A DNA stretch of 63,851 nt from Eubacteriales bacterium (lineage in GTDB: Bacteria > Bacillota > Clostridia > Lachnospirales > Lachnospiraceae). Below are positions 1-63,851 of this stretch, in pieces; the stretch's first letter is position 1, and each line of letters starts with the position of its first letter. The notes beneath the pieces were generated by a model. It did not search any database. It was given only the letters and a program-made list of their open reading frames with translations, and was not told the origin of the DNA. The stretch is taken from contig JAUNDV010000010.1 in NCBI GenBank assembly GCA_030525875.1, positions 1-63,851 of the forward strand, written 5' to 3'. Position numbers and translations under genes: made by a program.

Positions 1-83
1 TTAATTTTCTGCAATAAATCATCTGATTGTTCAATGCCTAATCGAAAAAATATTTCATCTCTACCATACATGTTTGGGTACAT
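1..83 (-). CDS. Partial CDS, N-terminus of an unrecognised small protein
   Basis: An ATG at 83-81 is preceded on the minus strand by an AAGAAAGGA ribosome site and opens a frame that runs off the window after 27 codons (begins MYPNMYGRDEIFF). Too little is visible to name a family. It lies upstream-to-downstream in line with two other small minus-strand genes, which is how immunity genes of polymorphic toxins are often arranged, but that is inference only. Confidence 0.45.
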   Translation of the reverse strand, partial: MYPNMYGRDEIFFRLGIEQSDDLLQKI

Positions 84-201
84 TTTAGAGTCCTTTCTTA
101 ATCAAGCAACTGGGAGTTATCTATCTATCAAATATCAAGATTTAAACGAATTAACTCATCTATGGATATAATTCTTCTGCTTCTTTGATTAATATCGTTT
201 T

Positions 202-691
202 CTACTTGAAGTGGTGGATAAAAAAATAGCCATTCTTTAATTGAATTTTTGAGCAATCTTCTTTCCATTTAGTCCATCTGAAATATTCATAGAATTTATT
301 TACACCTTCAGGATTATTAATTAGCCAATTTATAAATTGCGTGTAATATATTTCTAAACATTCCCATTCATTTGTATCTGGAGCAAAATAGTAAACAAAA
401 TCATCTTTCAAACCGAACAATCCGCCTAAAATATCTTCTGCAATTAGAATATCCATAGTTTGATTTGCGTTATATAGTTTATTCTTTTCAATTACATTCA
501 GTTCGCCACAACCATATATTCTTATCCAATTATCAATAACAACCACCAGAATATATAAACTGTTCGTAGAAGAATTTATCTTGGAAATTGCTGTATTTTT
601 CAGAAAAATCTTTTACTAATTCATCTTTGGGTTTCAGTAACAATATATTATTTTTAGTGCTTATATCTTCAAAAAAAGCCTTTGTTTTCAT
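202..691 (-). pseudogene. DUF2625-family protein, frameshifted
   Basis: The 114-codon C-terminal part reads in one frame and contains the features I associate with DUF2625 proteins: IDNWIRIYGCGE, then ILGGLFGL and YYFAPDTNEWE, then YEYFRWTKWKED. The N-terminal ~53 codons lie in another frame starting at ATG 691-689, behind a GGAGGG ribosome site (ccctcc on plus, 701-706), and end at a TGA just past the junction near 546. A small indel at about 545-555, in the GGTGGTTGTTATT stretch, would join them into one protein of about 163 residues. The function of DUF2625 is not established; such genes often sit in immunity-type arrays. I read this as a broken gene unless the indel is a sequencing error. 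Confidence 0.6.
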
Positions 692-762
692 AAATAAGTA
701 CCCTCCTTTCCAACTTCCGATTTTTAATTCAATTAACTCCCCGATAAACTGGAATTGTTTAT

Positions 763-1149
763 TTAGGTTTCGTCCAAATATATTTCTACTTTGATGTATT
801 CCTGATTTTTTGCATAGGCAAAAGCCGCTGATTTTCTAATGTAGTCAAATATATTTTCACTTAAATCTTCGTTCCATGTTGCTTCACTAAATATTTTATT
901 TTCACTGGTAGGCTTATATAAAATGTCCACATGGATTTGGGAATATTCTTCATCATCATTTGGGAATTGCCTGACTAACGCAATTTCAAACACAGGTTTA
1001 GGCGTAAAAGTAGAAAATGTCCCAGTTTCAAATAAAATCATATCTTCTTTAAGCGGAATACTGCACATCTGCTCAAATACATCTACAATTTCTTCCAGTG
1101 ACATTGTATCAATAATTCTGTCCTTCAAAAATTTAATTAAACTGTCCAT
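763..1149 (-). CDS. Hypothetical 128-residue protein (immunity-like context)
   Basis: Complete small acidic protein, starting at ATG 1149-1147 behind a strong GGAGGAGG ribosome site. It has no signal peptide or membrane segment and is predicted cytoplasmic. An N-terminal helical part (SLIKFLKDRIIDTMSLEEI) is followed by an alternating beta-rich region (residues ~40-90) and a C-terminal helix-strand. I do not recognise the family. Same-strand neighbours are a DUF2625 remnant and another short truncated gene, so an immunity-protein array is a reasonable guess, not a demonstrated function. Confidence 0.6.
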   Translation of the reverse strand: MDSLIKFLKDRIIDTMSLEEIVDVFEQMCSIPLKEDMILFETGTFSTFTPKPVFEIALVRQFPNDDEEYSQIHVDILYKPTSENKIFSEATWNEDLSENIFDYIRKSAAFAYAKNQEYIKVEIYLDET

Positions 1150-1423
1150 TGATTTTCCTCCTCCATCTTCAAGTTTTTTCTACCTCCATCTTCTTGCCCT
1201 GCGGACAAGAAGCATCCCTCGCTTTCAGCTCGGTCAATTCCGATTTATCAATTTGTTTTTCCATTTTACTACAATTCCGATAGCATGGAAATAAAAAGTT
1301 TTCTGGCTGGTTTCAGACCTTATGAATATAAGGGGCGGGCGGTCTTTTAGGTGTAGACTTAGGGTAATCATCGATAATACTATATGATATTTACAATATA
1401 AAACCTGGCTTTGCCCTAACAAC
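1150..1423. other. Spacer without a convincing gene
   Basis: Contains one 31-codon minus-strand frame (1169-1264, begins MEKQIDKSELTELK) without a good ribosome site, and a short GC-rich stretch around 1330-1350 unlike its surroundings. Nothing here can be assigned. The block may be debris from a past insertion between groEL and the small genes. Confidence 0.3.
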
Positions 1424-1457
1424 TAAAAACTCCGGAAAGCAATCAAGCCTTCCGGAG
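1424..1457 (-). terminator. Rho-independent terminator of groESL
   Basis: Inverted repeat CTCCGGAA (1430-1437) / TTCCGGAG (1450-1457). On the minus strand the stem is followed by a T run (plus-strand taaaaa at 1424-1429). It lies 26 bp beyond the groEL stop codon. Confidence 0.85.
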
Positions 1458-1483
1458 AAAATATATTTTATATATTTAAATTT

Positions 1484-3148
<1,665 letters not shown>

Positions 3149-3172
3149 TTATTAAAATGCTCTATCTAAACA

Positions 3173-3457
3173 TTACTCTATAACAGCTAAAATATCTGAC
3201 TGCTTTACGATAAGGAACTTCTCACCATCAAGCTCTACCTCTGTTCCAGCATACTTAGAATATACTACCTTATCTCCAGCCTTAACCTGCATCTTGATTT
3301 CCTTTCCTTCAACAACTCCGCCAGGGCCAACTGCAATAACCTCACCCTGTCCTGGTTTTTCCTTATCCTGACCAGGTAAAACGATACCTGACTTTGTTGT
3401 TTCCTCTGCCTGCAATTTCTTAAGTACAACCTTGTCATCTAATGGTACTAACTTCAT
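3173..3457 (-). CDS. groS: 10-kDa co-chaperonin GroES
   Basis: 94-residue GroES, the heptameric lid of the GroEL cage. The N-terminal MKLVPLDDKVVLKK, the mobile loop region with TTKSGIVLPGQDKEKP, and the C-terminal KFLIVKQSDILAVIE are diagnostic. Start ATG at 3457 follows an AGGAGG ribosome site. It is the first gene of the groESL operon, behind a consensus promoter overlapped by a CIRCE operator, so heat-inducible HrcA repression is expected. Confidence 0.97.
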   Translation of the reverse strand: MKLVPLDDKVVLKKLQAEETTKSGIVLPGQDKEKPGQGEVIAVGPGGVVEGKEIKMQVKAGDKVVYSKYAGTEVELDGEKFLIVKQSDILAVIE

Positions 3458-3536
3458 AGTAACTGCCTCCTATATAAAACATAATAATTTTATAGTTTAG
3501 ATTGATAAATCTTTATTTTCCTTACCAACATGGCTC

Positions 3537-3565
3537 ATTATACTACCTCGTGTTAGCAGAGTCAA
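3537..3565 (-). promoter_or_regulatory. Sigma-A promoter of groESL
   Basis: On the minus strand: -35 TTGACT (3565-3560), a 17-bp spacer and -10 TATAAT (3542-3537). The -35 box lies inside the CIRCE element, so HrcA binding would block RNA polymerase directly. Confidence 0.85.
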
Positions 3566-3579
3566 GTGTTGAGTGCTAA
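3553..3579. promoter_or_regulatory. CIRCE operator (HrcA binding site)
   Basis: TTAGCAGAG-N9-GAGTGCTAA on the plus strand. The right arm matches the CIRCE consensus exactly; the left arm keeps TTAGCA but departs in the last three bases (GAG instead of CTC). CIRCE with HrcA controls groE operons in Firmicutes. Confidence 0.85.
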
Positions 3580-3831
3580 TCTTTTTATAAAAAAAATAAA
3601 ATGCTTATAAAATAAGGCTTTTAGAGTAGTGCTTTTTTGTTAGATATTGGATAATTTCAAATTTATCCAACTTTTATCCTATTTCAAGCTTAAGTACTAT
3701 CACATTATAATATTTAACATATATTACTGCTACTTATATACTCAAGCATTCTTTCCTGCTCTTCTTCTGTAAGCACTTATTTTTTTTCACATAAAAAAAC
3801 ACCTTGTTAAAATTTTCAAAACAGTATTTTT
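3580..3831. other. AT-rich intergenic spacer
   Basis: About 250 bp between the groESL regulatory region and the terminator of the next gene. I see no open frame with a ribosome site, no RNA gene and no strong hairpin. Confidence 0.4.
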
Positions 3832-3874
3832 TAAAAAAGTGTATGGATTGTATATTGATACTTTCCATACACTT
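3832..3874 (-). terminator. Terminator downstream of the 59-residue protein gene
   Basis: Inverted repeat AAGTGTATGGA / TCCATACACTT (about 3838-3847 and 3864-3874) with a T run on the minus strand (plus aaaaaa at 3833-3838). It lies ~70 bp beyond the small gene's stop. Confidence 0.75.
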
Positions 3875-3941
3875 TCTGGTTATTATGTAATTATAAGGCT
3901 AAAGCAGTCTTAAAAGCTGTATCAGCTCATGCGACTCTTCT

Positions 3942-4121
3942 TCATGTGATGTTGCTTCTCTCCATGAATTTCAAAATATCTTCTGAACCTTGCAAGTAGG
4001 TAACATTAATTGGAACACGAGGTGTTCTGTCGTTGGCAGATGCTTCAATCGCATCAGCAAACATCTCCACCTGCTTCTGACCGGATATGATAAAATTCTT
4101 AGTGATACTTGAAGTTGCCAT
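3942..4121 (-). CDS. Conserved 59-residue protein, unknown function
   Basis: A longer reading of this frame exists, but the proper start is ATG 4121-4119 because GGAGG lies 8 bases upstream. The product starts MATSSITKNFIISGQKQ and has EMFADAIEAS in the middle. I recall similar short proteins sharing this start in many Clostridia, with no assigned function. No signal peptide or membrane helix; soluble, mixed alpha/beta. It stands alone with its own terminator. Confidence 0.7.
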   Translation of the reverse strand: MATSSITKNFIISGQKQVEMFADAIEASANDRTPRVPINVTYLQGSEDILKFMERSNIT

Positions 4122-4266
4122 ATAAACACCTCCTTTGCTAATACAGCTCATCTTTCATTTCTTTATACTATCCTAATTATATTGTAGTGTGATATGCCAG
4201 GTCTTGCAACCTATTTTTTGAATGTAAAAATTTTATAACCTTTTTTACATTGTACATCTATAATAC

Positions 4267-5025
4267 TTATTTTCCTAATTCCTGATCTCTCTTTATAATA
4301 AGCTTCATGGCTTCAATAGCTACTCTGATAGCCCTGTCTTCTACGTCTATATTTTCCTCGCCCGGTTTAGGATCAGCATATGTTGTTGCACTTGCCATAA
4401 CGCTGGCTGTTCTTATTCCAAGGGAAGAGCCTATAGCAAACAAAGGCGCACATTCCATGCTTGTTGAAGAAGCTCCTCCTCTCTTATATGAATCCCACTT
4501 ATACATAAGCTCTCTGGCTACAGGCTTTGTTTCAGGTGAGGTCTGTGTATAGAAGGATGCCTTTGTAATAGTCACTCCTATATCATAAGGAAGTCCAACA
4601 TTTATCGCAGCCTGCTCAAGTGCCTTTAACATCTGAAAATCAGGTACACAAGGAAATTCCATAGGGAGATAATGTGAACTTACTCCCTCCATGCGAATAG
4701 CTCCATTAGGAATAACAACATCTCCTCTTGATACCTTTGGGGAAACAGAAGCACAGGTTCCAACACGCATCATAGTATCTACACCACACTGATAAAGTTC
4801 CTCAACCGCTATAGCTGTTGAAGGTCCGCCTATACCAGTACTTGTAACTGCAACCGGAACTCCATTAAGCTTGCCAACAAAAGTTCTATACTCTCTGTGG
4901 TATGCAATCTCCTTTGGCTCTTCAAAGTAAGCCGCTATCTTTTCTGTTCTCTCTGGACTTCCCGGAAGAAAAACATATCTTCCTACATCTCCTTTTTCTA
5001 ATGCGATGTGCATCATCTTTGCCAT
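4267..5025 (-). CDS. udp: Uridine phosphorylase
   Basis: 252-residue nucleoside phosphorylase of the Udp/DeoD (NP-I) family. It would split uridine with phosphate into uracil and ribose-1-phosphate in the cytoplasm for pyrimidine salvage. Visible motifs are the phosphate loop FLPGSPERTEKIA (residues ~19-31), VTSTGIGGPSTAIAVEEL (~61-78), MRVGTCASV (~86-94), and the C-terminal SVMASATTYADPKP region. Length matches E. coli Udp (253). It follows the lipoprotein gene by 18 bp, so the two are probably cotranscribed. Specificity for uridine rather than another nucleoside is from family resemblance. Confidence 0.9.
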   Translation of the reverse strand: MAKMMHIALEKGDVGRYVFLPGSPERTEKIAAYFEEPKEIAYHREYRTFVGKLNGVPVAVTSTGIGGPSTAIAVEELYQCGVDTMMRVGTCASVSPKVSRGDVVIPNGAIRMEGVSSHYLPMEFPCVPDFQMLKALEQAAINVGLPYDIGVTITKASFYTQTSPETKPVARELMYKWDSYKRGGASSTSMECAPLFAIGSSLGIRTASVMASATTYADPKPGEENIDVEDRAIRVAIEAMKLIIKRDQELGK

Positions 5026-5043
5026 AATATCGCTATCCTCCTG

Positions 5044-6141
5044 TTATTTGTTTATGTAGTAAAAATCATCATCTGGGAGACTGGCTCCTACAGATTTTGG
5101 ATTGGCATTGTATAGTACATTTAAATAACCTGAAAGCGCTGTTTTCATTTCCTCTCCTGTAATACAGCTTAGATTACATTTTGGAAGTGCCATTTTAGCT
5201 ATAGCTGCTTTCTCAATTATTCCATATTTTTCAATCAGACCTGCTGTCTTATCAGGATCTGAAAATGCTGTTTCAACTGAGTCTTTCTGCTCTTCAAGAA
5301 AAGCTGCTATAAGTTCATCAGGATACTCTTCTAATATAGAATTTCTTATTACGGTAACTCCCGTTACCATTTCTGAACCATCCTCACTTACCTTTTTCCA
5401 TTCTTCTGTAAGGTTTAAAAATTCTTTTATATTGTCATTTTTAGCCATGCATACAGAAGCAAAAGGCTGAGGAAGTACTGCTATAATTTCAGGATTTTCA
5501 TTCATAATTGCAGCTATTTCTGTAGCTTCATTTTTGAAAATAATATTAACCTTATCAGTTAATCCATTTTTATCGAGGATATACCTAAATGCGAACTCTG
5601 GTGTTGTTCCCTGACCTGTCATATATACATCTTTACCCTCTAAATCTGAAAGTGAGCTTATACTTTCATCTGCTGTAACTCCATAAATCACACCAAGAGT
5701 ATTTATGTTTAATACAGATATTCCGGAAAGTTCATCCTTATTTTCCTGATTTTTCATCTTATTGTAGAGGATTGAGGCAAGATTTGCTGGAATAAGAGCA
5801 ATATCCAAATCTCCGCTTACAAGCTTAGCTGTAATTTCATCCGGTGCTACAGCCATAGTAAATTCAGCCTCAAAAGGAAGCTCTCCATTTTCATTTTTAT
5901 CCATCATATTTACAAGTCCCATCGTTGTAGGTCCTTTAAGTGATCCTATCTTAAGCTTGTATGATGATAAATCTATTTCCTTCTCTTCTACATTTTCTTC
6001 AGCGACTGAATTCCCTGCTTTCGTTTCTACCACTGTCTGCTCTGTAATTTCCTCTTTAGCTTTATCAGCAGAAGTACTATTTTGACCGCAGGCAGTAAGC
6101 AGCATCATTGCAGCTGCCATAATCAACGCTAATTTTTTCAT
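5044..6141 (-). CDS. ABC-type substrate-binding lipoprotein (NMT1/SsuA-like)
   Basis: 365-residue lipoprotein. The signal peptide ends in lipobox LLTAC at residue ~18, followed by a Thr/Glu-rich linker (19-55) and a periplasmic-binding-protein-II fold of the nitrate/sulfonate/thiamine-precursor class (COG0715-like): KLKIGSLKGPTTMGLV, then DIALIPANLASILYNK, and LSDLEGKDVYMTGQGT. It would capture a small ligand outside the membrane. No permease or ATPase gene is adjacent, so it is an orphan here. The downstream neighbour is udp (18-bp gap), which hints at a nucleoside/pyrimidine-related ligand, but this fold is not the usual nucleoside-binding family. Ligand unknown. Confidence 0.75.
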   Translation of the reverse strand: MKKLALIMAAAMMLLTACGQNSTSADKAKEEITEQTVVETKAGNSVAEENVEEKEIDLSSYKLKIGSLKGPTTMGLVNMMDKNENGELPFEAEFTMAVAPDEITAKLVSGDLDIALIPANLASILYNKMKNQENKDELSGISVLNINTLGVIYGVTADESISSLSDLEGKDVYMTGQGTTPEFAFRYILDKNGLTDKVNIIFKNEATEIAAIMNENPEIIAVLPQPFASVCMAKNDNIKEFLNLTEEWKKVSEDGSEMVTGVTVIRNSILEEYPDELIAAFLEEQKDSVETAFSDPDKTAGLIEKYGIIEKAAIAKMALPKCNLSCITGEEMKTALSGYLNVLYNANPKSVGASLPDDDFYYINK

Positions 6142-6198
6142 TTTATCTCCAATCCAAAACCTAATATTTTCTAAAATCTAATATTTATAAAAAACAGA

Positions 6199-6693
6199 TC
6201 ACAATTCAATACTTGCCATTGAAAAATGAAGTTCTCCCCTGTCATCCTCTTCTATAAGAGTGAAAGTATGATTCCTGTCAAATTGTCTAGGATAACTAAG
6301 ACTACCTGGATTAATGCATAAAATACCATTTTTTTGTGTAAAATCAGGTCTGTGGGTATGTCCATAAAAAGCATATCTGCAACCTCTTTCCTCTGCTTCA
6401 TCTACCAGATGATCCGTTGTTATATTCACTCCATACCTATGTCCGTGAGTAAGAAATGCTTTTTCTCCTCCAAGCTCAAATTCCAGTTCATCAGGAAGCT
6501 CAGAAAAATAGTCATTATTTCCCCTGACCATATAAACTTCACACTTATCTCCCACAAATGACTTAATATCACGCTCCAGGCCCTCTCCATCTCCGCAGAA
6601 TATGAACATATCAATTGGAGCATTCTTCTCTATAATATCCTTCAAATATCTGTTGTTTCCATGTGTATCACTGGCTACCAAAATCTTTTTCAT
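6199..6693 (-). CDS. YfcE/MJ0936-type metallophosphodiesterase
   Basis: About 164 residues from ATG 6693-6691, chosen because GGAG lies 7 bases upstream and the family begins MKKILVASDTHG. Contains the five calcineurin-like metal-binding blocks: SDTHGN, CGDGEG, RGNNDY, LTHGHRYG and YGHTHRPD. This family are Mn-dependent phosphodiesterases with broad in vitro activity; the natural substrate is generally unknown. It is 57 bp upstream of the substrate-binding lipoprotein, likely same transcript. A second paralog is at 8585-9163. Confidence 0.88.
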   Translation of the reverse strand: MKKILVASDTHGNNRYLKDIIEKNAPIDMFIFCGDGEGLERDIKSFVGDKCEVYMVRGNNDYFSELPDELEFELGGEKAFLTHGHRYGVNITTDHLVDEAEERGCRYAFYGHTHRPDFTQKNGILCINPGSLSYPRQFDRNHTFTLIEEDDRGELHFSMASIEL

Positions 6694-6731
6694 ATATAAC
6701 TCCAATACCAAAAGCTTTTTTATATTATATC

Positions 6732-6765
6732 AAAAAAAGCTCCGACATTAAAGCCGGAGTTTTTT
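6732..6765 (-). terminator. Terminator after rdgB
   Basis: Stem CTCCGAC / GCCGGAG (6740-6746, 6753-6759, one mismatch region) with A runs on the left and T runs on the right of the plus strand, so it can work on both strands. It closes the hisS-to-rdgB gene block. Confidence 0.8.
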
Positions 6766-6788
6766 AATAAATTATAAATTGTTTGGTT

Positions 6789-7391
6789 TTATAAATTTTC
6801 TTTTAATATCTTTTCTAATGCTCTAAGAGCCTGTCCTCTATGAGAAATCTTATTTTTTTCTTCATCACTTATGGTGGCAGAAGTCTTTCCATATTCTGGA
6901 AGATATAAAATCGGATCATATCCAAAGCCATTAGCACCAGAGATTTCACGAGCTATTTCTCCACGCATTACTCCTTTAGTGTAAATTGCCTCTCCATTCT
7001 CCAAAATAGCGCAGATACTGCATACAAAGCCTGCGCCTCTCTCATCCGCTTTTGCATCTTTAAGCGCATCAATAATAGACTGGTTTTTTATGGTATATGA
7101 AGTGTCATAGCCCATGTATCTTGCAGACATGATACCCGGCTTTCCGTCAAGATAGTCTACACAAAGACCACTGTCGTCAGCTACTACAACAGTATTTTTC
7201 TTGTCCTCCAGCTTGTCAAAGCACTCTCTTGCCTTGATATAGGCATTTTCCTCAAATGTGTCTCCATTTTCCTCTGCAACAAGCTTTATGCCAAGCTCTC
7301 CTGAAGATATTATCTCACTGCCAAGGTCTTTTAATATTTCCTTGAATTCTCTCAGCTTATCCTTGTTACCAGTTGCAACTACTATTCTCAT
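6789..7391 (-). CDS. rdgB: XTP/dITP diphosphatase (RdgB/HAM1)
   Basis: 200-residue house-cleaning pyrophosphatase that hydrolyses non-canonical purine triphosphates (XTP, ITP, dITP) to monophosphates, keeping them out of nucleic acids. Motifs: VVATGNKDKLREFKEIL at the N-terminus, VVADDSGLCVDYLDGKPG near residue 70, NGFGYDPILYLPE and the C-terminal SHRGQALRALEKI. Length is typical. Its start overlaps the end of the methyltransferase gene (ATGA type, 4 bp), indicating translational coupling. Confidence 0.95.
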   Translation of the reverse strand: MRIVVATGNKDKLREFKEILKDLGSEIISSGELGIKLVAEENGDTFEENAYIKARECFDKLEDKKNTVVVADDSGLCVDYLDGKPGIMSARYMGYDTSYTIKNQSIIDALKDAKADERGAGFVCSICAILENGEAIYTKGVMRGEIAREISGANGFGYDPILYLPEYGKTSATISDEEKNKISHRGQALRALEKILKENL

Positions 7392-8578
7392 TCGCTCTCC
7401 TTATTTGCACGCTTAGCCTGTCTTATTGGTTTCGCACCAATGTATGAATAAAAATAAGTCTTCATCATTCCATTATATATTTTTCTATTTTTATCAGCTT
7501 TTCTTCCAATATATTTCTCAGCATCCTCATAGCCAGTGATGAGATACATACTCCAGCTGTCAAGTGCAGCATATCTCTCTCCAAGGGCTGTATATATTGG
7601 AGGCATATCCGACTTTTCTTCGAGTCTTTCGCCATAAGGAGGATTTGTGATAATGAAACCATATTTCTTAGGATGACTTAATTCTTTTACATCTCTCTCT
7701 TGAAAATGTATAAGCTCTCTTACTCCTGCCTTCTCTGCATTGTATCTTGCTGCATATAACACCTCAGGATCTATGTCAAAGCCCTGAATATCTACAATCT
7801 GCTTAAGCTCTTCAATATTAACAGAATCCGCTAATGCTCTTGCCTCGTCATATGCATCATACCAAAGCTGTCTGTCAATAATATTTTTCCATGAGGTTGC
7901 TGCAAAATTGCGCTCCATTCCAGGTGCGATCTTTGCTGCCATCATAGCCGCCTCTATTAAAAAAGTTCCTGAACCACAAAATGGATCAACCAAAATCCTG
8001 TCTTTATTCCATGGCGTAAGCATAATCAGAGCTGCTGCCAATGTTTCAGTAATAGGCGCCTTTGCAGTCATTTTCCTATATCCTCTCTTATGAAGAGATT
8101 CACCGCTGGTATCAATTCCTATAGTAATATTATCCTTATATGCTGAAACTCTCAAAGCATACGAAGCCCCATCCATTGGAAGTCTTTCACCTTCCATATC
8201 ATAGGCCTTCTGAAGACGCTTTATAATAGCCTTCTGAATGATAGTCTGAAAATCTCTTGGAGAAAACAGCTTGGATTTAATGGATGCTGCCTTTGCAACC
8301 CAGACTCTTCCATCCCTTGGTATATAATTTTCCCATGGAATATCGTAAACTTTGTTGAAAAGCTCATCCCAGGTATATGCCTTAAACTCACCTGCCTTAA
8401 GCAATATACGCTCGGTTGTCCTCATAAAGATATTTGCACGGCAAATTGCCCTCTCATCTCCGATGAAGGTTATCTTACCGTCAGATACTTCTTTAATTTC
8501 ATATCCAAGCTCTGTTATTTCCTTTTTTGTACAGGCTTCAAGTCCAAAATGACAAGGTGCGATTAATTCGTATACCAT
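7388..8578 (-). CDS. THUMP-domain class I rRNA methyltransferase (RlmL/YpsC family)
   Basis: 396 residues. An N-terminal ferredoxin-like/THUMP RNA-binding part (residues ~1-155) is followed by a Rossmann methyltransferase of the UPF0020 group. S-adenosylmethionine and catalytic motifs are VDPFCGSGTFLIEAA (~197-211), FDIDPEVLYAARYN and the N6/N2-methylation signature TNPPYGERL (~310). The family includes E. coli RlmL, which methylates 23S rRNA guanine; the single-domain Firmicute form is called YpsC. Sits between a phosphodiesterase gene (7-bp gap) and rdgB (4-bp overlap). Exact target nucleotide is inferred from the family. Confidence 0.9.
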   Translation of the reverse strand: MVYELIAPCHFGLEACTKKEITELGYEIKEVSDGKITFIGDERAICRANIFMRTTERILLKAGEFKAYTWDELFNKVYDIPWENYIPRDGRVWVAKAASIKSKLFSPRDFQTIIQKAIIKRLQKAYDMEGERLPMDGASYALRVSAYKDNITIGIDTSGESLHKRGYRKMTAKAPITETLAAALIMLTPWNKDRILVDPFCGSGTFLIEAAMMAAKIAPGMERNFAATSWKNIIDRQLWYDAYDEARALADSVNIEELKQIVDIQGFDIDPEVLYAARYNAEKAGVRELIHFQERDVKELSHPKKYGFIITNPPYGERLEEKSDMPPIYTALGERYAALDSWSMYLITGYEDAEKYIGRKADKNRKIYNGMMKTYFYSYIGAKPIRQAKRANKESE

Positions 8579-8584
8579 TAAATA

Positions 8585-9163
8585 TTATCCTCTTAATTTA
8601 ATTTCTTTAACTATATTTCCATCAAAATCATAAATAGTAAACAGCTCATTATCTAAAAGTGCATAGCTGTTTGGATTATTTTCCTTAGGAAGACTTACTG
8701 AACCAGGATTAAGCCAGTAAATGGATTTTTCCCCATCCTCTGAAACAAATTTTTCTGCAACAGGAAGATGAGTATGTCCATGAATGAGAATGTCCCCATT
8801 TTTTATTGGTGGAAGATTTCTTCCTCCATTATCTGTATTAAAAAGATGTCCGTGCGTAGCAAAAATATCCAGATCATTAATATTTAATACCGCATAATCT
8901 GCCATGCAAGGAAATTCGAGTACCATCTGATCAACCTCAGCTTCACAATTTCCTCTCACACAGATTATATCTTCTTTTATTTCATTGAGCATAGTCATGA
9001 CTTCCTTAGGCGCATATTCCTTAGGAAGATCATTTCTTGGTCCATGATATAAGATATCTCCAAGCAAAATAAGCTTTTTTGCTCCGCTTTCTTTAAATCT
9101 CTCTATAAGCTTTCTGCAGTAAAATGCTGAACCATGAATATCAGATGCAAAAATATATTTCAT
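8585..9163 (-). CDS. yfcE: YfcE-family phosphodiesterase
   Basis: 192-residue calcineurin-like phosphodiesterase, close in length to E. coli YfcE (184). Metal-binding blocks: FASDIHGSAFYC, LLGDILYHGPRN, CVRGNCEAEVD, ATHGHLF and IHGHTHLPV. Acts on phosphodiester model substrates with Mn; natural substrate not known. Its ATG overlaps the TAA of the DUF1700 gene by one base (TAATG), so the two are translationally coupled. Only distantly similar to the shorter paralog at 6199-6693. Confidence 0.9.
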   Translation of the reverse strand: MKYIFASDIHGSAFYCRKLIERFKESGAKKLILLGDILYHGPRNDLPKEYAPKEVMTMLNEIKEDIICVRGNCEAEVDQMVLEFPCMADYAVLNINDLDIFATHGHLFNTDNGGRNLPPIKNGDILIHGHTHLPVAEKFVSEDGEKSIYWLNPGSVSLPKENNPNSYALLDNELFTIYDFDGNIVKEIKLRG

Positions 9164-9747
9164 TAATATCTCCTCCTGCCATTTAAAAGCCAGAATAGCA
9201 ATATTATTATCAGTATCGGGGCAATAAATGGACTAAGCAGTCCTATAATTGCAGAAACAACTGAAAATACCACCATACTTACAAGAATAGACAAAATACA
9301 TCCACCTATTCCGATACCTCTGCTGCTTATATTGATATTTTTCCAGCCATTGCTGTTGTCTGCTCTTCCAGAATAATTATTCTCTGTCCCTGCTGAATTA
9401 CCAGACTCATCAAAAGTCTCTGTCTGGGAATTATCATCGTAGGATGACCAGCTATTTTCTCTGTAATCCCCCTCTGATTTCTTTCCACCATATATCTGGG
9501 ATGAAAAATCATTGTCATCATCTGTATATGGTATCCCATCAGCTCCGGACTTTACAGCGTCAATAATACTTCCTGCTATAAGATTAGGATCACCCAGCTC
9601 ATCCAGAATATCCTTTATGTCTCTTCCTTTTTTTAATTCAGCATCAATATAGTCACTATAAAAATCGACATTGCTTCTTACAAGCTGCATAGGCAGATCA
9701 TAAGAAAGTCTTTCTTTTAAATGTGATAAAAACTCACGTTTATTCAT
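9163..9747 (-). CDS. DUF1700/HAAS-domain membrane protein
   Basis: 194 residues. The N-terminal ~70 residues (MNKREFLSHLKERLSYDLP, then YSDYIDAELKKGRDIKDIL and ELGDPNLIAGSII) match the HAAS/DUF1700 helical domain often found next to PadR regulators. A polar Gly/Ser/Asn/Asp linker (80-140) leads to C-terminal membrane helices (~145-190) and a basic end NGRRRY. Probably membrane-anchored with the HAAS domain in the cytoplasm. No PadR gene is adjacent. It lies 23 bp after aspS, within the same operon. Function unknown. Confidence 0.75.
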   Translation of the reverse strand: MNKREFLSHLKERLSYDLPMQLVRSNVDFYSDYIDAELKKGRDIKDILDELGDPNLIAGSIIDAVKSGADGIPYTDDDNDFSSQIYGGKKSEGDYRENSWSSYDDNSQTETFDESGNSAGTENNYSGRADNSNGWKNINISSRGIGIGGCILSILVSMVVFSVVSAIIGLLSPFIAPILIIILLFWLLNGRRRY

Positions 9748-9770
9748 GTAAATTCTCCATTAAACAAGAA

Positions 9771-11597
9771 TTAATCTTCCTTGTTAGCTTCATTCTGAGC
9801 CTTTAAAACCTCTGGATCTATGAGTATACCAAGCTCAGTAAGCTGCTTGTCATCAACCTTATCAGGTGCTCCCATCATAGCATCTGAAGCATCCTTAAGC
9901 TTAGGGAAGGCCATTACGTCTCTTATAGAGTCAGCTCCTGCCATCCACATTGCAACTCTGTCTAAGCCGTAGGCAAGACCTGCATGAGGAGGTACTCCAT
10001 ACTTAAATGCTTCAAGGAGGAAACCAAACTGCTCGTTTGCAACCTCAGGAGTAAATCCAAGAACCTCAAGCATCTTTTCCTGAACATCAGCCTGATGAAT
10101 TCTTACAGAACCACCACCAAGCTCAGTACCATTAAGTACGATATCATATGCCTTAGCTCTTACTCTTCCTGGATCTGAATCAATATACTGCCAGTCCTCA
10201 TCCATAGGTGCTGTAAATGGGTGGTGCATAGCCATGAATCTGTTCTCTTCTTCTGACCACTCAAGAAGAGGGAATTCTGTTACCCAGAGGAACTCCCATG
10301 CATTCTTATCAATAAGATCAAGCTGCTTACCAATCTCAAGTCTTACATTTCCCATTACATTTCTTACTGTTGAAAGCTTATCAGCTGCAAATACAAGAAG
10401 ATCTCCCTCCTTAGCACCCATAGCCTCAACAATCTTATCAAGTTCTTCCGGAGTCATAAACTTAGCAAATGAGCACTTGTGAGCACCATTTTCACCACAG
10501 TTTACACAAAGATAAGCAAGTCCCTTTCCGCCATAGTATTTTGCAACATCTACAAGCGCATCTATTTTCTTTCTAGGCATATGTCCCTCTCCCGGAACAC
10601 AGATACCTCTTACTACTCCATTATTATCAAGAGCTGATTTGAATACTGCAAATTCAGTTCCTCTTACAACATCTGAAATATCCTTGATAGGAAGATCAAA
10701 ACGAAGGTCTGGCTTATCTGAACCATAGACATCCATGGCTGTCTTCCAATCCATTCTTCTTAAAGGAAGTTTAACATCTACACCAATTACTTCCTTGAAC
10801 ATTCTCTTTATGAGTCCTTCATTGACTGCAATAACATCATCAATATCAGCAAATGAGAGCTCCATATCAATCTGGGTAAATTCAGGCTGTCTGTCAGCTC
10901 TTAAATCCTCATCTCTGTAGCATCTAGCAAGCTGGAAATAACGGTCAAAGCCAGAAACCATCAGAAGCTGCTTAAGAAGCTGTGGTGACTGTGGCAGTGC
11001 ATAAAATTCTCCCTGATGCACTCTTGATGGAACAAGATAGTCTCTTGCACCCTCAGGAGTTGACTTGATAAGAGTAGGTGTTTCTATCTCAAGGAAACCA
11101 TTTTCAGCAAGATAATTTCTAACGCTGATAGTAAGCTTTGATCTAAGAGCAATATTTCTCTGTAATGGTGCTCTTCTTAAATCAAGATATCTATATTTAA
11201 GTCTAAGCTCTTCTCTTGTCTTTGTTTCTGCCTCGATAGGGAAAGGAAGTGTAGCAGACTGGCTAAGAATACGAAGATCCTTTGCCTCTATCTCAATAGC
11301 TCCTGTAGCAAGCTCTGTATTGACATCCTTACCTCTGCTTCTAATAACTCCGGTTACTGCAATACAGTACTCTGAATGAAGGCTTCCTGCCTTTTCGAAT
11401 ACCTCTGTACCACAAATATCCTCTTCAAATATTACCTGTACAATACCACTTCTATCTCTTACATCTGTAAATACAAGACTTCCCTTGTTTCTTGACTTCT
11501 GAACCCAGCCCATGGCTGTAACTGTCTTACCGATATCCTCTGTTGTAAATTCTGCACATCTAGCAGTTCTTTTTAATCCCTGCATACTCTCTGCCAT
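9771..11597 (-). CDS. aspS: Aspartyl-tRNA synthetase
   Basis: 608-residue bacterial-type class II synthetase charging tRNA-Asp. An N-terminal OB-fold anticodon-binding domain (ARCAEFTTEDIGKTV, GWVQKSRNKGSLVFTDVRD) is followed by the catalytic core with motif 2 CYRDEDLRADRQPEFTQID, an inserted GAD domain (~290-420), and motif 3 GLAYGLDRVAMWMAG. Length is usual for bacterial AspRS (~590). It follows hisS by 60 bp, the common hisS-aspS arrangement of Firmicutes. Whether it also charges tRNA-Asn cannot be told here. Confidence 0.97.
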   Translation of the reverse strand: MAESMQGLKRTARCAEFTTEDIGKTVTAMGWVQKSRNKGSLVFTDVRDRSGIVQVIFEEDICGTEVFEKAGSLHSEYCIAVTGVIRSRGKDVNTELATGAIEIEAKDLRILSQSATLPFPIEAETKTREELRLKYRYLDLRRAPLQRNIALRSKLTISVRNYLAENGFLEIETPTLIKSTPEGARDYLVPSRVHQGEFYALPQSPQLLKQLLMVSGFDRYFQLARCYRDEDLRADRQPEFTQIDMELSFADIDDVIAVNEGLIKRMFKEVIGVDVKLPLRRMDWKTAMDVYGSDKPDLRFDLPIKDISDVVRGTEFAVFKSALDNNGVVRGICVPGEGHMPRKKIDALVDVAKYYGGKGLAYLCVNCGENGAHKCSFAKFMTPEELDKIVEAMGAKEGDLLVFAADKLSTVRNVMGNVRLEIGKQLDLIDKNAWEFLWVTEFPLLEWSEEENRFMAMHHPFTAPMDEDWQYIDSDPGRVRAKAYDIVLNGTELGGGSVRIHQADVQEKMLEVLGFTPEVANEQFGFLLEAFKYGVPPHAGLAYGLDRVAMWMAGADSIRDVMAFPKLKDASDAMMGAPDKVDDKQLTELGILIDPEVLKAQNEANKED

Positions 11598-11657
11598 AAT
11601 TGTTTGCTCCTTATATCTAAATAGATTATTTAAAAACTAATTTTATATGTAAATGTT

Positions 11658-12938
11658 TTATCTTTTAAGTTCTTCTCTGTAGAAATCCCTAAATTCAGTA
11701 TAGCCTTCCTTCATAAGATTTTCCTTTTGATGCTTTTTATTTTTAGCCATCCAGACAACAAGAACCTGATGTCCCTCATTTCTCTCTCTGATAGCTTCAT
11801 TAAATATCTCACCAAGCTTTGAAGAATTCATGTTCTTTTCAACAAGATATGCCTTCTTAAGCTTCTCTCCCGGAATACTAAAGCCATCCTCCATAAGGAT
11901 AGTCATAATTCTCTCAAATCCAATTGAAAATCCTACAGCCGGAGTATCCTGTCCTGTAAACTTTCCAATCATCTTGTCATAGCGTCCGCCGCCTCCAACA
12001 GATGAACCAAAGCTGTCAACCTGTATCTCAAAGATAGTTCCTGTGTAATAACCCATACCTCTTACAAGAGTAGGTTCAAATGAAATATTGATTTTCCTGT
12101 CTTTAACTGCCTCAACTGATTCCATAATATCTGAAACATTTGTGCAGGCTTCAAGTGCCATTTCACTTCCAATCATCTCAGCCATCTTCTTAGGTCCGGT
12201 TGAATCTGATGAATATGCTGAAAGAAGTCCTCTGAGCTTCTTGACACAGTCATCACTATATCCCATCTCCAGAAGTTCTCTGTCAACCCCCTCTGCACCA
12301 ATCTTATCTGCCTTATCAAGGACGATAAGTATCTTCTCCATATCATCTAAAGGAAGTCCTGAATAGGAAATCATCTCATGAAGTATACGTCTGTCATTGA
12401 TGATAATTCTAAAATTATATTTGCCAAATCCAAGCTTTTCCAAGGCCTCTGTTGTAGCCATGATAAGCTCCTTTTCTGCAAGATTTGTTGCATCTCCCAA
12501 AATGTCTATATCGCACTGTACAAACTGACGGAAGCGTCCTCTCTGTGGTCTGTCAGCTCTAAATACAGGTCCCATCTGCAATGCCTTAAATGGCTGAGGA
12601 AGAACTGACTGATTATTTGAATAATATCTAGCCAAAGGAAGTGTAAGATCATAGCGAAGCCCTGAATCTGAAAGCACATCCATGTTTTCTTCGGTAAGTG
12701 AAGGAAGCTCCTTTGTAAGCTTATCCCCTCTCTTAAGTACCTTAAAAATAAGCTTTTCATTATCTCCGCCCTGCTTTGAGGTCAGATTTTCAATATGCTC
12801 AACTACAGGTGTCTCCATTGCTGTAAATCCATAGGCTTTATATACGTCCCTAATTACCTGCATAAGGTAATTACGGATTTCCATTTCCTCTGGAAGAATA
12901 TCTCTCATTCCTGTAACAGGCTTCTTTACAAATGCCAT
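11658..12938 (-). CDS. hisS: Histidyl-tRNA synthetase
   Basis: 426-residue class II synthetase charging tRNA-His. Motif 1 region with GMRDILPEEMEIRNYLM, motif 2 GPVFRADRPQRGRFRQF, HisRS signature LVRGMGYYTGTIFEI, motif 3 GFSIGFERIMTILM, and a C-terminal anticodon-binding domain (~335-426). First gene of the hisS-aspS block. The ~100-bp leader between the upstream terminator (13046-13074) and the start may hold the promoter; I do not see a T-box specifier hairpin or T-box sequence in it. Confidence 0.97.
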   Translation of the reverse strand: MAFVKKPVTGMRDILPEEMEIRNYLMQVIRDVYKAYGFTAMETPVVEHIENLTSKQGGDNEKLIFKVLKRGDKLTKELPSLTEENMDVLSDSGLRYDLTLPLARYYSNNQSVLPQPFKALQMGPVFRADRPQRGRFRQFVQCDIDILGDATNLAEKELIMATTEALEKLGFGKYNFRIIINDRRILHEMISYSGLPLDDMEKILIVLDKADKIGAEGVDRELLEMGYSDDCVKKLRGLLSAYSSDSTGPKKMAEMIGSEMALEACTNVSDIMESVEAVKDRKINISFEPTLVRGMGYYTGTIFEIQVDSFGSSVGGGGRYDKMIGKFTGQDTPAVGFSIGFERIMTILMEDGFSIPGEKLKKAYLVEKNMNSSKLGEIFNEAIRERNEGHQVLVVWMAKNKKHQKENLMKEGYTEFRDFYREELKR

Positions 12939-13045
12939 AAATTTCTCTCCCCTACTCTAAAGCTATTTTTCAAGGTTATACTATTTTCTAAAAAAGAGCA
13001 TAGTACACCACTTTTATATTCATTATCAAAATGTAAGTCTAACAC

Positions 13046-13074
13046 AAAAAGCCCCTTTTTTAAAGGGGCTTTTT
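13046..13074. terminator. Bidirectional terminator between hisS and the split gene
   Basis: Perfect inverted repeat AAAAAGCCCC ... GGGGCTTTTT with A and T runs on both sides. It would end the transcript of the interrupted gene upstream of hisS. Confidence 0.9.
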
Positions 13075-13165
13075 GCATGAATATGGACTTTAGTCGGTTT
13101 CTCCCATTGGAGTTTTTAGTTAATCCAAAAAATGGAGATGGGCAAAAGGCAGACATCAGAGATAT

Positions 13166-13567
13166 CTAAAAGTTTAAATCATATTTTATTGTATTTTGTA
13201 TTTTAAAATAGCCTACATCCTTGCGTTTTATAATATAATTATAAACTATATTATCTACTGTATCAAAAGTTTCATTTACTTCTATTTTCATTCTTTTTTC
13301 TACAACTATTAACTCTGTATTACCATTGTTTAGATTTTCTGTATTAAACTTAATATTATATGTATTTTTATTTGAATCATAGTCTAAGCTTTCTATATAT
13401 TTATCATCTAGCTTTGTCCAATCTCCTCCACATACATCTTTTAAGGATATTCTTTTATCAATTGGCTCCTTTATTCCGTATTCTTCCATACCAGCTGGGA
13501 ATGAAATTATAAAATTTCCATCATCTGAGACTTTATCGGTTTGTTTTAACTCCATATTTTTTTCATA
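13166..13567 (-). pseudogene. 3' half of a host gene split by a Tn916-like insertion
   Basis: This frame encodes the C-terminal ~130 residues of a secreted-type protein (EKNMELKQTDKVSDDGNF ... YFKIQNTIKYDLNF). Its first codons, TAT GAA AAA, lie in an 11-bp sequence TTTTTTTCATA (plus, 13557-13567) repeated exactly at 15390-15400, where the matching 5' half ends. Removing 13568-15400 joins the two in frame (DNKFFYEK + NMELKQ) into a single protein of ~210 residues with an N-terminal membrane segment. The product is unrecognised; the halves together suggest a small anchored extracytoplasmic protein. Confidence 0.75.
13557..13567. repeat. Left copy of the 11-bp direct repeat flanking the element
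   Basis: TTTTTTTCATA, identical to 15390-15400. T-rich/A-rich targets of this kind are typical for Tn916-family integration. One copy belongs to the original gene sequence. Confidence 0.75.
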
Positions 13568-13748
13568 ATACACATTTCTTATTTAAAAAGAATAGCGATT
13601 TTTCTATATCTTTTCATAAGTCCTCGAATTGCCGATATATCCTTATTTTATAAGGTTTGTCGGCTTTTTCCATTTCTCCATTCTACCGCAGAACTGGGTC
13701 TACACTACGCATATCTTCGCTCTCAATCGTTGTACATTTCGTTGTAAA

Positions 13749-13961
13749 TCATGCTATCATACTTCTCATTTCCTTGTTTGCTCCTACCTCTGAGGCATGT
13801 GCATATAAATTCAAGGTAAGCGTGATACTGGCATGTCCCATGATATACTGTAAATTCTTTGGGTTCATTTTCTTCTGTGCTAATCTCGTACAAAATGTAT
13901 GCCTTAATGTATGTGGTGTTATCTTCGGTAATGCGACTTCATGGGTTTTATTGTATTTAGG
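13749..13961 (-). pseudogene. C-terminal fragment of a Tn916-type tyrosine integrase
   Basis: Reads KYNKTHEVALPKITPHTLRH, then TFCTRLAQKKMNPKNLQYIM, GHASITLTLNLYAHASE, ending at TGA 13751-13749. The HTLRHTFCT (Arg-His box), LQYIMGHASI (His) and the catalytic Tyr in LNLYAHA are all recognisable; the N-terminal two-thirds including the first catalytic Arg is absent. The frame stays open for about 21 codons beyond the TGA, so the stop may be a later nonsense mutation. Joined upstream to the Orf20 fragment in a different frame near 13954-13961. Confidence 0.85.
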
Positions 13962-14233
13962 TGTAAAACATCACGAATAATCTTTAATGCGTCTGTGGTA
14001 GGAAAGCGAACACGAAAATAATCAATCAATAAAAACAAAGGTTCTTGAGGATTGAAACGCTCAATCTGTTTTTCAAATGTTTCTTTCAGTTCTTGTGTCA
14101 ATGGAAGTTTTCCTGTTTCAATGCGGTTATAATGTTCTCTACTAATACCACAGGCAACAGAAAACCTTAATTGTGTTACTCCATATTCATCACGCTTACG
14201 CTTTAATTCTTCCATAAAATCTTTATCATTCAT
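13919..14233 (-). pseudogene. N-terminal fragment of Orf20-type replication initiator (HTH)
   Basis: 104 codons from ATG 14233 behind GGAGG. Residues 1-55 form an XRE-like helix-turn-helix (QLRFSVACGISREHYNRIE); residues 58-92 match the start of the Rep_trans initiator/relaxase of Tn916-like elements (RFNPQEPLFLLIDYFRVRFP, TTDALKIIRDVLHLN). The normal protein is about 330-400 residues; here it switches after HLN into out-of-frame integrase sequence and stops. The short product could still bind DNA as a stand-alone HTH protein, but I consider it a deletion remnant. Confidence 0.8.
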
Positions 14234-14251
14234 TCTTCAATTCCTCCAATC

Positions 14252-14346
14252 AAAAAAGGCAACTACCATATTTGATAATTGCCTGTACTAAAATTCTGTA
14301 AAAAGAAAAAGACAATCAATTTCTTATTTGAAATCAACTGTCTTTC
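14252..14346 (-). terminator. Two tandem terminator/attenuator hairpins before the Orf20 remnant
   Basis: On the minus strand, stem AAAGACAGTTGATTTC / GAAATTGATTGTCTTT (14346-14307) runs into T-rich sequence, and a second stem GGCAA...TTGCC (14283-14259) is followed by TTTTTT just before the ribosome site of the remnant. Such leader hairpins could limit transcription into the initiator gene. Confidence 0.6.
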
Positions 14347-14656
14347 TTGTATCATATTCAATTTTTCAAAGTGATAATGACATGTTTCATATCACATCAT
14401 ATAAAATGCGGTTTTACCTTGTAAATACAGCGTTTTCCGCTTGTTAGTGTATATTGTCTCTTGTTTTTTGTGCCCCCCTTGTTAGATAACGGAGGCTTAA
14501 TCTTCGCTCGCCACAGGCTCGCTCACAGACGAAGTGAACCAGCCACTTGCAAGACATGGCAGAAAATCTGAGAGATTTTCCTGCCAACGTGTCTGGATCA
14601 CTCCGTCTGTACAAGAGATTTTGAGCGTATCTCCTACACAAATTGAAATTTAGAAG
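14347..14656. other. Non-coding region, candidate remnant of the transfer origin
   Basis: About 300 bp with no credible gene, lying exactly where Tn916 carries oriT (upstream of orf20). It contains an inverted repeat GGCAGAAAATCT / AGATTTTCCTGCC (14558-14585) and a GC-rich stretch unlike the host DNA. The oriT assignment rests on position only. Confidence 0.35.
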
Positions 14657-15148
14657 TTACTTTTTGACTTCCTTTGTGATTTCAGTTGTCTCTAATTGTA
14701 CCTGATAAGTGTTTTCTTCTCCGCTCAAATTGGTTGTTTTCAATTCAAACCACAAATTATCAGTCAACTTATCAGCGTCACTATCTCTGAGAATGTCACC
14801 AGAAATTTTTCCAATATTTCCAGAAACATCTATTGTCCCACCTGTCTGATCATCAACACCATTAGAAAGCAAAGTTTCTTTTTCATTCCCATTGATATAA
14901 ATGGTAGTTGAGTATGTGGTAATATCAGCAAAATCGTCTGACATCACTTTCAAATCGCCACCATAGCAAATTTCATCTTTGCCATCTAAAATAATTACAC
15001 CATTCGACACAGAAATATATTCATTTTCTCCGCTAAATGAATATACCTTTAAGGACTGTTCTTCATTGCTTTCGGAGAAAGTGTTGCACCCTGCAAGCAG
15101 AACCGTACAAGCAAGCAACGATAGCATAACTGCCATTATCTTTTTCAT
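14657..15148 (-). CDS. Small lipoprotein carried by the Tn916-like remnant
   Basis: 163 residues with signal peptide MKKIMAVMLSLLACTVLLAG and lipobox LLAGC (Cys 21), followed by a Ser/Glu linker and a beta-rich extracellular domain (VSNGVIILDGKDEICYGGDL ...). It ends in charged residues EITKEVKK. It would be lipid-anchored on the outer face of the membrane. It is the only intact gene inside the insertion; its role (passenger, or an entry-exclusion-like protein of the parent element) is unknown. No family recognised. Confidence 0.75.
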   Translation of the reverse strand: MKKIMAVMLSLLACTVLLAGCNTFSESNEEQSLKVYSFSGENEYISVSNGVIILDGKDEICYGGDLKVMSDDFADITTYSTTIYINGNEKETLLSNGVDDQTGGTIDVSGNIGKISGDILRDSDADKLTDNLWFELKTTNLSGEENTYQVQLETTEITKEVKK

Positions 15149-15389
15149 AATATCACCATCCCATCAAATTCTAATTTGTATTTATCTTTATAAAATTATA
15201 ATATCATCAAAAAAATGGGAAGTCATTCTTTTTTTGATATTGAGAGAAAATATTTAGAGAAATAGATATTGTTATAAGTCGTTATATAAGGTCCTTTCAT
15301 TTGTTGTAATATCGTTGTAATTTTTTTGAATTAAATACTTAAAAATCCATAAAACACAGTAATTATGAGCAATTTCAAATAAAGTTATC

Positions 15390-15400
15390 TTTTTTTCATA
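15390..15400. repeat. Right copy of the 11-bp direct repeat flanking the element
   Basis: TTTTTTTCATA, exact match to 13557-13567; marks the other edge of the insertion. Confidence 0.75.
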
Positions 15401-15631
15401 AAAAAATTTATTATCTTTCACCATAAAGTCTATTATGGTTTTTGTATTATTAAGCTTGGAGGCATCTGTACCTTGTTCCTTTATTATTCCCGTATAAGTT
15501 ATTTTACCTGAACTTGCATTCATTGTATTTTCCCAAGCTTTATTAAGATATACAGTTTTAGAGCCAGTATTTTGCAAATATATAAACAAAGCTATTACTA
15601 TGAATATTAATAAACATATTTTCTTTTTCAT
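15390..15631 (-). pseudogene. 5' half of the host gene split by the Tn916-like insertion
   Basis: Starts at ATG 15631-15629 with a hydrophobic N-terminus (KKKICLLIFIVIALFIYL), a membrane anchor or signal sequence, then ~55 polar residues ending DFMVKDNKFFYEK where the insertion begins. Beyond that point the frame runs into element DNA and stops at 15272. The missing C-terminal part lies at 13166-13567. The gene sits directly downstream of the alarmone synthetase gene, 19 bp after its stop. Confidence 0.75.
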
Positions 15632-15650
15632 ATTTAGCCTATAACTATAA

Positions 15651-16343
15651 TCAATCTTCCGCTTGATTCTGCTCTGCCATATTTTTAATAACTTCCATCC
15701 TGTTATCGAGCATGGCACTTATTTCGGCACATTCATAGAGATCTTTGGACAAAGCCCTAAGTGTTTCCTCAGAAAGATTTTTCTTATATCTTATTCTATG
15801 TTCAAGGCTCGCCCAGAAATCCATCGCAATAGTTCTAAGCTGTACTTCGACCTTCATCATACGTTTTTCATTTTGAAGGAAAATAGGTATTTCTATAATC
15901 AAATGAAGGCTCCTGTATCCATTAGGCTTAGGATTTTTTATATAGTCCTTACTATTTATAAGCTTAACATCATCCTGCTTCAGAAGACAGTCACAAAGAA
16001 AATATATATCCTCTGGGAATGGACATATAACCCTTATTCCTGCAATGTCACTAAGCTCCTTTTCAGCAGACTGGATATTTTGAGGAAGATTTTTCTTCTG
16101 GAGCTTCTTTACTATGCTCTGAGGTGACTTAAGTCTGGTCTTTATGGTTTCAATGGGATTTCTATCGTAGGCCAATGAAAATTCTTCATCCAAGACCTTG
16201 AATTTAGTTTCAACCTCCATAAGAGCACATTTATAATAGGCCATTATCCTCTGGTACTGTCTCATATTTTCCTTGAAAATATCCTTATAGCGGTTCTGCT
16301 GTTCCTCTTCTTTATTATCTAGTATATTATCATTCATCTCCAT
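15651..16343 (-). CDS. Small alarmone synthetase (RelA/SpoT synthetase domain)
   Basis: About 230 residues from ATG 16343, chosen because GAGG lies 6 bases upstream; a longer reading adds nine residues. Contains only the RelA_SpoT (p)ppGpp synthetase domain: KTRLKSPQSIVKKL (ATP side), DIAGIRVICPFPEDIY, NPKPNGYRSLHLIIE and VEVQLRTIAMDFWASLEH, the last carrying the catalytic Glu. No hydrolase, TGS or ACT domains, as in YjbM/YwaC. It would make (p)ppGpp from ATP and GTP/GDP. The gene overlaps the end of ctpA, so it is cotranslated with a cell-wall operon, which suggests envelope status may feed into alarmone levels; that link is inference. Confidence 0.9.
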   Translation of the reverse strand: MEMNDNILDNKEEEQQNRYKDIFKENMRQYQRIMAYYKCALMEVETKFKVLDEEFSLAYDRNPIETIKTRLKSPQSIVKKLQKKNLPQNIQSAEKELSDIAGIRVICPFPEDIYFLCDCLLKQDDVKLINSKDYIKNPKPNGYRSLHLIIEIPIFLQNEKRMMKVEVQLRTIAMDFWASLEHRIRYKKNLSEETLRALSKDLYECAEISAMLDNRMEVIKNMAEQNQAED

Positions 16344-17781
16344 TAAGTACCTCATCCCATAGAACTTCAATAGCTTTATCTAACTGTAAATCCTCCTCAG
16401 AGCCTTCTTCGTTTGCAATAACATAATCTGGTTCAATGCCCTTTTGATGTATCATATCTCCGTTTGGAAGAATATACTGGTCTGAGGTATACTTTATAGC
16501 TGATCCATCAGAAAGAGGAGTTATAGTCTGTACAATTCCCTTTCCGAAGGTCTTTTCTCCTACAACTGGATAACCATATGATTTAAGTGTACCTGCAAAT
16601 ATCTCAGCAGAAGAAGCAGTATTCTTATTAACAAGCACTACTATTGGAAGAGGATATTCCATTGAATCATCTGAACAATATGAAAATCTCTCTTTTTTTC
16701 TATTTTCATATGCGAGAAGTAAGGTTTTGCCTTGCTCATACCAGTCAGCTTCTTCCTTTGTATATGTGTCTATATCATTTGGAAGAATTCCATCAAGCAT
16801 GGAAAGACAGACATTAACATCTCCTCCTGCATTGTCCCTCATGTCTACAACTATGCCCTTTGCTCCCTCAGCTTCAAGTTCGCCAAGTGCTGTTTCAAAC
16901 TGATCAACTGTAACGCCTACAAAGGAATTGACCTTAACATATCCCAGCTTATATCCATCTATCATGTTATAGCTTACTGTCTTTGTTTCTATTCTTCTTC
17001 TCTCGCATACAAGCTCAAGTTCCTCTCCACCTCTAAGCACAGTGAGTTTTACACTTGTTCCTGCCTCTCCTATGATCATTTTGTCAACGACTTCAGACAT
17101 ATCCTTTTCTCTTATGTCCTCGTCATTAACTTTAATCACAATATCATCTTTTAAAACTCCGGCTTCGGCAGCAGGTGTTCCTTCACTTACCTCTACTACA
17201 AGAATGCCGCCCTCTTCACCAGGGTTCTTCTGAACAGTAAAGCCTACTCCAACATACTCTCCTGCACTTTGCTTCTGCTCGTCCTTGAAAGCTTCGTTGG
17301 TATAGTATGCGGCATATGGATCCTGCATATAGATTCCATACATCATTCCCGTGTAAATGCATTCCTGTATAGTCTTCCTATCTGCCTCATATAAGTAATT
17401 TTCATTGAGGATAGTATTTATCTCATGGATTTTCTTATTTACAAGTCTTTCATTTACTCCATTTACATTCTTTCCCAAAAGCTTCAAAGTAGGAAATTCA
17501 ATATTTATGATGCTCTGTCCACCGTTAATAGGAATCTGAATGTAACCCCTGAAAATAATCGCAGCAAAAAGAAAAACTAAAGCACCAGTAACAAAGCCTT
17601 TTAAAAAGCTGAATCTGCTATTTCCATTTTTCTTCTTTTTATTGTCATCAATTGAATCCTTAGGCTCATTATCTACAGGCTCTGTTTCCTTATCTGGGAG
17701 CTTGATTTCCTCATCAAAAGTTTTAGGTTCTTCATCTAAGTTCTCAAGCTCCTTATCTGTCAAATCTTTTTCTTCACACAT
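16330..17781 (-). CDS. C-terminal processing protease, S41 family (CtpA-like)
   Basis: 483 residues. A long acidic cytoplasmic N-terminus (1-55), one membrane helix (~60-80, FLKGFVTGALVFLFAAIIF), then an extracytoplasmic PDZ domain (GVGFTVQKNPGEEGGILVVE, EGTPAAEAGVLKDDIVIKV) and the S41 peptidase core. Catalytic Ser is in NTASSAEIFAGTLKSYG and the Lys in GEKTFGKGIVQT. Such proteases trim secreted or membrane proteins from the C-terminus and in several bacteria control cell-wall hydrolases. It follows the M23 hydrolase gene by 28 bp, which makes that hydrolase or its partners a plausible substrate. Confidence 0.92.
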   Translation of the reverse strand: MCEEKDLTDKELENLDEEPKTFDEEIKLPDKETEPVDNEPKDSIDDNKKKKNGNSRFSFLKGFVTGALVFLFAAIIFRGYIQIPINGGQSIINIEFPTLKLLGKNVNGVNERLVNKKIHEINTILNENYLYEADRKTIQECIYTGMMYGIYMQDPYAAYYTNEAFKDEQKQSAGEYVGVGFTVQKNPGEEGGILVVEVSEGTPAAEAGVLKDDIVIKVNDEDIREKDMSEVVDKMIIGEAGTSVKLTVLRGGEELELVCERRRIETKTVSYNMIDGYKLGYVKVNSFVGVTVDQFETALGELEAEGAKGIVVDMRDNAGGDVNVCLSMLDGILPNDIDTYTKEEADWYEQGKTLLLAYENRKKERFSYCSDDSMEYPLPIVVLVNKNTASSAEIFAGTLKSYGYPVVGEKTFGKGIVQTITPLSDGSAIKYTSDQYILPNGDMIHQKGIEPDYVIANEEGSEEDLQLDKAIEVLWDEVLNGDE

Positions 17782-17809
17782 TTAATTCACCATCCTGACT
17801 ATATTTTTA

Positions 17810-19054
17810 TCAAGGACTAACATACTTAAGCGGATCTATATATGTTCCATTGTTTCTAATTCCAAAATGCAGATGAGGTCCTGTGGAATATCCAGTAGAA
17901 CCAACTGTTCCTACGCTTCCACCCTTTTCTATACTATCTCCAACCTTGCATGAAATAGAATTCATATGCATATATACCGTATATACACCACCTCCATGAT
18001 TTATCATTACATAATTACCAGCAGAGGCTGAATAGGTGGCTATAACTACATCACCTGCTGCCGCTGCTATAATCGGGCTTCCCTTTGGAGCTCCAATATC
18101 CACACCCTTGTGATTTGAGCTTGCACCCTCTGTAGGCGACTCTCTGTCTCCAAATTTTGAAGTAATTCTTGATGAAGAAGGCAGTGGCCATATAAAGCTT
18201 ATATCTCCGAGTGATTTGGTTTCATACTTTTCACCTTTATCCTCGGCCTTCTTCCTTGCTTCCTCTTCCTTCCTCTTAAGCTCAGCCTCAATAGCAGCTA
18301 TATTATTTTCCTCTGCCTGTATAGCCGCCTTTATACCAACAATATCTCCCTGAAGCTCTGAAATATCCTCATTTGCCTCATTCATTTTCTGCTGATATGA
18401 ATTAAGCTCCTGCTGCTTATCATTCTGGAGCTTCTCAACTCCCTGCTGCCTGTCCTCAGCTGCCGCCTTGAGAGCATCCAGCTCCTCATATTCTGAATTA
18501 AGCTGCTCTTCCTTTGTCTCAATCTCAAGCTTTATCTGCTCATATTCATCCAGTTTTTTTCTGTCATATTCTGAAACTCTCTGGATATATTCCGCTTTAT
18601 TAAGTATCTCTGAAAATGATCCAGACTCGAAAAGATCGCTAAGATAGCTTGTCTTTCCTCTTTCATACATATGCTTTATGCGTGATTTCATAGAATTATA
18701 CTGGCTGATTTCATTTTCCTTTGCCACAGAAAGCTCTTGTTTGGTAATCTCTATTTCCTCTTCCTTCTTTGCCATATCAGCATTCAGGCCTGCAATCTGT
18801 GAGTCAAGCTCTGAAAGCTCCTTGTCAAGCTTAGCTATATATTCAGCCGCATCCTTCTTAAGTGCCTCAAGCTCTGAAAGTTTAGCTTCGACAGCATACT
18901 TCTGCTTTTTGACCTCTTCCATTTTCTTCTTGTTTTCTTCTATTTTCTTTTTAGAATCCTGAATTTCTGAATTAGTAGCATAAGTGTTAAGAGGCAGACA
19001 CAACAATGCTCCAGCAAGGACAATAAGTCCAGCTCTTTTTATATATCTATTCAA
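17810..19054 (-). CDS. Murein hydrolase/activator with coiled coil and M23 domain (EnvC/PcsB-like)
   Basis: 414 residues. Signal peptide (1-26, cleavage near TYATNS), long coiled coil (~30-265), then a LytM/M23 domain (~285-414). The Zn-site motifs SNHKGVDIGAPKGSP and GPHLHFGIRNNG are intact, so it should be an active endopeptidase rather than only an activator. It lies directly after ftsX (16 bp), matching the known pattern in which FtsEX, via the FtsX extracellular loop, opens a coiled-coil hydrolase during division. Confidence 0.93.
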   Translation of the reverse strand: MNRYIKRAGLIVLAGALLCLPLNTYATNSEIQDSKKKIEENKKKMEEVKKQKYAVEAKLSELEALKKDAAEYIAKLDKELSELDSQIAGLNADMAKKEEEIEITKQELSVAKENEISQYNSMKSRIKHMYERGKTSYLSDLFESGSFSEILNKAEYIQRVSEYDRKKLDEYEQIKLEIETKEEQLNSEYEELDALKAAAEDRQQGVEKLQNDKQQELNSYQQKMNEANEDISELQGDIVGIKAAIQAEENNIAAIEAELKRKEEEARKKAEDKGEKYETKSLGDISFIWPLPSSSRITSKFGDRESPTEGASSNHKGVDIGAPKGSPIIAAAAGDVVIATYSASAGNYVMINHGGGVYTVYMHMNSISCKVGDSIEKGGSVGTVGSTGYSTGPHLHFGIRNNGTYIDPLKYVSP

Positions 19055-19070
19055 AATAAAAGCTCCTTTG

Positions 19071-20000
19071 TTATACCTTTAAATGTTTTCTTATTGTAAA
19101 GAAAGAAACAAAAAATCCCATTCCTACTCCAAGAAGCAGGCCTGTCATCAGGAGAACAGGATATATTTCCATTACAGGTATCAGTCTTACGATTTCTGAA
19201 AATGCAGACGAGATAGCATTTCCAGCAAACTGTGAAACTAAATACAAATTAATGTGCTCATATATAAAATAAAATCCAGCAAGTGGCAGAGCAGCTCCTA
19301 TAAATCCTATGAGTACACCCTCTACCACAAATGGCGCCCTGATCATAAAATTAGTAGCTCCTATAAGCTTCATTATCTCATTTTCACGCTTTCTAAAAGC
19401 AGCTGCCACAGAAATTGTATTGCTTATAAGGAATACAGAAACAGCAAAAAGAACGGATATGATAACTATAGAAAGTATTGATATAACCTTGTTTGCCGAT
19501 TTAAGAGCTGAAACAACTGTATTTGCATAATTCACTTCTCTTACTCCGCTAAGTCCGCTTATATATTCAGCCATACTTTGCTGATCCTCTATGTCAACCA
19601 TAAATATCTCGTAGCTGTCACTATGTGCGAGTGGATTATCATCCTGAAAGGCATCTGAAAGAAGCTCCGCCTTATCTCCTAAATAATCCTCCTTAAAGCT
19701 TTCCCAAGCCTCCTCTGCTGAAGTATATTTTATATCCTTTACTCCGCCTTTATCTAAAACAGCCTGTTTTATAGCTTCCTTTCCTGCTTCATCCAGCTCT
19801 TCATCAAAGAAAACAGTAATTCCAACCGTAGTTTCCGCCTCATATACAAGATTCTTTACATTCATTATTATTGAAAAAAACATACAAAATAAAAATATAC
19901 AGGCTGAAACTGTTGCCATAGATGCAAGTGAGAAGAGAATATTTCTGAAAATATTTCTAATTCCCTGTTTTAAACAATAGAAAAAAGTATTTATCTTCAT
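19071..20000 (-). CDS. ftsX: Cell-division ABC transporter permease-like protein FtsX
   Basis: 309 residues with the FtsX layout: a first membrane helix (~20-45), a large extracellular domain (~50-170, TTVGITVFFDEELDEAGKEA), then three helices (~175-300) and a basic C-terminus. Near-universal RKRENEIMKLIGATNFMIR follows helix 2. FtsX with FtsE transduces ATP hydrolysis to an external hydrolase. Its ATG abuts the ftsE stop (TAAATG). Confidence 0.95.
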   Translation of the reverse strand: MKINTFFYCLKQGIRNIFRNILFSLASMATVSACIFLFCMFFSIIMNVKNLVYEAETTVGITVFFDEELDEAGKEAIKQAVLDKGGVKDIKYTSAEEAWESFKEDYLGDKAELLSDAFQDDNPLAHSDSYEIFMVDIEDQQSMAEYISGLSGVREVNYANTVVSALKSANKVISILSIVIISVLFAVSVFLISNTISVAAAFRKRENEIMKLIGATNFMIRAPFVVEGVLIGFIGAALPLAGFYFIYEHINLYLVSQFAGNAISSAFSEIVRLIPVMEIYPVLLMTGLLLGVGMGFFVSFFTIRKHLKV

Positions 20001-20936
20001 TTATGATCTCCCCCTCCTGCTCTCCATCTTTTTATTGATATTTCTGTTTTGAGCAGATCTTGTTAACTGTGAATTTGTTGTTTTGCCCTTTTGAACTTGC
20101 CTTTCCGGCTTGGAATTCATATTTCCGCCCCTTTGAACTGGTCTTCCTGGCTGTGAATTCACATTTTTCCCTCTGCCATGCCCCGGCTTCCTTTCACGGT
20201 TTCTAAATTCACTGGTATCCATTATCTTAAGCTCTTTTTTTTCTATTATCTCGCCATTGCTGTCTACCTTAATTGGAACAACATCGCTGATTATCACGCC
20301 CTTATCCATGGTAATTACTCTCTTATTCATTTCTTTTATCATGGCTTTGGAATGTGTAATAACTACAACTGTAGTTCCCATCCTGTTAATTTCTTCAAGC
20401 AGATTCATTATTTCCTTACTATTAGCCTCATCCAGATTTCCTGTAGGCTCATCAGCCAGTATAATTGAAGGCTTATTTATAAGAGCTCTTGCAATAGCAA
20501 CTCTCTGCTGTTCACCTCCAGAAAGCTGGTTTGGCATATTTTTATACTTTGAAGAAAGTCCTGTAAGCTTAAGCATCTGAGGGACATTTTCTTTTATCTC
20601 TCTTATTCCTGCACCAACAACTCTTTGCGCAAATGCAATATTTTCAAAGACATTCCTGTCATTTAACAATCTGAAATCCTGGAATATTACTCCAAGCATT
20701 CTTCTGTATTTTGGAATATCCCTTTTTCTGATACTGTTAAGTTCTATTCCATTTACCTCTATTTTTCCTTCTGTAGGCATAAGCTCTCTTGTAATAAGCT
20801 TAAAAAGCGTTGATTTTCCCGACCCTGATTTACCAATAATAAAAACGAATTCTCCATCTTCTATAGTAAGATTAAGATTCCTTACGGCTTTATTTCCCGT
20901 TTCATATATTTTTGAAACATTATTTAATCTAATCAT
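20001..20936 (-). CDS. ftsE: Cell-division ATPase FtsE with a basic C-terminal extension
   Basis: 311 residues. ABC ATPase core in 1-220: Walker [12 protein letters not shown] (~36), Q-loop FQDFRLL, signature [15 protein letters not shown] (~139), Walker [14 protein letters not shown] (~160), His switch VVITHSKAM. Normal FtsE ends near 225-230. Here about 80 extra residues follow, strongly basic and rich in Arg/Asn/Gln/Gly, with a repeated pattern around [22 protein letters not shown] and [10 protein letters not shown]. The tail is probably disordered and cytoplasmic and could bind RNA, DNA or acidic membrane. First gene of the ftsE-ftsX-hydrolase-ctpA-synthetase operon. Confidence 0.95.
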
Positions 20937-21061
20937 TTTTATTCCTTTTCAAAATTCATCACAAAATGTATAGCAAATTTAACTATCCCTTTATCAAAGT
21001 TGACTCTTAATTATAGTATACTTTATTCTGCTAATGCAATAATTTTTATATTAAGTCGTAA

Positions 21062-21099
21062 ACTTACAAAAGCTGCTGTAGCAAAATGTTACAGCAGCT
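21062..21099 (-). terminator. Terminator after the PucR-type regulator
   Basis: Perfect 10-bp stem AGCTGCTGTA / TACAGCAGCT (21071-21080, 21090-21099), followed on the minus strand by TTTTGTAAGTTT. Confidence 0.85.
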
Positions 21100-21112
21100 A
21101 GGTATCTTAAAA

Positions 21113-22198
21113 TCAATAATCCATTTTTTCCATATATTCCATATATTTAACAACCATCATTGCAATCTTAAAGGTTATTGCATCATCAAATACCCTCAAG
21201 TCAAGCCCTGTTGACTTCTGCAGCTTATCAAGTCTGTAAACCAAAGTATTCCTATGTATAAACAGCTGTCTTGAAGTCTCTGATACATTAAGATTATTTT
21301 CAAAAAACTTATATATAGTAGAAAGTGTTTCTTCATCAAAATCCTCAGGTGATTTACTGCCAAAGATTTCAGAAATAAACATCCTGCAAAGATTAAGTGG
21401 CAGCTGATAAATAAGTCTTCCTATTCCTAAATTGTTATATGCAACGATCTTTTTATCTGCATAGAAAATCTTTCCTACATCCAGTGCCAGCTTTGCCTCT
21501 TTATATGACTTGGAAACCTCTTTTATTTCATCAACTATAGTTCCGTAGGCAACTCTGGCATCCGTACCAACTTCATAAACTGATCTGCTTATGTCATTTG
21601 CACAGTTTACAAGCTCAAGATAAGGATTTTCTGTGTTTTTAATCTCCTTGATAATTATTACATTAGTTTCATCTACAGTTGTAATAAAATCCTTGGAACG
21701 TCCCTGGAATAACTGCTTAATTGTTTCCTGTGCATTACTGTCATGCCCCTGTATCTCAACTATGAAAACAGCTCTCTTGACATTAATATCTATATGAAGC
21801 TTCTTAGCTCTGTTATATATATCTATAAGAAGCAGATTGTCTAAAAGAAGATTCTTTATGAAATTATCCTTATCAAACTTTTCCTTGTAAGCAACCATAA
21901 GGTTCTTTAGCTGGAAAATAATCAGATTAACAGCTACCTTAGCCTCTGGATTAGCATTTCTTACAACAACTATATATTCAGCCTCACCTTCATCATAGGC
22001 CTTACAAAATAAAAAAGACCCAGAGGACTGTTCTTTAAGAGCAGAAGAAGCAAAATTAAGCAAAGCTGTTTCATCTACACCATATATACTGCCTGTCTGG
22101 GCAATAAGCTTTCCATTTATATCATATACTGCTGAATCTGTACCTGTAATTTCTCTAAAACCATCAATCGTTGACTGGAGTATCTGGCTTGTTAACAT
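21113..22198 (-). CDS. PucR/CdaR-family transcriptional regulator
   Basis: About 361 residues from ATG 22198, preferred over an upstream start because AGAGGAG lies 6 bases before it and CdaR proteins begin with MLTSQILQSTIDGF-like sequence. N-terminal sugar-diacid recognition-like domain (~1-130, GSIYGVDETALLNFAS), a middle GGDEF-like segment (~150-250), and a C-terminal PucR HTH (NNLNVSETSRQLFIHRNTLV, YRLDKLQKSTGLDLR). CdaR activates sugar-diacid uptake genes in E. coli; the ligand here is unknown, as no catabolic genes flank it. Monocistronic with its own terminator. Confidence 0.85.
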   Translation of the reverse strand: MLTSQILQSTIDGFREITGTDSAVYDINGKLIAQTGSIYGVDETALLNFASSALKEQSSGSFLFCKAYDEGEAEYIVVVRNANPEAKVAVNLIIFQLKNLMVAYKEKFDKDNFIKNLLLDNLLLIDIYNRAKKLHIDINVKRAVFIVEIQGHDSNAQETIKQLFQGRSKDFITTVDETNVIIIKEIKNTENPYLELVNCANDISRSVYEVGTDARVAYGTIVDEIKEVSKSYKEAKLALDVGKIFYADKKIVAYNNLGIGRLIYQLPLNLCRMFISEIFGSKSPEDFDEETLSTIYKFFENNLNVSETSRQLFIHRNTLVYRLDKLQKSTGLDLRVFDDAITFKIAMMVVKYMEYMEKMDY

Positions 22199-22371
22199 AT
22201 TTTCTCCTCTCTCAAAAACATCCTTGAGATATAAAAATGTCATTTTTTTATCAATAACTGACACGATATAATTTTATACTTATTCTTATTTAATTGCAAG
22301 ATTTTTTTAACATTTTATCTAATTTTTAGGATTTTTTTTGTGCATTTTTGTTTATTTTTTATCCATTTGTA

Positions 22372-22423
22372 GATAAAAGAAATCCTAAAGCCAATACTTG
22401 TCTTATGTATCAGCTTTAGGATT
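22372..22423 (-). terminator. Terminator after the CBS-domain gene
   Basis: Perfect inverted repeat AATCCTAAAGC / GCTTTAGGATT (22381-22391, 22413-22423) with a 21-base loop; on the minus strand T-rich sequence follows. Confidence 0.75.
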
Positions 22424-22442
22424 TAAAACTTTTAATATTCTT

Positions 22443-22910
22443 TTATAGCTTAAAGGCCTCTTCTAGATTCATTGCTTCCTGACTGTCTATATTGTTGGTT
22501 TTGCAAAGCTTATTAAAATAGTTATAGAAGAACTTCATAATGTCCTTTCTTGTTACAATACCAATAAATTTATCTTCATCATCAAGAACTGGAACAAAGT
22601 TTTGATTTAATGCTACTCTTACAAGGTCCTCCATATCAGCCCTTACTGAAATAGGGATATAGTCCCTTCTCCTGTCTATATTTGTTATAGGGATTCTTTC
22701 TGCCTCTCTCAAATCCAAATTATACTTATTCTTAATATTCCAAAGCAAATCTCCCTCTGTGAGAGTTCCTACATACTGTCCCTGTTCATTAAGCATTGGG
22801 ATAGCAGAATATTTTCTGTGCTCCATCTTCTCAAGCGCCTGACGTAAAGTATCGTCATCATATATATAAGCGCACTCACACTTTGGAGTTAAATAAAACA
22901 ATACATTCAT
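22443..22910 (-). CDS. Tandem CBS-domain protein
   Basis: 155 residues made of two CBS motifs: residues ~5-65 (DTLRQALEKMEHRKYSAIP, EQGQYVGTLTEGDLLWNI) and ~80-145 (FVPVLDDEDKFIGIVTRKDI). A stand-alone CBS pair usually binds adenine nucleotides such as AMP, ATP or c-di-AMP and regulates a partner. No membrane helix; cytoplasmic. The gene stands alone, so the partner is unknown. Confidence 0.85.
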   Translation of the reverse strand: MNVLFYLTPKCECAYIYDDDTLRQALEKMEHRKYSAIPMLNEQGQYVGTLTEGDLLWNIKNKYNLDLREAERIPITNIDRRRDYIPISVRADMEDLVRVALNQNFVPVLDDEDKFIGIVTRKDIMKFFYNYFNKLCKTNNIDSQEAMNLEEAFKL

Positions 22911-23100
22911 ATTACTTCCTCATAAAAAACTTTAATCCATCATATAATCTAAGCCCCAAATCATATGATTTAAAACATCTTATACTCAAATTATATGGTC
23001 ATAATTTGAATGAATTGTGAACATATTATTTAAAATGAATAAGTTTATAAAATATTAATAATTATAAAAGTCCCCTATTAAACGTATCTTCATTTTCTGT

Positions 23101-24084
23101 TTATATATTCATATTTGCGAATATATATTCCTCTATTAAGGCTCTTTCCACTGTGAACTCCGGAGTACCCATATAGCCTGGAGAAACCTCATATTTATCA
23201 AATGGAATAACCAGATTGCCATCCTTATCAAAGTAATAATTATGATCAGCTGATATTCCCTCAAACTTTGCTCCTAGAGAATCCTCTTCAATCCAGTAGA
23301 ACTCATTTTCATCCTTTTCCATTCTTTCTGCCATCTGTCTCTTTATGTCTTTTTCAACTATATCGTAAAATTCATCATTTGTAACGAGATCAGAAAGCTT
23401 GACAATATTTCCTGTCTTCTTATCAACATTATAATATTTATAATATGTATCGCTGCTTCCCTTAACTTCATTTACCAGCAATTTTAAGGTAAACCAGTTT
23501 TCTGTATCCGTTACCACTTCATAATCAACATAAAGTGAGCCATGTGAATTCTTCCCTAAAGCTTCCATCTCTGCATAAAATCCATCTACAAGCTTTTTTG
23601 TGAGTTCCTCAGTATCCAGATTTATCTTATTAAGCTCTGATTCCTTATCCGCTTCCAGCTGTGGAACATTTACATTTAGTTCATGATTATCATCCTGATA
23701 GAAATAATTTCTTATTGTGACAACCTTCACTATACTTCCAATGATAGGAAGCTTCTCCATTGTCCTCGCATATGATTCACTTACATTTGGGAAAATAAAT
23801 AAAAATACAACTGCTACTCCTGCTGCCATCTGACCATATTTTTTCCATACTGAACCTTTTTTCCTTTTATCTTTCGCAAGCTCAATATCCACTATTTTAT
23901 CCTGTTCTCCATTTTTGCCTGCTTCATTATTTTCATTTATTACCTTTGCATTTTTATCAGCTTCTTCTACATTTTCAGGGAGCTTTGAAAGCGTTTCATC
24001 GATTTTATTCTTAACAGAAGCTGGAAGCTCATCTTTTTCCATTGAAAGCTGGTCTCTTAAATAATCATCAAAATTTTTACTCAT
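23101..24084 (-). CDS. RsiV-like anti-sigma factor (DUF4163/DUF3298)
   Basis: 327 residues. Cytoplasmic N-terminus (1-90) that would hold the sigma factor, one membrane helix (~88-105, YGQMAAGVAVVFLFIFP), then an extracellular part with ARTMEKLPIIGSIVKVVTIR, very like the signal-peptidase-cleaved stretch of B. subtilis RsiV, followed by DUF4163 and DUF3298 (FDKYEVSPGYMGTPEFTV). RsiV binds lysozyme directly and is then cleaved, releasing SigV. Gene overlaps the sigma gene by 4 bp (ATGA). Assignment to the lysozyme-sensing type is inference from similarity and gene context. Confidence 0.85.
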   Translation of the reverse strand: MSKNFDDYLRDQLSMEKDELPASVKNKIDETLSKLPENVEEADKNAKVINENNEAGKNGEQDKIVDIELAKDKRKKGSVWKKYGQMAAGVAVVFLFIFPNVSESYARTMEKLPIIGSIVKVVTIRNYFYQDDNHELNVNVPQLEADKESELNKINLDTEELTKKLVDGFYAEMEALGKNSHGSLYVDYEVVTDTENWFTLKLLVNEVKGSSDTYYKYYNVDKKTGNIVKLSDLVTNDEFYDIVEKDIKRQMAERMEKDENEFYWIEEDSLGAKFEGISADHNYYFDKDGNLVIPFDKYEVSPGYMGTPEFTVERALIEEYIFANMNI

Positions 24085-24569
24085 CTGTCATATTCCTCCT
24101 TTAAGGCTTCTAAAAGCATTTTTCTTGCTCTTTCCAATTGTTTTTTTACTGCTGCTGTACTGCTGCCCATGATGCTGGAAATTTCATTTATCTGAAAATT
24201 CTCATAATAAAATAAAATCACTATTGCCTGATATGGCTGTTTTAATCCGCTTACTGCCTCTCTTACTGTAATTTTTTGGGTTATATTTGTTTCATAGCTG
24301 ATATCATCTGTATCGGGAATTTCATCTGTATATATCAGTTTTGAATTTTTTCTTATCATCTCTACTGCTGTATTATGAACTATTTTTAATATCCAGGGCT
24401 TAAACAGATCTATATCTTTTAATTTATCAAGATTTACATAAGCTCTATATATTGCTTCACTGACGGCATCTCCTGCATCATCCTCATTTTTCAAAATCGA
24501 AAATGCCAGATGATACATGGACTTCTCACATAATTTTACATTTTCACAGAAAATTTCTTTACTGTACAA
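24081..24569 (-). CDS. ECF RNA polymerase sigma factor (SigV-like)
   Basis: 162 residues with region 2 (YHLAFSILKNEDDAGDAVSE, FKPWILKIVHNTAVEMIRKN) and region 4 (LKQPYQAIVILFYYENFQIN, EISSIMGSSTAAVKKQLERA). Typical ECF length. Directs transcription of a small regulon when released by its anti-sigma factor, whose gene follows with a 4-bp overlap. The start is 2 bp after the SGNH gene stop. Placement with MBOAT and SGNH genes points to SigV-like control of cell-wall O-acetylation. Confidence 0.92.
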   Translation of the reverse strand: MYSKEIFCENVKLCEKSMYHLAFSILKNEDDAGDAVSEAIYRAYVNLDKLKDIDLFKPWILKIVHNTAVEMIRKNSKLIYTDEIPDTDDISYETNITQKITVREAVSGLKQPYQAIVILFYYENFQINEISSIMGSSTAAVKKQLERARKMLLEALKEEYDR

Positions 24570-24571
24570 GC

Positions 24572-25426
24572 TTACTCACCTCCATTTAACAGCTTTGCTG
24601 TCTGCTCTTCTATCCATCTTCCCCATGTCACATAATATCTTGCATATAAGTGCGCATTATCTGATGACATATCTCTCCTCAGTGCACCTTCGCTATCATC
24701 AAAAACTGTATTCGCATCCAGATAATAAATCCTCTTACCATCTGCAAATCCTTTAATCACCTCATTAAGATTATTGATATTTGAATTATTATATATCTTA
24801 TCTTTGTCTGATCTTGGCTTTGTAACATGCAGATTTGCCTGCATAAATATAATTGTCTCTGGCTGTTTTTCTTTTACAAAATCTACCAGCTTGTTATATT
24901 TTCTAACTATCTGGTCAAAAGGATAGCCCAGCTCATTTATACCTAGCATAATGTAGATCCTGTCATATTTTTTATTTTCGAGAAGCTCAGACAGCCTTAT
25001 CTTCCCTATACCTGGCATGTCTACCTTTTCATCGTAAATATCGAATATATTCATACCTACTGTGCAAAAAAAATCTGCACCTTCTATCTTAGCATATTCC
25101 ATCAAACCCACTGTTCTTGAATCTCCAATGAATAAGGTATTTTCCATACTGATTTTTGTTTCACTTTCTATATCCAGAGAATTTACCTGAGCTTCGGTTT
25201 CAGCTTCAGTTTCAGTCTGAATATCTGTTTGAGTCTCAGTCTCTGTTTCTGATTTAGCCTCTGTCACTTGTTCTGTCTGGATTTCTATATGAAATTCAGA
25301 TTCTGTTTGTGTTTCATCCTGTATAATGCCTGCTGAAGTCTTTATTTTTCTAAGCTCTGAAAATGCAATTACTGCAATCATTGATGCACATAAAAACAGG
25401 AATGTATATAAATTTCTTTTATTCAT
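24572..25426 (-). CDS. Membrane-anchored SGNH/GDSL hydrolase or acyltransferase
   Basis: 284 residues. N-terminal membrane helix (5-24), an extracellular Glu/Thr/Gln-rich linker of repeated TET/QTE units (~38-90), then the SGNH fold: block I LFIGDSRTVGLM with the nucleophile Ser (~102), block III IYIMLGINELGYPFD and block V SSDNAHLYARYY with Asp and His. Together with an adjacent MBOAT protein this is the PatA/PatB or DltB/DltX-like arrangement in which the MBOAT exports an acetyl (or other acyl) group and the SGNH enzyme transfers or removes it. Gene is 23 bp after the MBOAT gene. Substrate most likely peptidoglycan or another wall polymer. Confidence 0.85.
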   Translation of the reverse strand: MNKRNLYTFLFLCASMIAVIAFSELRKIKTSAGIIQDETQTESEFHIEIQTEQVTEAKSETETETQTDIQTETEAETEAQVNSLDIESETKISMENTLFIGDSRTVGLMEYAKIEGADFFCTVGMNIFDIYDEKVDMPGIGKIRLSELLENKKYDRIYIMLGINELGYPFDQIVRKYNKLVDFVKEKQPETIIFMQANLHVTKPRSDKDKIYNNSNINNLNEVIKGFADGKRIYYLDANTVFDDSEGALRRDMSSDNAHLYARYYVTWGRWIEEQTAKLLNGGE

Positions 25427-25449
25427 AACTACGTTCTCCTCATCACGTA

Positions 25450-26847
25450 TTAAAATCTAAAGTATAAAAATGGATCATCAAAGCCCTTGTACATACAATA
25501 GATACTTCCAGCTAAAATCACGAAAAGCAATAGATTAACAACTATCTTCTTATCCTTTATTTTCATAAGCTGTCTGTATGGAAGTCTCGTAGATAATATA
25601 AAACCGGCAATAAAGAATGGATAATACATTTTAAAATATTTTATATAATCATATTCGTAAACTGTACCACCTGTTTCTCCGAAAAAAGGAAATAGTCTTG
25701 ATAAAAATATTCCTAACTGAGAAATATCAGTAATTGCAAATATAGACCAGCTTAAAGGGATGAGAAGCATCATATAAATATGTCCTAATGCTCTGTTTCT
25801 ATCGAAAAAATTTCCTAAGAAATACTTTTCACATACAATAATCAAAAATAAAGTAAATCCCCATAAAAGGAAGTTATAACCTGCGCCATGCCATAGGCCT
25901 GTAAGCAGCCATACAACAAACAAATTCCTTATTGTAGCAAAATTCCCCTTTCTATTTCCACCTAATGGAATATACACATATTCTCTAAACCAGCTTCCAA
26001 GTGTCATATGCCATCTTCTCCAAAATTCCGTCATAGTCACACTTGTATATGGATGATTAAAATTCTTAGGAAGATTAAAGCCCATCATTTTACCAAGTCC
26101 TATAGCCATCAGCGAGTATCCAAAAAAATCAAAATAAATATGAAATGAATATGCTGCTATTGACATCCATGCAAGCGGAGTCGATAAACTGTCAAATCCT
26201 ATAGTAACAGCCTGTGTCCAAAGCTTACTTATAGGATTAGCAAGCAAAACCTTGAGTCCAAGTCCAAATATAAATATTCCAATACCACTTTTAACTGTCT
26301 GAATTTTTATTTTTCTTCTATATAACTCTCTTCTAACCTCACTATAGGTTACTATAGGTCCCGCAATAAGCTGTTCAAACATAGATATGTATACTGTATA
26401 TCTAAGCAAATCTCTTTCTGCCTTTACCTTTCCTTTGTATACATCGGCAATATACGATATTCCCTGAAAGGTGTAAAAGGATATTCCAATAGGAAGAACT
26501 ATATTGAGTGATATGTTAAAAGCAGGTATAAATCTACCCAGCTCACCAATTGCAAAATCCAAGTATTTAAAAGTCATAAGACTTATAAGATGCATTACTA
26601 CACCTGCTATAAGAAATCTTTTTTTATGTTTAGGATGTTCCTCGATCATTATGCCTACTGCAAAATCAAGCAACATACTTAAAATAAAAATAATAAAATG
26701 TTCAGGATAACCTATAGTTCCAATAAAATAAAACACAAGACTTCCAGTAAGTAAAATAAAATTTCTATACTTTGAAGGTACTAAATAATAAATTATAAAA
26801 AATATAGGCAAGAATACCAATACAAATCTCAAACTGCTAAAAACCAT
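25450..26847 (-). CDS. MBOAT-family O-acyltransferase (AlgI/PatA/DltB-like)
   Basis: About 465 residues from ATG 26847, chosen because the family begins MVFSSLRFVLVFLP; the frame extends 17 codons further upstream. Eleven or so membrane helices. The conserved MBOAT core FWRRWHMTLGSWFREYVYIP (~residue 275) and the catalytic His in LLTGLWHGAGYNFLLWG are present. Such proteins move an acyl group across the membrane for O-acylation of alginate, peptidoglycan or teichoic acid. First gene of an operon with SGNH, SigV-like and RsiV-like genes, so peptidoglycan O-acetylation under lysozyme stress is the best guess. Confidence 0.88.
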   Translation of the reverse strand: MVFSSLRFVLVFLPIFFIIYYLVPSKYRNFILLTGSLVFYFIGTIGYPEHFIIFILSMLLDFAVGIMIEEHPKHKKRFLIAGVVMHLISLMTFKYLDFAIGELGRFIPAFNISLNIVLPIGISFYTFQGISYIADVYKGKVKAERDLLRYTVYISMFEQLIAGPIVTYSEVRRELYRRKIKIQTVKSGIGIFIFGLGLKVLLANPISKLWTQAVTIGFDSLSTPLAWMSIAAYSFHIYFDFFGYSLMAIGLGKMMGFNLPKNFNHPYTSVTMTEFWRRWHMTLGSWFREYVYIPLGGNRKGNFATIRNLFVVWLLTGLWHGAGYNFLLWGFTLFLIIVCEKYFLGNFFDRNRALGHIYMMLLIPLSWSIFAITDISQLGIFLSRLFPFFGETGGTVYEYDYIKYFKMYYPFFIAGFILSTRLPYRQLMKIKDKKIVVNLLLFVILAGSIYCMYKGFDDPFLYFRF

Positions 26848-26892
26848 TAACCTGCTGCCCCTCTTTCTGTTATATATATAAGATGAATTTAA

Positions 26893-26916
26893 AGACAAAA
26901 AGGTGACATTTTTTCA
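26893..26916 (-). promoter_or_regulatory. Candidate ECF-type promoter upstream of the MBOAT operon
   Basis: Minus strand TGAAAA (26916-26911), 14 bases, then GTCT (26896-26893), about 46 bp before the MBOAT start. This loosely resembles ECF -35 (TGAAAC) and -10 (CGTC) elements and would make the operon self-activating. Only one site is seen, so this is weak. Confidence 0.3.
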
Positions 26917-26964
26917 ATTTTTTTTAATTTTTTATTCTATGTTTTCCAGTTTCATTGTAATAGA

Positions 26965-27004
26965 GAAAAAGCAGGAAATCCTTTTTTAGATTTCCTGCTT
27001 TTTC
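26965..27004. terminator. Bidirectional terminator
   Basis: Long perfect stem AAAAAGCAGGAAATC / GATTTCCTGCTTTTT with a 7-base T-rich loop. Ends the symporter transcript and insulates the MBOAT operon. Confidence 0.92.
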
Positions 27005-27060
27005 TTATATTTTCATCCTGTGTTTTTCAATTTATTAAAATATCAAATTCATTATATACT

Positions 27061-28512
27061 TCACTCTTCCTCTGCAAGCTCTGTCGTTGGATTCTTTGGC
27101 GGCATAATTAATGAAAATACTACAAATCCTATCAAACCTGCTACAAGGCCAGGCACTATAGGCTGTGTAAAATGAATTCCAAATAAATAACCAGCTGAAA
27201 TATTCTCAAGGTAAACAACAACTATGGTTCCTGCAATCAAGGATGCTATTGTTCCCTGTGTAGAAGCTCCCTTCCAATAGTGACCAAGTACATATGGGAA
27301 GAAAGATCCGGCTGCACGAAGTGTAAATGCAAACATAAGTATTGACAAAATACTTGATGTATTAAACAGTGCTATAAGTGTTGCCGCTACACCAACAAGA
27401 GCCATTGTAATTCTTGTTACAACCATGACTTCCTTATCTGTTGCCTTAGGCTTTATCAATATCTTATAAATATCGTTTGCGAAAATAGAACCTGCACCAA
27501 GAAGGTCTGAATCAGCACTTGACATAGTTGCTGAAACAATACCTGAAAATAAAAGTCCGCAAATAACCGCTGGCATAGCTTCCATTGCTAATACAGGAAG
27601 TGCATATCTTGCTCCAACATCTGCAAAATCTGCTGCATTGAATTTACCCATATTTATAAGTGCAAGAACAATTATACCCATAATTGTAGGGATAAATGCA
27701 TAAATAAAGTTAATTATTGCTGCTAATACAGAACCCTGTCTGGCTGCCTTTCCATCTCTTGCTGCATAATAACGTGATACAGCTTCCTGTCCTACTGTAA
27801 AGGTAGCAACATACATAACTGTCAGACTGACTACATCCATTAAACTATAGCCCTTAAAAATATCAAAGGTCTCAGGTGGAACATTTGCAACGACAGCATC
27901 CCAGCCACCTGCAAGATTTGTTGCAAAAGGAACGGCTATAATCATACCTATTATAATAAGGAATACCTGTACAAAGTCAGTAAGCGTTACGCTCCACAAG
28001 CCTCCCATAATAGCATAAATCGTTACAACAACACCAACTATCATAACTGCAAGCTTATAATCCAGATTTAACATGGTTGAAAGTATTACAGATGAGGCAA
28101 TAAACTGTCCTGCTGTAAGTCCAATCAATGGAATAAACATTATAATTGCTGTTATAACACCAGATGGCTTACCATATCTCCTTCGGAAATACTCTGGTAC
28201 TGTCTTTACCATTGCCGCTCTAAATTTAGGTGCCAGAAAAGTAAGTATCACAAATGCAAAGCCCATAGTAATAATGTACCAGGCGGCACTTAATCCATGG
28301 CTCTGCATTCCCTGCTGAACAACTCCAAGTGAACTTCCCCCTCCTATCTCGGTCGCTGCAAGTGTTCCGGCCATCAGTACAGGTCCTAATCTTCTTCCCG
28401 CTACAACAAAATCATTGTTTGACTCGATCTTCTTTGATGACATGTAACCAATAAGCAACATAACCAGCAAATAAATTACTACTACACCTGTTACAATAAT
28501 ATTTGACTGCAT
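27061..28512 (-). CDS. Sodium:solute symporter (SSS family)
   Basis: 483 residues with about 13 hydrophobic helices. Family features: start VVVIYLLVMLLIGYMSSKKI, then DFVVAGRRLGPVLMAGTLAA, TEIGGGSSLGVVQQGMQ, KTVPEYFRRRYGKPSG and the Na+-site helix SGIVSATMSSADSDLLGAGS. It imports a substrate with sodium. The substrate (proline, pantothenate, sugar, carboxylate) cannot be decided from the sequence. It lies 24 bp after a NifX-like gene and shares its direction, so it may be cotranscribed with the MinD/NifX cluster. Confidence 0.9.
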   Translation of the reverse strand: MQSNIIVTGVVVIYLLVMLLIGYMSSKKIESNNDFVVAGRRLGPVLMAGTLAATEIGGGSSLGVVQQGMQSHGLSAAWYIITMGFAFVILTFLAPKFRAAMVKTVPEYFRRRYGKPSGVITAIIMFIPLIGLTAGQFIASSVILSTMLNLDYKLAVMIVGVVVTIYAIMGGLWSVTLTDFVQVFLIIIGMIIAVPFATNLAGGWDAVVANVPPETFDIFKGYSLMDVVSLTVMYVATFTVGQEAVSRYYAARDGKAARQGSVLAAIINFIYAFIPTIMGIIVLALINMGKFNAADFADVGARYALPVLAMEAMPAVICGLLFSGIVSATMSSADSDLLGAGSIFANDIYKILIKPKATDKEVMVVTRITMALVGVAATLIALFNTSSILSILMFAFTLRAAGSFFPYVLGHYWKGASTQGTIASLIAGTIVVVYLENISAGYLFGIHFTQPIVPGLVAGLIGFVVFSLIMPPKNPTTELAEEE

Positions 28513-28536
28513 ACTTCCCCCTTTTACACTAAAAAC

Positions 28537-28896
28537 TTAGTGCTCTCCACACTCATCTGCATGCTCATGCTCGTGACATACAGATCCTGTTGATATAAGC
28601 TCTCCTGTAAGATATGCCTCTGCTGCTTCCCTGGCATCGCCACTAGCTCCTACTACAACCTCAACCCCTCTTTCATTGAAAATATCAACGGCACCGCCGC
28701 CCATACCTCCTGAAATTATTACATTAACTCCCTTGTCAGCTAAGAAATTTGGCAAAAAGCCCGGTTTGTGTCCCGGATTAGGTACTGTTTCAAATGCAAT
28801 AATCTTCTCATCTGTTGCATCAAACAGTATAAAATTCTCACAATGTCCAAAATGTCCTGCTACATCCTTACCCATGGCTGCTACTGCAATTCTCAT
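28537..28896 (-). CDS. NifX/NifB-type Fe-Mo cofactor-associated domain protein
   Basis: 119 residues. The Nitro_FeMo-Co fold (MRIAVAAMGKDVAGHFGHCE, VIISGGMGGGAVDIFNERG) with a His/Glu/Cys-rich end (CHEHEHADECGEH) that could bind metal. Stand-alone members occur in anaerobes beside MinD-type ATPases and are thought to handle metal clusters, not nitrogenase itself. Last of four linked genes here. Confidence 0.88.
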   Translation of the reverse strand: MRIAVAAMGKDVAGHFGHCENFILFDATDEKIIAFETVPNPGHKPGFLPNFLADKGVNVIISGGMGGGAVDIFNERGVEVVVGASGDAREAAEAYLTGELISTGSVCHEHEHADECGEH

Positions 28897-28941
28897 AATA
28901 AATACTCCTTTTTAATTATATTTTTATTTATTTTATATACT

Positions 28942-29808
28942 TCATTTATATAATAACGCCATTGTCCCTTCATAGATATGCCTAAGTGCATTTCCTGAAG
29001 GACAATCTACTTCGACAAGACTTCTTCCCTGATTTACCAAAGCCTGAGCCTTGTCATCGTATGGTATAACACCTACAAATGGGATAGCATTTTCTTCACA
29101 AAAATCTTTGATTCTCTTTGTAAGCTCTGTGCTTATATTATATTTATTAACGCATACTGCAAGCTTTATCTCCTGACCTGAACATGTCTTTATCAAACGC
29201 TTTAAATCACTAAGACCCGAATAGCTTGGTTCAGCAACAATAAGTATCATATCCATTCCACTCATGGAAGCCATTACTGGACAGCCTGTTCCCGGAGAGC
29301 CATCAACTATTGCAAGCTCTTCGTCCTTGGCATTTTTCAGCATGGCAAGCTTAACCTCTGTAACAAGCTTTCCCGAATTACCACGTCCCATCTTTAATTC
29401 TGCCGTTGAAAATACCCCGTCATTGAAATAGAGAGATTTTTTTCCAGCTATATCTGCTTCAAGTCTTACAGCATCAAATGAACATACATATTCACAAACA
29501 CCACAGCCCTCACACAAAAACTCATTTACTATATAGCTGCCCTTCATATCTTTCTCTATAGCCTTGAACCTGCATTTTTTTATACAGCTTTCACATGAAG
29601 TACATTTCTGCGAATCTATAAAGGCCTTTTCTCCTCCATAGAAATCTGAGGTAACTGGATCTGACATTTTTCTATTTATCAAATGCAGATTTGGGGCATC
29701 TACATCACAATCTGCAACAGCTCTTGCACCCGATAGCTTTATAAATGCTGCCGCTGTAGTGGTTTTACCCGTGCCACCCTTACCGCTAAGTATCAACAGC
29801 CTCTTCAT
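28942..29808 (-). CDS. MinD-superfamily ATPase with inserted ferredoxin domain (1)
   Basis: 288 residues. Deviant Walker A LSGKGGTGKTTTAAAF (6-20), an inserted 2[4Fe-4S] ferredoxin (~70-125) with CTSCESCIKKC and CEGCGVCEYVC, switch motif IVDGSPGTGCPVMASMSG and C-terminal EPSYSGLSDLKRLI. The arrangement resembles Mrp/NBP35 cluster-carrier ATPases; in anaerobes such paired proteins sit with NifX-like genes. Likely role is ATP-dependent assembly or transfer of Fe-S or other metal clusters in the cytoplasm. Starts inside the end of its paralog (4-bp overlap). Confidence 0.88.
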   Translation of the reverse strand: MKRLLILSGKGGTGKTTTAAAFIKLSGARAVADCDVDAPNLHLINRKMSDPVTSDFYGGEKAFIDSQKCTSCESCIKKCRFKAIEKDMKGSYIVNEFLCEGCGVCEYVCSFDAVRLEADIAGKKSLYFNDGVFSTAELKMGRGNSGKLVTEVKLAMLKNAKDEELAIVDGSPGTGCPVMASMSGMDMILIVAEPSYSGLSDLKRLIKTCSGQEIKLAVCVNKYNISTELTKRIKDFCEENAIPFVGVIPYDDKAQALVNQGRSLVEVDCPSGNALRHIYEGTMALLYK

Positions 29809-30656
29809 AGTTCGCCTCCAAGCTTCGTATAAAGTTCATCGAATATTTTCCTTGCCTTATCACTATATTTATAAGCAAGCTTTCCTTCTGCCATCAAAGC
29901 TCCTAGCTCTTCATCAAAAGGAATCCTTCCAAGAAGCTTGATTTCATGCTCCTTTAAAAAATCCTCAAGTGGTTCATATAGCTTAGACTCTTTATTTATC
30001 AGTACTCCTGTTTTTTTACCAAGGATACTGGTAAGCTCATAAACCATTTTAAAATTGTGAAATCCAAAAGCTGTAGGTTCAGCAACTATGATACAATAAT
30101 CAGCATCAATAATACTTTCCATCACACTACAGGCACTTCCGGGAGGGCAGTCTATTATATTTATTTTGGATTTAGCTTCTTCAAGAGCTTTATTTATAAT
30201 AGGAATTCCAGAAGCTTCACCTGTATTAAGTATTCCTGTTACAGTTTTAACCGAAATATCCTCTTCCAATTTAGTATTTCCCAGCTCCAACCTTCCTATA
30301 AGCTTTTCCTCTTCGCTCACAGCCTTGGCCTCGCATACAAGCTCACAGCCTCCGCAGCTGTGACATAGTTCATCAAAAAGCTTAGGTTTTCCTTTTATAA
30401 ACATCAGAGCATGAAAATGACAAAAATCTGCACATTTTCGGCAGGAAGTACACTTATCAGTGTCAAAAGCTGGCAATATCTTAGAAACAGGCTTAATTTC
30501 TGTTATTTCCGGTTTTAGAAAAATATGACCGTTTGGCTCTTCTACATCGCAGTCAATATATGTTACATCTCCTGAGCTTGCAGCAGCAGAGGCAAGATTT
30601 ACTGCCACAAAGGTTTTTCCCGCTCCACCCTTTCCGCTCAAACATGCTATCTTCAT
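29805..30656 (-). CDS. MinD-superfamily ATPase with inserted ferredoxin domain (2)
   Basis: 283 residues, paralog of the next gene. Walker A LSGKGGAGKTFVAVNLA, DCDVEEPNGHIFL, ferredoxin insert (~65-120: CTSCRKCADFC, CHSCGGCELVC), then IIDCPPGSACSVMESI and EPTAFGFHNFKMVYE. The two probably form a heterodimer, as usual for this pair. It lies 14 bp after the upstream NifX-like gene. Confidence 0.88.
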   Translation of the reverse strand: MKIACLSGKGGAGKTFVAVNLASAAASSGDVTYIDCDVEEPNGHIFLKPEITEIKPVSKILPAFDTDKCTSCRKCADFCHFHALMFIKGKPKLFDELCHSCGGCELVCEAKAVSEEEKLIGRLELGNTKLEEDISVKTVTGILNTGEASGIPIINKALEEAKSKINIIDCPPGSACSVMESIIDADYCIIVAEPTAFGFHNFKMVYELTSILGKKTGVLINKESKLYEPLEDFLKEHEIKLLGRIPFDEELGALMAEGKLAYKYSDKARKIFDELYTKLGGEL

Positions 30657-30670
30657 TGAGAACCTCCATA

Positions 30671-31021
30671 TCAGAGTATTCCATGGTATCCGCCATGAAA
30701 ATGTTCAAGCTCTTCTGTTTCGCCAGCTTCATAAGCCCTTAACTCTTCCTCAGCTGTCTTGTGCTTTGCTTTAAGTATCTTTATATCTGCTGCCTTAAGA
30801 ACCTCTGCCACATTTTCCCCACATCGTACAGTAATTAGTACATCTATCTCCTTGTCACACAAAAACTGAGCTGCCTCTACGCCTGCCCCGCTATTTGCAC
30901 TTGCTGCAGGATTTTCAAATATGCTTTCACTTCCGTCTTCACATATTAAGAAAAACGGTGCTCTTGATAAAACTATACAGACATCCTTTTTATTTTCATC
31001 TAATGGAATTGCTATCCGCAT
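30671..31021 (-). CDS. NifX/NifB-type domain protein (2)
   Basis: 116 residues with the same fold as 28537-28896 but diverged: MRIAIPLDENKKDVCIVLSR, then FFLICEDGSESIFENPAASA and AAQFLCDKEIDVLITVRCGE, ending in an acidic/His tail (EELEHFHGGYHGIL). First gene of the NifX-MinD-MinD-NifX cluster, so two NifX-like proteins flank two ATPases. Confidence 0.82.
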   Translation of the reverse strand: MRIAIPLDENKKDVCIVLSRAPFFLICEDGSESIFENPAASANSGAGVEAAQFLCDKEIDVLITVRCGENVAEVLKAADIKILKAKHKTAEEELRAYEAGETEELEHFHGGYHGIL

Positions 31022-31081
31022 CCTTTTCTCCTCCCTTGTAAAATGCAGCCATACCTAAGCTACATCCACTAATATAAATTT

Positions 31082-32242
31082 CTATTTGATTTTCTTATCG
31101 ATAGTATAACCATCCCTGTCTGAGCCTGATACTACAGTATAAACCGTATCATCTATATCCTTATACTCACCTTTATCCATTATTTTTCCCTTGGTATTAA
31201 CCAGATACTGCTTACCAGACAGCTCAACTATTTCATATTTTGTTCCATTGCAAGCAGCAAGCATTACTCCTCTGTCATAGATTTCACCCTGATAAATTCC
31301 CTGAGCTGCTCCATCTGAATTTAGCTTTATCATTCTTATTCCATCTGAAAATGCTATACTTGCTTTACCTATTATCCTTGAGCCATTTTCCTCATCAAAA
31401 TACATAAGTCTTCCTTCAGCTGATGCTTCCTTTATATCTTCTGATTCACATAAAATATCATCTTTCTTATTGAAAATGGTTCTCATATATTTGTTATCCT
31501 TGTCAACAAGTACTATACCTGTCTTCATAATGCCATTACTGTCAAACAGATAGGTTTTACCATTGATTCTGCAAAGTCTGTCAGTTACAAGCTCACCGCT
31601 TTCCTTTTGAAAATACCATCTTTTTGAACCTGCTGCATAAGGATCTTCTTCATCACCAGGTACATGCTCCAGCCATCTTCCACCTTTAAGCTCCTCAAGT
31701 TCTCCCTGATTTACCCATTTTGAAGATTCCATTATTCCATTTTTATTGAAATAATATTTATATATATTTCCATCAACCTCTTCGGTAATACTGTAGCTTC
31801 TGATCATTTTGCCATTACTACCAAAATAGAACCATTTCTTACCTAAAGGTGCTCCATAGGCATCATTTACAGCAATATATTTCCAACCTGTTGCAACTTT
31901 TCCATCGTCAGGATCTCCACAATAATAGACTGCATCGTAAAGGTAGCCATCATCTCCATATACATCTGTTCTGTTGCCATCCTTATCAACCCAGCTATAT
32001 GCCATCTTTCCATCACTGTCAAAAAGATATTTACTGCCATCTATTATATAGCTATCTCCTACAGCCTTATTTCCATCAGCCTTTATAAATGTCCAGTATT
32101 CCTCTCCGGAATTATTTTCCTTTGACCAGGTGCCAGTTATTTCCTTACCACTGTATATTGCTACTTCAGCTTTAACAACACAGGGATTTAAAAAAGTTCC
32201 TGTAATAATTGCTGCAGCAAGTATAATTTTACCAGCTCTCAT
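31082..32242 (-). CDS. Secreted cell-wall-binding repeat protein
   Basis: About 386 residues from ATG 32242, set by a GGGGAA ribosome site and the signal peptide MRAGKIILAAAIITGTFLNP; a longer reading of the frame lacks these. The mature part is made of aromatic/glycine cell-wall-binding (choline/glucan-binding type) repeats such as NGKMIRSYSI, KYLFDSDGKMAYSWVDKDG, GKKWFYFGSNGKM and TYLFDSNGIMKTGIV. No catalytic domain is seen, so the whole protein looks like a wall-binding module. Probably surface-located. Monocistronic. Confidence 0.8.
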   Translation of the reverse strand: MRAGKIILAAAIITGTFLNPCVVKAEVAIYSGKEITGTWSKENNSGEEYWTFIKADGNKAVGDSYIIDGSKYLFDSDGKMAYSWVDKDGNRTDVYGDDGYLYDAVYYCGDPDDGKVATGWKYIAVNDAYGAPLGKKWFYFGSNGKMIRSYSITEEVDGNIYKYYFNKNGIMESSKWVNQGELEELKGGRWLEHVPGDEEDPYAAGSKRWYFQKESGELVTDRLCRINGKTYLFDSNGIMKTGIVLVDKDNKYMRTIFNKKDDILCESEDIKEASAEGRLMYFDEENGSRIIGKASIAFSDGIRMIKLNSDGAAQGIYQGEIYDRGVMLAACNGTKYEIVELSGKQYLVNTKGKIMDKGEYKDIDDTVYTVVSGSDRDGYTIDKKIK

Positions 32243-32420
32243 ATGTTTCCCCTTCCAAAATGCTTTATTTAAAATAGTTTTCACGATCAATACAATAATT
32301 CTTCCATAAATATCATAGCAATTTAAAACTTTAAAATCAATCAACAGTGAAAAGAACCTATAAAGTAGTTACTAAATCGTCAACAACGGCTCAAAGAAAC
32401 ACATATGCTGATATTATCAA

Positions 32421-32753
32421 TTACAATTTCTTCAAGTATTCAGTAACTCTATCCTCAATACAAAATGAACCGTCATTTATACTTTTAAGATATTTGCTTA
32501 ATTCATTCATTTTACTCAAAAACCATTCTTTAGCTCCCTTAGCAGCTACATCATCAAATAAAACAGCTTCTTCCTTTTCATCAAATCGAAATAATGCCGT
32601 GTATACCTCTTGTATCTCCTCGTTCAATGTGTTTAAATATTCATCTGCATCAACCTGTTCTATTCCTGTACATAATTCAGATCTTTGAATATCAAATTTA
32701 TCCTTTAAAATCGGTCCATTCATATACTCTAATTCCAACACAAGTTTTTTCAT
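32421..32753 (-). CDS. Hypothetical 110-residue acidic protein
   Basis: Starts at ATG 32753 behind AGGAGAG. A short beta N-terminus (MKKLVLELEYMNGPIL) is followed by mostly helical acidic sequence (VDADEYLNTLNEEIQEVYTA, AKEWFLSKMNELSKYLKS). Cytoplasmic. I do not recognise the family. Small acidic soluble proteins next to surface-protein genes can be immunity proteins, but nothing here shows that. Confidence 0.6.
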   Translation of the reverse strand: MKKLVLELEYMNGPILKDKFDIQRSELCTGIEQVDADEYLNTLNEEIQEVYTALFRFDEKEEAVLFDDVAAKGAKEWFLSKMNELSKYLKSINDGSFCIEDRVTEYLKKL

Positions 32754-33112
32754 ACTACTACTCTCCTTTCACACTAATCGGATATGCTGAAACAAGAAAA
32801 CCATTACTACCTATACCAGCCAATATATAATATTATCCGTGATACTTGTATACTCTTTCACAATAAAAATAGCCACTAGAAAATCTAGTGGTTATTTTCC
32901 CCCATCTTTTTATTTTTTGGTTACTCTCTCCATCCATCAATACTTAAAAGCTGTCCGTTGCCGTCCTCCCAGTCTCCCTTGATAGTGTCGTGACCGTTGG
33001 CTATAAGTTCCCAATCCCTATCATTAACGCTTATATATCCGATATGCTCTCCGTGTTTTATACTCCCTTTTATTTATTATTATATGCGAGGCAGTTTCCC
33101 GCCCCCTATTGT
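32754..33112. other. Degenerate stretch with terminator hairpin and gene fragment
   Basis: Holds a near-perfect hairpin AAAATAGCCACTAGA / TCTAGTGGTTATTTT (32866-32880, 32884-32898) that can terminate on both strands, and the fragment described at 32921-33076. The rest shows no gene. Confidence 0.5.
32921..33076 (-). pseudogene. C-terminal gene fragment, likely from a mobile element
   Basis: About 50 codons, open without a start, reading HGEHIGYISVNDRDWELIAN then GHDTIKGDWEDGNGQLLSID and ending GWRE-stop at 32921. The Trp/Asp/Gly-rich sequence looks like the end of a real protein, and upstream of it is a stop in the same frame, so the 5' part is missing. Family not recognised. Confidence 0.4.
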
Positions 33113-33268
33113 TTAGTTGTCTTCAATACCTTTTTGTGTGTCATCTATGAGTCTATCGACCATTTTCTCAGCTTTACAATACTCTTTATTTTTTAACGCT
33201 TCTTTAAGGTCTCTTAAGTCTTGTAATAATCCTCTTAAATAACTTTTAAAAACTCTCATATCTTCCAT
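33113..33268 (-). CDS. Small helical protein (51 residues)
   Basis: Not a long frame but with a strong GGGGAGG ribosome site just upstream. The start is ATG 33268, or ATG 33259 three codons in, which has better spacing (11 bases). The product (VFKSYLRGLLQDLRDLKEAL, ending DDTQKGIEDN) looks like a short amphipathic helical hairpin. I recall similar small proteins being common in Clostridia, often near mobile elements. Function unknown. Confidence 0.6.
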   Translation of the reverse strand: MEDMRVFKSYLRGLLQDLRDLKEALKNKEYCKAEKMVDRLIDDTQKGIEDN

Positions 33269-33698
33269 GTCCTCCCCTTTCCACCTGTTCAGGTTGCTTG
33301 TAAGTTATCTTCTTTACAAATATATGATACATTATTTTTAATGTTTTTATTTTACTTCATTTATACATTATTATTAATTTTTTCACAATAACTTTACATT
33401 ATAAATAATGCACAGTTTTCAATTCAATCATTACTCATCAAAGCTATTTTTCTTCGCCCTGCCATTATAAACATTGTGCTTATTCTTGCACTGCATACTC
33501 TTAGGAGTCCATTTTCTGTTTTAGGGCATAAACGGCATAAAACAGAACTGTTGCTCTAGTAGCTTATTTATCTACTAAAGCAACAGCCCCTTAAAATCTA
33601 ACTTTCTGTGTCACCTCAAAGTTTCTAGTGATTCTTCTGTCTACTTTATTTCATTTTACGCCATCGTGCCACCTTAGTATTAATCCGTAAATTAACAC
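33269..33698. other. Intergenic region downstream of the giant surface protein
   Basis: No credible gene. Besides the hairpin at 33548-33586, the sequence around 33480-33690 has a different texture from the host spacers and may be insertion-sequence debris, but no transposase can be read. Confidence 0.35.
33548..33586 (-). terminator. Hairpin likely terminating the giant-protein operon
   Basis: Stem CTGTTGCTCTAGTAG / CTACTAAAGCAACAG (15 bp, one mismatch) with a 9-base loop, ~110 bp past the stop of the 3,933-residue gene; moderately T-rich sequence follows on the minus strand. Confidence 0.6.
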
Positions 33699-36600
33699 TT
33701 ATTTCTTTTTTCTTATAAGGATAAAACTAAGTCCTAATGCAGATAATATAGCTAGGATAAACAGATACATTCCTTCATTTACATCTCTTACATCTTCTTT
33801 CTTATTTGAAACTGAAGACTCCTCGTAAATTCCAGCCGCCTCTATTATCTCCTGCTTTTCCTGCTCGCTCTTAAGCTCAGCAGACTTCTTAGACAAAAGC
33901 TCTGATTTATTGAATATTTCAGTATCTCCTGTCTCGGCATTAAATGAATATACATACTTATCGGAAGTCACCTTCTGTGCTGTATTTTCTGCTATCTTAT
34001 CGGAAGTTTCAGCATCTGTCACTGCTTCTGTAGTGGCATTTTCTGTCTCATCAACCTCATTAGATTCCGTAGAAACATTTGCATTATCTGTAGCATTTGC
34101 AGATTCTGTATGGACAATTTCAGATTCAAGCGCCGTATTATCCGGTTCTGCAAGCATACCTTCAGATTCAATCGTGGTATTATCATCTATATCCACATTT
34201 TCCTCTGCTATGCTTTCAGTTGCTTCTGTCTGAGACTCGCTCATACTTCCGTTTGATTCAGAAATACTGCTCTTATCTAAAGAACCATCTACACTTGAAT
34301 TTACGTCTGCATCTGATAAAGCTTCTGTATTCAAATCTCCATTTGCATTCGACAAACCTTCCGAATTTGAACTTCCATCTACTTCTGAAGTTCCATCTGC
34401 ATCCGAAATTCCATCCTTATCAGATCCGATTGATAACTCGTCTGACATATCATCTGAGAGCTTTTCTGCCTCTTCTTCACTTTCCTTTGCACTTAGGATT
34501 TCCTCTGCTCTAAGAAGTTCTTCCTCCTTTATTGGATTTAGATTCAACTTCTCCTTAAGCTCTCTTAACTCTGCAAACTCAGGATTTTCTCCCTCTGAAG
34601 GATTTAAGAGTTCATTTAAATGAGCTAAGGCAAAATCAAACAAGGATATATCTGAAAATGCATTTTCAAGCTCCAGCTCCTCGCCAGTAATATAGTTAAA
34701 TCCCTTAGCTTCGCCACTCTTATATCTTACAATAAGATATGGAAGCTCAGAATCTGTATTAGTGGTCATATGTGCTATATTTTTTCTTGAGAAGCCATCA
34801 GGTGTCCTGATGTGATCTGCCATATCCTTGAGCTCTGATTTGCTGTTTAGGATGCTTGCATATACAAGTCCATTATACTCGTCTATTACATATCCCTCTG
34901 AAATATCACAGCTTTCAAATGAATACAGCTTGCCATTCTTTACTATAAGCTGTTTTTCCTGAATAAGTGCCTCTCCCTGTTCTCCATCATAGATCTCAGT
35001 AAATCCACCGTAAGTCTTAAAGGTTTTGTCTTCAAACTGTGTCTCAAATAAAGCATTATTTGCAGTCTGAGCTTCTGATGAAAGTGTATCTGGCTCATTA
35101 ATATCAGCTAATTCATTAACATTATCAGCTCCGTTAAGCTCATAAACATTTCCGTCAGCATCCAGCGCCTTGCCTTTATAAAGATGGATAATATCCTTAT
35201 CAAGCACTACTCCCTGCGAATTCATAAGCTGTCCGTTGCAGGTGTAATAATAATCATCTCCCCATAGCATAACAGTTCTTCTGAGTTCACTTGAGTCGAA
35301 CTCCTTTGTAGCTTCGCTGTATGTCTGTGGTGCATTTGATGCACTTAACTTATCTGACACACCTGCTGTATTAATACTTTCTGCCTTAACCGTAAGATTG
35401 GACTTATATCCATATTTTAGAGAAATCACTCTGCCTTCTGGCTTAGCCTGATATAAAAGCTTATCTCCGTCATAGACAGTGAGCATTGACACGTCTTCAT
35501 AATCATTTGGAAGCTCAATATTAACAGTTTCAATTCCAGAAGGATAAGCCTTGATGTTTATATCACTGGCCTCTGGTTCAAGCTTAAGTTTACTTGAAGC
35601 ATCTCCCGGAATCTCTATTCCTCCATAATACAACGCATCCGTTCCATCATAGAAATTGTAGCTTCCATCTTCGTTTATAAGACTGTCGTCTTCTCCTATA
35701 TCTGGAAGTATACCCTCCTGTGAACCTCTTAAAGGCTGATTATTTCCTAGGCCTAAAACAGGCATATATCCCTTAGTCTGTACCTTTATGATATTTGAAT
35801 AATAATACCGGTTTGCATCCTTATCATAAACTCTTGCCAGATAATATCCTCTTCCTGCAAGCTCTATGCTGTCCTTATCCTTTAACTGAAGATCTATCAT
35901 ATCATATCTTCCGCCATAGGATCTGTACCATCTTATCTCACAGTTGTCAAACAGCTCCTTATCATCCTTAACTATGGTAGCGGTAACTATTTTGTCCCCA
36001 GCATCATAGAGATTAGTTGTATCCAGAGGTATCTGCTTTCCATTTACTGTTAAGTTGATTTTCTTATCTGCTGAATTTACTGGGAAAGCTTTAATATCAC
36101 TTTCTCTTTCTTCATCCATCCGGCCTGTAGGTTCTGTCTTCCAGTTATTGATCCAGTTAAGTCCACCCTTTTCATGTGATAAACTGTATAATCTTCCATC
36201 ATATAGGTCTGTATTTCTCACAAGCAGAGATTTCTTAAGCATCTCGTTTCCTGTTTCAGCACTACCACCTGCATCTGTAGGCTTGAAAGTATACCAGTAA
36301 TCCTTATACTTATCCTTTGCTGTTTCTTCTGAGATTTTCTGTCCATCCTCTGCTACTGTAATAAGCTTTGAATGTTCATATAATCTGATATATTCCTCAT
36401 TATGCTCATATCCAAGCGATGGGTCTATATTCATTATAAAATCTCTATTAAACTCTGACTCAACATTTCCAAGCATTACGAGAGAATGCATTCTGCTGCC
36501 ATCCAGTACAGGGCTGTTTTCATTTTGGTTCTTAGAATAATATCCTACAAAACCTCCAGCATAGCTCTTTGCCTTTATATCACCCTTTACATATGCATTA

Positions 36601-39600
36601 TAAAGCATTGACTCTACCTGAGTGTCATCAATTCTATTATCTCCATCAAGTCTTCCTACTATACCTCCGGCATATGAGCCCTCAGCATCAACCACGGAAT
36701 CCGCAAAATAGTTATCCACTATCTGACTGCCATCGCTATAGCCCGCAATACCACCAACACAGTTGCCTTGTGCTGTTATCTCAGAATCTCTTACAAAATT
36801 GCTTGTAATATTTTCTGTAGATAAAGTATAACCGATTATACCTCCTGCATAGCTGTTCATTGTATCCATATTGCAGCTTGCATCTATCTTTGTATCCATA
36901 ACTGCATTTCTACTGATACTGCCAGGATTTGAAGTAGCATCTGTACCAACTATTCCTCCTACATTAGTACCACTTGATTTTATAACGGATCTTGAAACAA
37001 GATTGCTGCCTACACTTATTTTTCCTCCATTACAGCCAATGATTCCTCCTACTGATACTGGTGCCTTTACAGTTGTTCTGTCAACAATATTATTGCTGAT
37101 AATTGTATTACATTTTCCTACAACACCTCCGGCATTTTCATAATAAGCTTCAACATTACATTTATCTACATATCCTTTTTGATGTGCATATCCTATACCT
37201 ACAGCTCCTCCTACATTGGAATAACCCTTTATAGTGCTGTTTTTAATAGAGAAATCAAATGGTGAACTTGATATACCTCCTACGTTATCTCCCCTTGAGC
37301 TTCTTACAATGATATTATCAGCATCTACATAATAGCTGTTTCCAGATGCTACGCCATAGATTATGGATACTGTTCCTTCTGGATTTTCATTCATTGTTTC
37401 TATAAGGGAATCAGAAATTTTACTTCTATTTTCCTTCTGCTCAGACTGAGTAGAGCCTGCTGACGGAATTGTACCTGAACCTACAATACCTCCTATTGAA
37501 GAAATTCTCTTTTCGCTTGTCTTCTTCCAGTTACCATTTCCTACTACATGAATGCCTTTTACATCCAGTTTGTCACTAGCTGAACCATGTCCGCAGATAC
37601 CTCCTACATTAAAGTTACCTACTATTTCGTAACCATACTTTGTATCCTCTGCTCCAAGCTCACCGCTAATGCTGCCTTCAGCCTGAATCCTGTTAACAAC
37701 ATATTTTGTATAGCCTACCAGTCCGCCTGTATTATTTCCTTCAGATCTTACCTTTATATCCTTTAGCTTTATGTCACTAAGACTTCCTATATTGTAACCA
37801 ATACAGCCTGTATTAGTGCATACTCCAGCATCTATTTCTATATTACTAAATTCAACATTAGATATTTTACCTGAATTAGTACCTATAATGCCTATCTTTG
37901 TAGAAGAATTTTTCCACTCCTTTGGATCTAGTGGAACCTTCCATGTAATATCTTCAAATTTTACATTATCTGCTCTTGACAAGATTTCTGTAATAAGATT
38001 ATCTCTGCTTTTGTTTATCTCATGGTTTATACCGCTGATAGTATATGTTCCACCATCACTTGTAAGAGAATTAAGCTTTACATTATATACATTATCCTCA
38101 TCCTTTAATCCGGAAAAATCTATATTGCCGGTAAGAACTACATTAGGATAAGAGGTTCCCACAGCTCCCTTAAGCTTCTCATTCCATTCCCTTGCATTGG
38201 ATATTCTTATTGAAATAGGAACTACCGGCTTTACTGAGCTTGTCACTTCGATTACCCTTCCTGTGGAAAGCTCTCTGAGCTTGGCTCTAAGGCAGTATAT
38301 ATCTCCTCCAAATATTTCCTTTACAAAATGGAAATTAAATACATGTCTGTTTCCTAAAACAGTTTCTTCATATCCATTTTTGCCATTTATTGTAGTATTC
38401 AGATTTACTCCGTCCATAGAAAGCTCAGCACAATCAAAGCTATATTTACTACTATCATAGCTTAATACAAAGTGCAGCTGATAAGGATTTATAAGCTCCT
38501 GCGGCAAAGCGCCCTTATCTATGAGCCTGTGATAATCATCTACATAATCACTGTTTATTTCCATCAGTGTTTCTGTAAGTGAAATATCTGTCTCATTTAT
38601 CTGCATAGGCTTCTGATTTGGCAAAATGTTTCCATCAGTTCCTTTTAGCATAGGAAGATAGCCCTTACTTATATCCTGAACCTCTCCATTGTGAATCCAG
38701 CTGTGTGCATAGCTGTCATTCCATTTTAATATGTCAGCATAGGTTTCCTTATTGCTTAGCTGTTCCTTGGTCAAAAGCGCTTTAGCATCATCCTTATTGT
38801 CACTTATTCCATTTAAGAGCATCTGGCCATTAAATGCATAGTTATCTGCCATTTCTGACTGAACATATCCAAAGATTCTGTGTATAGAATCTAAGGAAGT
38901 ACTATGAGTAAATACATCGCCAAGGCTAAGGTTACCTGCTATAAGTTTAGCAGCTCCGGCATGACCGATTATTCCTCCTACAAAGCCTCCGTATATATCC
39001 ATATCAACCATTGAAAGATTGTTTTCAATAACCGGACTTCCATCTGAATATCCACAGATTCCGCCTGCATAGTTGAACATAGAACTAATACTTCCTTCTG
39101 CAAGGCAATTTTTCACTGAACAGTTGGCACTTCCGATAAATCCGACTATTCCACCTATACCTCTTCCTTCAAGTCCTTCAATTGCATTTATTTCTATGCC
39201 CTGCACAAAGCTGTTCATTATATCTGCATCATCAGCTGTGCCTACCAGTCCTCCTATATTTAAAATAGTTACAGCATCATTCATTGATTCTATAGAGCTA
39301 TTTGTTACTGAACAGTTTACAATCTGTGTATTTCCGTTTGCTGTTCCAACCAAGAGTCCGGATCTATAGCCTGTAACAGATTTTGAGTTAGAAATGTGAA
39401 CATTTTCTATTGTTGCTCCGCTTGCCGTAGCGATTAACCCGACATTACTGTAGCCAGTCGCATTTTTAGATGTATTTAAGCTTATATTGTCAAAGTACAG
39501 ATTTTTGATGCTTCCATTAAAGGTTCCAAAGAGATAAGAAAATTTTCCAAGCTTCATATTCCTGATTACAGCATTTTTAACCTGTCCATTCTCTGAAATA

Positions 39601-42600
39601 TGTGCTCCATCTATCTTTCCTCTGAAGTTAGATGTAACTCTGTAAGCTGTTGTATAATCACTTTCACTTATATGCGAGAAATCCAGCTCATCTGCAGTGA
39701 TCCTGATATTGCCAAATTCATCCAGATTATTTTTGAGGAAGGCTTCTCTCCATTCGTCAACAGTTTTAACCTCTCTATAAAACTCCATCAGAAGCTCAGA
39801 GAATTCTCTCTTAGGATTATCATATTCCTTATATGTATCCTCGTATCCCTTTAAGCCTGCACTGAAGCTGTCTATAAAATACTGCGAACGGTAAAGCTCT
39901 ACACTCTTTACCTCTGCTGTTACATAATAGACTCCGTCCTCTTCTATTCCCTGTGATATGATAGCTATATCTGAATCAATTTTTCTAAAATTCTTGATAC
40001 CATCAGTCTTGCTGTTATCCAGTACTGAAAGCTTAAGCTTATTAATATCCAGATAGCTCCTGTTTATAAAGCCTATTTTTATTACGGCTTTATTATTTTC
40101 ATTAGAGATAACACTTGTAGATACTACCTCAGGAGCTGCTGGCAGAGTCCTTTCAGGCAACCTCATCTGTGGCTGTTTATTGTCCATTTCCTTTGGCATC
40201 TTTAGCTGTGGATAATATCCAGCATCTATCATTTCAGTTTTAAATGCAGAGGTGGAATTGATAGCATTATCAACCCAGACCTTATCATGTAATGAATTTA
40301 CAGAAACTCTGTTATTATATGTATTGTTATAACGGGAGGCATTTAAATTGTCTCTTGTTTCTACATATGAAATATTTGAGAATCCAGTTCCTCCCTCTAC
40401 TGCCACTCCGACAGCCGGTCCGTACTTGACCGGAGCCTGCCCATTTGAAAGTGTAACACCTACACCAAGTGCATTTTTAACTGAACCTGAATTTGAATAG
40501 GCTGTTATAGTACCCATCCTCTCTGAACTTGTCGCACTTTCATCATGTATATCTTCTATATCAACAACAGAATATACATTTTCAATATTTCCTGAGTTTT
40601 CTGCAACCAGACCTGCTCTCTGGGCTCTGCCTCCTGAAGGCGCTGCATCAGTAATTATCTTGTGATTTCCTGAAAGCAGGTATCCATTTCTTACAGTTCC
40701 ATAATTAAGTACTATTCCCGGAGATGCATAGTTTAAAACTTTAAAATCATCTGTAAGCTGTATGGCAAAGTTTTCCACAGTGCCATAATTATTATAGGCT
40801 ATACCTCCTATTCCCTCATTTGAAATATTGTTATTAAGGCCGATCTTTAATATAAGATTCTTTATAAGTCCATAGTTAGAAAAACAAAGAGCACCTCTCC
40901 ATTTTCCTATATTCTTTGAATCTATATTTACATCTGCTACGAGATTTTCTACTACAGCGCCCTCTTTGATATTTCCAAACACTATGGCCATGTTTTCCAA
41001 ACTTAGAGTATGTCCTCCAAAATCAAGATGCCCATAGAAATTATCTATATTTCTCTCTCTTGTAAGCTTTATATCCTTACTTACATAATAGCTCTCTGTA
41101 GGGTTATAGGTCACAGCATATAGAGCTGCCTCAGACTTTATTATATTTGAGTGTCTTCCTGTATTAATATTTGCAGAGCTAAGAGCTATTCTCTCTTCGC
41201 CTTGTTCTACAAGAATCTCAAAATAATAATCCAGATCCGGCTTTACAGGCATAGTAATACTGGTGTAATAATCCCTGTTTTCATCAAAATCTATCTTATG
41301 TATTTCTGTATCTTCATAAGCTACAGCTCCTGATTCATCCCTTGCAATATAGTGAAGATAATATTGAGGAGCACTTCCTAAGGTATCTGCCTGATCATGG
41401 ATATCCACTGCCAGATTAAGCTGCATCTGTCCCTTTGTATATGCCGGAGCACCTCTTCTAAGCTCTGGCATAATTTTATCATTTTCTCCAAAGTTGACAT
41501 TAACTCTTACATAGTGACAATTTTCTGGAATTTTTATTCCTGAATTATCGCTTCTATATGAATATCCTATAAAGTTCTTTTTATCATCGTACAGTGCGCA
41601 ACCGGTTACATACATAGCTTCATAGGCAGAATTAGGAACTACCTTGATATAATCACTCACTCTTTGAGACTCTAAGCTGTTCTTCACTTCTATTCCATCT
41701 GAATTAATAAGCGTTCCGTCTTTAAAACCATCTTTGCCATTAAGAAGATTAGGGCCAAATATCTTATCAGAAACTATGCCAAGATATATGCTGTCTTCAT
41801 ATCCCTTTTTGACATTCATCCTGATGTAGCTTACACCCTCTGGTATTACTATATTTGCATAATATTCTCCATAATATAATGCTTTAACAAAATTGTCATT
41901 TTTATCAAACATATATACTGTTGAAACTAAACCATTGGATAAAAATGGCTCAAGGCTTCCATATCTTGAATACATTCTATCCGCTTCAACAGGTATTTTA
42001 TCTGTATAAGAATAATCCTTGTTCGGCTTAACTGTTACTTCGTTCCCGTTTACATTTAAATAACTGTCAGGTATAAGCTTAACACCATCAAGAAGATTTT
42101 TTCCTCCACTCTCTTCATCGGAAAACAGGGCTTCAGCAAAATACATACTTGGTGCGGAATAAATATGCACATTAAATCGAACATAATATGCATTGTCAGG
42201 TACATGTACTAAACCTGAATATTTATTCATTCCGTTATATTCCATTCTTCCTAACAGCTTATGATCCTTATCATAAAAGAAGGTGGATGAACTTGCTGAT
42301 ACACCTTTTATATAATTTTTCCCAGGCTCAACCGGAATATAATCAGAAACTAACCATCCGTTACTATTAATAATACTTCCATCAGACTTAATCAGACTGT
42401 CAACCTCGCAGTCATTTATATCAAATAGATTATTGCCGGAAACACCTATTCCATCTTCAGCCTGCTGCATTTCATAATCTGTCTGGACTCTGTCTATAAC
42501 GATATTTCCATACATAGTATTTTCTGTCTTGAAGCTTATAGTGCTTCCATCAGGTCTGTAGAGTGTCTTCTGATATTCAAGACTTGTGTTGTCATAACCT

Positions 42601-45500
42601 TCGTTATATTCTGTAGCATTTACGCTGACTACGTATGAAATGCCCTTTTCAAGTCCTGTATACTGAAGCTTGCCAAGCTTATTGATCTCGTCTATGCTAT
42701 ATACTCTTGCATCCAGCTCAGCTCCATTTGCCAGTCTAAGTCTGATAACTACCTTGTCATTAAGTATAGCTCCGTCAGGATCAACTATCTTAAAGCCATA
42801 GAAGGTAGCCTGATCATCCGAAATATAGCTTGTCTTATAATCAAAATATGCCTGTTTCTTAAGAGTTGTAAAATTGTCCTGTTTATTCTGTCCGGTTACA
42901 TTTTCCTCTAGCTTCTCTCCTCCTACATTTGTGCCTCTTACACCTATTGCAGCCATCTCAACCTTATATCTGGAAGCTGAATTTAATCCCTTCTCCTTAA
43001 ATGAAACCTTTATAATTCCATCTCTAAAGAAGCTATCCCATGCAGATAACTCGTCTTTACTCTTATTGATTATGCTTATCTCAGGATCCAGATAGTTAAG
43101 CCCTGTTTCTGAGGCAGCTGTCTTATATGTATATTCGGATTCCGGAGCCAGTCTTACTCTTTCAAGCTCTGATTTATTGATTCTATATGTAAATATTTCT
43201 CCATTAGGATCTGTTATCTTAAATTCAAAGGTTTCAATAAATGGAATCAGATTCTCATTTACAGTTCCTCTCTTACTAATCTCTATGTCAGCACTTTCTG
43301 AGGTTATATTAAGTATTTCAAATGAGAAATTCACTGTCCCAAGTGTTGAAAGTGCCTCTGTATATAGGTTGCCGCTTCCTATAACCTCCTCATCATGCTC
43401 TAAACCATCTTCGCAGTCATAGCTTGCCTTGACCCATATGGTATAGGCAGTATTTGATAAAAGATTAGTAATGTACAGACTTTCACTGTTCCTTTCAAGT
43501 ATGTGATAAGTTTTTTCTTCCTTTTCATCTGAAAGCTTCATGCTTATAGGGACATCCGGTCTGTCGGCATAGGTAATATATAAATATGGCTTAACTGTAC
43601 CCTGGGCATTTTTCTTAAATACAGCCTTATCCTCATTGCTTATCTCTATCTTTATGCCCTTTTTTGTGATAGGTGACTTAGCTTCTACATTTACATAAGC
43701 CTTTGGAAGCTGCTTTGAGGTTCTGAAGCTTCCGCTGAGCACAGCTTCACTTACAGCAGGCAGCTCATTTCCATATCTGTCGTAAAGTTTAAGCTTATAT
43801 TCATAGCTGCTGTTTGAATCAAGTATGTCCTTTGACTTCCACTCGGTAATCTTGCCTGTCCTAAGGTCATTAAGTATAAGATTTGAAAATGTAGCTTCCG
43901 GACTCTGCCAGTCAGGAGAGCCCTTCTTTTCAAAGCCTAGCTGTACAGCCGCAAGATTCATGAGCGCATCAGTATCCTCATTGTAAGCGTCTATCTCTAT
44001 CTTGCTTCCATTTACATGAGTTTCAGCTTTGATATTATTAAGCTTTACTGAAAATGTAGACGGTCTCTTAAGCTCTGGCTCCTGATAGATATAAATTGGA
44101 TTTAAGGTAGATACCGGCAAGGTCTTTCCGACGTACTGTCTAGGGAAAAATTCAATTTTTACTTTTCCATACTCAGGATGCTCAAATTCAAAATATCCCT
44201 CAACCTCATATTCTGTATCAGGTCTTAACGGCTTAAACTTTACAGTTCCTTCTGAATATATTGTTTTTCTGAAGGAAACTCTTGAATCATCTTTCTTGTA
44301 AAAATTAAGCTTAATATTTCTTATCTTAAGCTGGTTTGGATTATCTATCTTAACATCAGCTGTAATATTATAGACACCAAATTTAAAATTAGACAGACTT
44401 ATCTCAGGTGCCTTAAATTTGTCATTGTTATTTCCCTGTGTATCTCCTGAATCTGAATCGCCTTCTCCGTCTTCATCTTCACTTCCATCATCACCGGAAG
44501 CAAAATTCTCATCATCACCACTTCCACCCTGTGAAAATGGCCACTTATTGTCCTTTCCCGGATATGGAGGATGCAAAGGATCAGTTTCCTCTATTGATTC
44601 TGTTTCAGTCTGATTTTCTGAAGCTTCACTGCTTTCTATAACAGCCTCATCTGTTTTCTTAAGTGCTTCACTATCTTCATTTTCAGGCTTTACATCGTTA
44701 TTTGCCTGAGTTTCTTCAACTGTGGAGCTTTCCTGTACTTCACTTTCATAAGCTTCTGTTTCAGGCTCTGTTTCTTCGGTTTCTACTACAGTTTCCTGCT
44801 TGCCCTTATCTCTTTCTGAAAGATTCTTGAGTTTGCTTAGGAGGTCTTTGTATAGCATGCTTACACTTCCAATTTCAACTCTTGTATCTTCGGTTATAGG
44901 AATATTATTGTATACATATTTTCCGTTTTCAAAGGAATAATAGCTTATGCTGTCCTCTTTAAGATTCATAAGACTGTTAACAGCTATCTCAGAAACCAGA
45001 TTTACAGACTCAAGCTTCATATCCTGAACATTCATAAAGAGCCCATCCCCAGTTTTTATGAAAATGAACTCTTCATCATCTGCCTTGGTTCTGTCCTGAT
45101 TGTAGCTTGTACCATCCACTATATAGAGTCCTTCATATGTATCCAGTATACTAAAATCAGACGAGATCATCTGAATCTCGTCTCCATAGCTCTTTAGCCT
45201 GCTTCCGTCATTTGTATATACAGGATATTTTATATTGAACTTTTCAAAGTCTTTTCCTATATAATATCCACCCATTCTTGTATAGACAGGTGTCTGCGAT
45301 TCATACGGTCTAAGCTTAAGCTCTGTTTCCTCTTCATCAGGCAAAGCATCTCCAAAGTCTTTTTTTAGATTAGCTGCCGCACTTTCTGTATCTATAACAA
45401 AGCTAAGCTCATCTGTATATGCAAGCAATCTGTAATTATAAAAATGCATAAACAGCATTATTATTGAAATAACTACTGCAAATATGCCGGCTTTTTTCAT
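33699..45500 (-). CDS. Giant membrane-anchored surface protein with FN3-like, carbohydrate-binding-like and GLUG repeats (3,933 residues)
   Basis: Start ATG 45500 behind AGGAG. Layout by residue: N-terminal membrane helix (4-28); a ~200-residue extracellular module shared with neighbours (30-230); Glu/Thr/Asp linker (235-370); several FN3-like beta domains (370-1000); three tandem jelly-roll-like modules starting NLFDINDCE (~1025), NLLDGVKL (~1135) and NLLNGKDG (~1250); GLUG-type beta-solenoid blocks at ~1540-1680, ~1990-2190 and ~2530-3000 (units such as NVGGIIGCNGG, AGGIVGRLDG); further beta domains; a Ser/Asp/Glu/Thr stalk (~3670-3900); C-terminal membrane helix (MYLFILAILSALGLSFILI) and RKKK. 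No LPXTG. Both ends are membrane-inserted, so it may loop outward. Last gene of the ATPase-like operon, 34 bp after the 248-residue protein. Adhesin or leg-like role is inference. Confidence 0.85.
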   Translation of the reverse strand: MKKAGIFAVVISIIMLFMHFYNYRLLAYTDELSFVIDTESAAANLKKDFGDALPDEEETELKLRPYESQTPVYTRMGGYYIGKDFEKFNIKYPVYTNDGSRLKSYGDEIQMISSDFSILDTYEGLYIVDGTSYNQDRTKADDEEFIFIKTGDGLFMNVQDMKLESVNLVSEIAVNSLMNLKEDSISYYSFENGKYVYNNIPITEDTRVEIGSVSMLYKDLLSKLKNLSERDKGKQETVVETEETEPETEAYESEVQESSTVEETQANNDVKPENEDSEALKKTDEAVIESSEASENQTETESIEETDPLHPPYPGKDNKWPFSQGGSGDDENFASGDDGSEDEDGEGDSDSGDTQGNNNDKFKAPEISLSNFKFGVYNITADVKIDNPNQLKIRNIKLNFYKKDDSRVSFRKTIYSEGTVKFKPLRPDTEYEVEGYFEFEHPEYGKVKIEFFPRQYVGKTLPVSTLNPIYIYQEPELKRPSTFSVKLNNIKAETHVNGSKIEIDAYNEDTDALMNLAAVQLGFEKKGSPDWQSPEATFSNLILNDLRTGKITEWKSKDILDSNSSYEYKLKLYDRYGNELPAVSEAVLSGSFRTSKQLPKAYVNVEAKSPITKKGIKIEISNEDKAVFKKNAQGTVKPYLYITYADRPDVPISMKLSDEKEEKTYHILERNSESLYITNLLSNTAYTIWVKASYDCEDGLEHDEEVIGSGNLYTEALSTLGTVNFSFEILNITSESADIEISKRGTVNENLIPFIETFEFKITDPNGEIFTYRINKSELERVRLAPESEYTYKTAASETGLNYLDPEISIINKSKDELSAWDSFFRDGIIKVSFKEKGLNSASRYKVEMAAIGVRGTNVGGEKLEENVTGQNKQDNFTTLKKQAYFDYKTSYISDDQATFYGFKIVDPDGAILNDKVVIRLRLANGAELDARVYSIDEINKLGKLQYTGLEKGISYVVSVNATEYNEGYDNTSLEYQKTLYRPDGSTISFKTENTMYGNIVIDRVQTDYEMQQAEDGIGVSGNNLFDINDCEVDSLIKSDGSIINSNGWLVSDYIPVEPGKNYIKGVSASSSTFFYDKDHKLLGRMEYNGMNKYSGLVHVPDNAYYVRFNVHIYSAPSMYFAEALFSDEESGGKNLLDGVKLIPDSYLNVNGNEVTVKPNKDYSYTDKIPVEADRMYSRYGSLEPFLSNGLVSTVYMFDKNDNFVKALYYGEYYANIVIPEGVSYIRMNVKKGYEDSIYLGIVSDKIFGPNLLNGKDGFKDGTLINSDGIEVKNSLESQRVSDYIKVVPNSAYEAMYVTGCALYDDKKNFIGYSYRSDNSGIKIPENCHYVRVNVNFGENDKIMPELRRGAPAYTKGQMQLNLAVDIHDQADTLGSAPQYYLHYIARDESGAVAYEDTEIHKIDFDENRDYYTSITMPVKPDLDYYFEILVEQGEERIALSSANINTGRHSNIIKSEAALYAVTYNPTESYYVSKDIKLTRERNIDNFYGHLDFGGHTLSLENMAIVFGNIKEGAVVENLVADVNIDSKNIGKWRGALCFSNYGLIKNLILKIGLNNNISNEGIGGIAYNNYGTVENFAIQLTDDFKVLNYASPGIVLNYGTVRNGYLLSGNHKIITDAAPSGGRAQRAGLVAENSGNIENVYSVVDIEDIHDESATSSERMGTITAYSNSGSVKNALGVGVTLSNGQAPVKYGPAVGVAVEGGTGFSNISYVETRDNLNASRYNNTYNNRVSVNSLHDKVWVDNAINSTSAFKTEMIDAGYYPQLKMPKEMDNKQPQMRLPERTLPAAPEVVSTSVISNENNKAVIKIGFINRSYLDINKLKLSVLDNSKTDGIKNFRKIDSDIAIISQGIEEDGVYYVTAEVKSVELYRSQYFIDSFSAGLKGYEDTYKEYDNPKREFSELLMEFYREVKTVDEWREAFLKNNLDEFGNIRITADELDFSHISESDYTTAYRVTSNFRGKIDGAHISENGQVKNAVIRNMKLGKFSYLFGTFNGSIKNLYFDNISLNTSKNATGYSNVGLIATASGATIENVHISNSKSVTGYRSGLLVGTANGNTQIVNCSVTNSSIESMNDAVTILNIGGLVGTADDADIMNSFVQGIEINAIEGLEGRGIGGIVGFIGSANCSVKNCLAEGSISSMFNYAGGICGYSDGSPVIENNLSMVDMDIYGGFVGGIIGHAGAAKLIAGNLSLGDVFTHSTSLDSIHRIFGYVQSEMADNYAFNGQMLLNGISDNKDDAKALLTKEQLSNKETYADILKWNDSYAHSWIHNGEVQDISKGYLPMLKGTDGNILPNQKPMQINETDISLTETLMEINSDYVDDYHRLIDKGALPQELINPYQLHFVLSYDSSKYSFDCAELSMDGVNLNTTINGKNGYEETVLGNRHVFNFHFVKEIFGGDIYCLRAKLRELSTGRVIEVTSSVKPVVPISIRISNAREWNEKLKGAVGTSYPNVVLTGNIDFSGLKDEDNVYNVKLNSLTSDGGTYTISGINHEINKSRDNLITEILSRADNVKFEDITWKVPLDPKEWKNSSTKIGIIGTNSGKISNVEFSNIEIDAGVCTNTGCIGYNIGSLSDIKLKDIKVRSEGNNTGGLVGYTKYVVNRIQAEGSISGELGAEDTKYGYEIVGNFNVGGICGHGSASDKLDVKGIHVVGNGNWKKTSEKRISSIGGIVGSGTIPSAGSTQSEQKENRSKISDSLIETMNENPEGTVSIIYGVASGNSYYVDADNIIVRSSRGDNVGGISSSPFDFSIKNSTIKGYSNVGGAVGIGYAHQKGYVDKCNVEAYYENAGGVVGKCNTIISNNIVDRTTVKAPVSVGGIIGCNGGKISVGSNLVSRSVIKSSGTNVGGIVGTDATSNPGSISRNAVMDTKIDASCNMDTMNSYAGGIIGYTLSTENITSNFVRDSEITAQGNCVGGIAGYSDGSQIVDNYFADSVVDAEGSYAGGIVGRLDGDNRIDDTQVESMLYNAYVKGDIKAKSYAGGFVGYYSKNQNENSPVLDGSRMHSLVMLGNVESEFNRDFIMNIDPSLGYEHNEEYIRLYEHSKLITVAEDGQKISEETAKDKYKDYWYTFKPTDAGGSAETGNEMLKKSLLVRNTDLYDGRLYSLSHEKGGLNWINNWKTEPTGRMDEERESDIKAFPVNSADKKINLTVNGKQIPLDTTNLYDAGDKIVTATIVKDDKELFDNCEIRWYRSYGGRYDMIDLQLKDKDSIELAGRGYYLARVYDKDANRYYYSNIIKVQTKGYMPVLGLGNNQPLRGSQEGILPDIGEDDSLINEDGSYNFYDGTDALYYGGIEIPGDASSKLKLEPEASDINIKAYPSGIETVNIELPNDYEDVSMLTVYDGDKLLYQAKPEGRVISLKYGYKSNLTVKAESINTAGVSDKLSASNAPQTYSEATKEFDSSELRRTVMLWGDDYYYTCNGQLMNSQGVVLDKDIIHLYKGKALDADGNVYELNGADNVNELADINEPDTLSSEAQTANNALFETQFEDKTFKTYGGFTEIYDGEQGEALIQEKQLIVKNGKLYSFESCDISEGYVIDEYNGLVYASILNSKSELKDMADHIRTPDGFSRKNIAHMTTNTDSELPYLIVRYKSGEAKGFNYITGEELELENAFSDISLFDFALAHLNELLNPSEGENPEFAELRELKEKLNLNPIKEEELLRAEEILSAKESEEEAEKLSDDMSDELSIGSDKDGISDADGTSEVDGSSNSEGLSNANGDLNTEALSDADVNSSVDGSLDKSSISESNGSMSESQTEATESIAEENVDIDDNTTIESEGMLAEPDNTALESEIVHTESANATDNANVSTESNEVDETENATTEAVTDAETSDKIAENTAQKVTSDKYVYSFNAETGDTEIFNKSELLSKKSAELKSEQEKQEIIEAAGIYEESSVSNKKEDVRDVNEGMYLFILAILSALGLSFILIRKKK

Positions 45501-45534
45501 ATGTAAACTCCTAAAAGATTATTATAAAGCTTAT

Positions 45535-46261
45535 TTATTCCAAAATGCCAAATCCATCCGGAGAAGGAGGAAGTAACATTGAAAGATTATTGAATATATG
45601 TATGTCAGCAATGTCATTACTCATATTTAAGGTATAATCCCCTGAATCAGGCTTTGCATATACGATGTCCTCTCCCGACTGCACAAATTCTGATTGTTTG
45701 TCCTGATATGAATAATAATAAAATCCCTGATTATTAAATACCGCTATATATGACAGAGGTGAAAGGCGTAAGCTCTTCATATTTTCATTTTCGCCCCAGC
45801 TTACTGTTACTGGCTCAAGAAAAAGATATACATCCCCGCCATCATGAAGCCAGCTGTTTCCTACCTCTTTGTATTTTCGTCCATCTGTACTTATAGAACA
45901 GATATCGCCTTCTTTTTTTATTATGGCAAAATGATTTACCTTTTTTACCATATCTGCTGAATAGTTTGAAAATATCATAGGAGCTGACAAAACAAGTGCC
46001 TCTTTATTTTCATAATATACAGGTATACTATTAAGACTAAAGCTTCTGTCCTCAGCTATAAGCTCTGTTTTCATATCGTCTTTGTTGTATTTAAGCTTAC
46101 AACCCTGTCTGTAGCTTTGCTTTTGCCCCATCGTACTAATAAATACAGGCTCTTTTATATTGATCGTGTCCTTCTTGTTGATAAAAAAAGCTGCAGATAA
46201 AGCAGCTATCAAAAGTGCGGCTATTACAGAAACAGAAATCTTTAATTGTCTTTTTCCTGAT

Positions 46262-46281
<20 letters not shown>
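45535..46281 (-). CDS. Single-pass anchored extracellular protein of the ATPase-like operon
   Basis: 248 residues. Short basic cytoplasmic end (MAKKSFKSGKRQLK), membrane helix (~15-35, ISVSVIAALLIAALSAAFFI), then ~210 extracellular beta-rich residues. The segment DVYLFLEPVTVSWGENEN and LSPLSYIAVFNNQGFYYYSY lines up with the membrane-proximal modules of the 3,933-, 624- and ~1,980-residue proteins in the same operon, so it looks like that module without any extension. Overlaps the preceding gene by 20 bp, hence coupled. Known family: none I recognise. Confidence 0.8.
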
Positions 46282-48416
<2,135 letters not shown>

Positions 48417-48431
48417 TCAATCTATTAGAAC

Positions 48432-49208
48432 TCAGCTCTTATCTCCATCTTCATATTGAAGCTTTGCAAAGCTGTCTATTACCTTGGCAAATTCCTTTTC
48501 TCTTTCTGCCTTCAAAAGAGCTGTTCTCTTTCTTTCTTCTATCTCATCAAGTCTGTCCAAAGATTCCTTTGTGGCATTCTGCCTCATCAGATTTTCTCCT
48601 GCACTGCTGAAAATGTCTGCCAGCATTATCTCATAGCAGATATAATCCACGATCATATTCTGGAGAAGCCTTTCAATATTTCCTTCTATTACAAAATCAT
48701 CTCTGTATTTACGTTTTTTCTCCGTTACTACAGGATAAATCTGCTTTCTTCTAAGATGGATATTGGTAGTATTTTCATAATGATTATAAACAATCGTTAC
48801 CTTCTTAAACTCTCTCCTGAAAATACCATTTGTAACCAGACTCTGTACTTTACTCATATCTGCCCTGAATTCTTCACAGCCAAGCTTAAGCAGGGCATCC
48901 TTTCCATAAAGCTTTCTTCCTATGAGAACAGACACACCTTCATCCTTTTTTATCTGCTCATTTACTCTTGTATTAAAATTGCTGCAAAATCCGTAATCAC
49001 TTCCAAGATATATAAACAGCTCAGGAGCATTTTCATCAGGCTTTATTACCTTTTTATCCAGAACAAGGTTTTTATTGTTCATGATAACATCTATCATATC
49101 GATCAGCTGTTCTTCCATCATCTGGTATTTATTTGCTGTCTGCTTTGCTTTATTTACTCTGAGAAGTGAATGAAAGTTCATTACCTTTACTACATTTCTG
49201 ACATTCAT
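48432..49208 (-). CDS. F1-type ATPase gamma subunit (rotor shaft), divergent
   Basis: 258 residues, ~25-30 shorter than usual. N-terminal helix (VRNVVKVMNFHSLLRVNKAK), the Rossmann-like core with IYLGSDYGFCSNFN (canonical TDRGLCGGYN) at ~67-80, and a long C-terminal helix (SSAGENLMRQNATKESLDRL ... AREKEFAKVIDSFAKLQ). Both long helices that form the shaft inside alpha3beta3 are present. It keeps the canonical place between alpha and beta. Confidence 0.85.
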   Translation of the reverse strand: MNVRNVVKVMNFHSLLRVNKAKQTANKYQMMEEQLIDMIDVIMNNKNLVLDKKVIKPDENAPELFIYLGSDYGFCSNFNTRVNEQIKKDEGVSVLIGRKLYGKDALLKLGCEEFRADMSKVQSLVTNGIFRREFKKVTIVYNHYENTTNIHLRRKQIYPVVTEKKRKYRDDFVIEGNIERLLQNMIVDYICYEIMLADIFSSAGENLMRQNATKESLDRLDEIEERKRTALLKAEREKEFAKVIDSFAKLQYEDGDKS

Positions 49209-49235
49209 ATGTAACTTCTACTCCTTCAGATTAAT

Positions 49236-50564
49236 TTAATTAACAAGTCCATTTACATCCTTAGTGAATGTCTCAATGATTTCTTCCTTAGCTCTAGGTG
49301 AATACTTATACTGGTTAAGATCATCAAGTATTGCCTTGCCCTTTCTAAGCTTGCTCTTTAGCTCATCACTCATTTCGTCCTCATTTGCAAGCTCATAGAC
49401 CTTTCTTGTCTCCAGATAACTTAGAAGCTCACGTCTTACGACCGCACCCAGCTTCTTCATCTCCGGAAGCTGTACAGCACCACCAAGTCTTGAAACTGAA
49501 AGACCATAATCTATAGCTGGCTTCTGTCCTTTCTGAAAGCTTGAGGCTGAAAGAATAAGCTGTCCGTCTGTGATAGAAATAATATTTGTAGGAATATATG
49601 AGGTTGCATCTCCTCCCTTTGTTTCAACTATAGGAAGAATGGTTATTGAACCTCCATTCTTGTGCTGACAGCCCTTCTCCAAAAGTCTGGAATGTGTATA
49701 AAAAATATCCGCAGGATATGCCTCTCTTCCCGGAGCTTTTCCTACTAACAGGCTCATTTCCCTGTGAATATTTGCATGCCTCTTAAGATCATCTATTACA
49801 ACCAGCACATCCATTCCAAACATCATATATTCTTCTGCAATTGAAAGTGCAACATATGGTGTAAGGTATAAAAGCGGAGATGGATCATCATTAAATGCAG
49901 CAACTATTATTGTATGCTCCATGGCTCCCTTCTTTGAAAGCTCATCATAGAGATTTACAATATTTTTCTTTGTCTTTCCAATAGCTACATAGATGCAAAG
50001 CACCTTTTTATCCTTCTGGTTAACTATCGTATCAAGGCAAAGCTGGGTCTTGCCGGTTTTTTTATCTCCAAGGATAAGCTGTCTCTGTCCTTTTCCAATT
50101 GGATAGATAAGATCTATACCTGCGATACCTGTTTCCAAAGGACGTACAACAGCTGTTCTGTCCATGAGAGGAACATTTTTCTTCTCTACCTCTATCTCAT
50201 GTATATTGTCAAAGGAGCTTCCTGTAACTCTGTCATGTCCAAAAATATCTATAATATGTCCAACAGAATCTGTAGAATAAAGTCCCTTAAACAGCTCTCC
50301 GCTTGCAACAGCATCATCTCCTACATATATGTCATCATTTTGTTCAACTATTGCAACCTTGCATGAGTGTCTGCCTATAGAACATACATATCCTGTAGAA
50401 TTATTGCTTACAATTATCTTTTCCATAAAGCAGGCCTCATCAAGACCTGAAACTTCGACTATGTATTCTTTTACTGCAATTACCTTACCAATAGCAAAGG
50501 TATTGTCTTTTTTCTTTATTTCTTCAATTTTTTTTGTAATGAGTTCGTCAAGATATTTACCCAC
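49236..50564 (-). CDS. F1-type ATPase alpha subunit, C-terminally short
   Basis: 442 residues against ~500 for a housekeeping alpha. GTG start behind GGGAGG. P-loop LILGDKKTGKTQLCLDTI at residues 163-180 (canonical GDRQTGKT), and the arginine-finger segment SVSRLGGAVQLPEMKKLG near residue 355 are intact. The loss is in the C-terminal helical domain, which ends after KEEIIETFTKDVNGLVN. The N-terminal helix that normally contacts delta is short but present (YLDELITKKIEEIKKKD). It would form the hexamer with beta. Confidence 0.9.
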   Translation of the reverse strand: MGKYLDELITKKIEEIKKKDNTFAIGKVIAVKEYIVEVSGLDEACFMEKIIVSNNSTGYVCSIGRHSCKVAIVEQNDDIYVGDDAVASGELFKGLYSTDSVGHIIDIFGHDRVTGSSFDNIHEIEVEKKNVPLMDRTAVVRPLETGIAGIDLIYPIGKGQRQLILGDKKTGKTQLCLDTIVNQKDKKVLCIYVAIGKTKKNIVNLYDELSKKGAMEHTIIVAAFNDDPSPLLYLTPYVALSIAEEYMMFGMDVLVVIDDLKRHANIHREMSLLVGKAPGREAYPADIFYTHSRLLEKGCQHKNGGSITILPIVETKGGDATSYIPTNIISITDGQLILSASSFQKGQKPAIDYGLSVSRLGGAVQLPEMKKLGAVVRRELLSYLETRKVYELANEDEMSDELKSKLRKGKAILDDLNQYKYSPRAKEEIIETFTKDVNGLVN

Positions 50565-50578
50565 TTTGACCTCCCAGC

Positions 50579-51382
50579 TTATATGCTGTAATCATATAGC
50601 TTATTTTTGTATATTATTTTAGCTCCCTCGCAAATCGAGTTATCATTTTCATATCTTATCCTGTCATCTGTTTCTGACAGCTTTGTATGATCTGAAGCAT
50701 CTGTATGCTCTGTAGAATTTGATGGAATTCTCACTTTAACCAGATTATCTGTTCTTTCATATTCAAGCTTAAGCCAATCCCTAAACTCACTGATATTTTT
50801 TGAAGTATTCTTTATTGCCCACTCTGAATATATTTCGTATTCACTATTGTTAAGTACATCTCTTAAAACAAGCTCATATTTATCTTTTTCTAGCAATGAA
50901 AGCTTGTAGGTATTTTCAAAGCTAAAAGTGTCCAGCATGTCTGCTATAAGCTTTCTATATTCTGATTCTTCAGATGACTCGGCCTCAAGAGCATTTACAA
51001 AGTTTTCAGCAAGGCTTTCTGAATCAACTGAAAAACCTTCCTTGATACGCTTGTAAGAGCTTACATATGTATCATCATGAAATGGAACCGCTTTCAGGCT
51101 TACACTTTCATTATGCACAGATTTATTCCTGTTTGTTTGAATTGGAAATCCTACGCCTGATATTTCTTTCTTTTGCTCTGCCTTAAGCTCATTTTCTTTC
51201 TCTTTAAGCTCACTAAGCTGCTTACTCTTCTCTTCTATAAGCTCGTCATATACAGCAAGCATCCTTCCGGCATCCTTTTCGATCTGCCTGCCGGTTGATT
51301 TTACCATTTGATGCAGTATAAGCATTATAAAGATATTCATTAATATCAGAACAATAAAAACTGAAATAAAAATATATAACAT
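50579..51382 (-). CDS. Putative stalk protein: b-like anchor fused to delta-like end
   Basis: 267 residues. N-terminal membrane helix (2-25, YIFISVFIVLILMNIFIMLI), a charged coiled coil (~30-72, DELIEEKSKQLSELKEKENE), a polar region, a helical domain (~120-210), and a C-terminal end GAKIIYKNKLYDYSI that resembles the last strand pair of delta/OSCP (GGvvirigdkviDaSi type). It occupies the atpF-atpH position between c and alpha. I infer a b-delta fusion acting as peripheral stalk; similarity is faint and the middle part is unmatched. Confidence 0.6.
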   Translation of the reverse strand: MLYIFISVFIVLILMNIFIMLILHQMVKSTGRQIEKDAGRMLAVYDELIEEKSKQLSELKEKENELKAEQKKEISGVGFPIQTNRNKSVHNESVSLKAVPFHDDTYVSSYKRIKEGFSVDSESLAENFVNALEAESSEESEYRKLIADMLDTFSFENTYKLSLLEKDKYELVLRDVLNNSEYEIYSEWAIKNTSKNISEFRDWLKLEYERTDNLVKVRIPSNSTEHTDASDHTKLSETDDRIRYENDNSICEGAKIIYKNKLYDYSI

Positions 51383-51399
51383 ATTCGTTTACCTTAATA

Positions 51400-51663
<264 letters not shown>

Positions 51664-51684
51664 TTAATTTTATTAAAGATTCCA

Positions 51685-51710
51685 CAGACAAGGCTGTTAC
51701 ACCTTGTCTG
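51685..51710 (-). other. Intergenic hairpin before the c-subunit gene
   Basis: Perfect 9-bp stem CAGACAAGG / CCTTGTCTG with an 8-base loop between the 624-residue gene and c. The following sequence is not a clear T run, so it may be an mRNA-processing or stabilising element that raises c expression, or a weak terminator. Confidence 0.45.
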
Positions 51711-51727
51711 GGTTAAGCCTCAGGTTC

Positions 51728-53602
51728 TTAGTTTTCTTCTGTCTGAGGCATTGTTTCTACAGGAAAAGTTCCGCTTGATGAATCTTCTTCCTCTGTACTT
51801 TCAGGCTGAGGCTGAATATCTTCAGATTCTGAGCTATCATTTAAATCTCCCTCATCTGTATTTAGGTCAGACTCTTGAGATTCTGTCTTATCAGACTCCT
51901 CACTACCTATCGTACCAGACTCCTCATCTGCTTTATCTGATTCTATTTCTACATTACCAGACTCTGTTTCTATGTTAGAATTGTCTGATTCTGTTTGATC
52001 CGGATAACTTTCTATTTTATCTGAATCACTTTCTGTCTTATCTGAATCACCATTCGCATCTGGTGTCTCGTTTTCTTCGCTTGAAGCTCCATTATCAGGC
52101 TTAGTTTCCGGACTTGTTTCTAAGCTGTCATCGCTTGCAGAGCCTGTTCCGTCAAATGAAGGAATATAGAAGGAAGCAGAAGTAGCTATATCTATACTAT
52201 CAAGCTTTAGCTTAAACTCTAATCTTACAAAGCTATCCTGAACACTCTTGTCAGAAATAGTAGCCGTTCCTGTAACAATTCCCTTGGAAATATTATTGGT
52301 ATTAAAATTAAATTTAACACCCTGTATCTCTGCTCCTGTTTCCTCAAGAACAAGCTTTGCTGATGGATTTCTCAGTATCAGCCTCTTGTCAAAGTTAGCT
52401 TCAAATTCTATCCTGCTTGACGTAATTCTCTCTACTGAAAGATTAATACTGTTAGAAAGCGTAATAGCATAAGCTATATCCATCTCGACAGTCTGTCCTT
52501 CATTGTTAATGTAAAAAAGGGTAAATTTATATTTTGTATCTTCCTTAAGATCGTAAACAGAAAATGTGGTTTCATTAGGGTTAAGATCGTATATTTCAGC
52601 CTTGTCAGCATCTCCTCCAACCTCTTCCTGCTTAAGTCTTACAACACTATAATCAAGTAAAGGATCTGCTACTACATAGTGAATATCGGCAGCATTTGCA
52701 TAGGTTTCAATAGTACGAATATACATACCCTTTCTTCCTATTATATCCTGGTCTCCCTGACCGCCTCCGGCTACACCTGAGCCGCCTTGACCACCAGCTC
52801 CACCGTCACCGCCTCGGCCACCTGAACCACCTTGGCCACCCTGGCCTCCCTGACCACCGGTTCCACCTGCTCCTCCAGTTCCGCCTTGGCCTCCATCTCC
52901 GCCCTTAATATCAAGCTCTATGACATCCGGCTGCGTTTCAACCATATTTTCGCTGGAACTCACAGATAAATCCTTCTTTAAATCAACGACAAGCTCACCA
53001 TAATTTAACATAAGCTCTTTGAGATTAAATCTTAGGTTACCTGCATTTATCTCTCCCGGTGATGCAGTTTTAACATTCGTATTTTTGTTTACCATTCTTG
53101 AGTTGCCATTTTTATCAAGAAGTACATAAACATAATCGGAAGTATTCACATGTCCGCTGCTGTCCGTTATATCTGATCCAGTAATAAGATAATCATTGTC
53201 ACCAAGTTTAAAAAATCCCGGTGTTTCAAGATCAGTGACTGGTACATAGCCATCTATACTGCTCACAAATCCATTTGACTTTATCTGATAACCATCCGCA
53301 AATATCTTTAATATTCCTGAGGACTCATCCTTTACTATAGCCTTATCTCCGAGACTTTGCTTATTTTCTCCATCTGAAAGAATAAAGCTATCATCCCAGC
53401 TACGTTTTATTGTACTTTCATTTTCAACTGTAATAGCCTTTCCGTTGGAGTCAAATACTGTGTTACCGGAAGCAATTATATATACTGTTTCCTGATTTGA
53501 AAGAGCTTTTTTTACACCAAATCCCATGGTTACAGCAGCTGCTGCAACCATGAAACCGAAAATATTAAACATTAGCTTATTTCCAAATGTTAATTTACGC
53601 AT
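51728..53602 (-). CDS. Anchored surface protein with Gly-Gly-X region and FN3-like domains (624 residues)
   Basis: N-terminal membrane helix (~10-30, MFNIFGFMVAAAAVTMGFGV), the operon's shared extracellular module (~35-225, e.g. DNDYLITGSDITDSSG, then DYVYVLLDKNGNSRMVNKN), a ~50-residue GGX run (~232-283) likely to form a polyglycine-II bundle, two FN3-like domains (~290-485), and a Ser/Asp/Glu/Thr tail (~500-624) without membrane helix or sorting signal. Located just upstream of the c gene (70 bp) and 31 bp after the giant FN3/collagen gene. Function not known; structural part of a surface assembly is my inference. Confidence 0.8.
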   Translation of the reverse strand: MRKLTFGNKLMFNIFGFMVAAAAVTMGFGVKKALSNQETVYIIASGNTVFDSNGKAITVENESTIKRSWDDSFILSDGENKQSLGDKAIVKDESSGILKIFADGYQIKSNGFVSSIDGYVPVTDLETPGFFKLGDNDYLITGSDITDSSGHVNTSDYVYVLLDKNGNSRMVNKNTNVKTASPGEINAGNLRFNLKELMLNYGELVVDLKKDLSVSSSENMVETQPDVIELDIKGGDGGQGGTGGAGGTGGQGGQGGQGGSGGRGGDGGAGGQGGSGVAGGGQGDQDIIGRKGMYIRTIETYANAADIHYVVADPLLDYSVVRLKQEEVGGDADKAEIYDLNPNETTFSVYDLKEDTKYKFTLFYINNEGQTVEMDIAYAITLSNSINLSVERITSSRIEFEANFDKRLILRNPSAKLVLEETGAEIQGVKFNFNTNNISKGIVTGTATISDKSVQDSFVRLEFKLKLDSIDIATSASFYIPSFDGTGSASDDSLETSPETKPDNGASSEENETPDANGDSDKTESDSDKIESYPDQTESDNSNIETESGNVEIESDKADEESGTIGSEESDKTESQESDLNTDEGDLNDSSESEDIQPQPESTEEEDSSSGTFPVETMPQTEEN

Positions 53603-53633
53603 TTACTTATATTTCCTCCCGGAAGGCTAAAAA

Positions 53634-56600
53634 TTAATTTATCATTGTTACTGATATAGACTTTTTATCCTGATTTGTTAAAGTCAAAAGCGGCTTGTTA
53701 AGATTTTCTCCGTATAACTGACAGCCTATAGTATAGTCATCCTCTATTCCAAAATTCACTTTAAGAGTTATGTCTGTCCTTCTTCTGCCATTTATATTCT
53801 TGGTAACCATATTCTGACCTTCTACAAGTTCAACATATTTAGTGTCACGGCTATACTCCTGAACACTCTCTGTAGCAGGCATAAATGAGCATCTTATAGC
53901 TTTTGCCTTACTTATACCAACTGCATCATAAATCCTTATAACAACAGTATCCTTGTCCTGCTGGATAAATTTCATATCTTTTTTATCAATGAGGATTCCA
54001 TTATCGCCTACAGTTCTTTGGATGTATTCTGTTATAAGTACTACATTTTCCGTATTACCAGAATAAATATTTCCAGGCTTTATTCCAGGCATATACTGGA
54101 GACCTGTATTTTTCTTAGCATAGATTTCAAGCTTGTACTGTGTATTTTTCTTTAAATTCTGAAGCTCAATATGCTGGGTTCCATGAATGGCATTATTTCT
54201 AAATAGCTCAACCTGTTCTGGTGAGAGTATATTGTCATCCACAGTTACCTGTCTCCATTTAATAGGAACATTATGCTCCTTATCTGAGGCAGCATATTCT
54301 GCTTCATAAAGCTTAAATACATAAGCACCCAGCAGATCCTTCTCTACTCCATCGGTAATATCTTCTGCAATATATTTGCCATCAGCATCAGTTGCCGGCG
54401 TGCCGTCATTTTTAAGCATGATTCTTACCATTCTATACTTACCGCTCTTATCCTTTACAGGTGTGCCATCATCATTGAGCTTTACAAAAGCGTCTGTAGC
54501 AATTATATTTTCTGGATCGTTAAGAGCTGTAGTAAGTGTCATCTTTGAATAATCACTATCATCAAATAATACAGTAACTAAAGCCGTTGGATCTACCTGA
54601 TAAGAATATGTAATAAGCTCTGTCCACTGCTCTCCTGCACATGATGACTCATAGCCTGCTTTTGAATAATCTGTTCCCTTTGGATAAGCAGAAAGCTTAA
54701 CTGCATACTTATGTCCTGGTCTTATCTTCCACTCCCTGTCCTTTGAAGCAGGAGGTGCAAGATTATATCTCATGTAGTTATTTGTAAGAGATAATGCAGC
54801 TTCGGGCATTTCAAAAAATCTTTGCTTGTCATCAAACTGCTTATATTCATCTCCAGCTTCTGCTTTTCTTTCCAGCAGATCTTCATATGAATAAATAAGC
54901 TCAGGCTCATTTTCATTATCCATATTGTAAATGTCATATCTCAGCTGGATGCCGGTGATAGAATCCAGTCCAAACTCTACATCAAGCATCTTATATCCAT
55001 GATACTCATTTATTATCTGACTCTTTAAAACGTTAAACTTAACCTCTGGAAGTGTCTTAAAGATGAATTCTCCCGGCTTACCATTTGCATCCCTAAACTG
55101 TGTTTCCTTGGTATCTCCCTTGAGAACACTATAAACTCTTACTGTATACTGGGTATTCTTTGAAAGCTCACCCAGACCTTCAGCATTAAGTCCCAGTGTC
55201 AGATTATATTTACCATCTTTCTTAGCTATATCCTTCAGACTAAATTCATATGATCTTACTGTATTATCACCTGAAACCTCAAATCTGATTTTTCCATCCA
55301 TGCCACCTTCTATAAGATCTGCAATAGTAGATGGAAGTCTGAAGTTGAACTCTGTCTGGTTGATAGATGGAGTAAACATTGGCTCTTCAACGCTAGGAAT
55401 TATATAACCCAAAGTTTCATTTTCAAGCTTTTCTACATAATTTGTAGTTTCTAGCTTCATGAGATTGATGCCGACTCCCAGACCTGCTCCTGTGCCATTA
55501 ATTGAAAAGCTATAGGTTTGCTGTGATGCATCCTTGATCATATCCTTTAATGTTACGAGTATCTTATCATCGTCTCTCTTAACAGTCTTGATATGTTTAA
55601 ACAAGCTTCCCCAAGCAAGCTCCTTTGGTACAAGTGTATGGCTCATATCATCGGTAATATAGAATCTTCCATCATTACTCTGCAGAGCCACAAGATCACC
55701 ATCAGCAAGACCTGTATCATATCCATAGGTATCTGATAAATACCAAAGCTCAAAATAAGCAGTAAACTTCTCGTTCATAAATATATCCAGGTCATTTCTG
55801 TCGAACATTACTATATAAGTATTTCCTTCCTTATGTAGTAAAGGAGCATAGAGCGTCTTCTTTTTACCAGACTTTCCTGCATCAAAATATACAGATACTC
55901 CAGATATAAGATCCTCGACTTCAGCAGCCTTAAGATTATTTATTGTAAGCTCATAGATGACAGCATTTTTATCTTTTTCTAAATCTGCATCCTGTGTTCT
56001 TCTTACACTAAATGTAGGCTTCTTCTTGTTAATAATGTGATTTATATTGCTTTGTGCTTCCCTTGAGCTACTATCAAGCACATAGTATTTATAACCAAAA
56101 GAAACAACCTCATTAATATAATTTTGCTTAGCATATTCTGCATCTAAATTAAATACTATTTCCTGATATCCGCTTACCGAAGGATCATAGTCTGCATATT
56201 CGGTTTTAGTACCTTTATCGTAGTTCAACTTAAAGGCTTCAGACTGCGGAAGTGCCTTGTCTATATCCTTAGCCTTTACCATCCAGACAGATTTATCTGA
56301 GGTAACCTTTGATGGATAGGCATAGATTTCAGGTTTAACTTTTTCTGCCTGTGAAATTCCTTTTAAGATTTTATCAGTGTCTGTGTAATCTACATGCATA
56401 TATGGATAGCTAAATGGCTTTCCTTCAAGCTCAAGCATTACATCGTATGCAAATACATACTTATGTCCTCTCACAAGATTATTAAGGTATCTGTATTCTG
56501 TACCTTCGTATCTTCCACTTTTGACAGTGCCTGGGTTTCCTTTACCCATAAGCACAATCTGCTTTGGCAAAGTATAGCCCCACGAATTATTGCTATACAT

Positions 56601-58698
56601 AGTATAACCCGTCTGGTCTATAGCATGATCCTTTATTTTATTTAACGGATCCTTCTCTGTAACGCTAATCTTGGCAATTTCTGAATTATATGTTTTCTCT
56701 TCAAAAACATACATAGTATAGCTCTGGGCAAAAAGTCCACTGTTGTCATACTGTGGATTCAGATAGAAGCCTACGACCGCATCACCCGGAAGTTCTTCAT
56801 AAGCGGTTATGTCTATACCCATTTCCATAGCTACATTCTTTGTAACAGGCTCTACATCGAGTGCATTTTCCGGAAGCTCTGGAGGTGACTGCTTCTTAAT
56901 AAGATCAATCTTATTATTTTCTACTGAAATTGTATTTACAAAATTAGTAGGATTAGAATCAGTACCCTTATATCTATACTCGTCGATACTTGTATAATCC
57001 TCGAGTCCTATTATCTCAAGCGTATAATTACTGCTATCGCTAATCTGATTGTCATTTATATTGAAGGTATCAATATTGTTTATAAGCAGATATTCTGAAG
57101 GTGTACCATCTACGTCATCTGTATATACCCTGTTGTAGAAATTACTGTCAAACTCAGCTGTACCTGTTTTATCAGGAGGAAGTATGTCATATGGTATCTT
57201 AGCTTCTGCCATCATACTTCCATTTTCAAGCAATCTTAAGCATACATTGCTGACCTTGTGTGCTTCATACTGACCACGATCACCTTCCATTGCAGCCTTG
57301 GAACCTCTCGTAAAATAAAGTTTGGCATTAAGCGCTCCCTTTATTTCATCATCTTCCAAGGTATCATCAAATCTTGCAGAAATAGATTCTGCCTTTGGTG
57401 TAGTAACAATCATGGAAGTAAGAAGCTGCTGGGATGATGAATCCTGATAATATCCGTACAAGCTAAATCTATAGGTTGTATTTTGCTTTAGACCTGTAAG
57501 ATCTACAGGCACAGTAATCACACTAGTATCACTTCCTACAAATGGATCTGAATACCATGTCTGATAAGGATATTGTCCAATAGTTTCATTGAATATACTA
57601 AGTGTAAGTGGTTTTGTTGAATCAATATCTGCAAGCTCTGCACCATTTAAGTGTATTTCCATACTTCCTTTTATGGTTTCATAATTGAGCTTTTCCTTAT
57701 TAAATACCAGATATGGAACACCTGTTTCTCCGCTTATATAAACTTCCTTAGTAAAAGGAGATTCATATTCAACAATTTTTTCATTGTCATCAAATTCAAG
57801 AACGAGCTTAATCTGATAATGCACGTCTCTTTTAATGGTTGTGCCATCAGGATATATAGCTGCTGTATTTCCATTATCTCTCTCAACACTTGTTACAAAT
57901 GTACCATCTGGTGTGTAGAAATCATATCTATAACCCACTATTCCATGATCTTCATCTGTAATAGATGAAGTATCAGGGCGCAGCTCAAAATATCCTCTAG
58001 GATTCACAGCAACAACCGGTGCCTTTGTAATGAGCGGTGCTTTCTTTAATGTCTTATATACGGATTCAGATATCTGAACATTTTTTTCATTTTCATCCTT
58101 AGCATCAGGATTTGTAACCACAAGTCTGACCTTGTACTCAGTATTTGATTTTAATCCATCAAACTTGTGCTTAATTGTTCCTACATCTAATCCATTCAAA
58201 GGCGCTGTATGTACCTTTTCATCGCCACTGTAAATAGATAATTCAGCATTAACAACTCTTGAATAATCCTTCTTTTCTATATTAACTTCTATGGAATCAG
58301 AGGTAGCCTTATTAAAGCTTTCAATCACACCATAGGATGTAGTTGAAAATGATCTGTTAATATAAGTTCTTGTACCTGCTGAAACACTTTCGTCCTCAGC
58401 CTGTGAAAGCTTATAGGAAACCTCGAGATACATCTTATAGCTGCTGTCCGGCTTAAGTGCATCTGTTTCAAATTCCAATGATGCTGCTGAAAGATCTGTA
58501 CCATCATAAGACTCTGAATATACTTCCTGATTGCTGTTTAAATCAATGATCTTCAGAGTACCTGACAAAATTTCAACCCCATTAGGATCTACATCATTTT
58601 GAATTGTTCCCTTAGCTGATGAAGTATCATAGTCAAATTTAATTAAAATGTAGTCAGGGAAAACGACCTTCTCTGAAGAAACTGATCCACCACCTGTG
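53634..58698 (-). pseudogene. Giant FN3-type surface protein, C-terminal part after a frameshift
   Basis: About 1,690 codons. The frame continues upstream of its first start-like TTG (58568) through KGTIQNDVDPNGVEI and SSEKVVFPDYILIKFDY back to a GGTGGTGGA stretch at ~58690, where it meets the collagen-like reading in another frame. Composed of tandem FN3-like beta domains (recurrent ends such as LKSNTEYKVRL, LKQNTTYRFSLYG, LKKNTQYKLEIYAKKN). No membrane helix or sorting signal at the C-terminus (ends KKSISVTMIN). First gene of the ATPase-like operon. Inserting one G in the GGGG tract at 58699-58702 restores a single ~1,980-residue protein; as it stands it is broken. Confidence 0.75.
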
Positions 58699-59580
58699 CC
58701 CCGGTTCCACCAGTTGAGCCTGTAGCACCGCTACTACCCTTACTTCCTGATGAGCCATCCGAGCCTTGTGAACCTTCCGCTCCGTCAGTTCCTACCTTTC
58801 CGTCCTCTCCCTTTGTTCCTTCAGATCCGTCTTCACCTATTTCTCCAGATTCTCCATCTGCTCCTACATCGCCAGCCTGCCCATCTTTTCCATCCTGAAC
58901 TGTTATGTCAAAAACAGGAACCTTAGGCTGGCTGTTTAATGACGGAGTAACTGAAATATTATTGCTGTCTTCCAAATATATCTCATCAAAGCCAAGGCTT
59001 ACTCCAGCATTTGTAAGTATACTTCTTTCAGACATATTGAGTGCTGTGCCACCTGAAACTGACAGATCGCTTCCCTTTGCAAGTAACATGTATGCATTTT
59101 CATCATTTGCAAGACTTACAATTCCATCCTCTGGATATTCAACCTCAAGATAGTCTCTTGCATCCGCTGTAGTTCCATCTGGAAATGTAAGATTCATTGT
59201 ATCTGAAGAAACTAAGAGCTTATCATCACCTGTTTTCCAGATGAAATCATTAAATACTATAGGTACACCATTGTTATCCAAAGTATAGCCATCATTCTGC
59301 TTTACCATTATTGAATCGCTGCCAACTTTATAATAGTTAAGAAGTCCGTCATTTAATTCATTAAATTCAAGGATTACACTGTCCTCGAAGGTAGATATTG
59401 AACCATCAGCATAGTGAATAAAGCTGTCACTCTTACAGCTCTTTGTATTGCCATCTATATCCTTAAATTTTATATCTCCAGAATATGATTTTTTGTATTT
59501 GGTTCCTGCGGTAAAGTAAACCGGCAGTGCTGATGCATTGCCATTGTCATCCTCTGTATATTCCAGAAGGGCTATACTTG
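58643..59580 (-). pseudogene. Giant FN3-type surface protein, N-terminal fragment cut by a mobile element
   Basis: Open from about 59580 (SPSIALLEYTEDDNG ...) to the stop at 58643. Contains part of the operon's shared module (DDKLLVSSDTMNLTFPDG, then ARDYLEVEYPEDGIVSLAND) and a collagen-like Gly-X-Y stretch of ~21 triplets (58895-58700). No start codon or signal sequence precedes it: the host sequence ends in the mobile element at ~59580. A frameshift in GGGG (58699-58702) then sends it to an early stop. The missing part is expected to be the membrane anchor and first ~50 residues. Confidence 0.75.
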
Positions 59581-59643
59581 GAGAGGATAGAGAAAGGGTG
59601 CGTCACACGAGATAAAAGTACATAAGGAAGGGAGGTTAAAACC

Positions 59644-62049
59644 GTGGCAAAAAAAGAAGAAATAAAAATCACAGCGTTGTATGAGCGACTGTCCAGAGAT
59701 GATGAACAGGTCGGAGAATCCAACAGTATCCAGAACCAGAAAATGTACCTTGAAGAATATGCCCGTCAGCATGGCATGAGAAATATCCGGCATTTTTCGG
59801 ACGATGGATACAGCGGCACGAACTTCAATCGTCCCGGCTTTAACGCCCTTCTGGAAGAAATTGAAGCAGGTCATGTGGCTGTCCTGATCGTAAAGGATTT
59901 AAGTCGTTTTGGCAGAAACTACCTGCAAGTCGGCTACTATACCGAGGTTGTTTTCCCGAAAAAGGGCATCCGGTTTATCGCCATCAACAACAGCGTGGAC
60001 AGCGCCAACCCCTCAGACAATGACCTTACCCCGTTTTTGAACATCATGAACGAGTGGTATGCGAAAGATACCAGCAATAAAATTAAGGCGGTATTCAAAG
60101 CACGGATGAAAAACGGCATGAGGTGCAGCGGCTCTATCCCCTATGGCTACAAGCGCACCAAAGAGGACAAGCAGCAGCTGCTCGTGGATGAACCGGCTGC
60201 CGAGGTTGTCAGGAAAATCTTCCGTCTGGCGTGTCAGGGCATTGGAGTGACTGCCATTGCCGAAATGCTGTCAGCGGAAAAGATACTGATACCGTCTGCT
60301 CATGCCGCCAAGTATTTTCCTGAAAATTGCAGACATAGCGAGGTTGCAGACCCCTACCGCTGGAGTGCAACCACCGTAGGGTACATTCTGGACAGGCAGG
60401 AATATCTGGGACATACGGTGTTGGGCAAATCCATCTGCGAGAATTTCAAAACGAAGCAGCGCAGAGCCGCCACAGCCGATGAACTGATGATTTTCCCCGA
60501 TACCCATGAAGCCATTATTGAACAGGACACATGGGATATTGCCCATAAACTGCGGTTGCAGAAGCGTCCGAAAGCAGCCAACGGAACCTATACCCACCGT
60601 CTGTCCGGCTTGATTTACTGTGCAGACTGCGGTGCAAGGATGAATTTTTGCAGCCCGGACAGGGTGAAAAGCGGGAAACGGTTTGATTCAGATTCAGCTT
60701 TTCAGTGCGGAAATTATCGGAATACTGCCGGTCAATGTGTATCCCATTTTGTCAAAACATCGGTTCTGGAAGCGGTAATTTTACAGGCAATTCAAGCAGT
60801 CAGTAAATATGCCCTTGAAAATGAAGCCGAGTTTGTTGCCCAGCTCAAAAGCATCTGGAATGAAAACCAGAGCAAGAACACAGACAGTGGACAGCGGGAA
60901 CTGGAAGAAGCCAGAAAGCGCATGGCAGAACTGGACACCATGATTCAAAACCTGTACGAAAGCTCCGTGAAAGGTGTACTGCCGGAACGACAGGCGCAGC
61001 GCATGATTCAGCAGTATGATGAAGAACAAATCCTTCTGGAACGTCGGGTACAGGAGCTGGAAAGCCAGATTCAGCAGGAAACCGTAAAGAAAGCGGATAC
61101 TGAGCGTTTTCTGGCACTGGTCAGGAAATACCGTGACTGTACAGAACTGACCGATGCCATGCTCTACTCTTTCATCGACCGGGTGGAAGTTCACGAAGCA
61201 ACTGGTGGGCGCACCATCTACCGCCAGCAGAACATCGACATCCACTTTAATTTCATCGGCAGCTACTACCCGCCTGTTGAAACTGTGTCCGAAGAAGAAC
61301 GGATTGCCGCCATAGATGCGGAGCAAAAACGGAAGAAGAAGGAAAAAGGCAGACGAGCCAATGAACGCAGGAAACAGAAAATAGAAGCTCTACGGCTGGC
61401 AGCAGAAGCCGGTGATCCGGAAGCCATTGCCCAATATGAACAGCATTTGAGCAAACTGCGGGAGCGAAACCAGAAGTACCGCCAGAAGGTTCGGGAAGCC
61501 AGAGAAGCTGACCCGGAATATCTCCGGCAGCTGGATGAAAAAGAGCGTATCCGTCAGGAAAGGCTGCTGGAAACCGAGCGTAAGCGTATAGAACGAGCCA
61601 CCCGGAAAAAGAAGCTGTCACGAGCAGAGCTGAAAGAAAAAGCCAAAACTGACCCGGAAGCTGCCGAGCAATGGGCGGCAATGAAAGCCAAAGAAGCCGA
61701 AGCCCGGCAGCGCAAAAAGGAGCGTGAAGAAGCCCGGATAGCGTCAGACCCGGAGTATGCGGCTATGATGGCAGAGCGTAAGGCTGAATATACCCGCACA
61801 CGGACAGCCAAACGCAAGGCTGAACACGATGCACTGGTTGAGCTTGCCAGGACTGACCCGGAAGCTGCCCGGCAGCTGGCTGAAAAGCGTAAATACCAGA
61901 GCGAAGCAACCACAAAATCCCGTCAGAAAATGAAGGCGGCGGCAGAAGCCGGTGATCCTGATGGCATCAGGCGTTATGAAGCCTACCTTGCCAAACGCAG
62001 GGAGGATTATCATAAAAAGAACCAAAGTAAGGAGGAAATTTCAGCATGA
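59644..62049 (+). CDS. Large serine recombinase (TnpX/TndX family) with repeated charged tail
   Basis: 801 residues, GTG start behind GGGAGG. Resolvase catalytic domain (~1-150, ALYERLSRDDEQVGESNSIQ with the nucleophile Ser; IVKDLSRFGRNYLQVG), recombinase domain (~165-290), zinc-ribbon (LIYCADCGARMNF, FQCGNYRN), and a DUF4368-like coiled coil. It would excise and integrate the element through a serine-linked intermediate at a dinucleotide core. The last ~200 residues are a highly charged helix with six DPE/DPD-type repeats (GDPEAIAQYEQ, ADPEYLRQLDE, TDPEAAEQWAA, SDPEYAAMMAE, TDPEAARQLAE, GDPDGIRRYEA). It overlaps tnpV by 4 bp. Confidence 0.95.
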   Translation: MAKKEEIKITALYERLSRDDEQVGESNSIQNQKMYLEEYARQHGMRNIRHFSDDGYSGTNFNRPGFNALLEEIEAGHVAVLIVKDLSRFGRNYLQVGYYTEVVFPKKGIRFIAINNSVDSANPSDNDLTPFLNIMNEWYAKDTSNKIKAVFKARMKNGMRCSGSIPYGYKRTKEDKQQLLVDEPAAEVVRKIFRLACQGIGVTAIAEMLSAEKILIPSAHAAKYFPENCRHSEVADPYRWSATTVGYILDRQEYLGHTVLGKSICENFKTKQRRAATADELMIFPDTHEAIIEQDTWDIAHKLRLQKRPKAANGTYTHRLSGLIYCADCGARMNFCSPDRVKSGKRFDSDSAFQCGNYRNTAGQCVSHFVKTSVLEAVILQAIQAVSKYALENEAEFVAQLKSIWNENQSKNTDSGQRELEEARKRMAELDTMIQNLYESSVKGVLPERQAQRMIQQYDEEQILLERRVQELESQIQQETVKKADTERFLALVRKYRDCTELTDAMLYSFIDRVEVHEATGGRTIYRQQNIDIHFNFIGSYYPPVETVSEEERIAAIDAEQKRKKKEKGRRANERRKQKIEALRLAAEAGDPEAIAQYEQHLSKLRERNQKYRQKVREAREADPEYLRQLDEKERIRQERLLETERKRIERATRKKKLSRAELKEKAKTDPEAAEQWAAMKAKEAEARQRKKEREEARIASDPEYAAMMAERKAEYTRTRTAKRKAEHDALVELARTDPEAARQLAEKRKYQSEATTKSRQKMKAAAEAGDPDGIRRYEAYLAKRREDYHKKNQSKEEISA

Positions 62050-62423
62050 AAGAGTTAAAACCGAGAATCCACGAAAACGGCATGGATTATGTGCTGGTGG
62101 GCGATTACTATGTGCCGGATTTGAAGCTGCCGGAGGAACACCGCCCCATTGGTCACTGGGGACGGCTGCACCAGTCCTATCTGAAACAGTTTCGCCCGAT
62201 GGTTTATAGTGACCTGCTTTTGTCCGGCAAGCTCCACACTGTCCTTGCCGATCTGAACAAACAGGCAACGGACAGGCTGCACCTGATTATCCGCCAGATG
62301 GCAGAAGCCGAGGGTGTGACCGAAGCCATGAAAGCTGAAAATCAGATGTTATGGGTGCAGTCCATGAACTCTATCCGCAGCCGGGCTGAGGAAATCATCA
62401 AGGTAGAGTTAATCTACTGCTGA
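62046..62423 (+). CDS. tnpV: Transposon-encoded protein TnpV
   Basis: 125 residues starting in the recombinase stop (ATGA). Matches the TnpV family by MDYVLVGDYYVPDLKLPEE, then RPIGHWGRLHQSYLKQFRP and a helical C-terminus (AEGVTEAMKAENQMLWVQSM). TnpV accompanies large serine recombinases in clostridial elements; its exact role is unknown. Cytoplasmic. Confidence 0.88.
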   Translation: MKELKPRIHENGMDYVLVGDYYVPDLKLPEEHRPIGHWGRLHQSYLKQFRPMVYSDLLLSGKLHTVLADLNKQATDRLHLIIRQMAEAEGVTEAMKAENQMLWVQSMNSIRSRAEEIIKVELIYC

Positions 62424-62437
62424 AGGGAGGTGATGTC

Positions 62438-62713
62438 ATGATTTTGGAAGAAATGTACAGCGGGAGGTTTTATCCATGTGAAACAGTTGTCCCTACATCG
62501 GAAGTATACCGCAAGGCGGTCAAAGCCTGTGAGAAACTGATGGAACAGCTGTCCCAGCAGCTCAGCAAAGAGGACTATGAGCTGGTGAAGGAACTCCGGG
62601 CGCAGACAGCAATCGCCCAATGTGAAGAAAGCGAAAGCCACTTCAAATACGGCTTTTCCGCTGGGCTGATTGTTCAGCATGAAGCCTATGAACAGGTCAA
62701 TGGGGAGAAATAG
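62438..62713 (+). CDS. DUF6809-like small protein
   Basis: 91 residues, ATG behind AGGGAGGTG. MILEEMYSGRFYPCETVVP at the start and FKYGFSAGLIVQHEAYEQ at the end are the pattern I associate with DUF6809 proteins of clostridial conjugative elements. Mostly helical, cytoplasmic. Function unknown. Confidence 0.7.
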   Translation: MILEEMYSGRFYPCETVVPTSEVYRKAVKACEKLMEQLSQQLSKEDYELVKELRAQTAIAQCEESESHFKYGFSAGLIVQHEAYEQVNGEK

Positions 62714-62715
62714 CC

Positions 62716-63003
62716 ATGTTTCTGATAAAGATGTTGGCGTTGCCGCTGGTGGCAGTTGTGACCCTGATTCAATGGGTGGCAATCTTTCTGACTTCCTTTT
62801 CTGCTATCCTGTTTGACCTGCTGTCAGGAATTATCTTCATGATTACACTTGCCGGGCTGATGTTTGGAGTGTGTACCGGCATGGAAGCATTGAAAATGCT
62901 GGCAGTCAGCTTTGCAATCTTCATCATCCCCCAGATAGCGGAATGGCTGATTGAAAGAATTGTAGACATAAACTACGGACTGCGTGATTTTATCAAGTCC
63001 TGA
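62716..63003 (+). CDS. CD1845-like small membrane protein
   Basis: 95 residues with two to three hydrophobic helices (LIKMLALPLVAVVTLIQWVA, SGIIFMITLAGLMFGVCTG, MLAVSFAIFIIPQIAEWLIE). It matches my memory of the CD1845 family from clostridial conjugative elements. Two bases after the preceding stop, so cotranscribed. Function unknown. Confidence 0.7.
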   Translation: MFLIKMLALPLVAVVTLIQWVAIFLTSFSAILFDLLSGIIFMITLAGLMFGVCTGMEALKMLAVSFAIFIIPQIAEWLIERIVDINYGLRDFIKS

Positions 63004-63096
63004 CCCGACAATTTCATATCGTTCACAAAGCGACAGGTATTCCTATGGGAACTATCTGCCGCTTTTATTTTTATCAACTTCAAGGAGGACTATTTT

Positions 63097-63390
63097 ATGA
63101 AAATGAGCATTGGTGAAAAGAAAATCCTGTTTGTCTTTGGCTGCCCCAACCGTGAAGCAACGGTGGATCGTCTGTATCAGGTGGCAGACCTGATTCCCGA
63201 CCCTGCCGGAAAGAAAGTCGTGGAAGCTCTGGCTGACAAGCTGGACAGCGAGGGCGTAGAAAAGTGGTATCGCTGCTTCTTCTACAATATGAAGCTGGAG
63301 ATGGAAGCCTATTACCGGCACAAGGCTATTTTGAATCGCATCGTGGGCGGCAGCATGGAGGTTGACAATGACGAGATTGACGAAGATTGA
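63097..63390 (+). CDS. Small element protein, possibly transposon-transfer-assisting (TTRAP-like)
   Basis: 97 residues behind AAGGAGGA. IGEKKILFVFGCPNREATVD then RLYQVADLIPDPAGKKVVEA and LADKLDSEGVEKW resemble TTRAP-type proteins of conjugative elements; the C-terminus is acidic (DNDEIDED). It overlaps the next gene by 23 bp. The family call is tentative. Confidence 0.55.
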   Translation: MKMSIGEKKILFVFGCPNREATVDRLYQVADLIPDPAGKKVVEALADKLDSEGVEKWYRCFFYNMKLEMEAYYRHKAILNRIVGGSMEVDNDEIDED

Positions 63391-63658
63391 GAAAGAAACC
63401 ATCATCCTGTTCAACGAGGGAGAAAGCACTGCCAGCATCTACACCTACAATGCCGGGCTGAAAAAGCGGCTGGCAGCGTTCAGCAAAAAGTATCCTGATC
63501 TATGCTGTTTGGAAAAGCCGGAGCATCTGGGCGGCGTGTCCTATCTGATCGACAAGTCCCGGCTGTCCATCCGCTTGCAGCCGCCGTACAGCGAGGAACG
63601 CAGGCAGAAAGCCAGCCAGTACGCCCGGCAAAACGGTTTCAGTGGCAAGACAAAGTAA
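63368..63658 (+). CDS. Conserved conjugative-element protein, unknown function
   Basis: 96 residues from ATG 63368, chosen because GGAGG lies 6 bases upstream. KETIILFNEGESTASIYTYN, then RLAAFSKKYPDLCCLEKP and the basic C-terminus LSIRLQPPYSEERRQKASQY. I recall this combination from many clostridial conjugative elements without an assigned function; perhaps a DNA-associated accessory. Overlaps the end of the preceding gene. Confidence 0.65.
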   Translation: MTRLTKIEKETIILFNEGESTASIYTYNAGLKKRLAAFSKKYPDLCCLEKPEHLGGVSYLIDKSRLSIRLQPPYSEERRQKASQYARQNGFSGKTK

Positions 63659-63682
63659 TGTAGCGATAAGGGGCTTTTTGCG

Positions 63683-63716
63683 GTCAGAATGTCGGGTCTA
63701 CACCCGATGTTCTGAC
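63683..63716. terminator. Hairpin after the small element genes
   Basis: Long inverted repeat GTCAGAATGTCGGGT / ACCCGATGTTCTGAC (63683-63697, 63702-63716; TG steps mismatched). No T run, so it may be a stable intergenic hairpin rather than a classical terminator. Confidence 0.5.
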
Positions 63717-63751
63717 TGTTACATACAAAGCGTTTATCATCTAAAAAGCGG

Positions 63752-63780
63752 TTGATAGACATTGGTTTCTATGGTATAAT
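63752..63780 (+). promoter_or_regulatory. Sigma-A promoter for the next element gene
   Basis: TTGATA (63752-63757), 17-bp spacer, TATAAT (63775-63780). A GAGGAGAG ribosome site lies at the window end (63841-63848), so a gene starts just outside. Confidence 0.8.
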
Positions 63781-63851
63781 AGTATGAATTGATCTGCGAA
63801 GTCTGCAAATAAAAAGTCAATAGAAAAATGAAGAAAAATTGAGGAGAGAAA

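Follow-up and report, generated by a model that had tools for sequence, protein, structure and literature searches.

A surface-linked F1-type ATPase operon in Clostridia and Bacilli as a candidate rotary machine uncoupled from ion movement

Rotary ATPases are textbook ion machines, and this holds for the N-ATPases (alt_F1F0), which retain subunits a and c and pump ions. In mycoplasmas, F1-type heads are associated with surface systems. For the type 2 or G1-ATPase of Mycoplasma mobile, the available text of PMC11864180 links the loss of the H1 helix to the loss of the stalk and presents GliD of the gliding machinery as a hypothesised descendant of a b-delta fusion. According to PMC12994834, the type 3 or F1-like X0 ATPase is required for the function of the MIB-MIP system and, when cross-linked, purifies together with MIB and MIP.

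The operon analysed here lies in the window, a stretch of 63,851 nucleotides (contig JAUNDV010000010.1) from a Lachnospiraceae genome, and shares features with each of these systems. It resembles type 2 in that an F1-type head is tied to giant surface proteins and a mechanical task at the surface is proposed; type 3 in being an F1-derived cluster without subunit a beside surface-protein genes (PMC3369863 and PMC12994834, as far as their available text goes); N-ATPases in being an F-type set additional to other rotary ATPases; and the housekeeping F1Fo ATP synthase in containing alpha, beta, gamma, a short epsilon, c and a b-delta-like part in nearly canonical order. Unlike types 2 and 3, however, it keeps c and a b-delta-like protein and has no 12-TM protein. 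It further departs from type 2 in its 178-aa membrane protein, in a window beta of 455 aa without an N-terminal extension, in surface alphas placed on a separate tree branch, and in having residues at the H1 position of alpha, whereas G1-alpha is described as lacking H1 in the available text of PMC11864180. From the housekeeping enzyme it differs in the lack of a found subunit a, in a c subunit without the ion-binding carboxylate and in an alpha of about 40% identity. No description of such a system was found in the literature library searched, which includes PMC12994834, PMC3369863, PMC11864180, PMC12306168 and PMC4154653. The operon points to a repurposing of F1 comparable to that of mycoplasmas in genomes labelled Clostridia or Bacilli, with the rotor ring kept and apparently incapable of handling ions.

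Organisation of the locus and its surface proteins

Checking of the open reading frames placed the genes at the positions, in the order and on the single, minus strand that a preliminary description had given for them (Table 1), with one small change: the gaps between neighbouring genes, in ascending coordinates, are 34, -20, -16, -4, 15, 27, 14, 17, 70, 31 and 74 bp, and thus extend to 74 rather than 70 bp. The start called for c at 51657 is probably four codons too early, judged against relatives. The Pfam scan returned no convincing match for the b-like, epsilon-like, 178-aa and 248-aa proteins, which were assigned from gene position and family alignment.

Table 1. Features of the surface-linked operon, listed in minus-strand gene order
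Feature	Position	Strand	Basis
Upstream giant (FN3/collagen-like), N-terminal part, start missing	58643..59602	-	319-codon stop-to-stop frame; upstream-giant N-domain profile, 183 bits
Upstream giant FN3 protein, remainder in another frame, 1644 aa	53634..58568	-	fn3 PF00041, 1.6e-6
624-aa GGX/FN3 surface protein: N-terminal TM, conserved N-domain, Gly-rich stretch, FN3-like part	51728..53602	-	family profile
c subunit, 81-85 aa, without ion-binding carboxylate (site residue Thr)	51400..51657	-	PF00137, E 1.5e-7; alignment
b-delta-like stator protein (putative), 267 aa	50579..51382	-	AF2 model; hhalign to delta
F1 alpha	49236..50564	-	PF00006, 3.5e-73; own tree branch
F1 gamma	48432..49208	-	PF00231, 6.6e-23
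F1 beta, catalytic residues intact	47049..48416	-	PF00006, 5.1e-64; TIGR01039, 468.8 bits, above its cut-off; motifs
Epsilon-like protein, short, 89 aa	46783..47052	-	position and family alignment
178-aa polytopic membrane protein	46262..46798	-	family alignment; locus counts
248-aa anchored protein: N-terminal TM and all-beta outer domain	45535..46281	-	
3,933-aa giant surface protein, hydrophobic helix at each end	33699..45500	-	

The upstream giant had been described as truncated, and the gene is indeed damaged, with two breaks to be distinguished: its frame is broken near 58.57-58.65 kb, within a collagen-like stretch (PF01391 match of 6.1e-9 in 58643-59308), and its start seems to be interrupted near 59.6 kb. 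A large serine recombinase gene (59644-62049, plus strand), near the contig end, begins where the giant loses its start; insertion of a mobile element at this place is probable. In most relatives the upstream giant is one open reading frame of about 1670-2280 aa.

All four surface families, namely the upstream giant, the GGX/FN3 protein, the 248-aa protein and the downstream giant, open with an N-terminal hydrophobic segment. Homology links the N-domain of the 624-aa protein to that of the upstream giant (probability 97, E 3.9e-11), and the other pairs show weak or signal-peptide-type similarity only. The fn3 match of the 624-aa protein lies under the Pfam cut-off. The preliminary description spoke of giant FN3/GLUG genes, but no GLUG family is listed for the 3,933-aa protein at E values up to 0.01, just a weak fn3 match. 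Nor did any operon protein receive a protease family at the thresholds applied. By eye, a C-terminal hydrophobic stretch is present in all five downstream giants seen (the window, G134, G019, G331 and G429), the C-termini of G134, G019 and G429 being read in two stretches, with 99 bases unread between them in G429. The 248-aa protein is modelled as a TM helix followed by an all-beta domain (pLDDT 92.4), without a clear match in the PDB. In two loci (L011 12045-14718 and L062 14775-17376), two proteins of 400-478 aa replace the 178-aa and 248-aa genes; both match the 248-aa family, and the first matches the 178-aa family as well, a pattern that looks like fusion and duplication.

The head, the c subunit and the stator candidates

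The P-loop GGAGVGKT and the catalytic Glu of GER are kept in all 17 aligned surface betas, and the arginine finger SVSR in all 21 aligned surface alphas. Measured against the NCBIfam models of ordinary subunits, the window's beta passes atpD (468.8 bits, cut-off 462.85), while its alpha fails atpA (404.8 bits, cut-off 484.45). With two exceptions among the 34 loci in which it was called, the epsilon-like protein is about 71-113 aa long, a length that leaves no room for the usual C-terminal helical hairpin. In L012, L015, L018, L025 and other loci labelled Bacilli or Firmicutes, alpha carries a long, acidic, low-complexity C-terminal tail that brings it to as much as 1,090 aa in total.

At the ion site of the c subunit, 37 surface c sequences (a count that treats L026 and L070 as one contig) have Ala in 17, Thr in 13, Ser in four and Met in three, and a carboxylate in none, whereas both housekeeping control sequences have Glu. 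Three extra c sequences outside the reading-frame calls (L062, L028, L038) show no acid there by eye. Charged residues of the surface c helices are confined to the loop ends, with the single exception (1/37) of an Asp in L012, one residue before the lost site. Since the glycine-rich first helix is retained in the alignment, the surface c subunits likely still form a ring. Both ends of an ordinary c hairpin lie on the outer face, and the C-terminal end of c bears an [FY][FY]NP motif in 37/37 surface sequences and in neither of the two controls.

A search for the subunit a family, PF00119, that was positive in 9 of 14 control genomes drew a blank in the window's genome (1.83 Mb in 36 contigs, 97.75% complete), nor is the family listed for the scanned ATPase-cluster and surface proteins of the window; the preliminary description had named a sole ATP synthase with an ordinary a elsewhere as a finding that would speak against its reading, and this was not what the genome yielded. 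The seven PF00006 matches of that genome comprise two V-type A/B pairs, Rho and the surface alpha/beta pair. PF00119 is also absent from 37 of 42 operon-carrying genomes (G429 and G565 counted once); in the other five it always lies on another contig with further PF00006 matches, so that G019, G134, G331, G429/G565 and G547 hold a separate F-type set with subunit a. Missing genes in the relatives are soft evidence, because most of these genomes are MAGs of unstated completeness. In operon genomes of about 1-1.5 Mb, such as G548, G551 and G556, the surface alpha/beta pair is the sole PF00006 pair found and no a was found, so these cells, whose genome completeness is unstated, may be without any ion-moving rotary ATPase.

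A stator is suggested by the b-like protein. Its AF2 model (pLDDT 82.5, pTM 0.50) consists of a 74-residue helix that includes the membrane part, a poorly modelled linker, a bundle of about seven short helices and, at the end, a small region in which strands mix with short helices. The C-terminal part of the family aligns with delta of 22 housekeeping-type operons at a modest hhalign probability of 54 (P 1.3e-4), eight control comparisons giving P 0.06 or worse, and its N-terminal TM segment aligns with b (28 columns, P 2.1e-4); the matches listed for its members, which cover 25 of 65 Pfam families, include neither a b nor a delta family. At the H1 helix position, where type 3 rows are mostly gapped and type 2 rows variable, residues are present in the six surface alphas listed, of 21 aligned; the type 2 and type 3 alpha models match the window's alpha from residue 27 on and the atpA model from residue 6. 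Because of the modelled architecture, the alignment to delta and the H1 residues kept in alpha, the protein is likely, though not proved, to be a b-delta fusion stator. Neither Pfam nor the PDB offers a convincing relative of the 178-aa family, and since none of its aligned residues is invariant, it has no conserved Arg.

Lineage and co-occurrence with surface genes

An alpha scan of species genomes gave 40 loci, two of them housekeeping operons and 38 belonging to a surface clade. These 38 loci are mostly labelled Clostridia or Bacilli; the carrier labels include Tenericutes, Mollicutes and similar names, and none is Mycoplasma. In trees built from subsets of the fetched loci (21 surface alphas, 10 of type 3, six or five of type 2, 12 of type 1 from the genomes that supplied the type 2 and 3 rows, 10 other housekeeping alphas and one long second-copy alpha, with types 2 and 3 set by NCBIfam cut-offs and type 1 by inference), the surface alphas form one branch, supported at 100/100 without outgroup and at 91/86 with beta as a far outgroup, and the rooted tree unites types 2 and 3 (97/94), the root being only loosely placed owing to long branches. 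This branch, together with the score gap reported below, bears out the distinct F1-type clade, apart from housekeeping enzymes, that had been proposed. In many genomes of the family an F-type alpha occupies an open frame of about 576-787 aa, accompanied in some by another of about 500 aa; the long second-copy alpha placed in the tree, of the kind seen in L054 / L067 (G120:C1) and other genomes of the family, groups among the housekeeping alphas.

Close kinship with the mycoplasma gliding ATPase, as originally stated, is not supported. Besides the separate branch, the window's alpha and beta miss the NCBIfam cut-offs of glide_MMOB1660 (399.2 against 600) and MMOB1670 (381.8 against 850), and the gliding alpha model gives 479 bits to the housekeeping alphas L045 and L046 against 367-399 to five surface alphas. 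They likewise miss MSC_0619 and MSC_0618 (316.8 and 402.3; cut-offs 520 and 570) and the alt_F1F0 pair (358.2 and 417.8; cut-offs 750.5 and 752). In hhalign comparisons, X0 proteins gave only weak hits to the non-F1 proteins of the operon, in a test of little power, with two sequences in each type 2 profile and gamma against gamma weak too.

Among loci with room for the gene in question, the ATPase genes are nearly constant (c 34/35, b-like 36/36, gamma 35/35, beta 35/35, epsilon 32/32, 178-aa 31/32), and the surface genes follow at lower rates (GGX 27/33, upstream giant 21/26, 248-aa 22/28, downstream giant 14/27). A variant order, with gamma after the 178-aa gene, occurs in 10 of 38 loci, the order of three being untyped. 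The suggestion that giant surface genes would accompany this ATPase elsewhere finds support, and the contrary pattern of homologues mostly without surface genes was not encountered: 33/38 loci hold one or more of the four surface families locally, and the five without any (L031, L032, L034, L035, L043) all have the variant order. In the variant-order loci L031, L032, L034 and L037, a gene for 282-317 aa with no family assigned follows gamma, and in L031, L032 and L034 a 245-257-aa TM protein without a clear match to the 248-aa family precedes c.

GGX lies within the stretch read in 28 of the 38 loci and beyond it in the other 10 genomes, and is thus present in 38/38; it is absent from three genomes without the operon (G117, G584, G585). 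Of those ten, G563, G574, G575 and G586 have contigs that end near alpha, G547 and G577 carry GGX on the same contig about 11-22 kb away, and G570, G571, G573 and G582 carry it on another contig, though their ATPase loci were flanked by 3-10 kb on either side. For the downstream giant, six of 13 genomes without a local copy (and 0/3 controls) proved to carry it beyond the stretch read, in G551, G554, G557 and G564 on another contig or 75 kb off; it was found nowhere in the other seven, all of variant order, the test of 13 leaving out three further variant-order genomes. Most of the co-occurrence reflects linkage, because genes of one operon travel together, and the eight unlinked cases are stronger evidence of co-inheritance.

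The alpha profile of the operon scores 710-753 bits in three of 150 family genomes, the next score among the matches listed being 413.5, and three of 398 phylum genomes pass E 1e-150; altogether the ATPase is present in 5 of 547 distinct genomes, of which two (G000 and G429) also fed the profiles. A GGX profile search of the same 398 and 150 genomes returned the same genomes, three and three. G117, from the genus of the window's genome, has no alpha-profile match at E 1e-60.

Proposed interpretation of the operon as a machine

Intact catalytic residues, a c subunit without carboxylate, the failure to find subunit a and co-occurrence with surface proteins make it reasonably probable that the operon encodes a dedicated, F-type-derived rotary machine that hydrolyses ATP, no longer moves ions and acts on surface proteins. 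ATP hydrolysis would turn gamma-epsilon and the c ring against b-delta, perhaps together with the 178-aa membrane protein, as stator; the outer face of the ring, with its C-terminal motif, would hand the movement to the N-anchored outer domains, which would pass it on to the giant proteins. The likeliest predicted use is the movement or cycling of adhesive surface proteins in motility or adhesion, with a processing machine like MIB-MIP as the next candidate. Several observations pull against this ion-uncoupled motor: beta stands above the atpD cut-off, even if alpha stays below that of atpA; the c subunit of L012 carries an Asp next to the lost ion site; five variant-order loci have no local surface family, and the downstream giant is missing genome-wide in 7/13 tested genomes; co-occurrence is mostly operon linkage; the delta similarity of the b-like protein is modest; and the upstream giant gene is broken in the window's own genome. 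A more far-reaching version, in which an ion-dead c ring would serve as a membrane-spanning drive shaft that turns or drags the N-anchored and giant proteins outside against a b-delta stator, with no ion gradient, and would constitute a new class of rotary ATPase with its own lineage beside the mycoplasma motors, can be put forward only tentatively, at somewhat under an even chance.

An ordinary ion-coupled F-type ATP synthase, divergent in sequence and placed beside surface genes by chance, would account for gene order and content that resemble an atp operon, for a beta that passes the ordinary cut-off, and for the 37/42 operon genomes that show no other F-type subunit a, in which the surface operon would often be the sole F-type set; it would need other ion residues and a subunit a too divergent to detect, perhaps the 178-aa protein. 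The carboxylate, however, is missing in 37/37 c sequences, whose helix charges sit just at the loop ends save in L012, the 178-aa family offers neither a conserved Arg nor convincing similarity to known families, five genomes (G019, G134, G331, G429/G565, G547) hold a separate set with a, and two V-type A/B pairs are present in the window's genome; such a synthase is improbable. A secretion or processing machine, in which F1 would power the export, assembly or cleavage of the giants rather than move them, its turning ring opening or cycling outer domains as proposed for MIB-MIP, would agree with the need for, and cross-linked co-purification of, X0 in that system (in the available text of PMC12994834) and with the hydrophobic segment that begins all four surface families; it seems rather unlikely, given that the operon proteins have no listed protease family at the thresholds used and that the Sec route would presumably suffice for export, since the giants have ordinary-looking N-terminal signal or TM segments. 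A static or regulatory membrane scaffold, with the F1 head as a nucleotide sensor that assembles or locks a surface complex with little turnover, has nothing direct in its favour, although the loss of the ion site and of the epsilon hairpin would also fit a role outside energy conversion; with the catalytic motifs kept in every aligned member, it is very unlikely.

For the ion-uncoupled motor, the operon offers a setting in which torque transfer across the membrane by a c ring can be tested directly, and it bears on small-genome bacteria in which the surface alpha/beta pair may be the only one. Among the carriers, the Bacillales-labelled G556 belongs to a phylum group in which type 3 clusters abound. 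Outside the operon, the 23-33 kb part of the window encodes a choline-binding-repeat protein, paired Fe-S ParA-like ATPases, a sodium:solute symporter, an MBOAT acyltransferase and a GDSL hydrolase.
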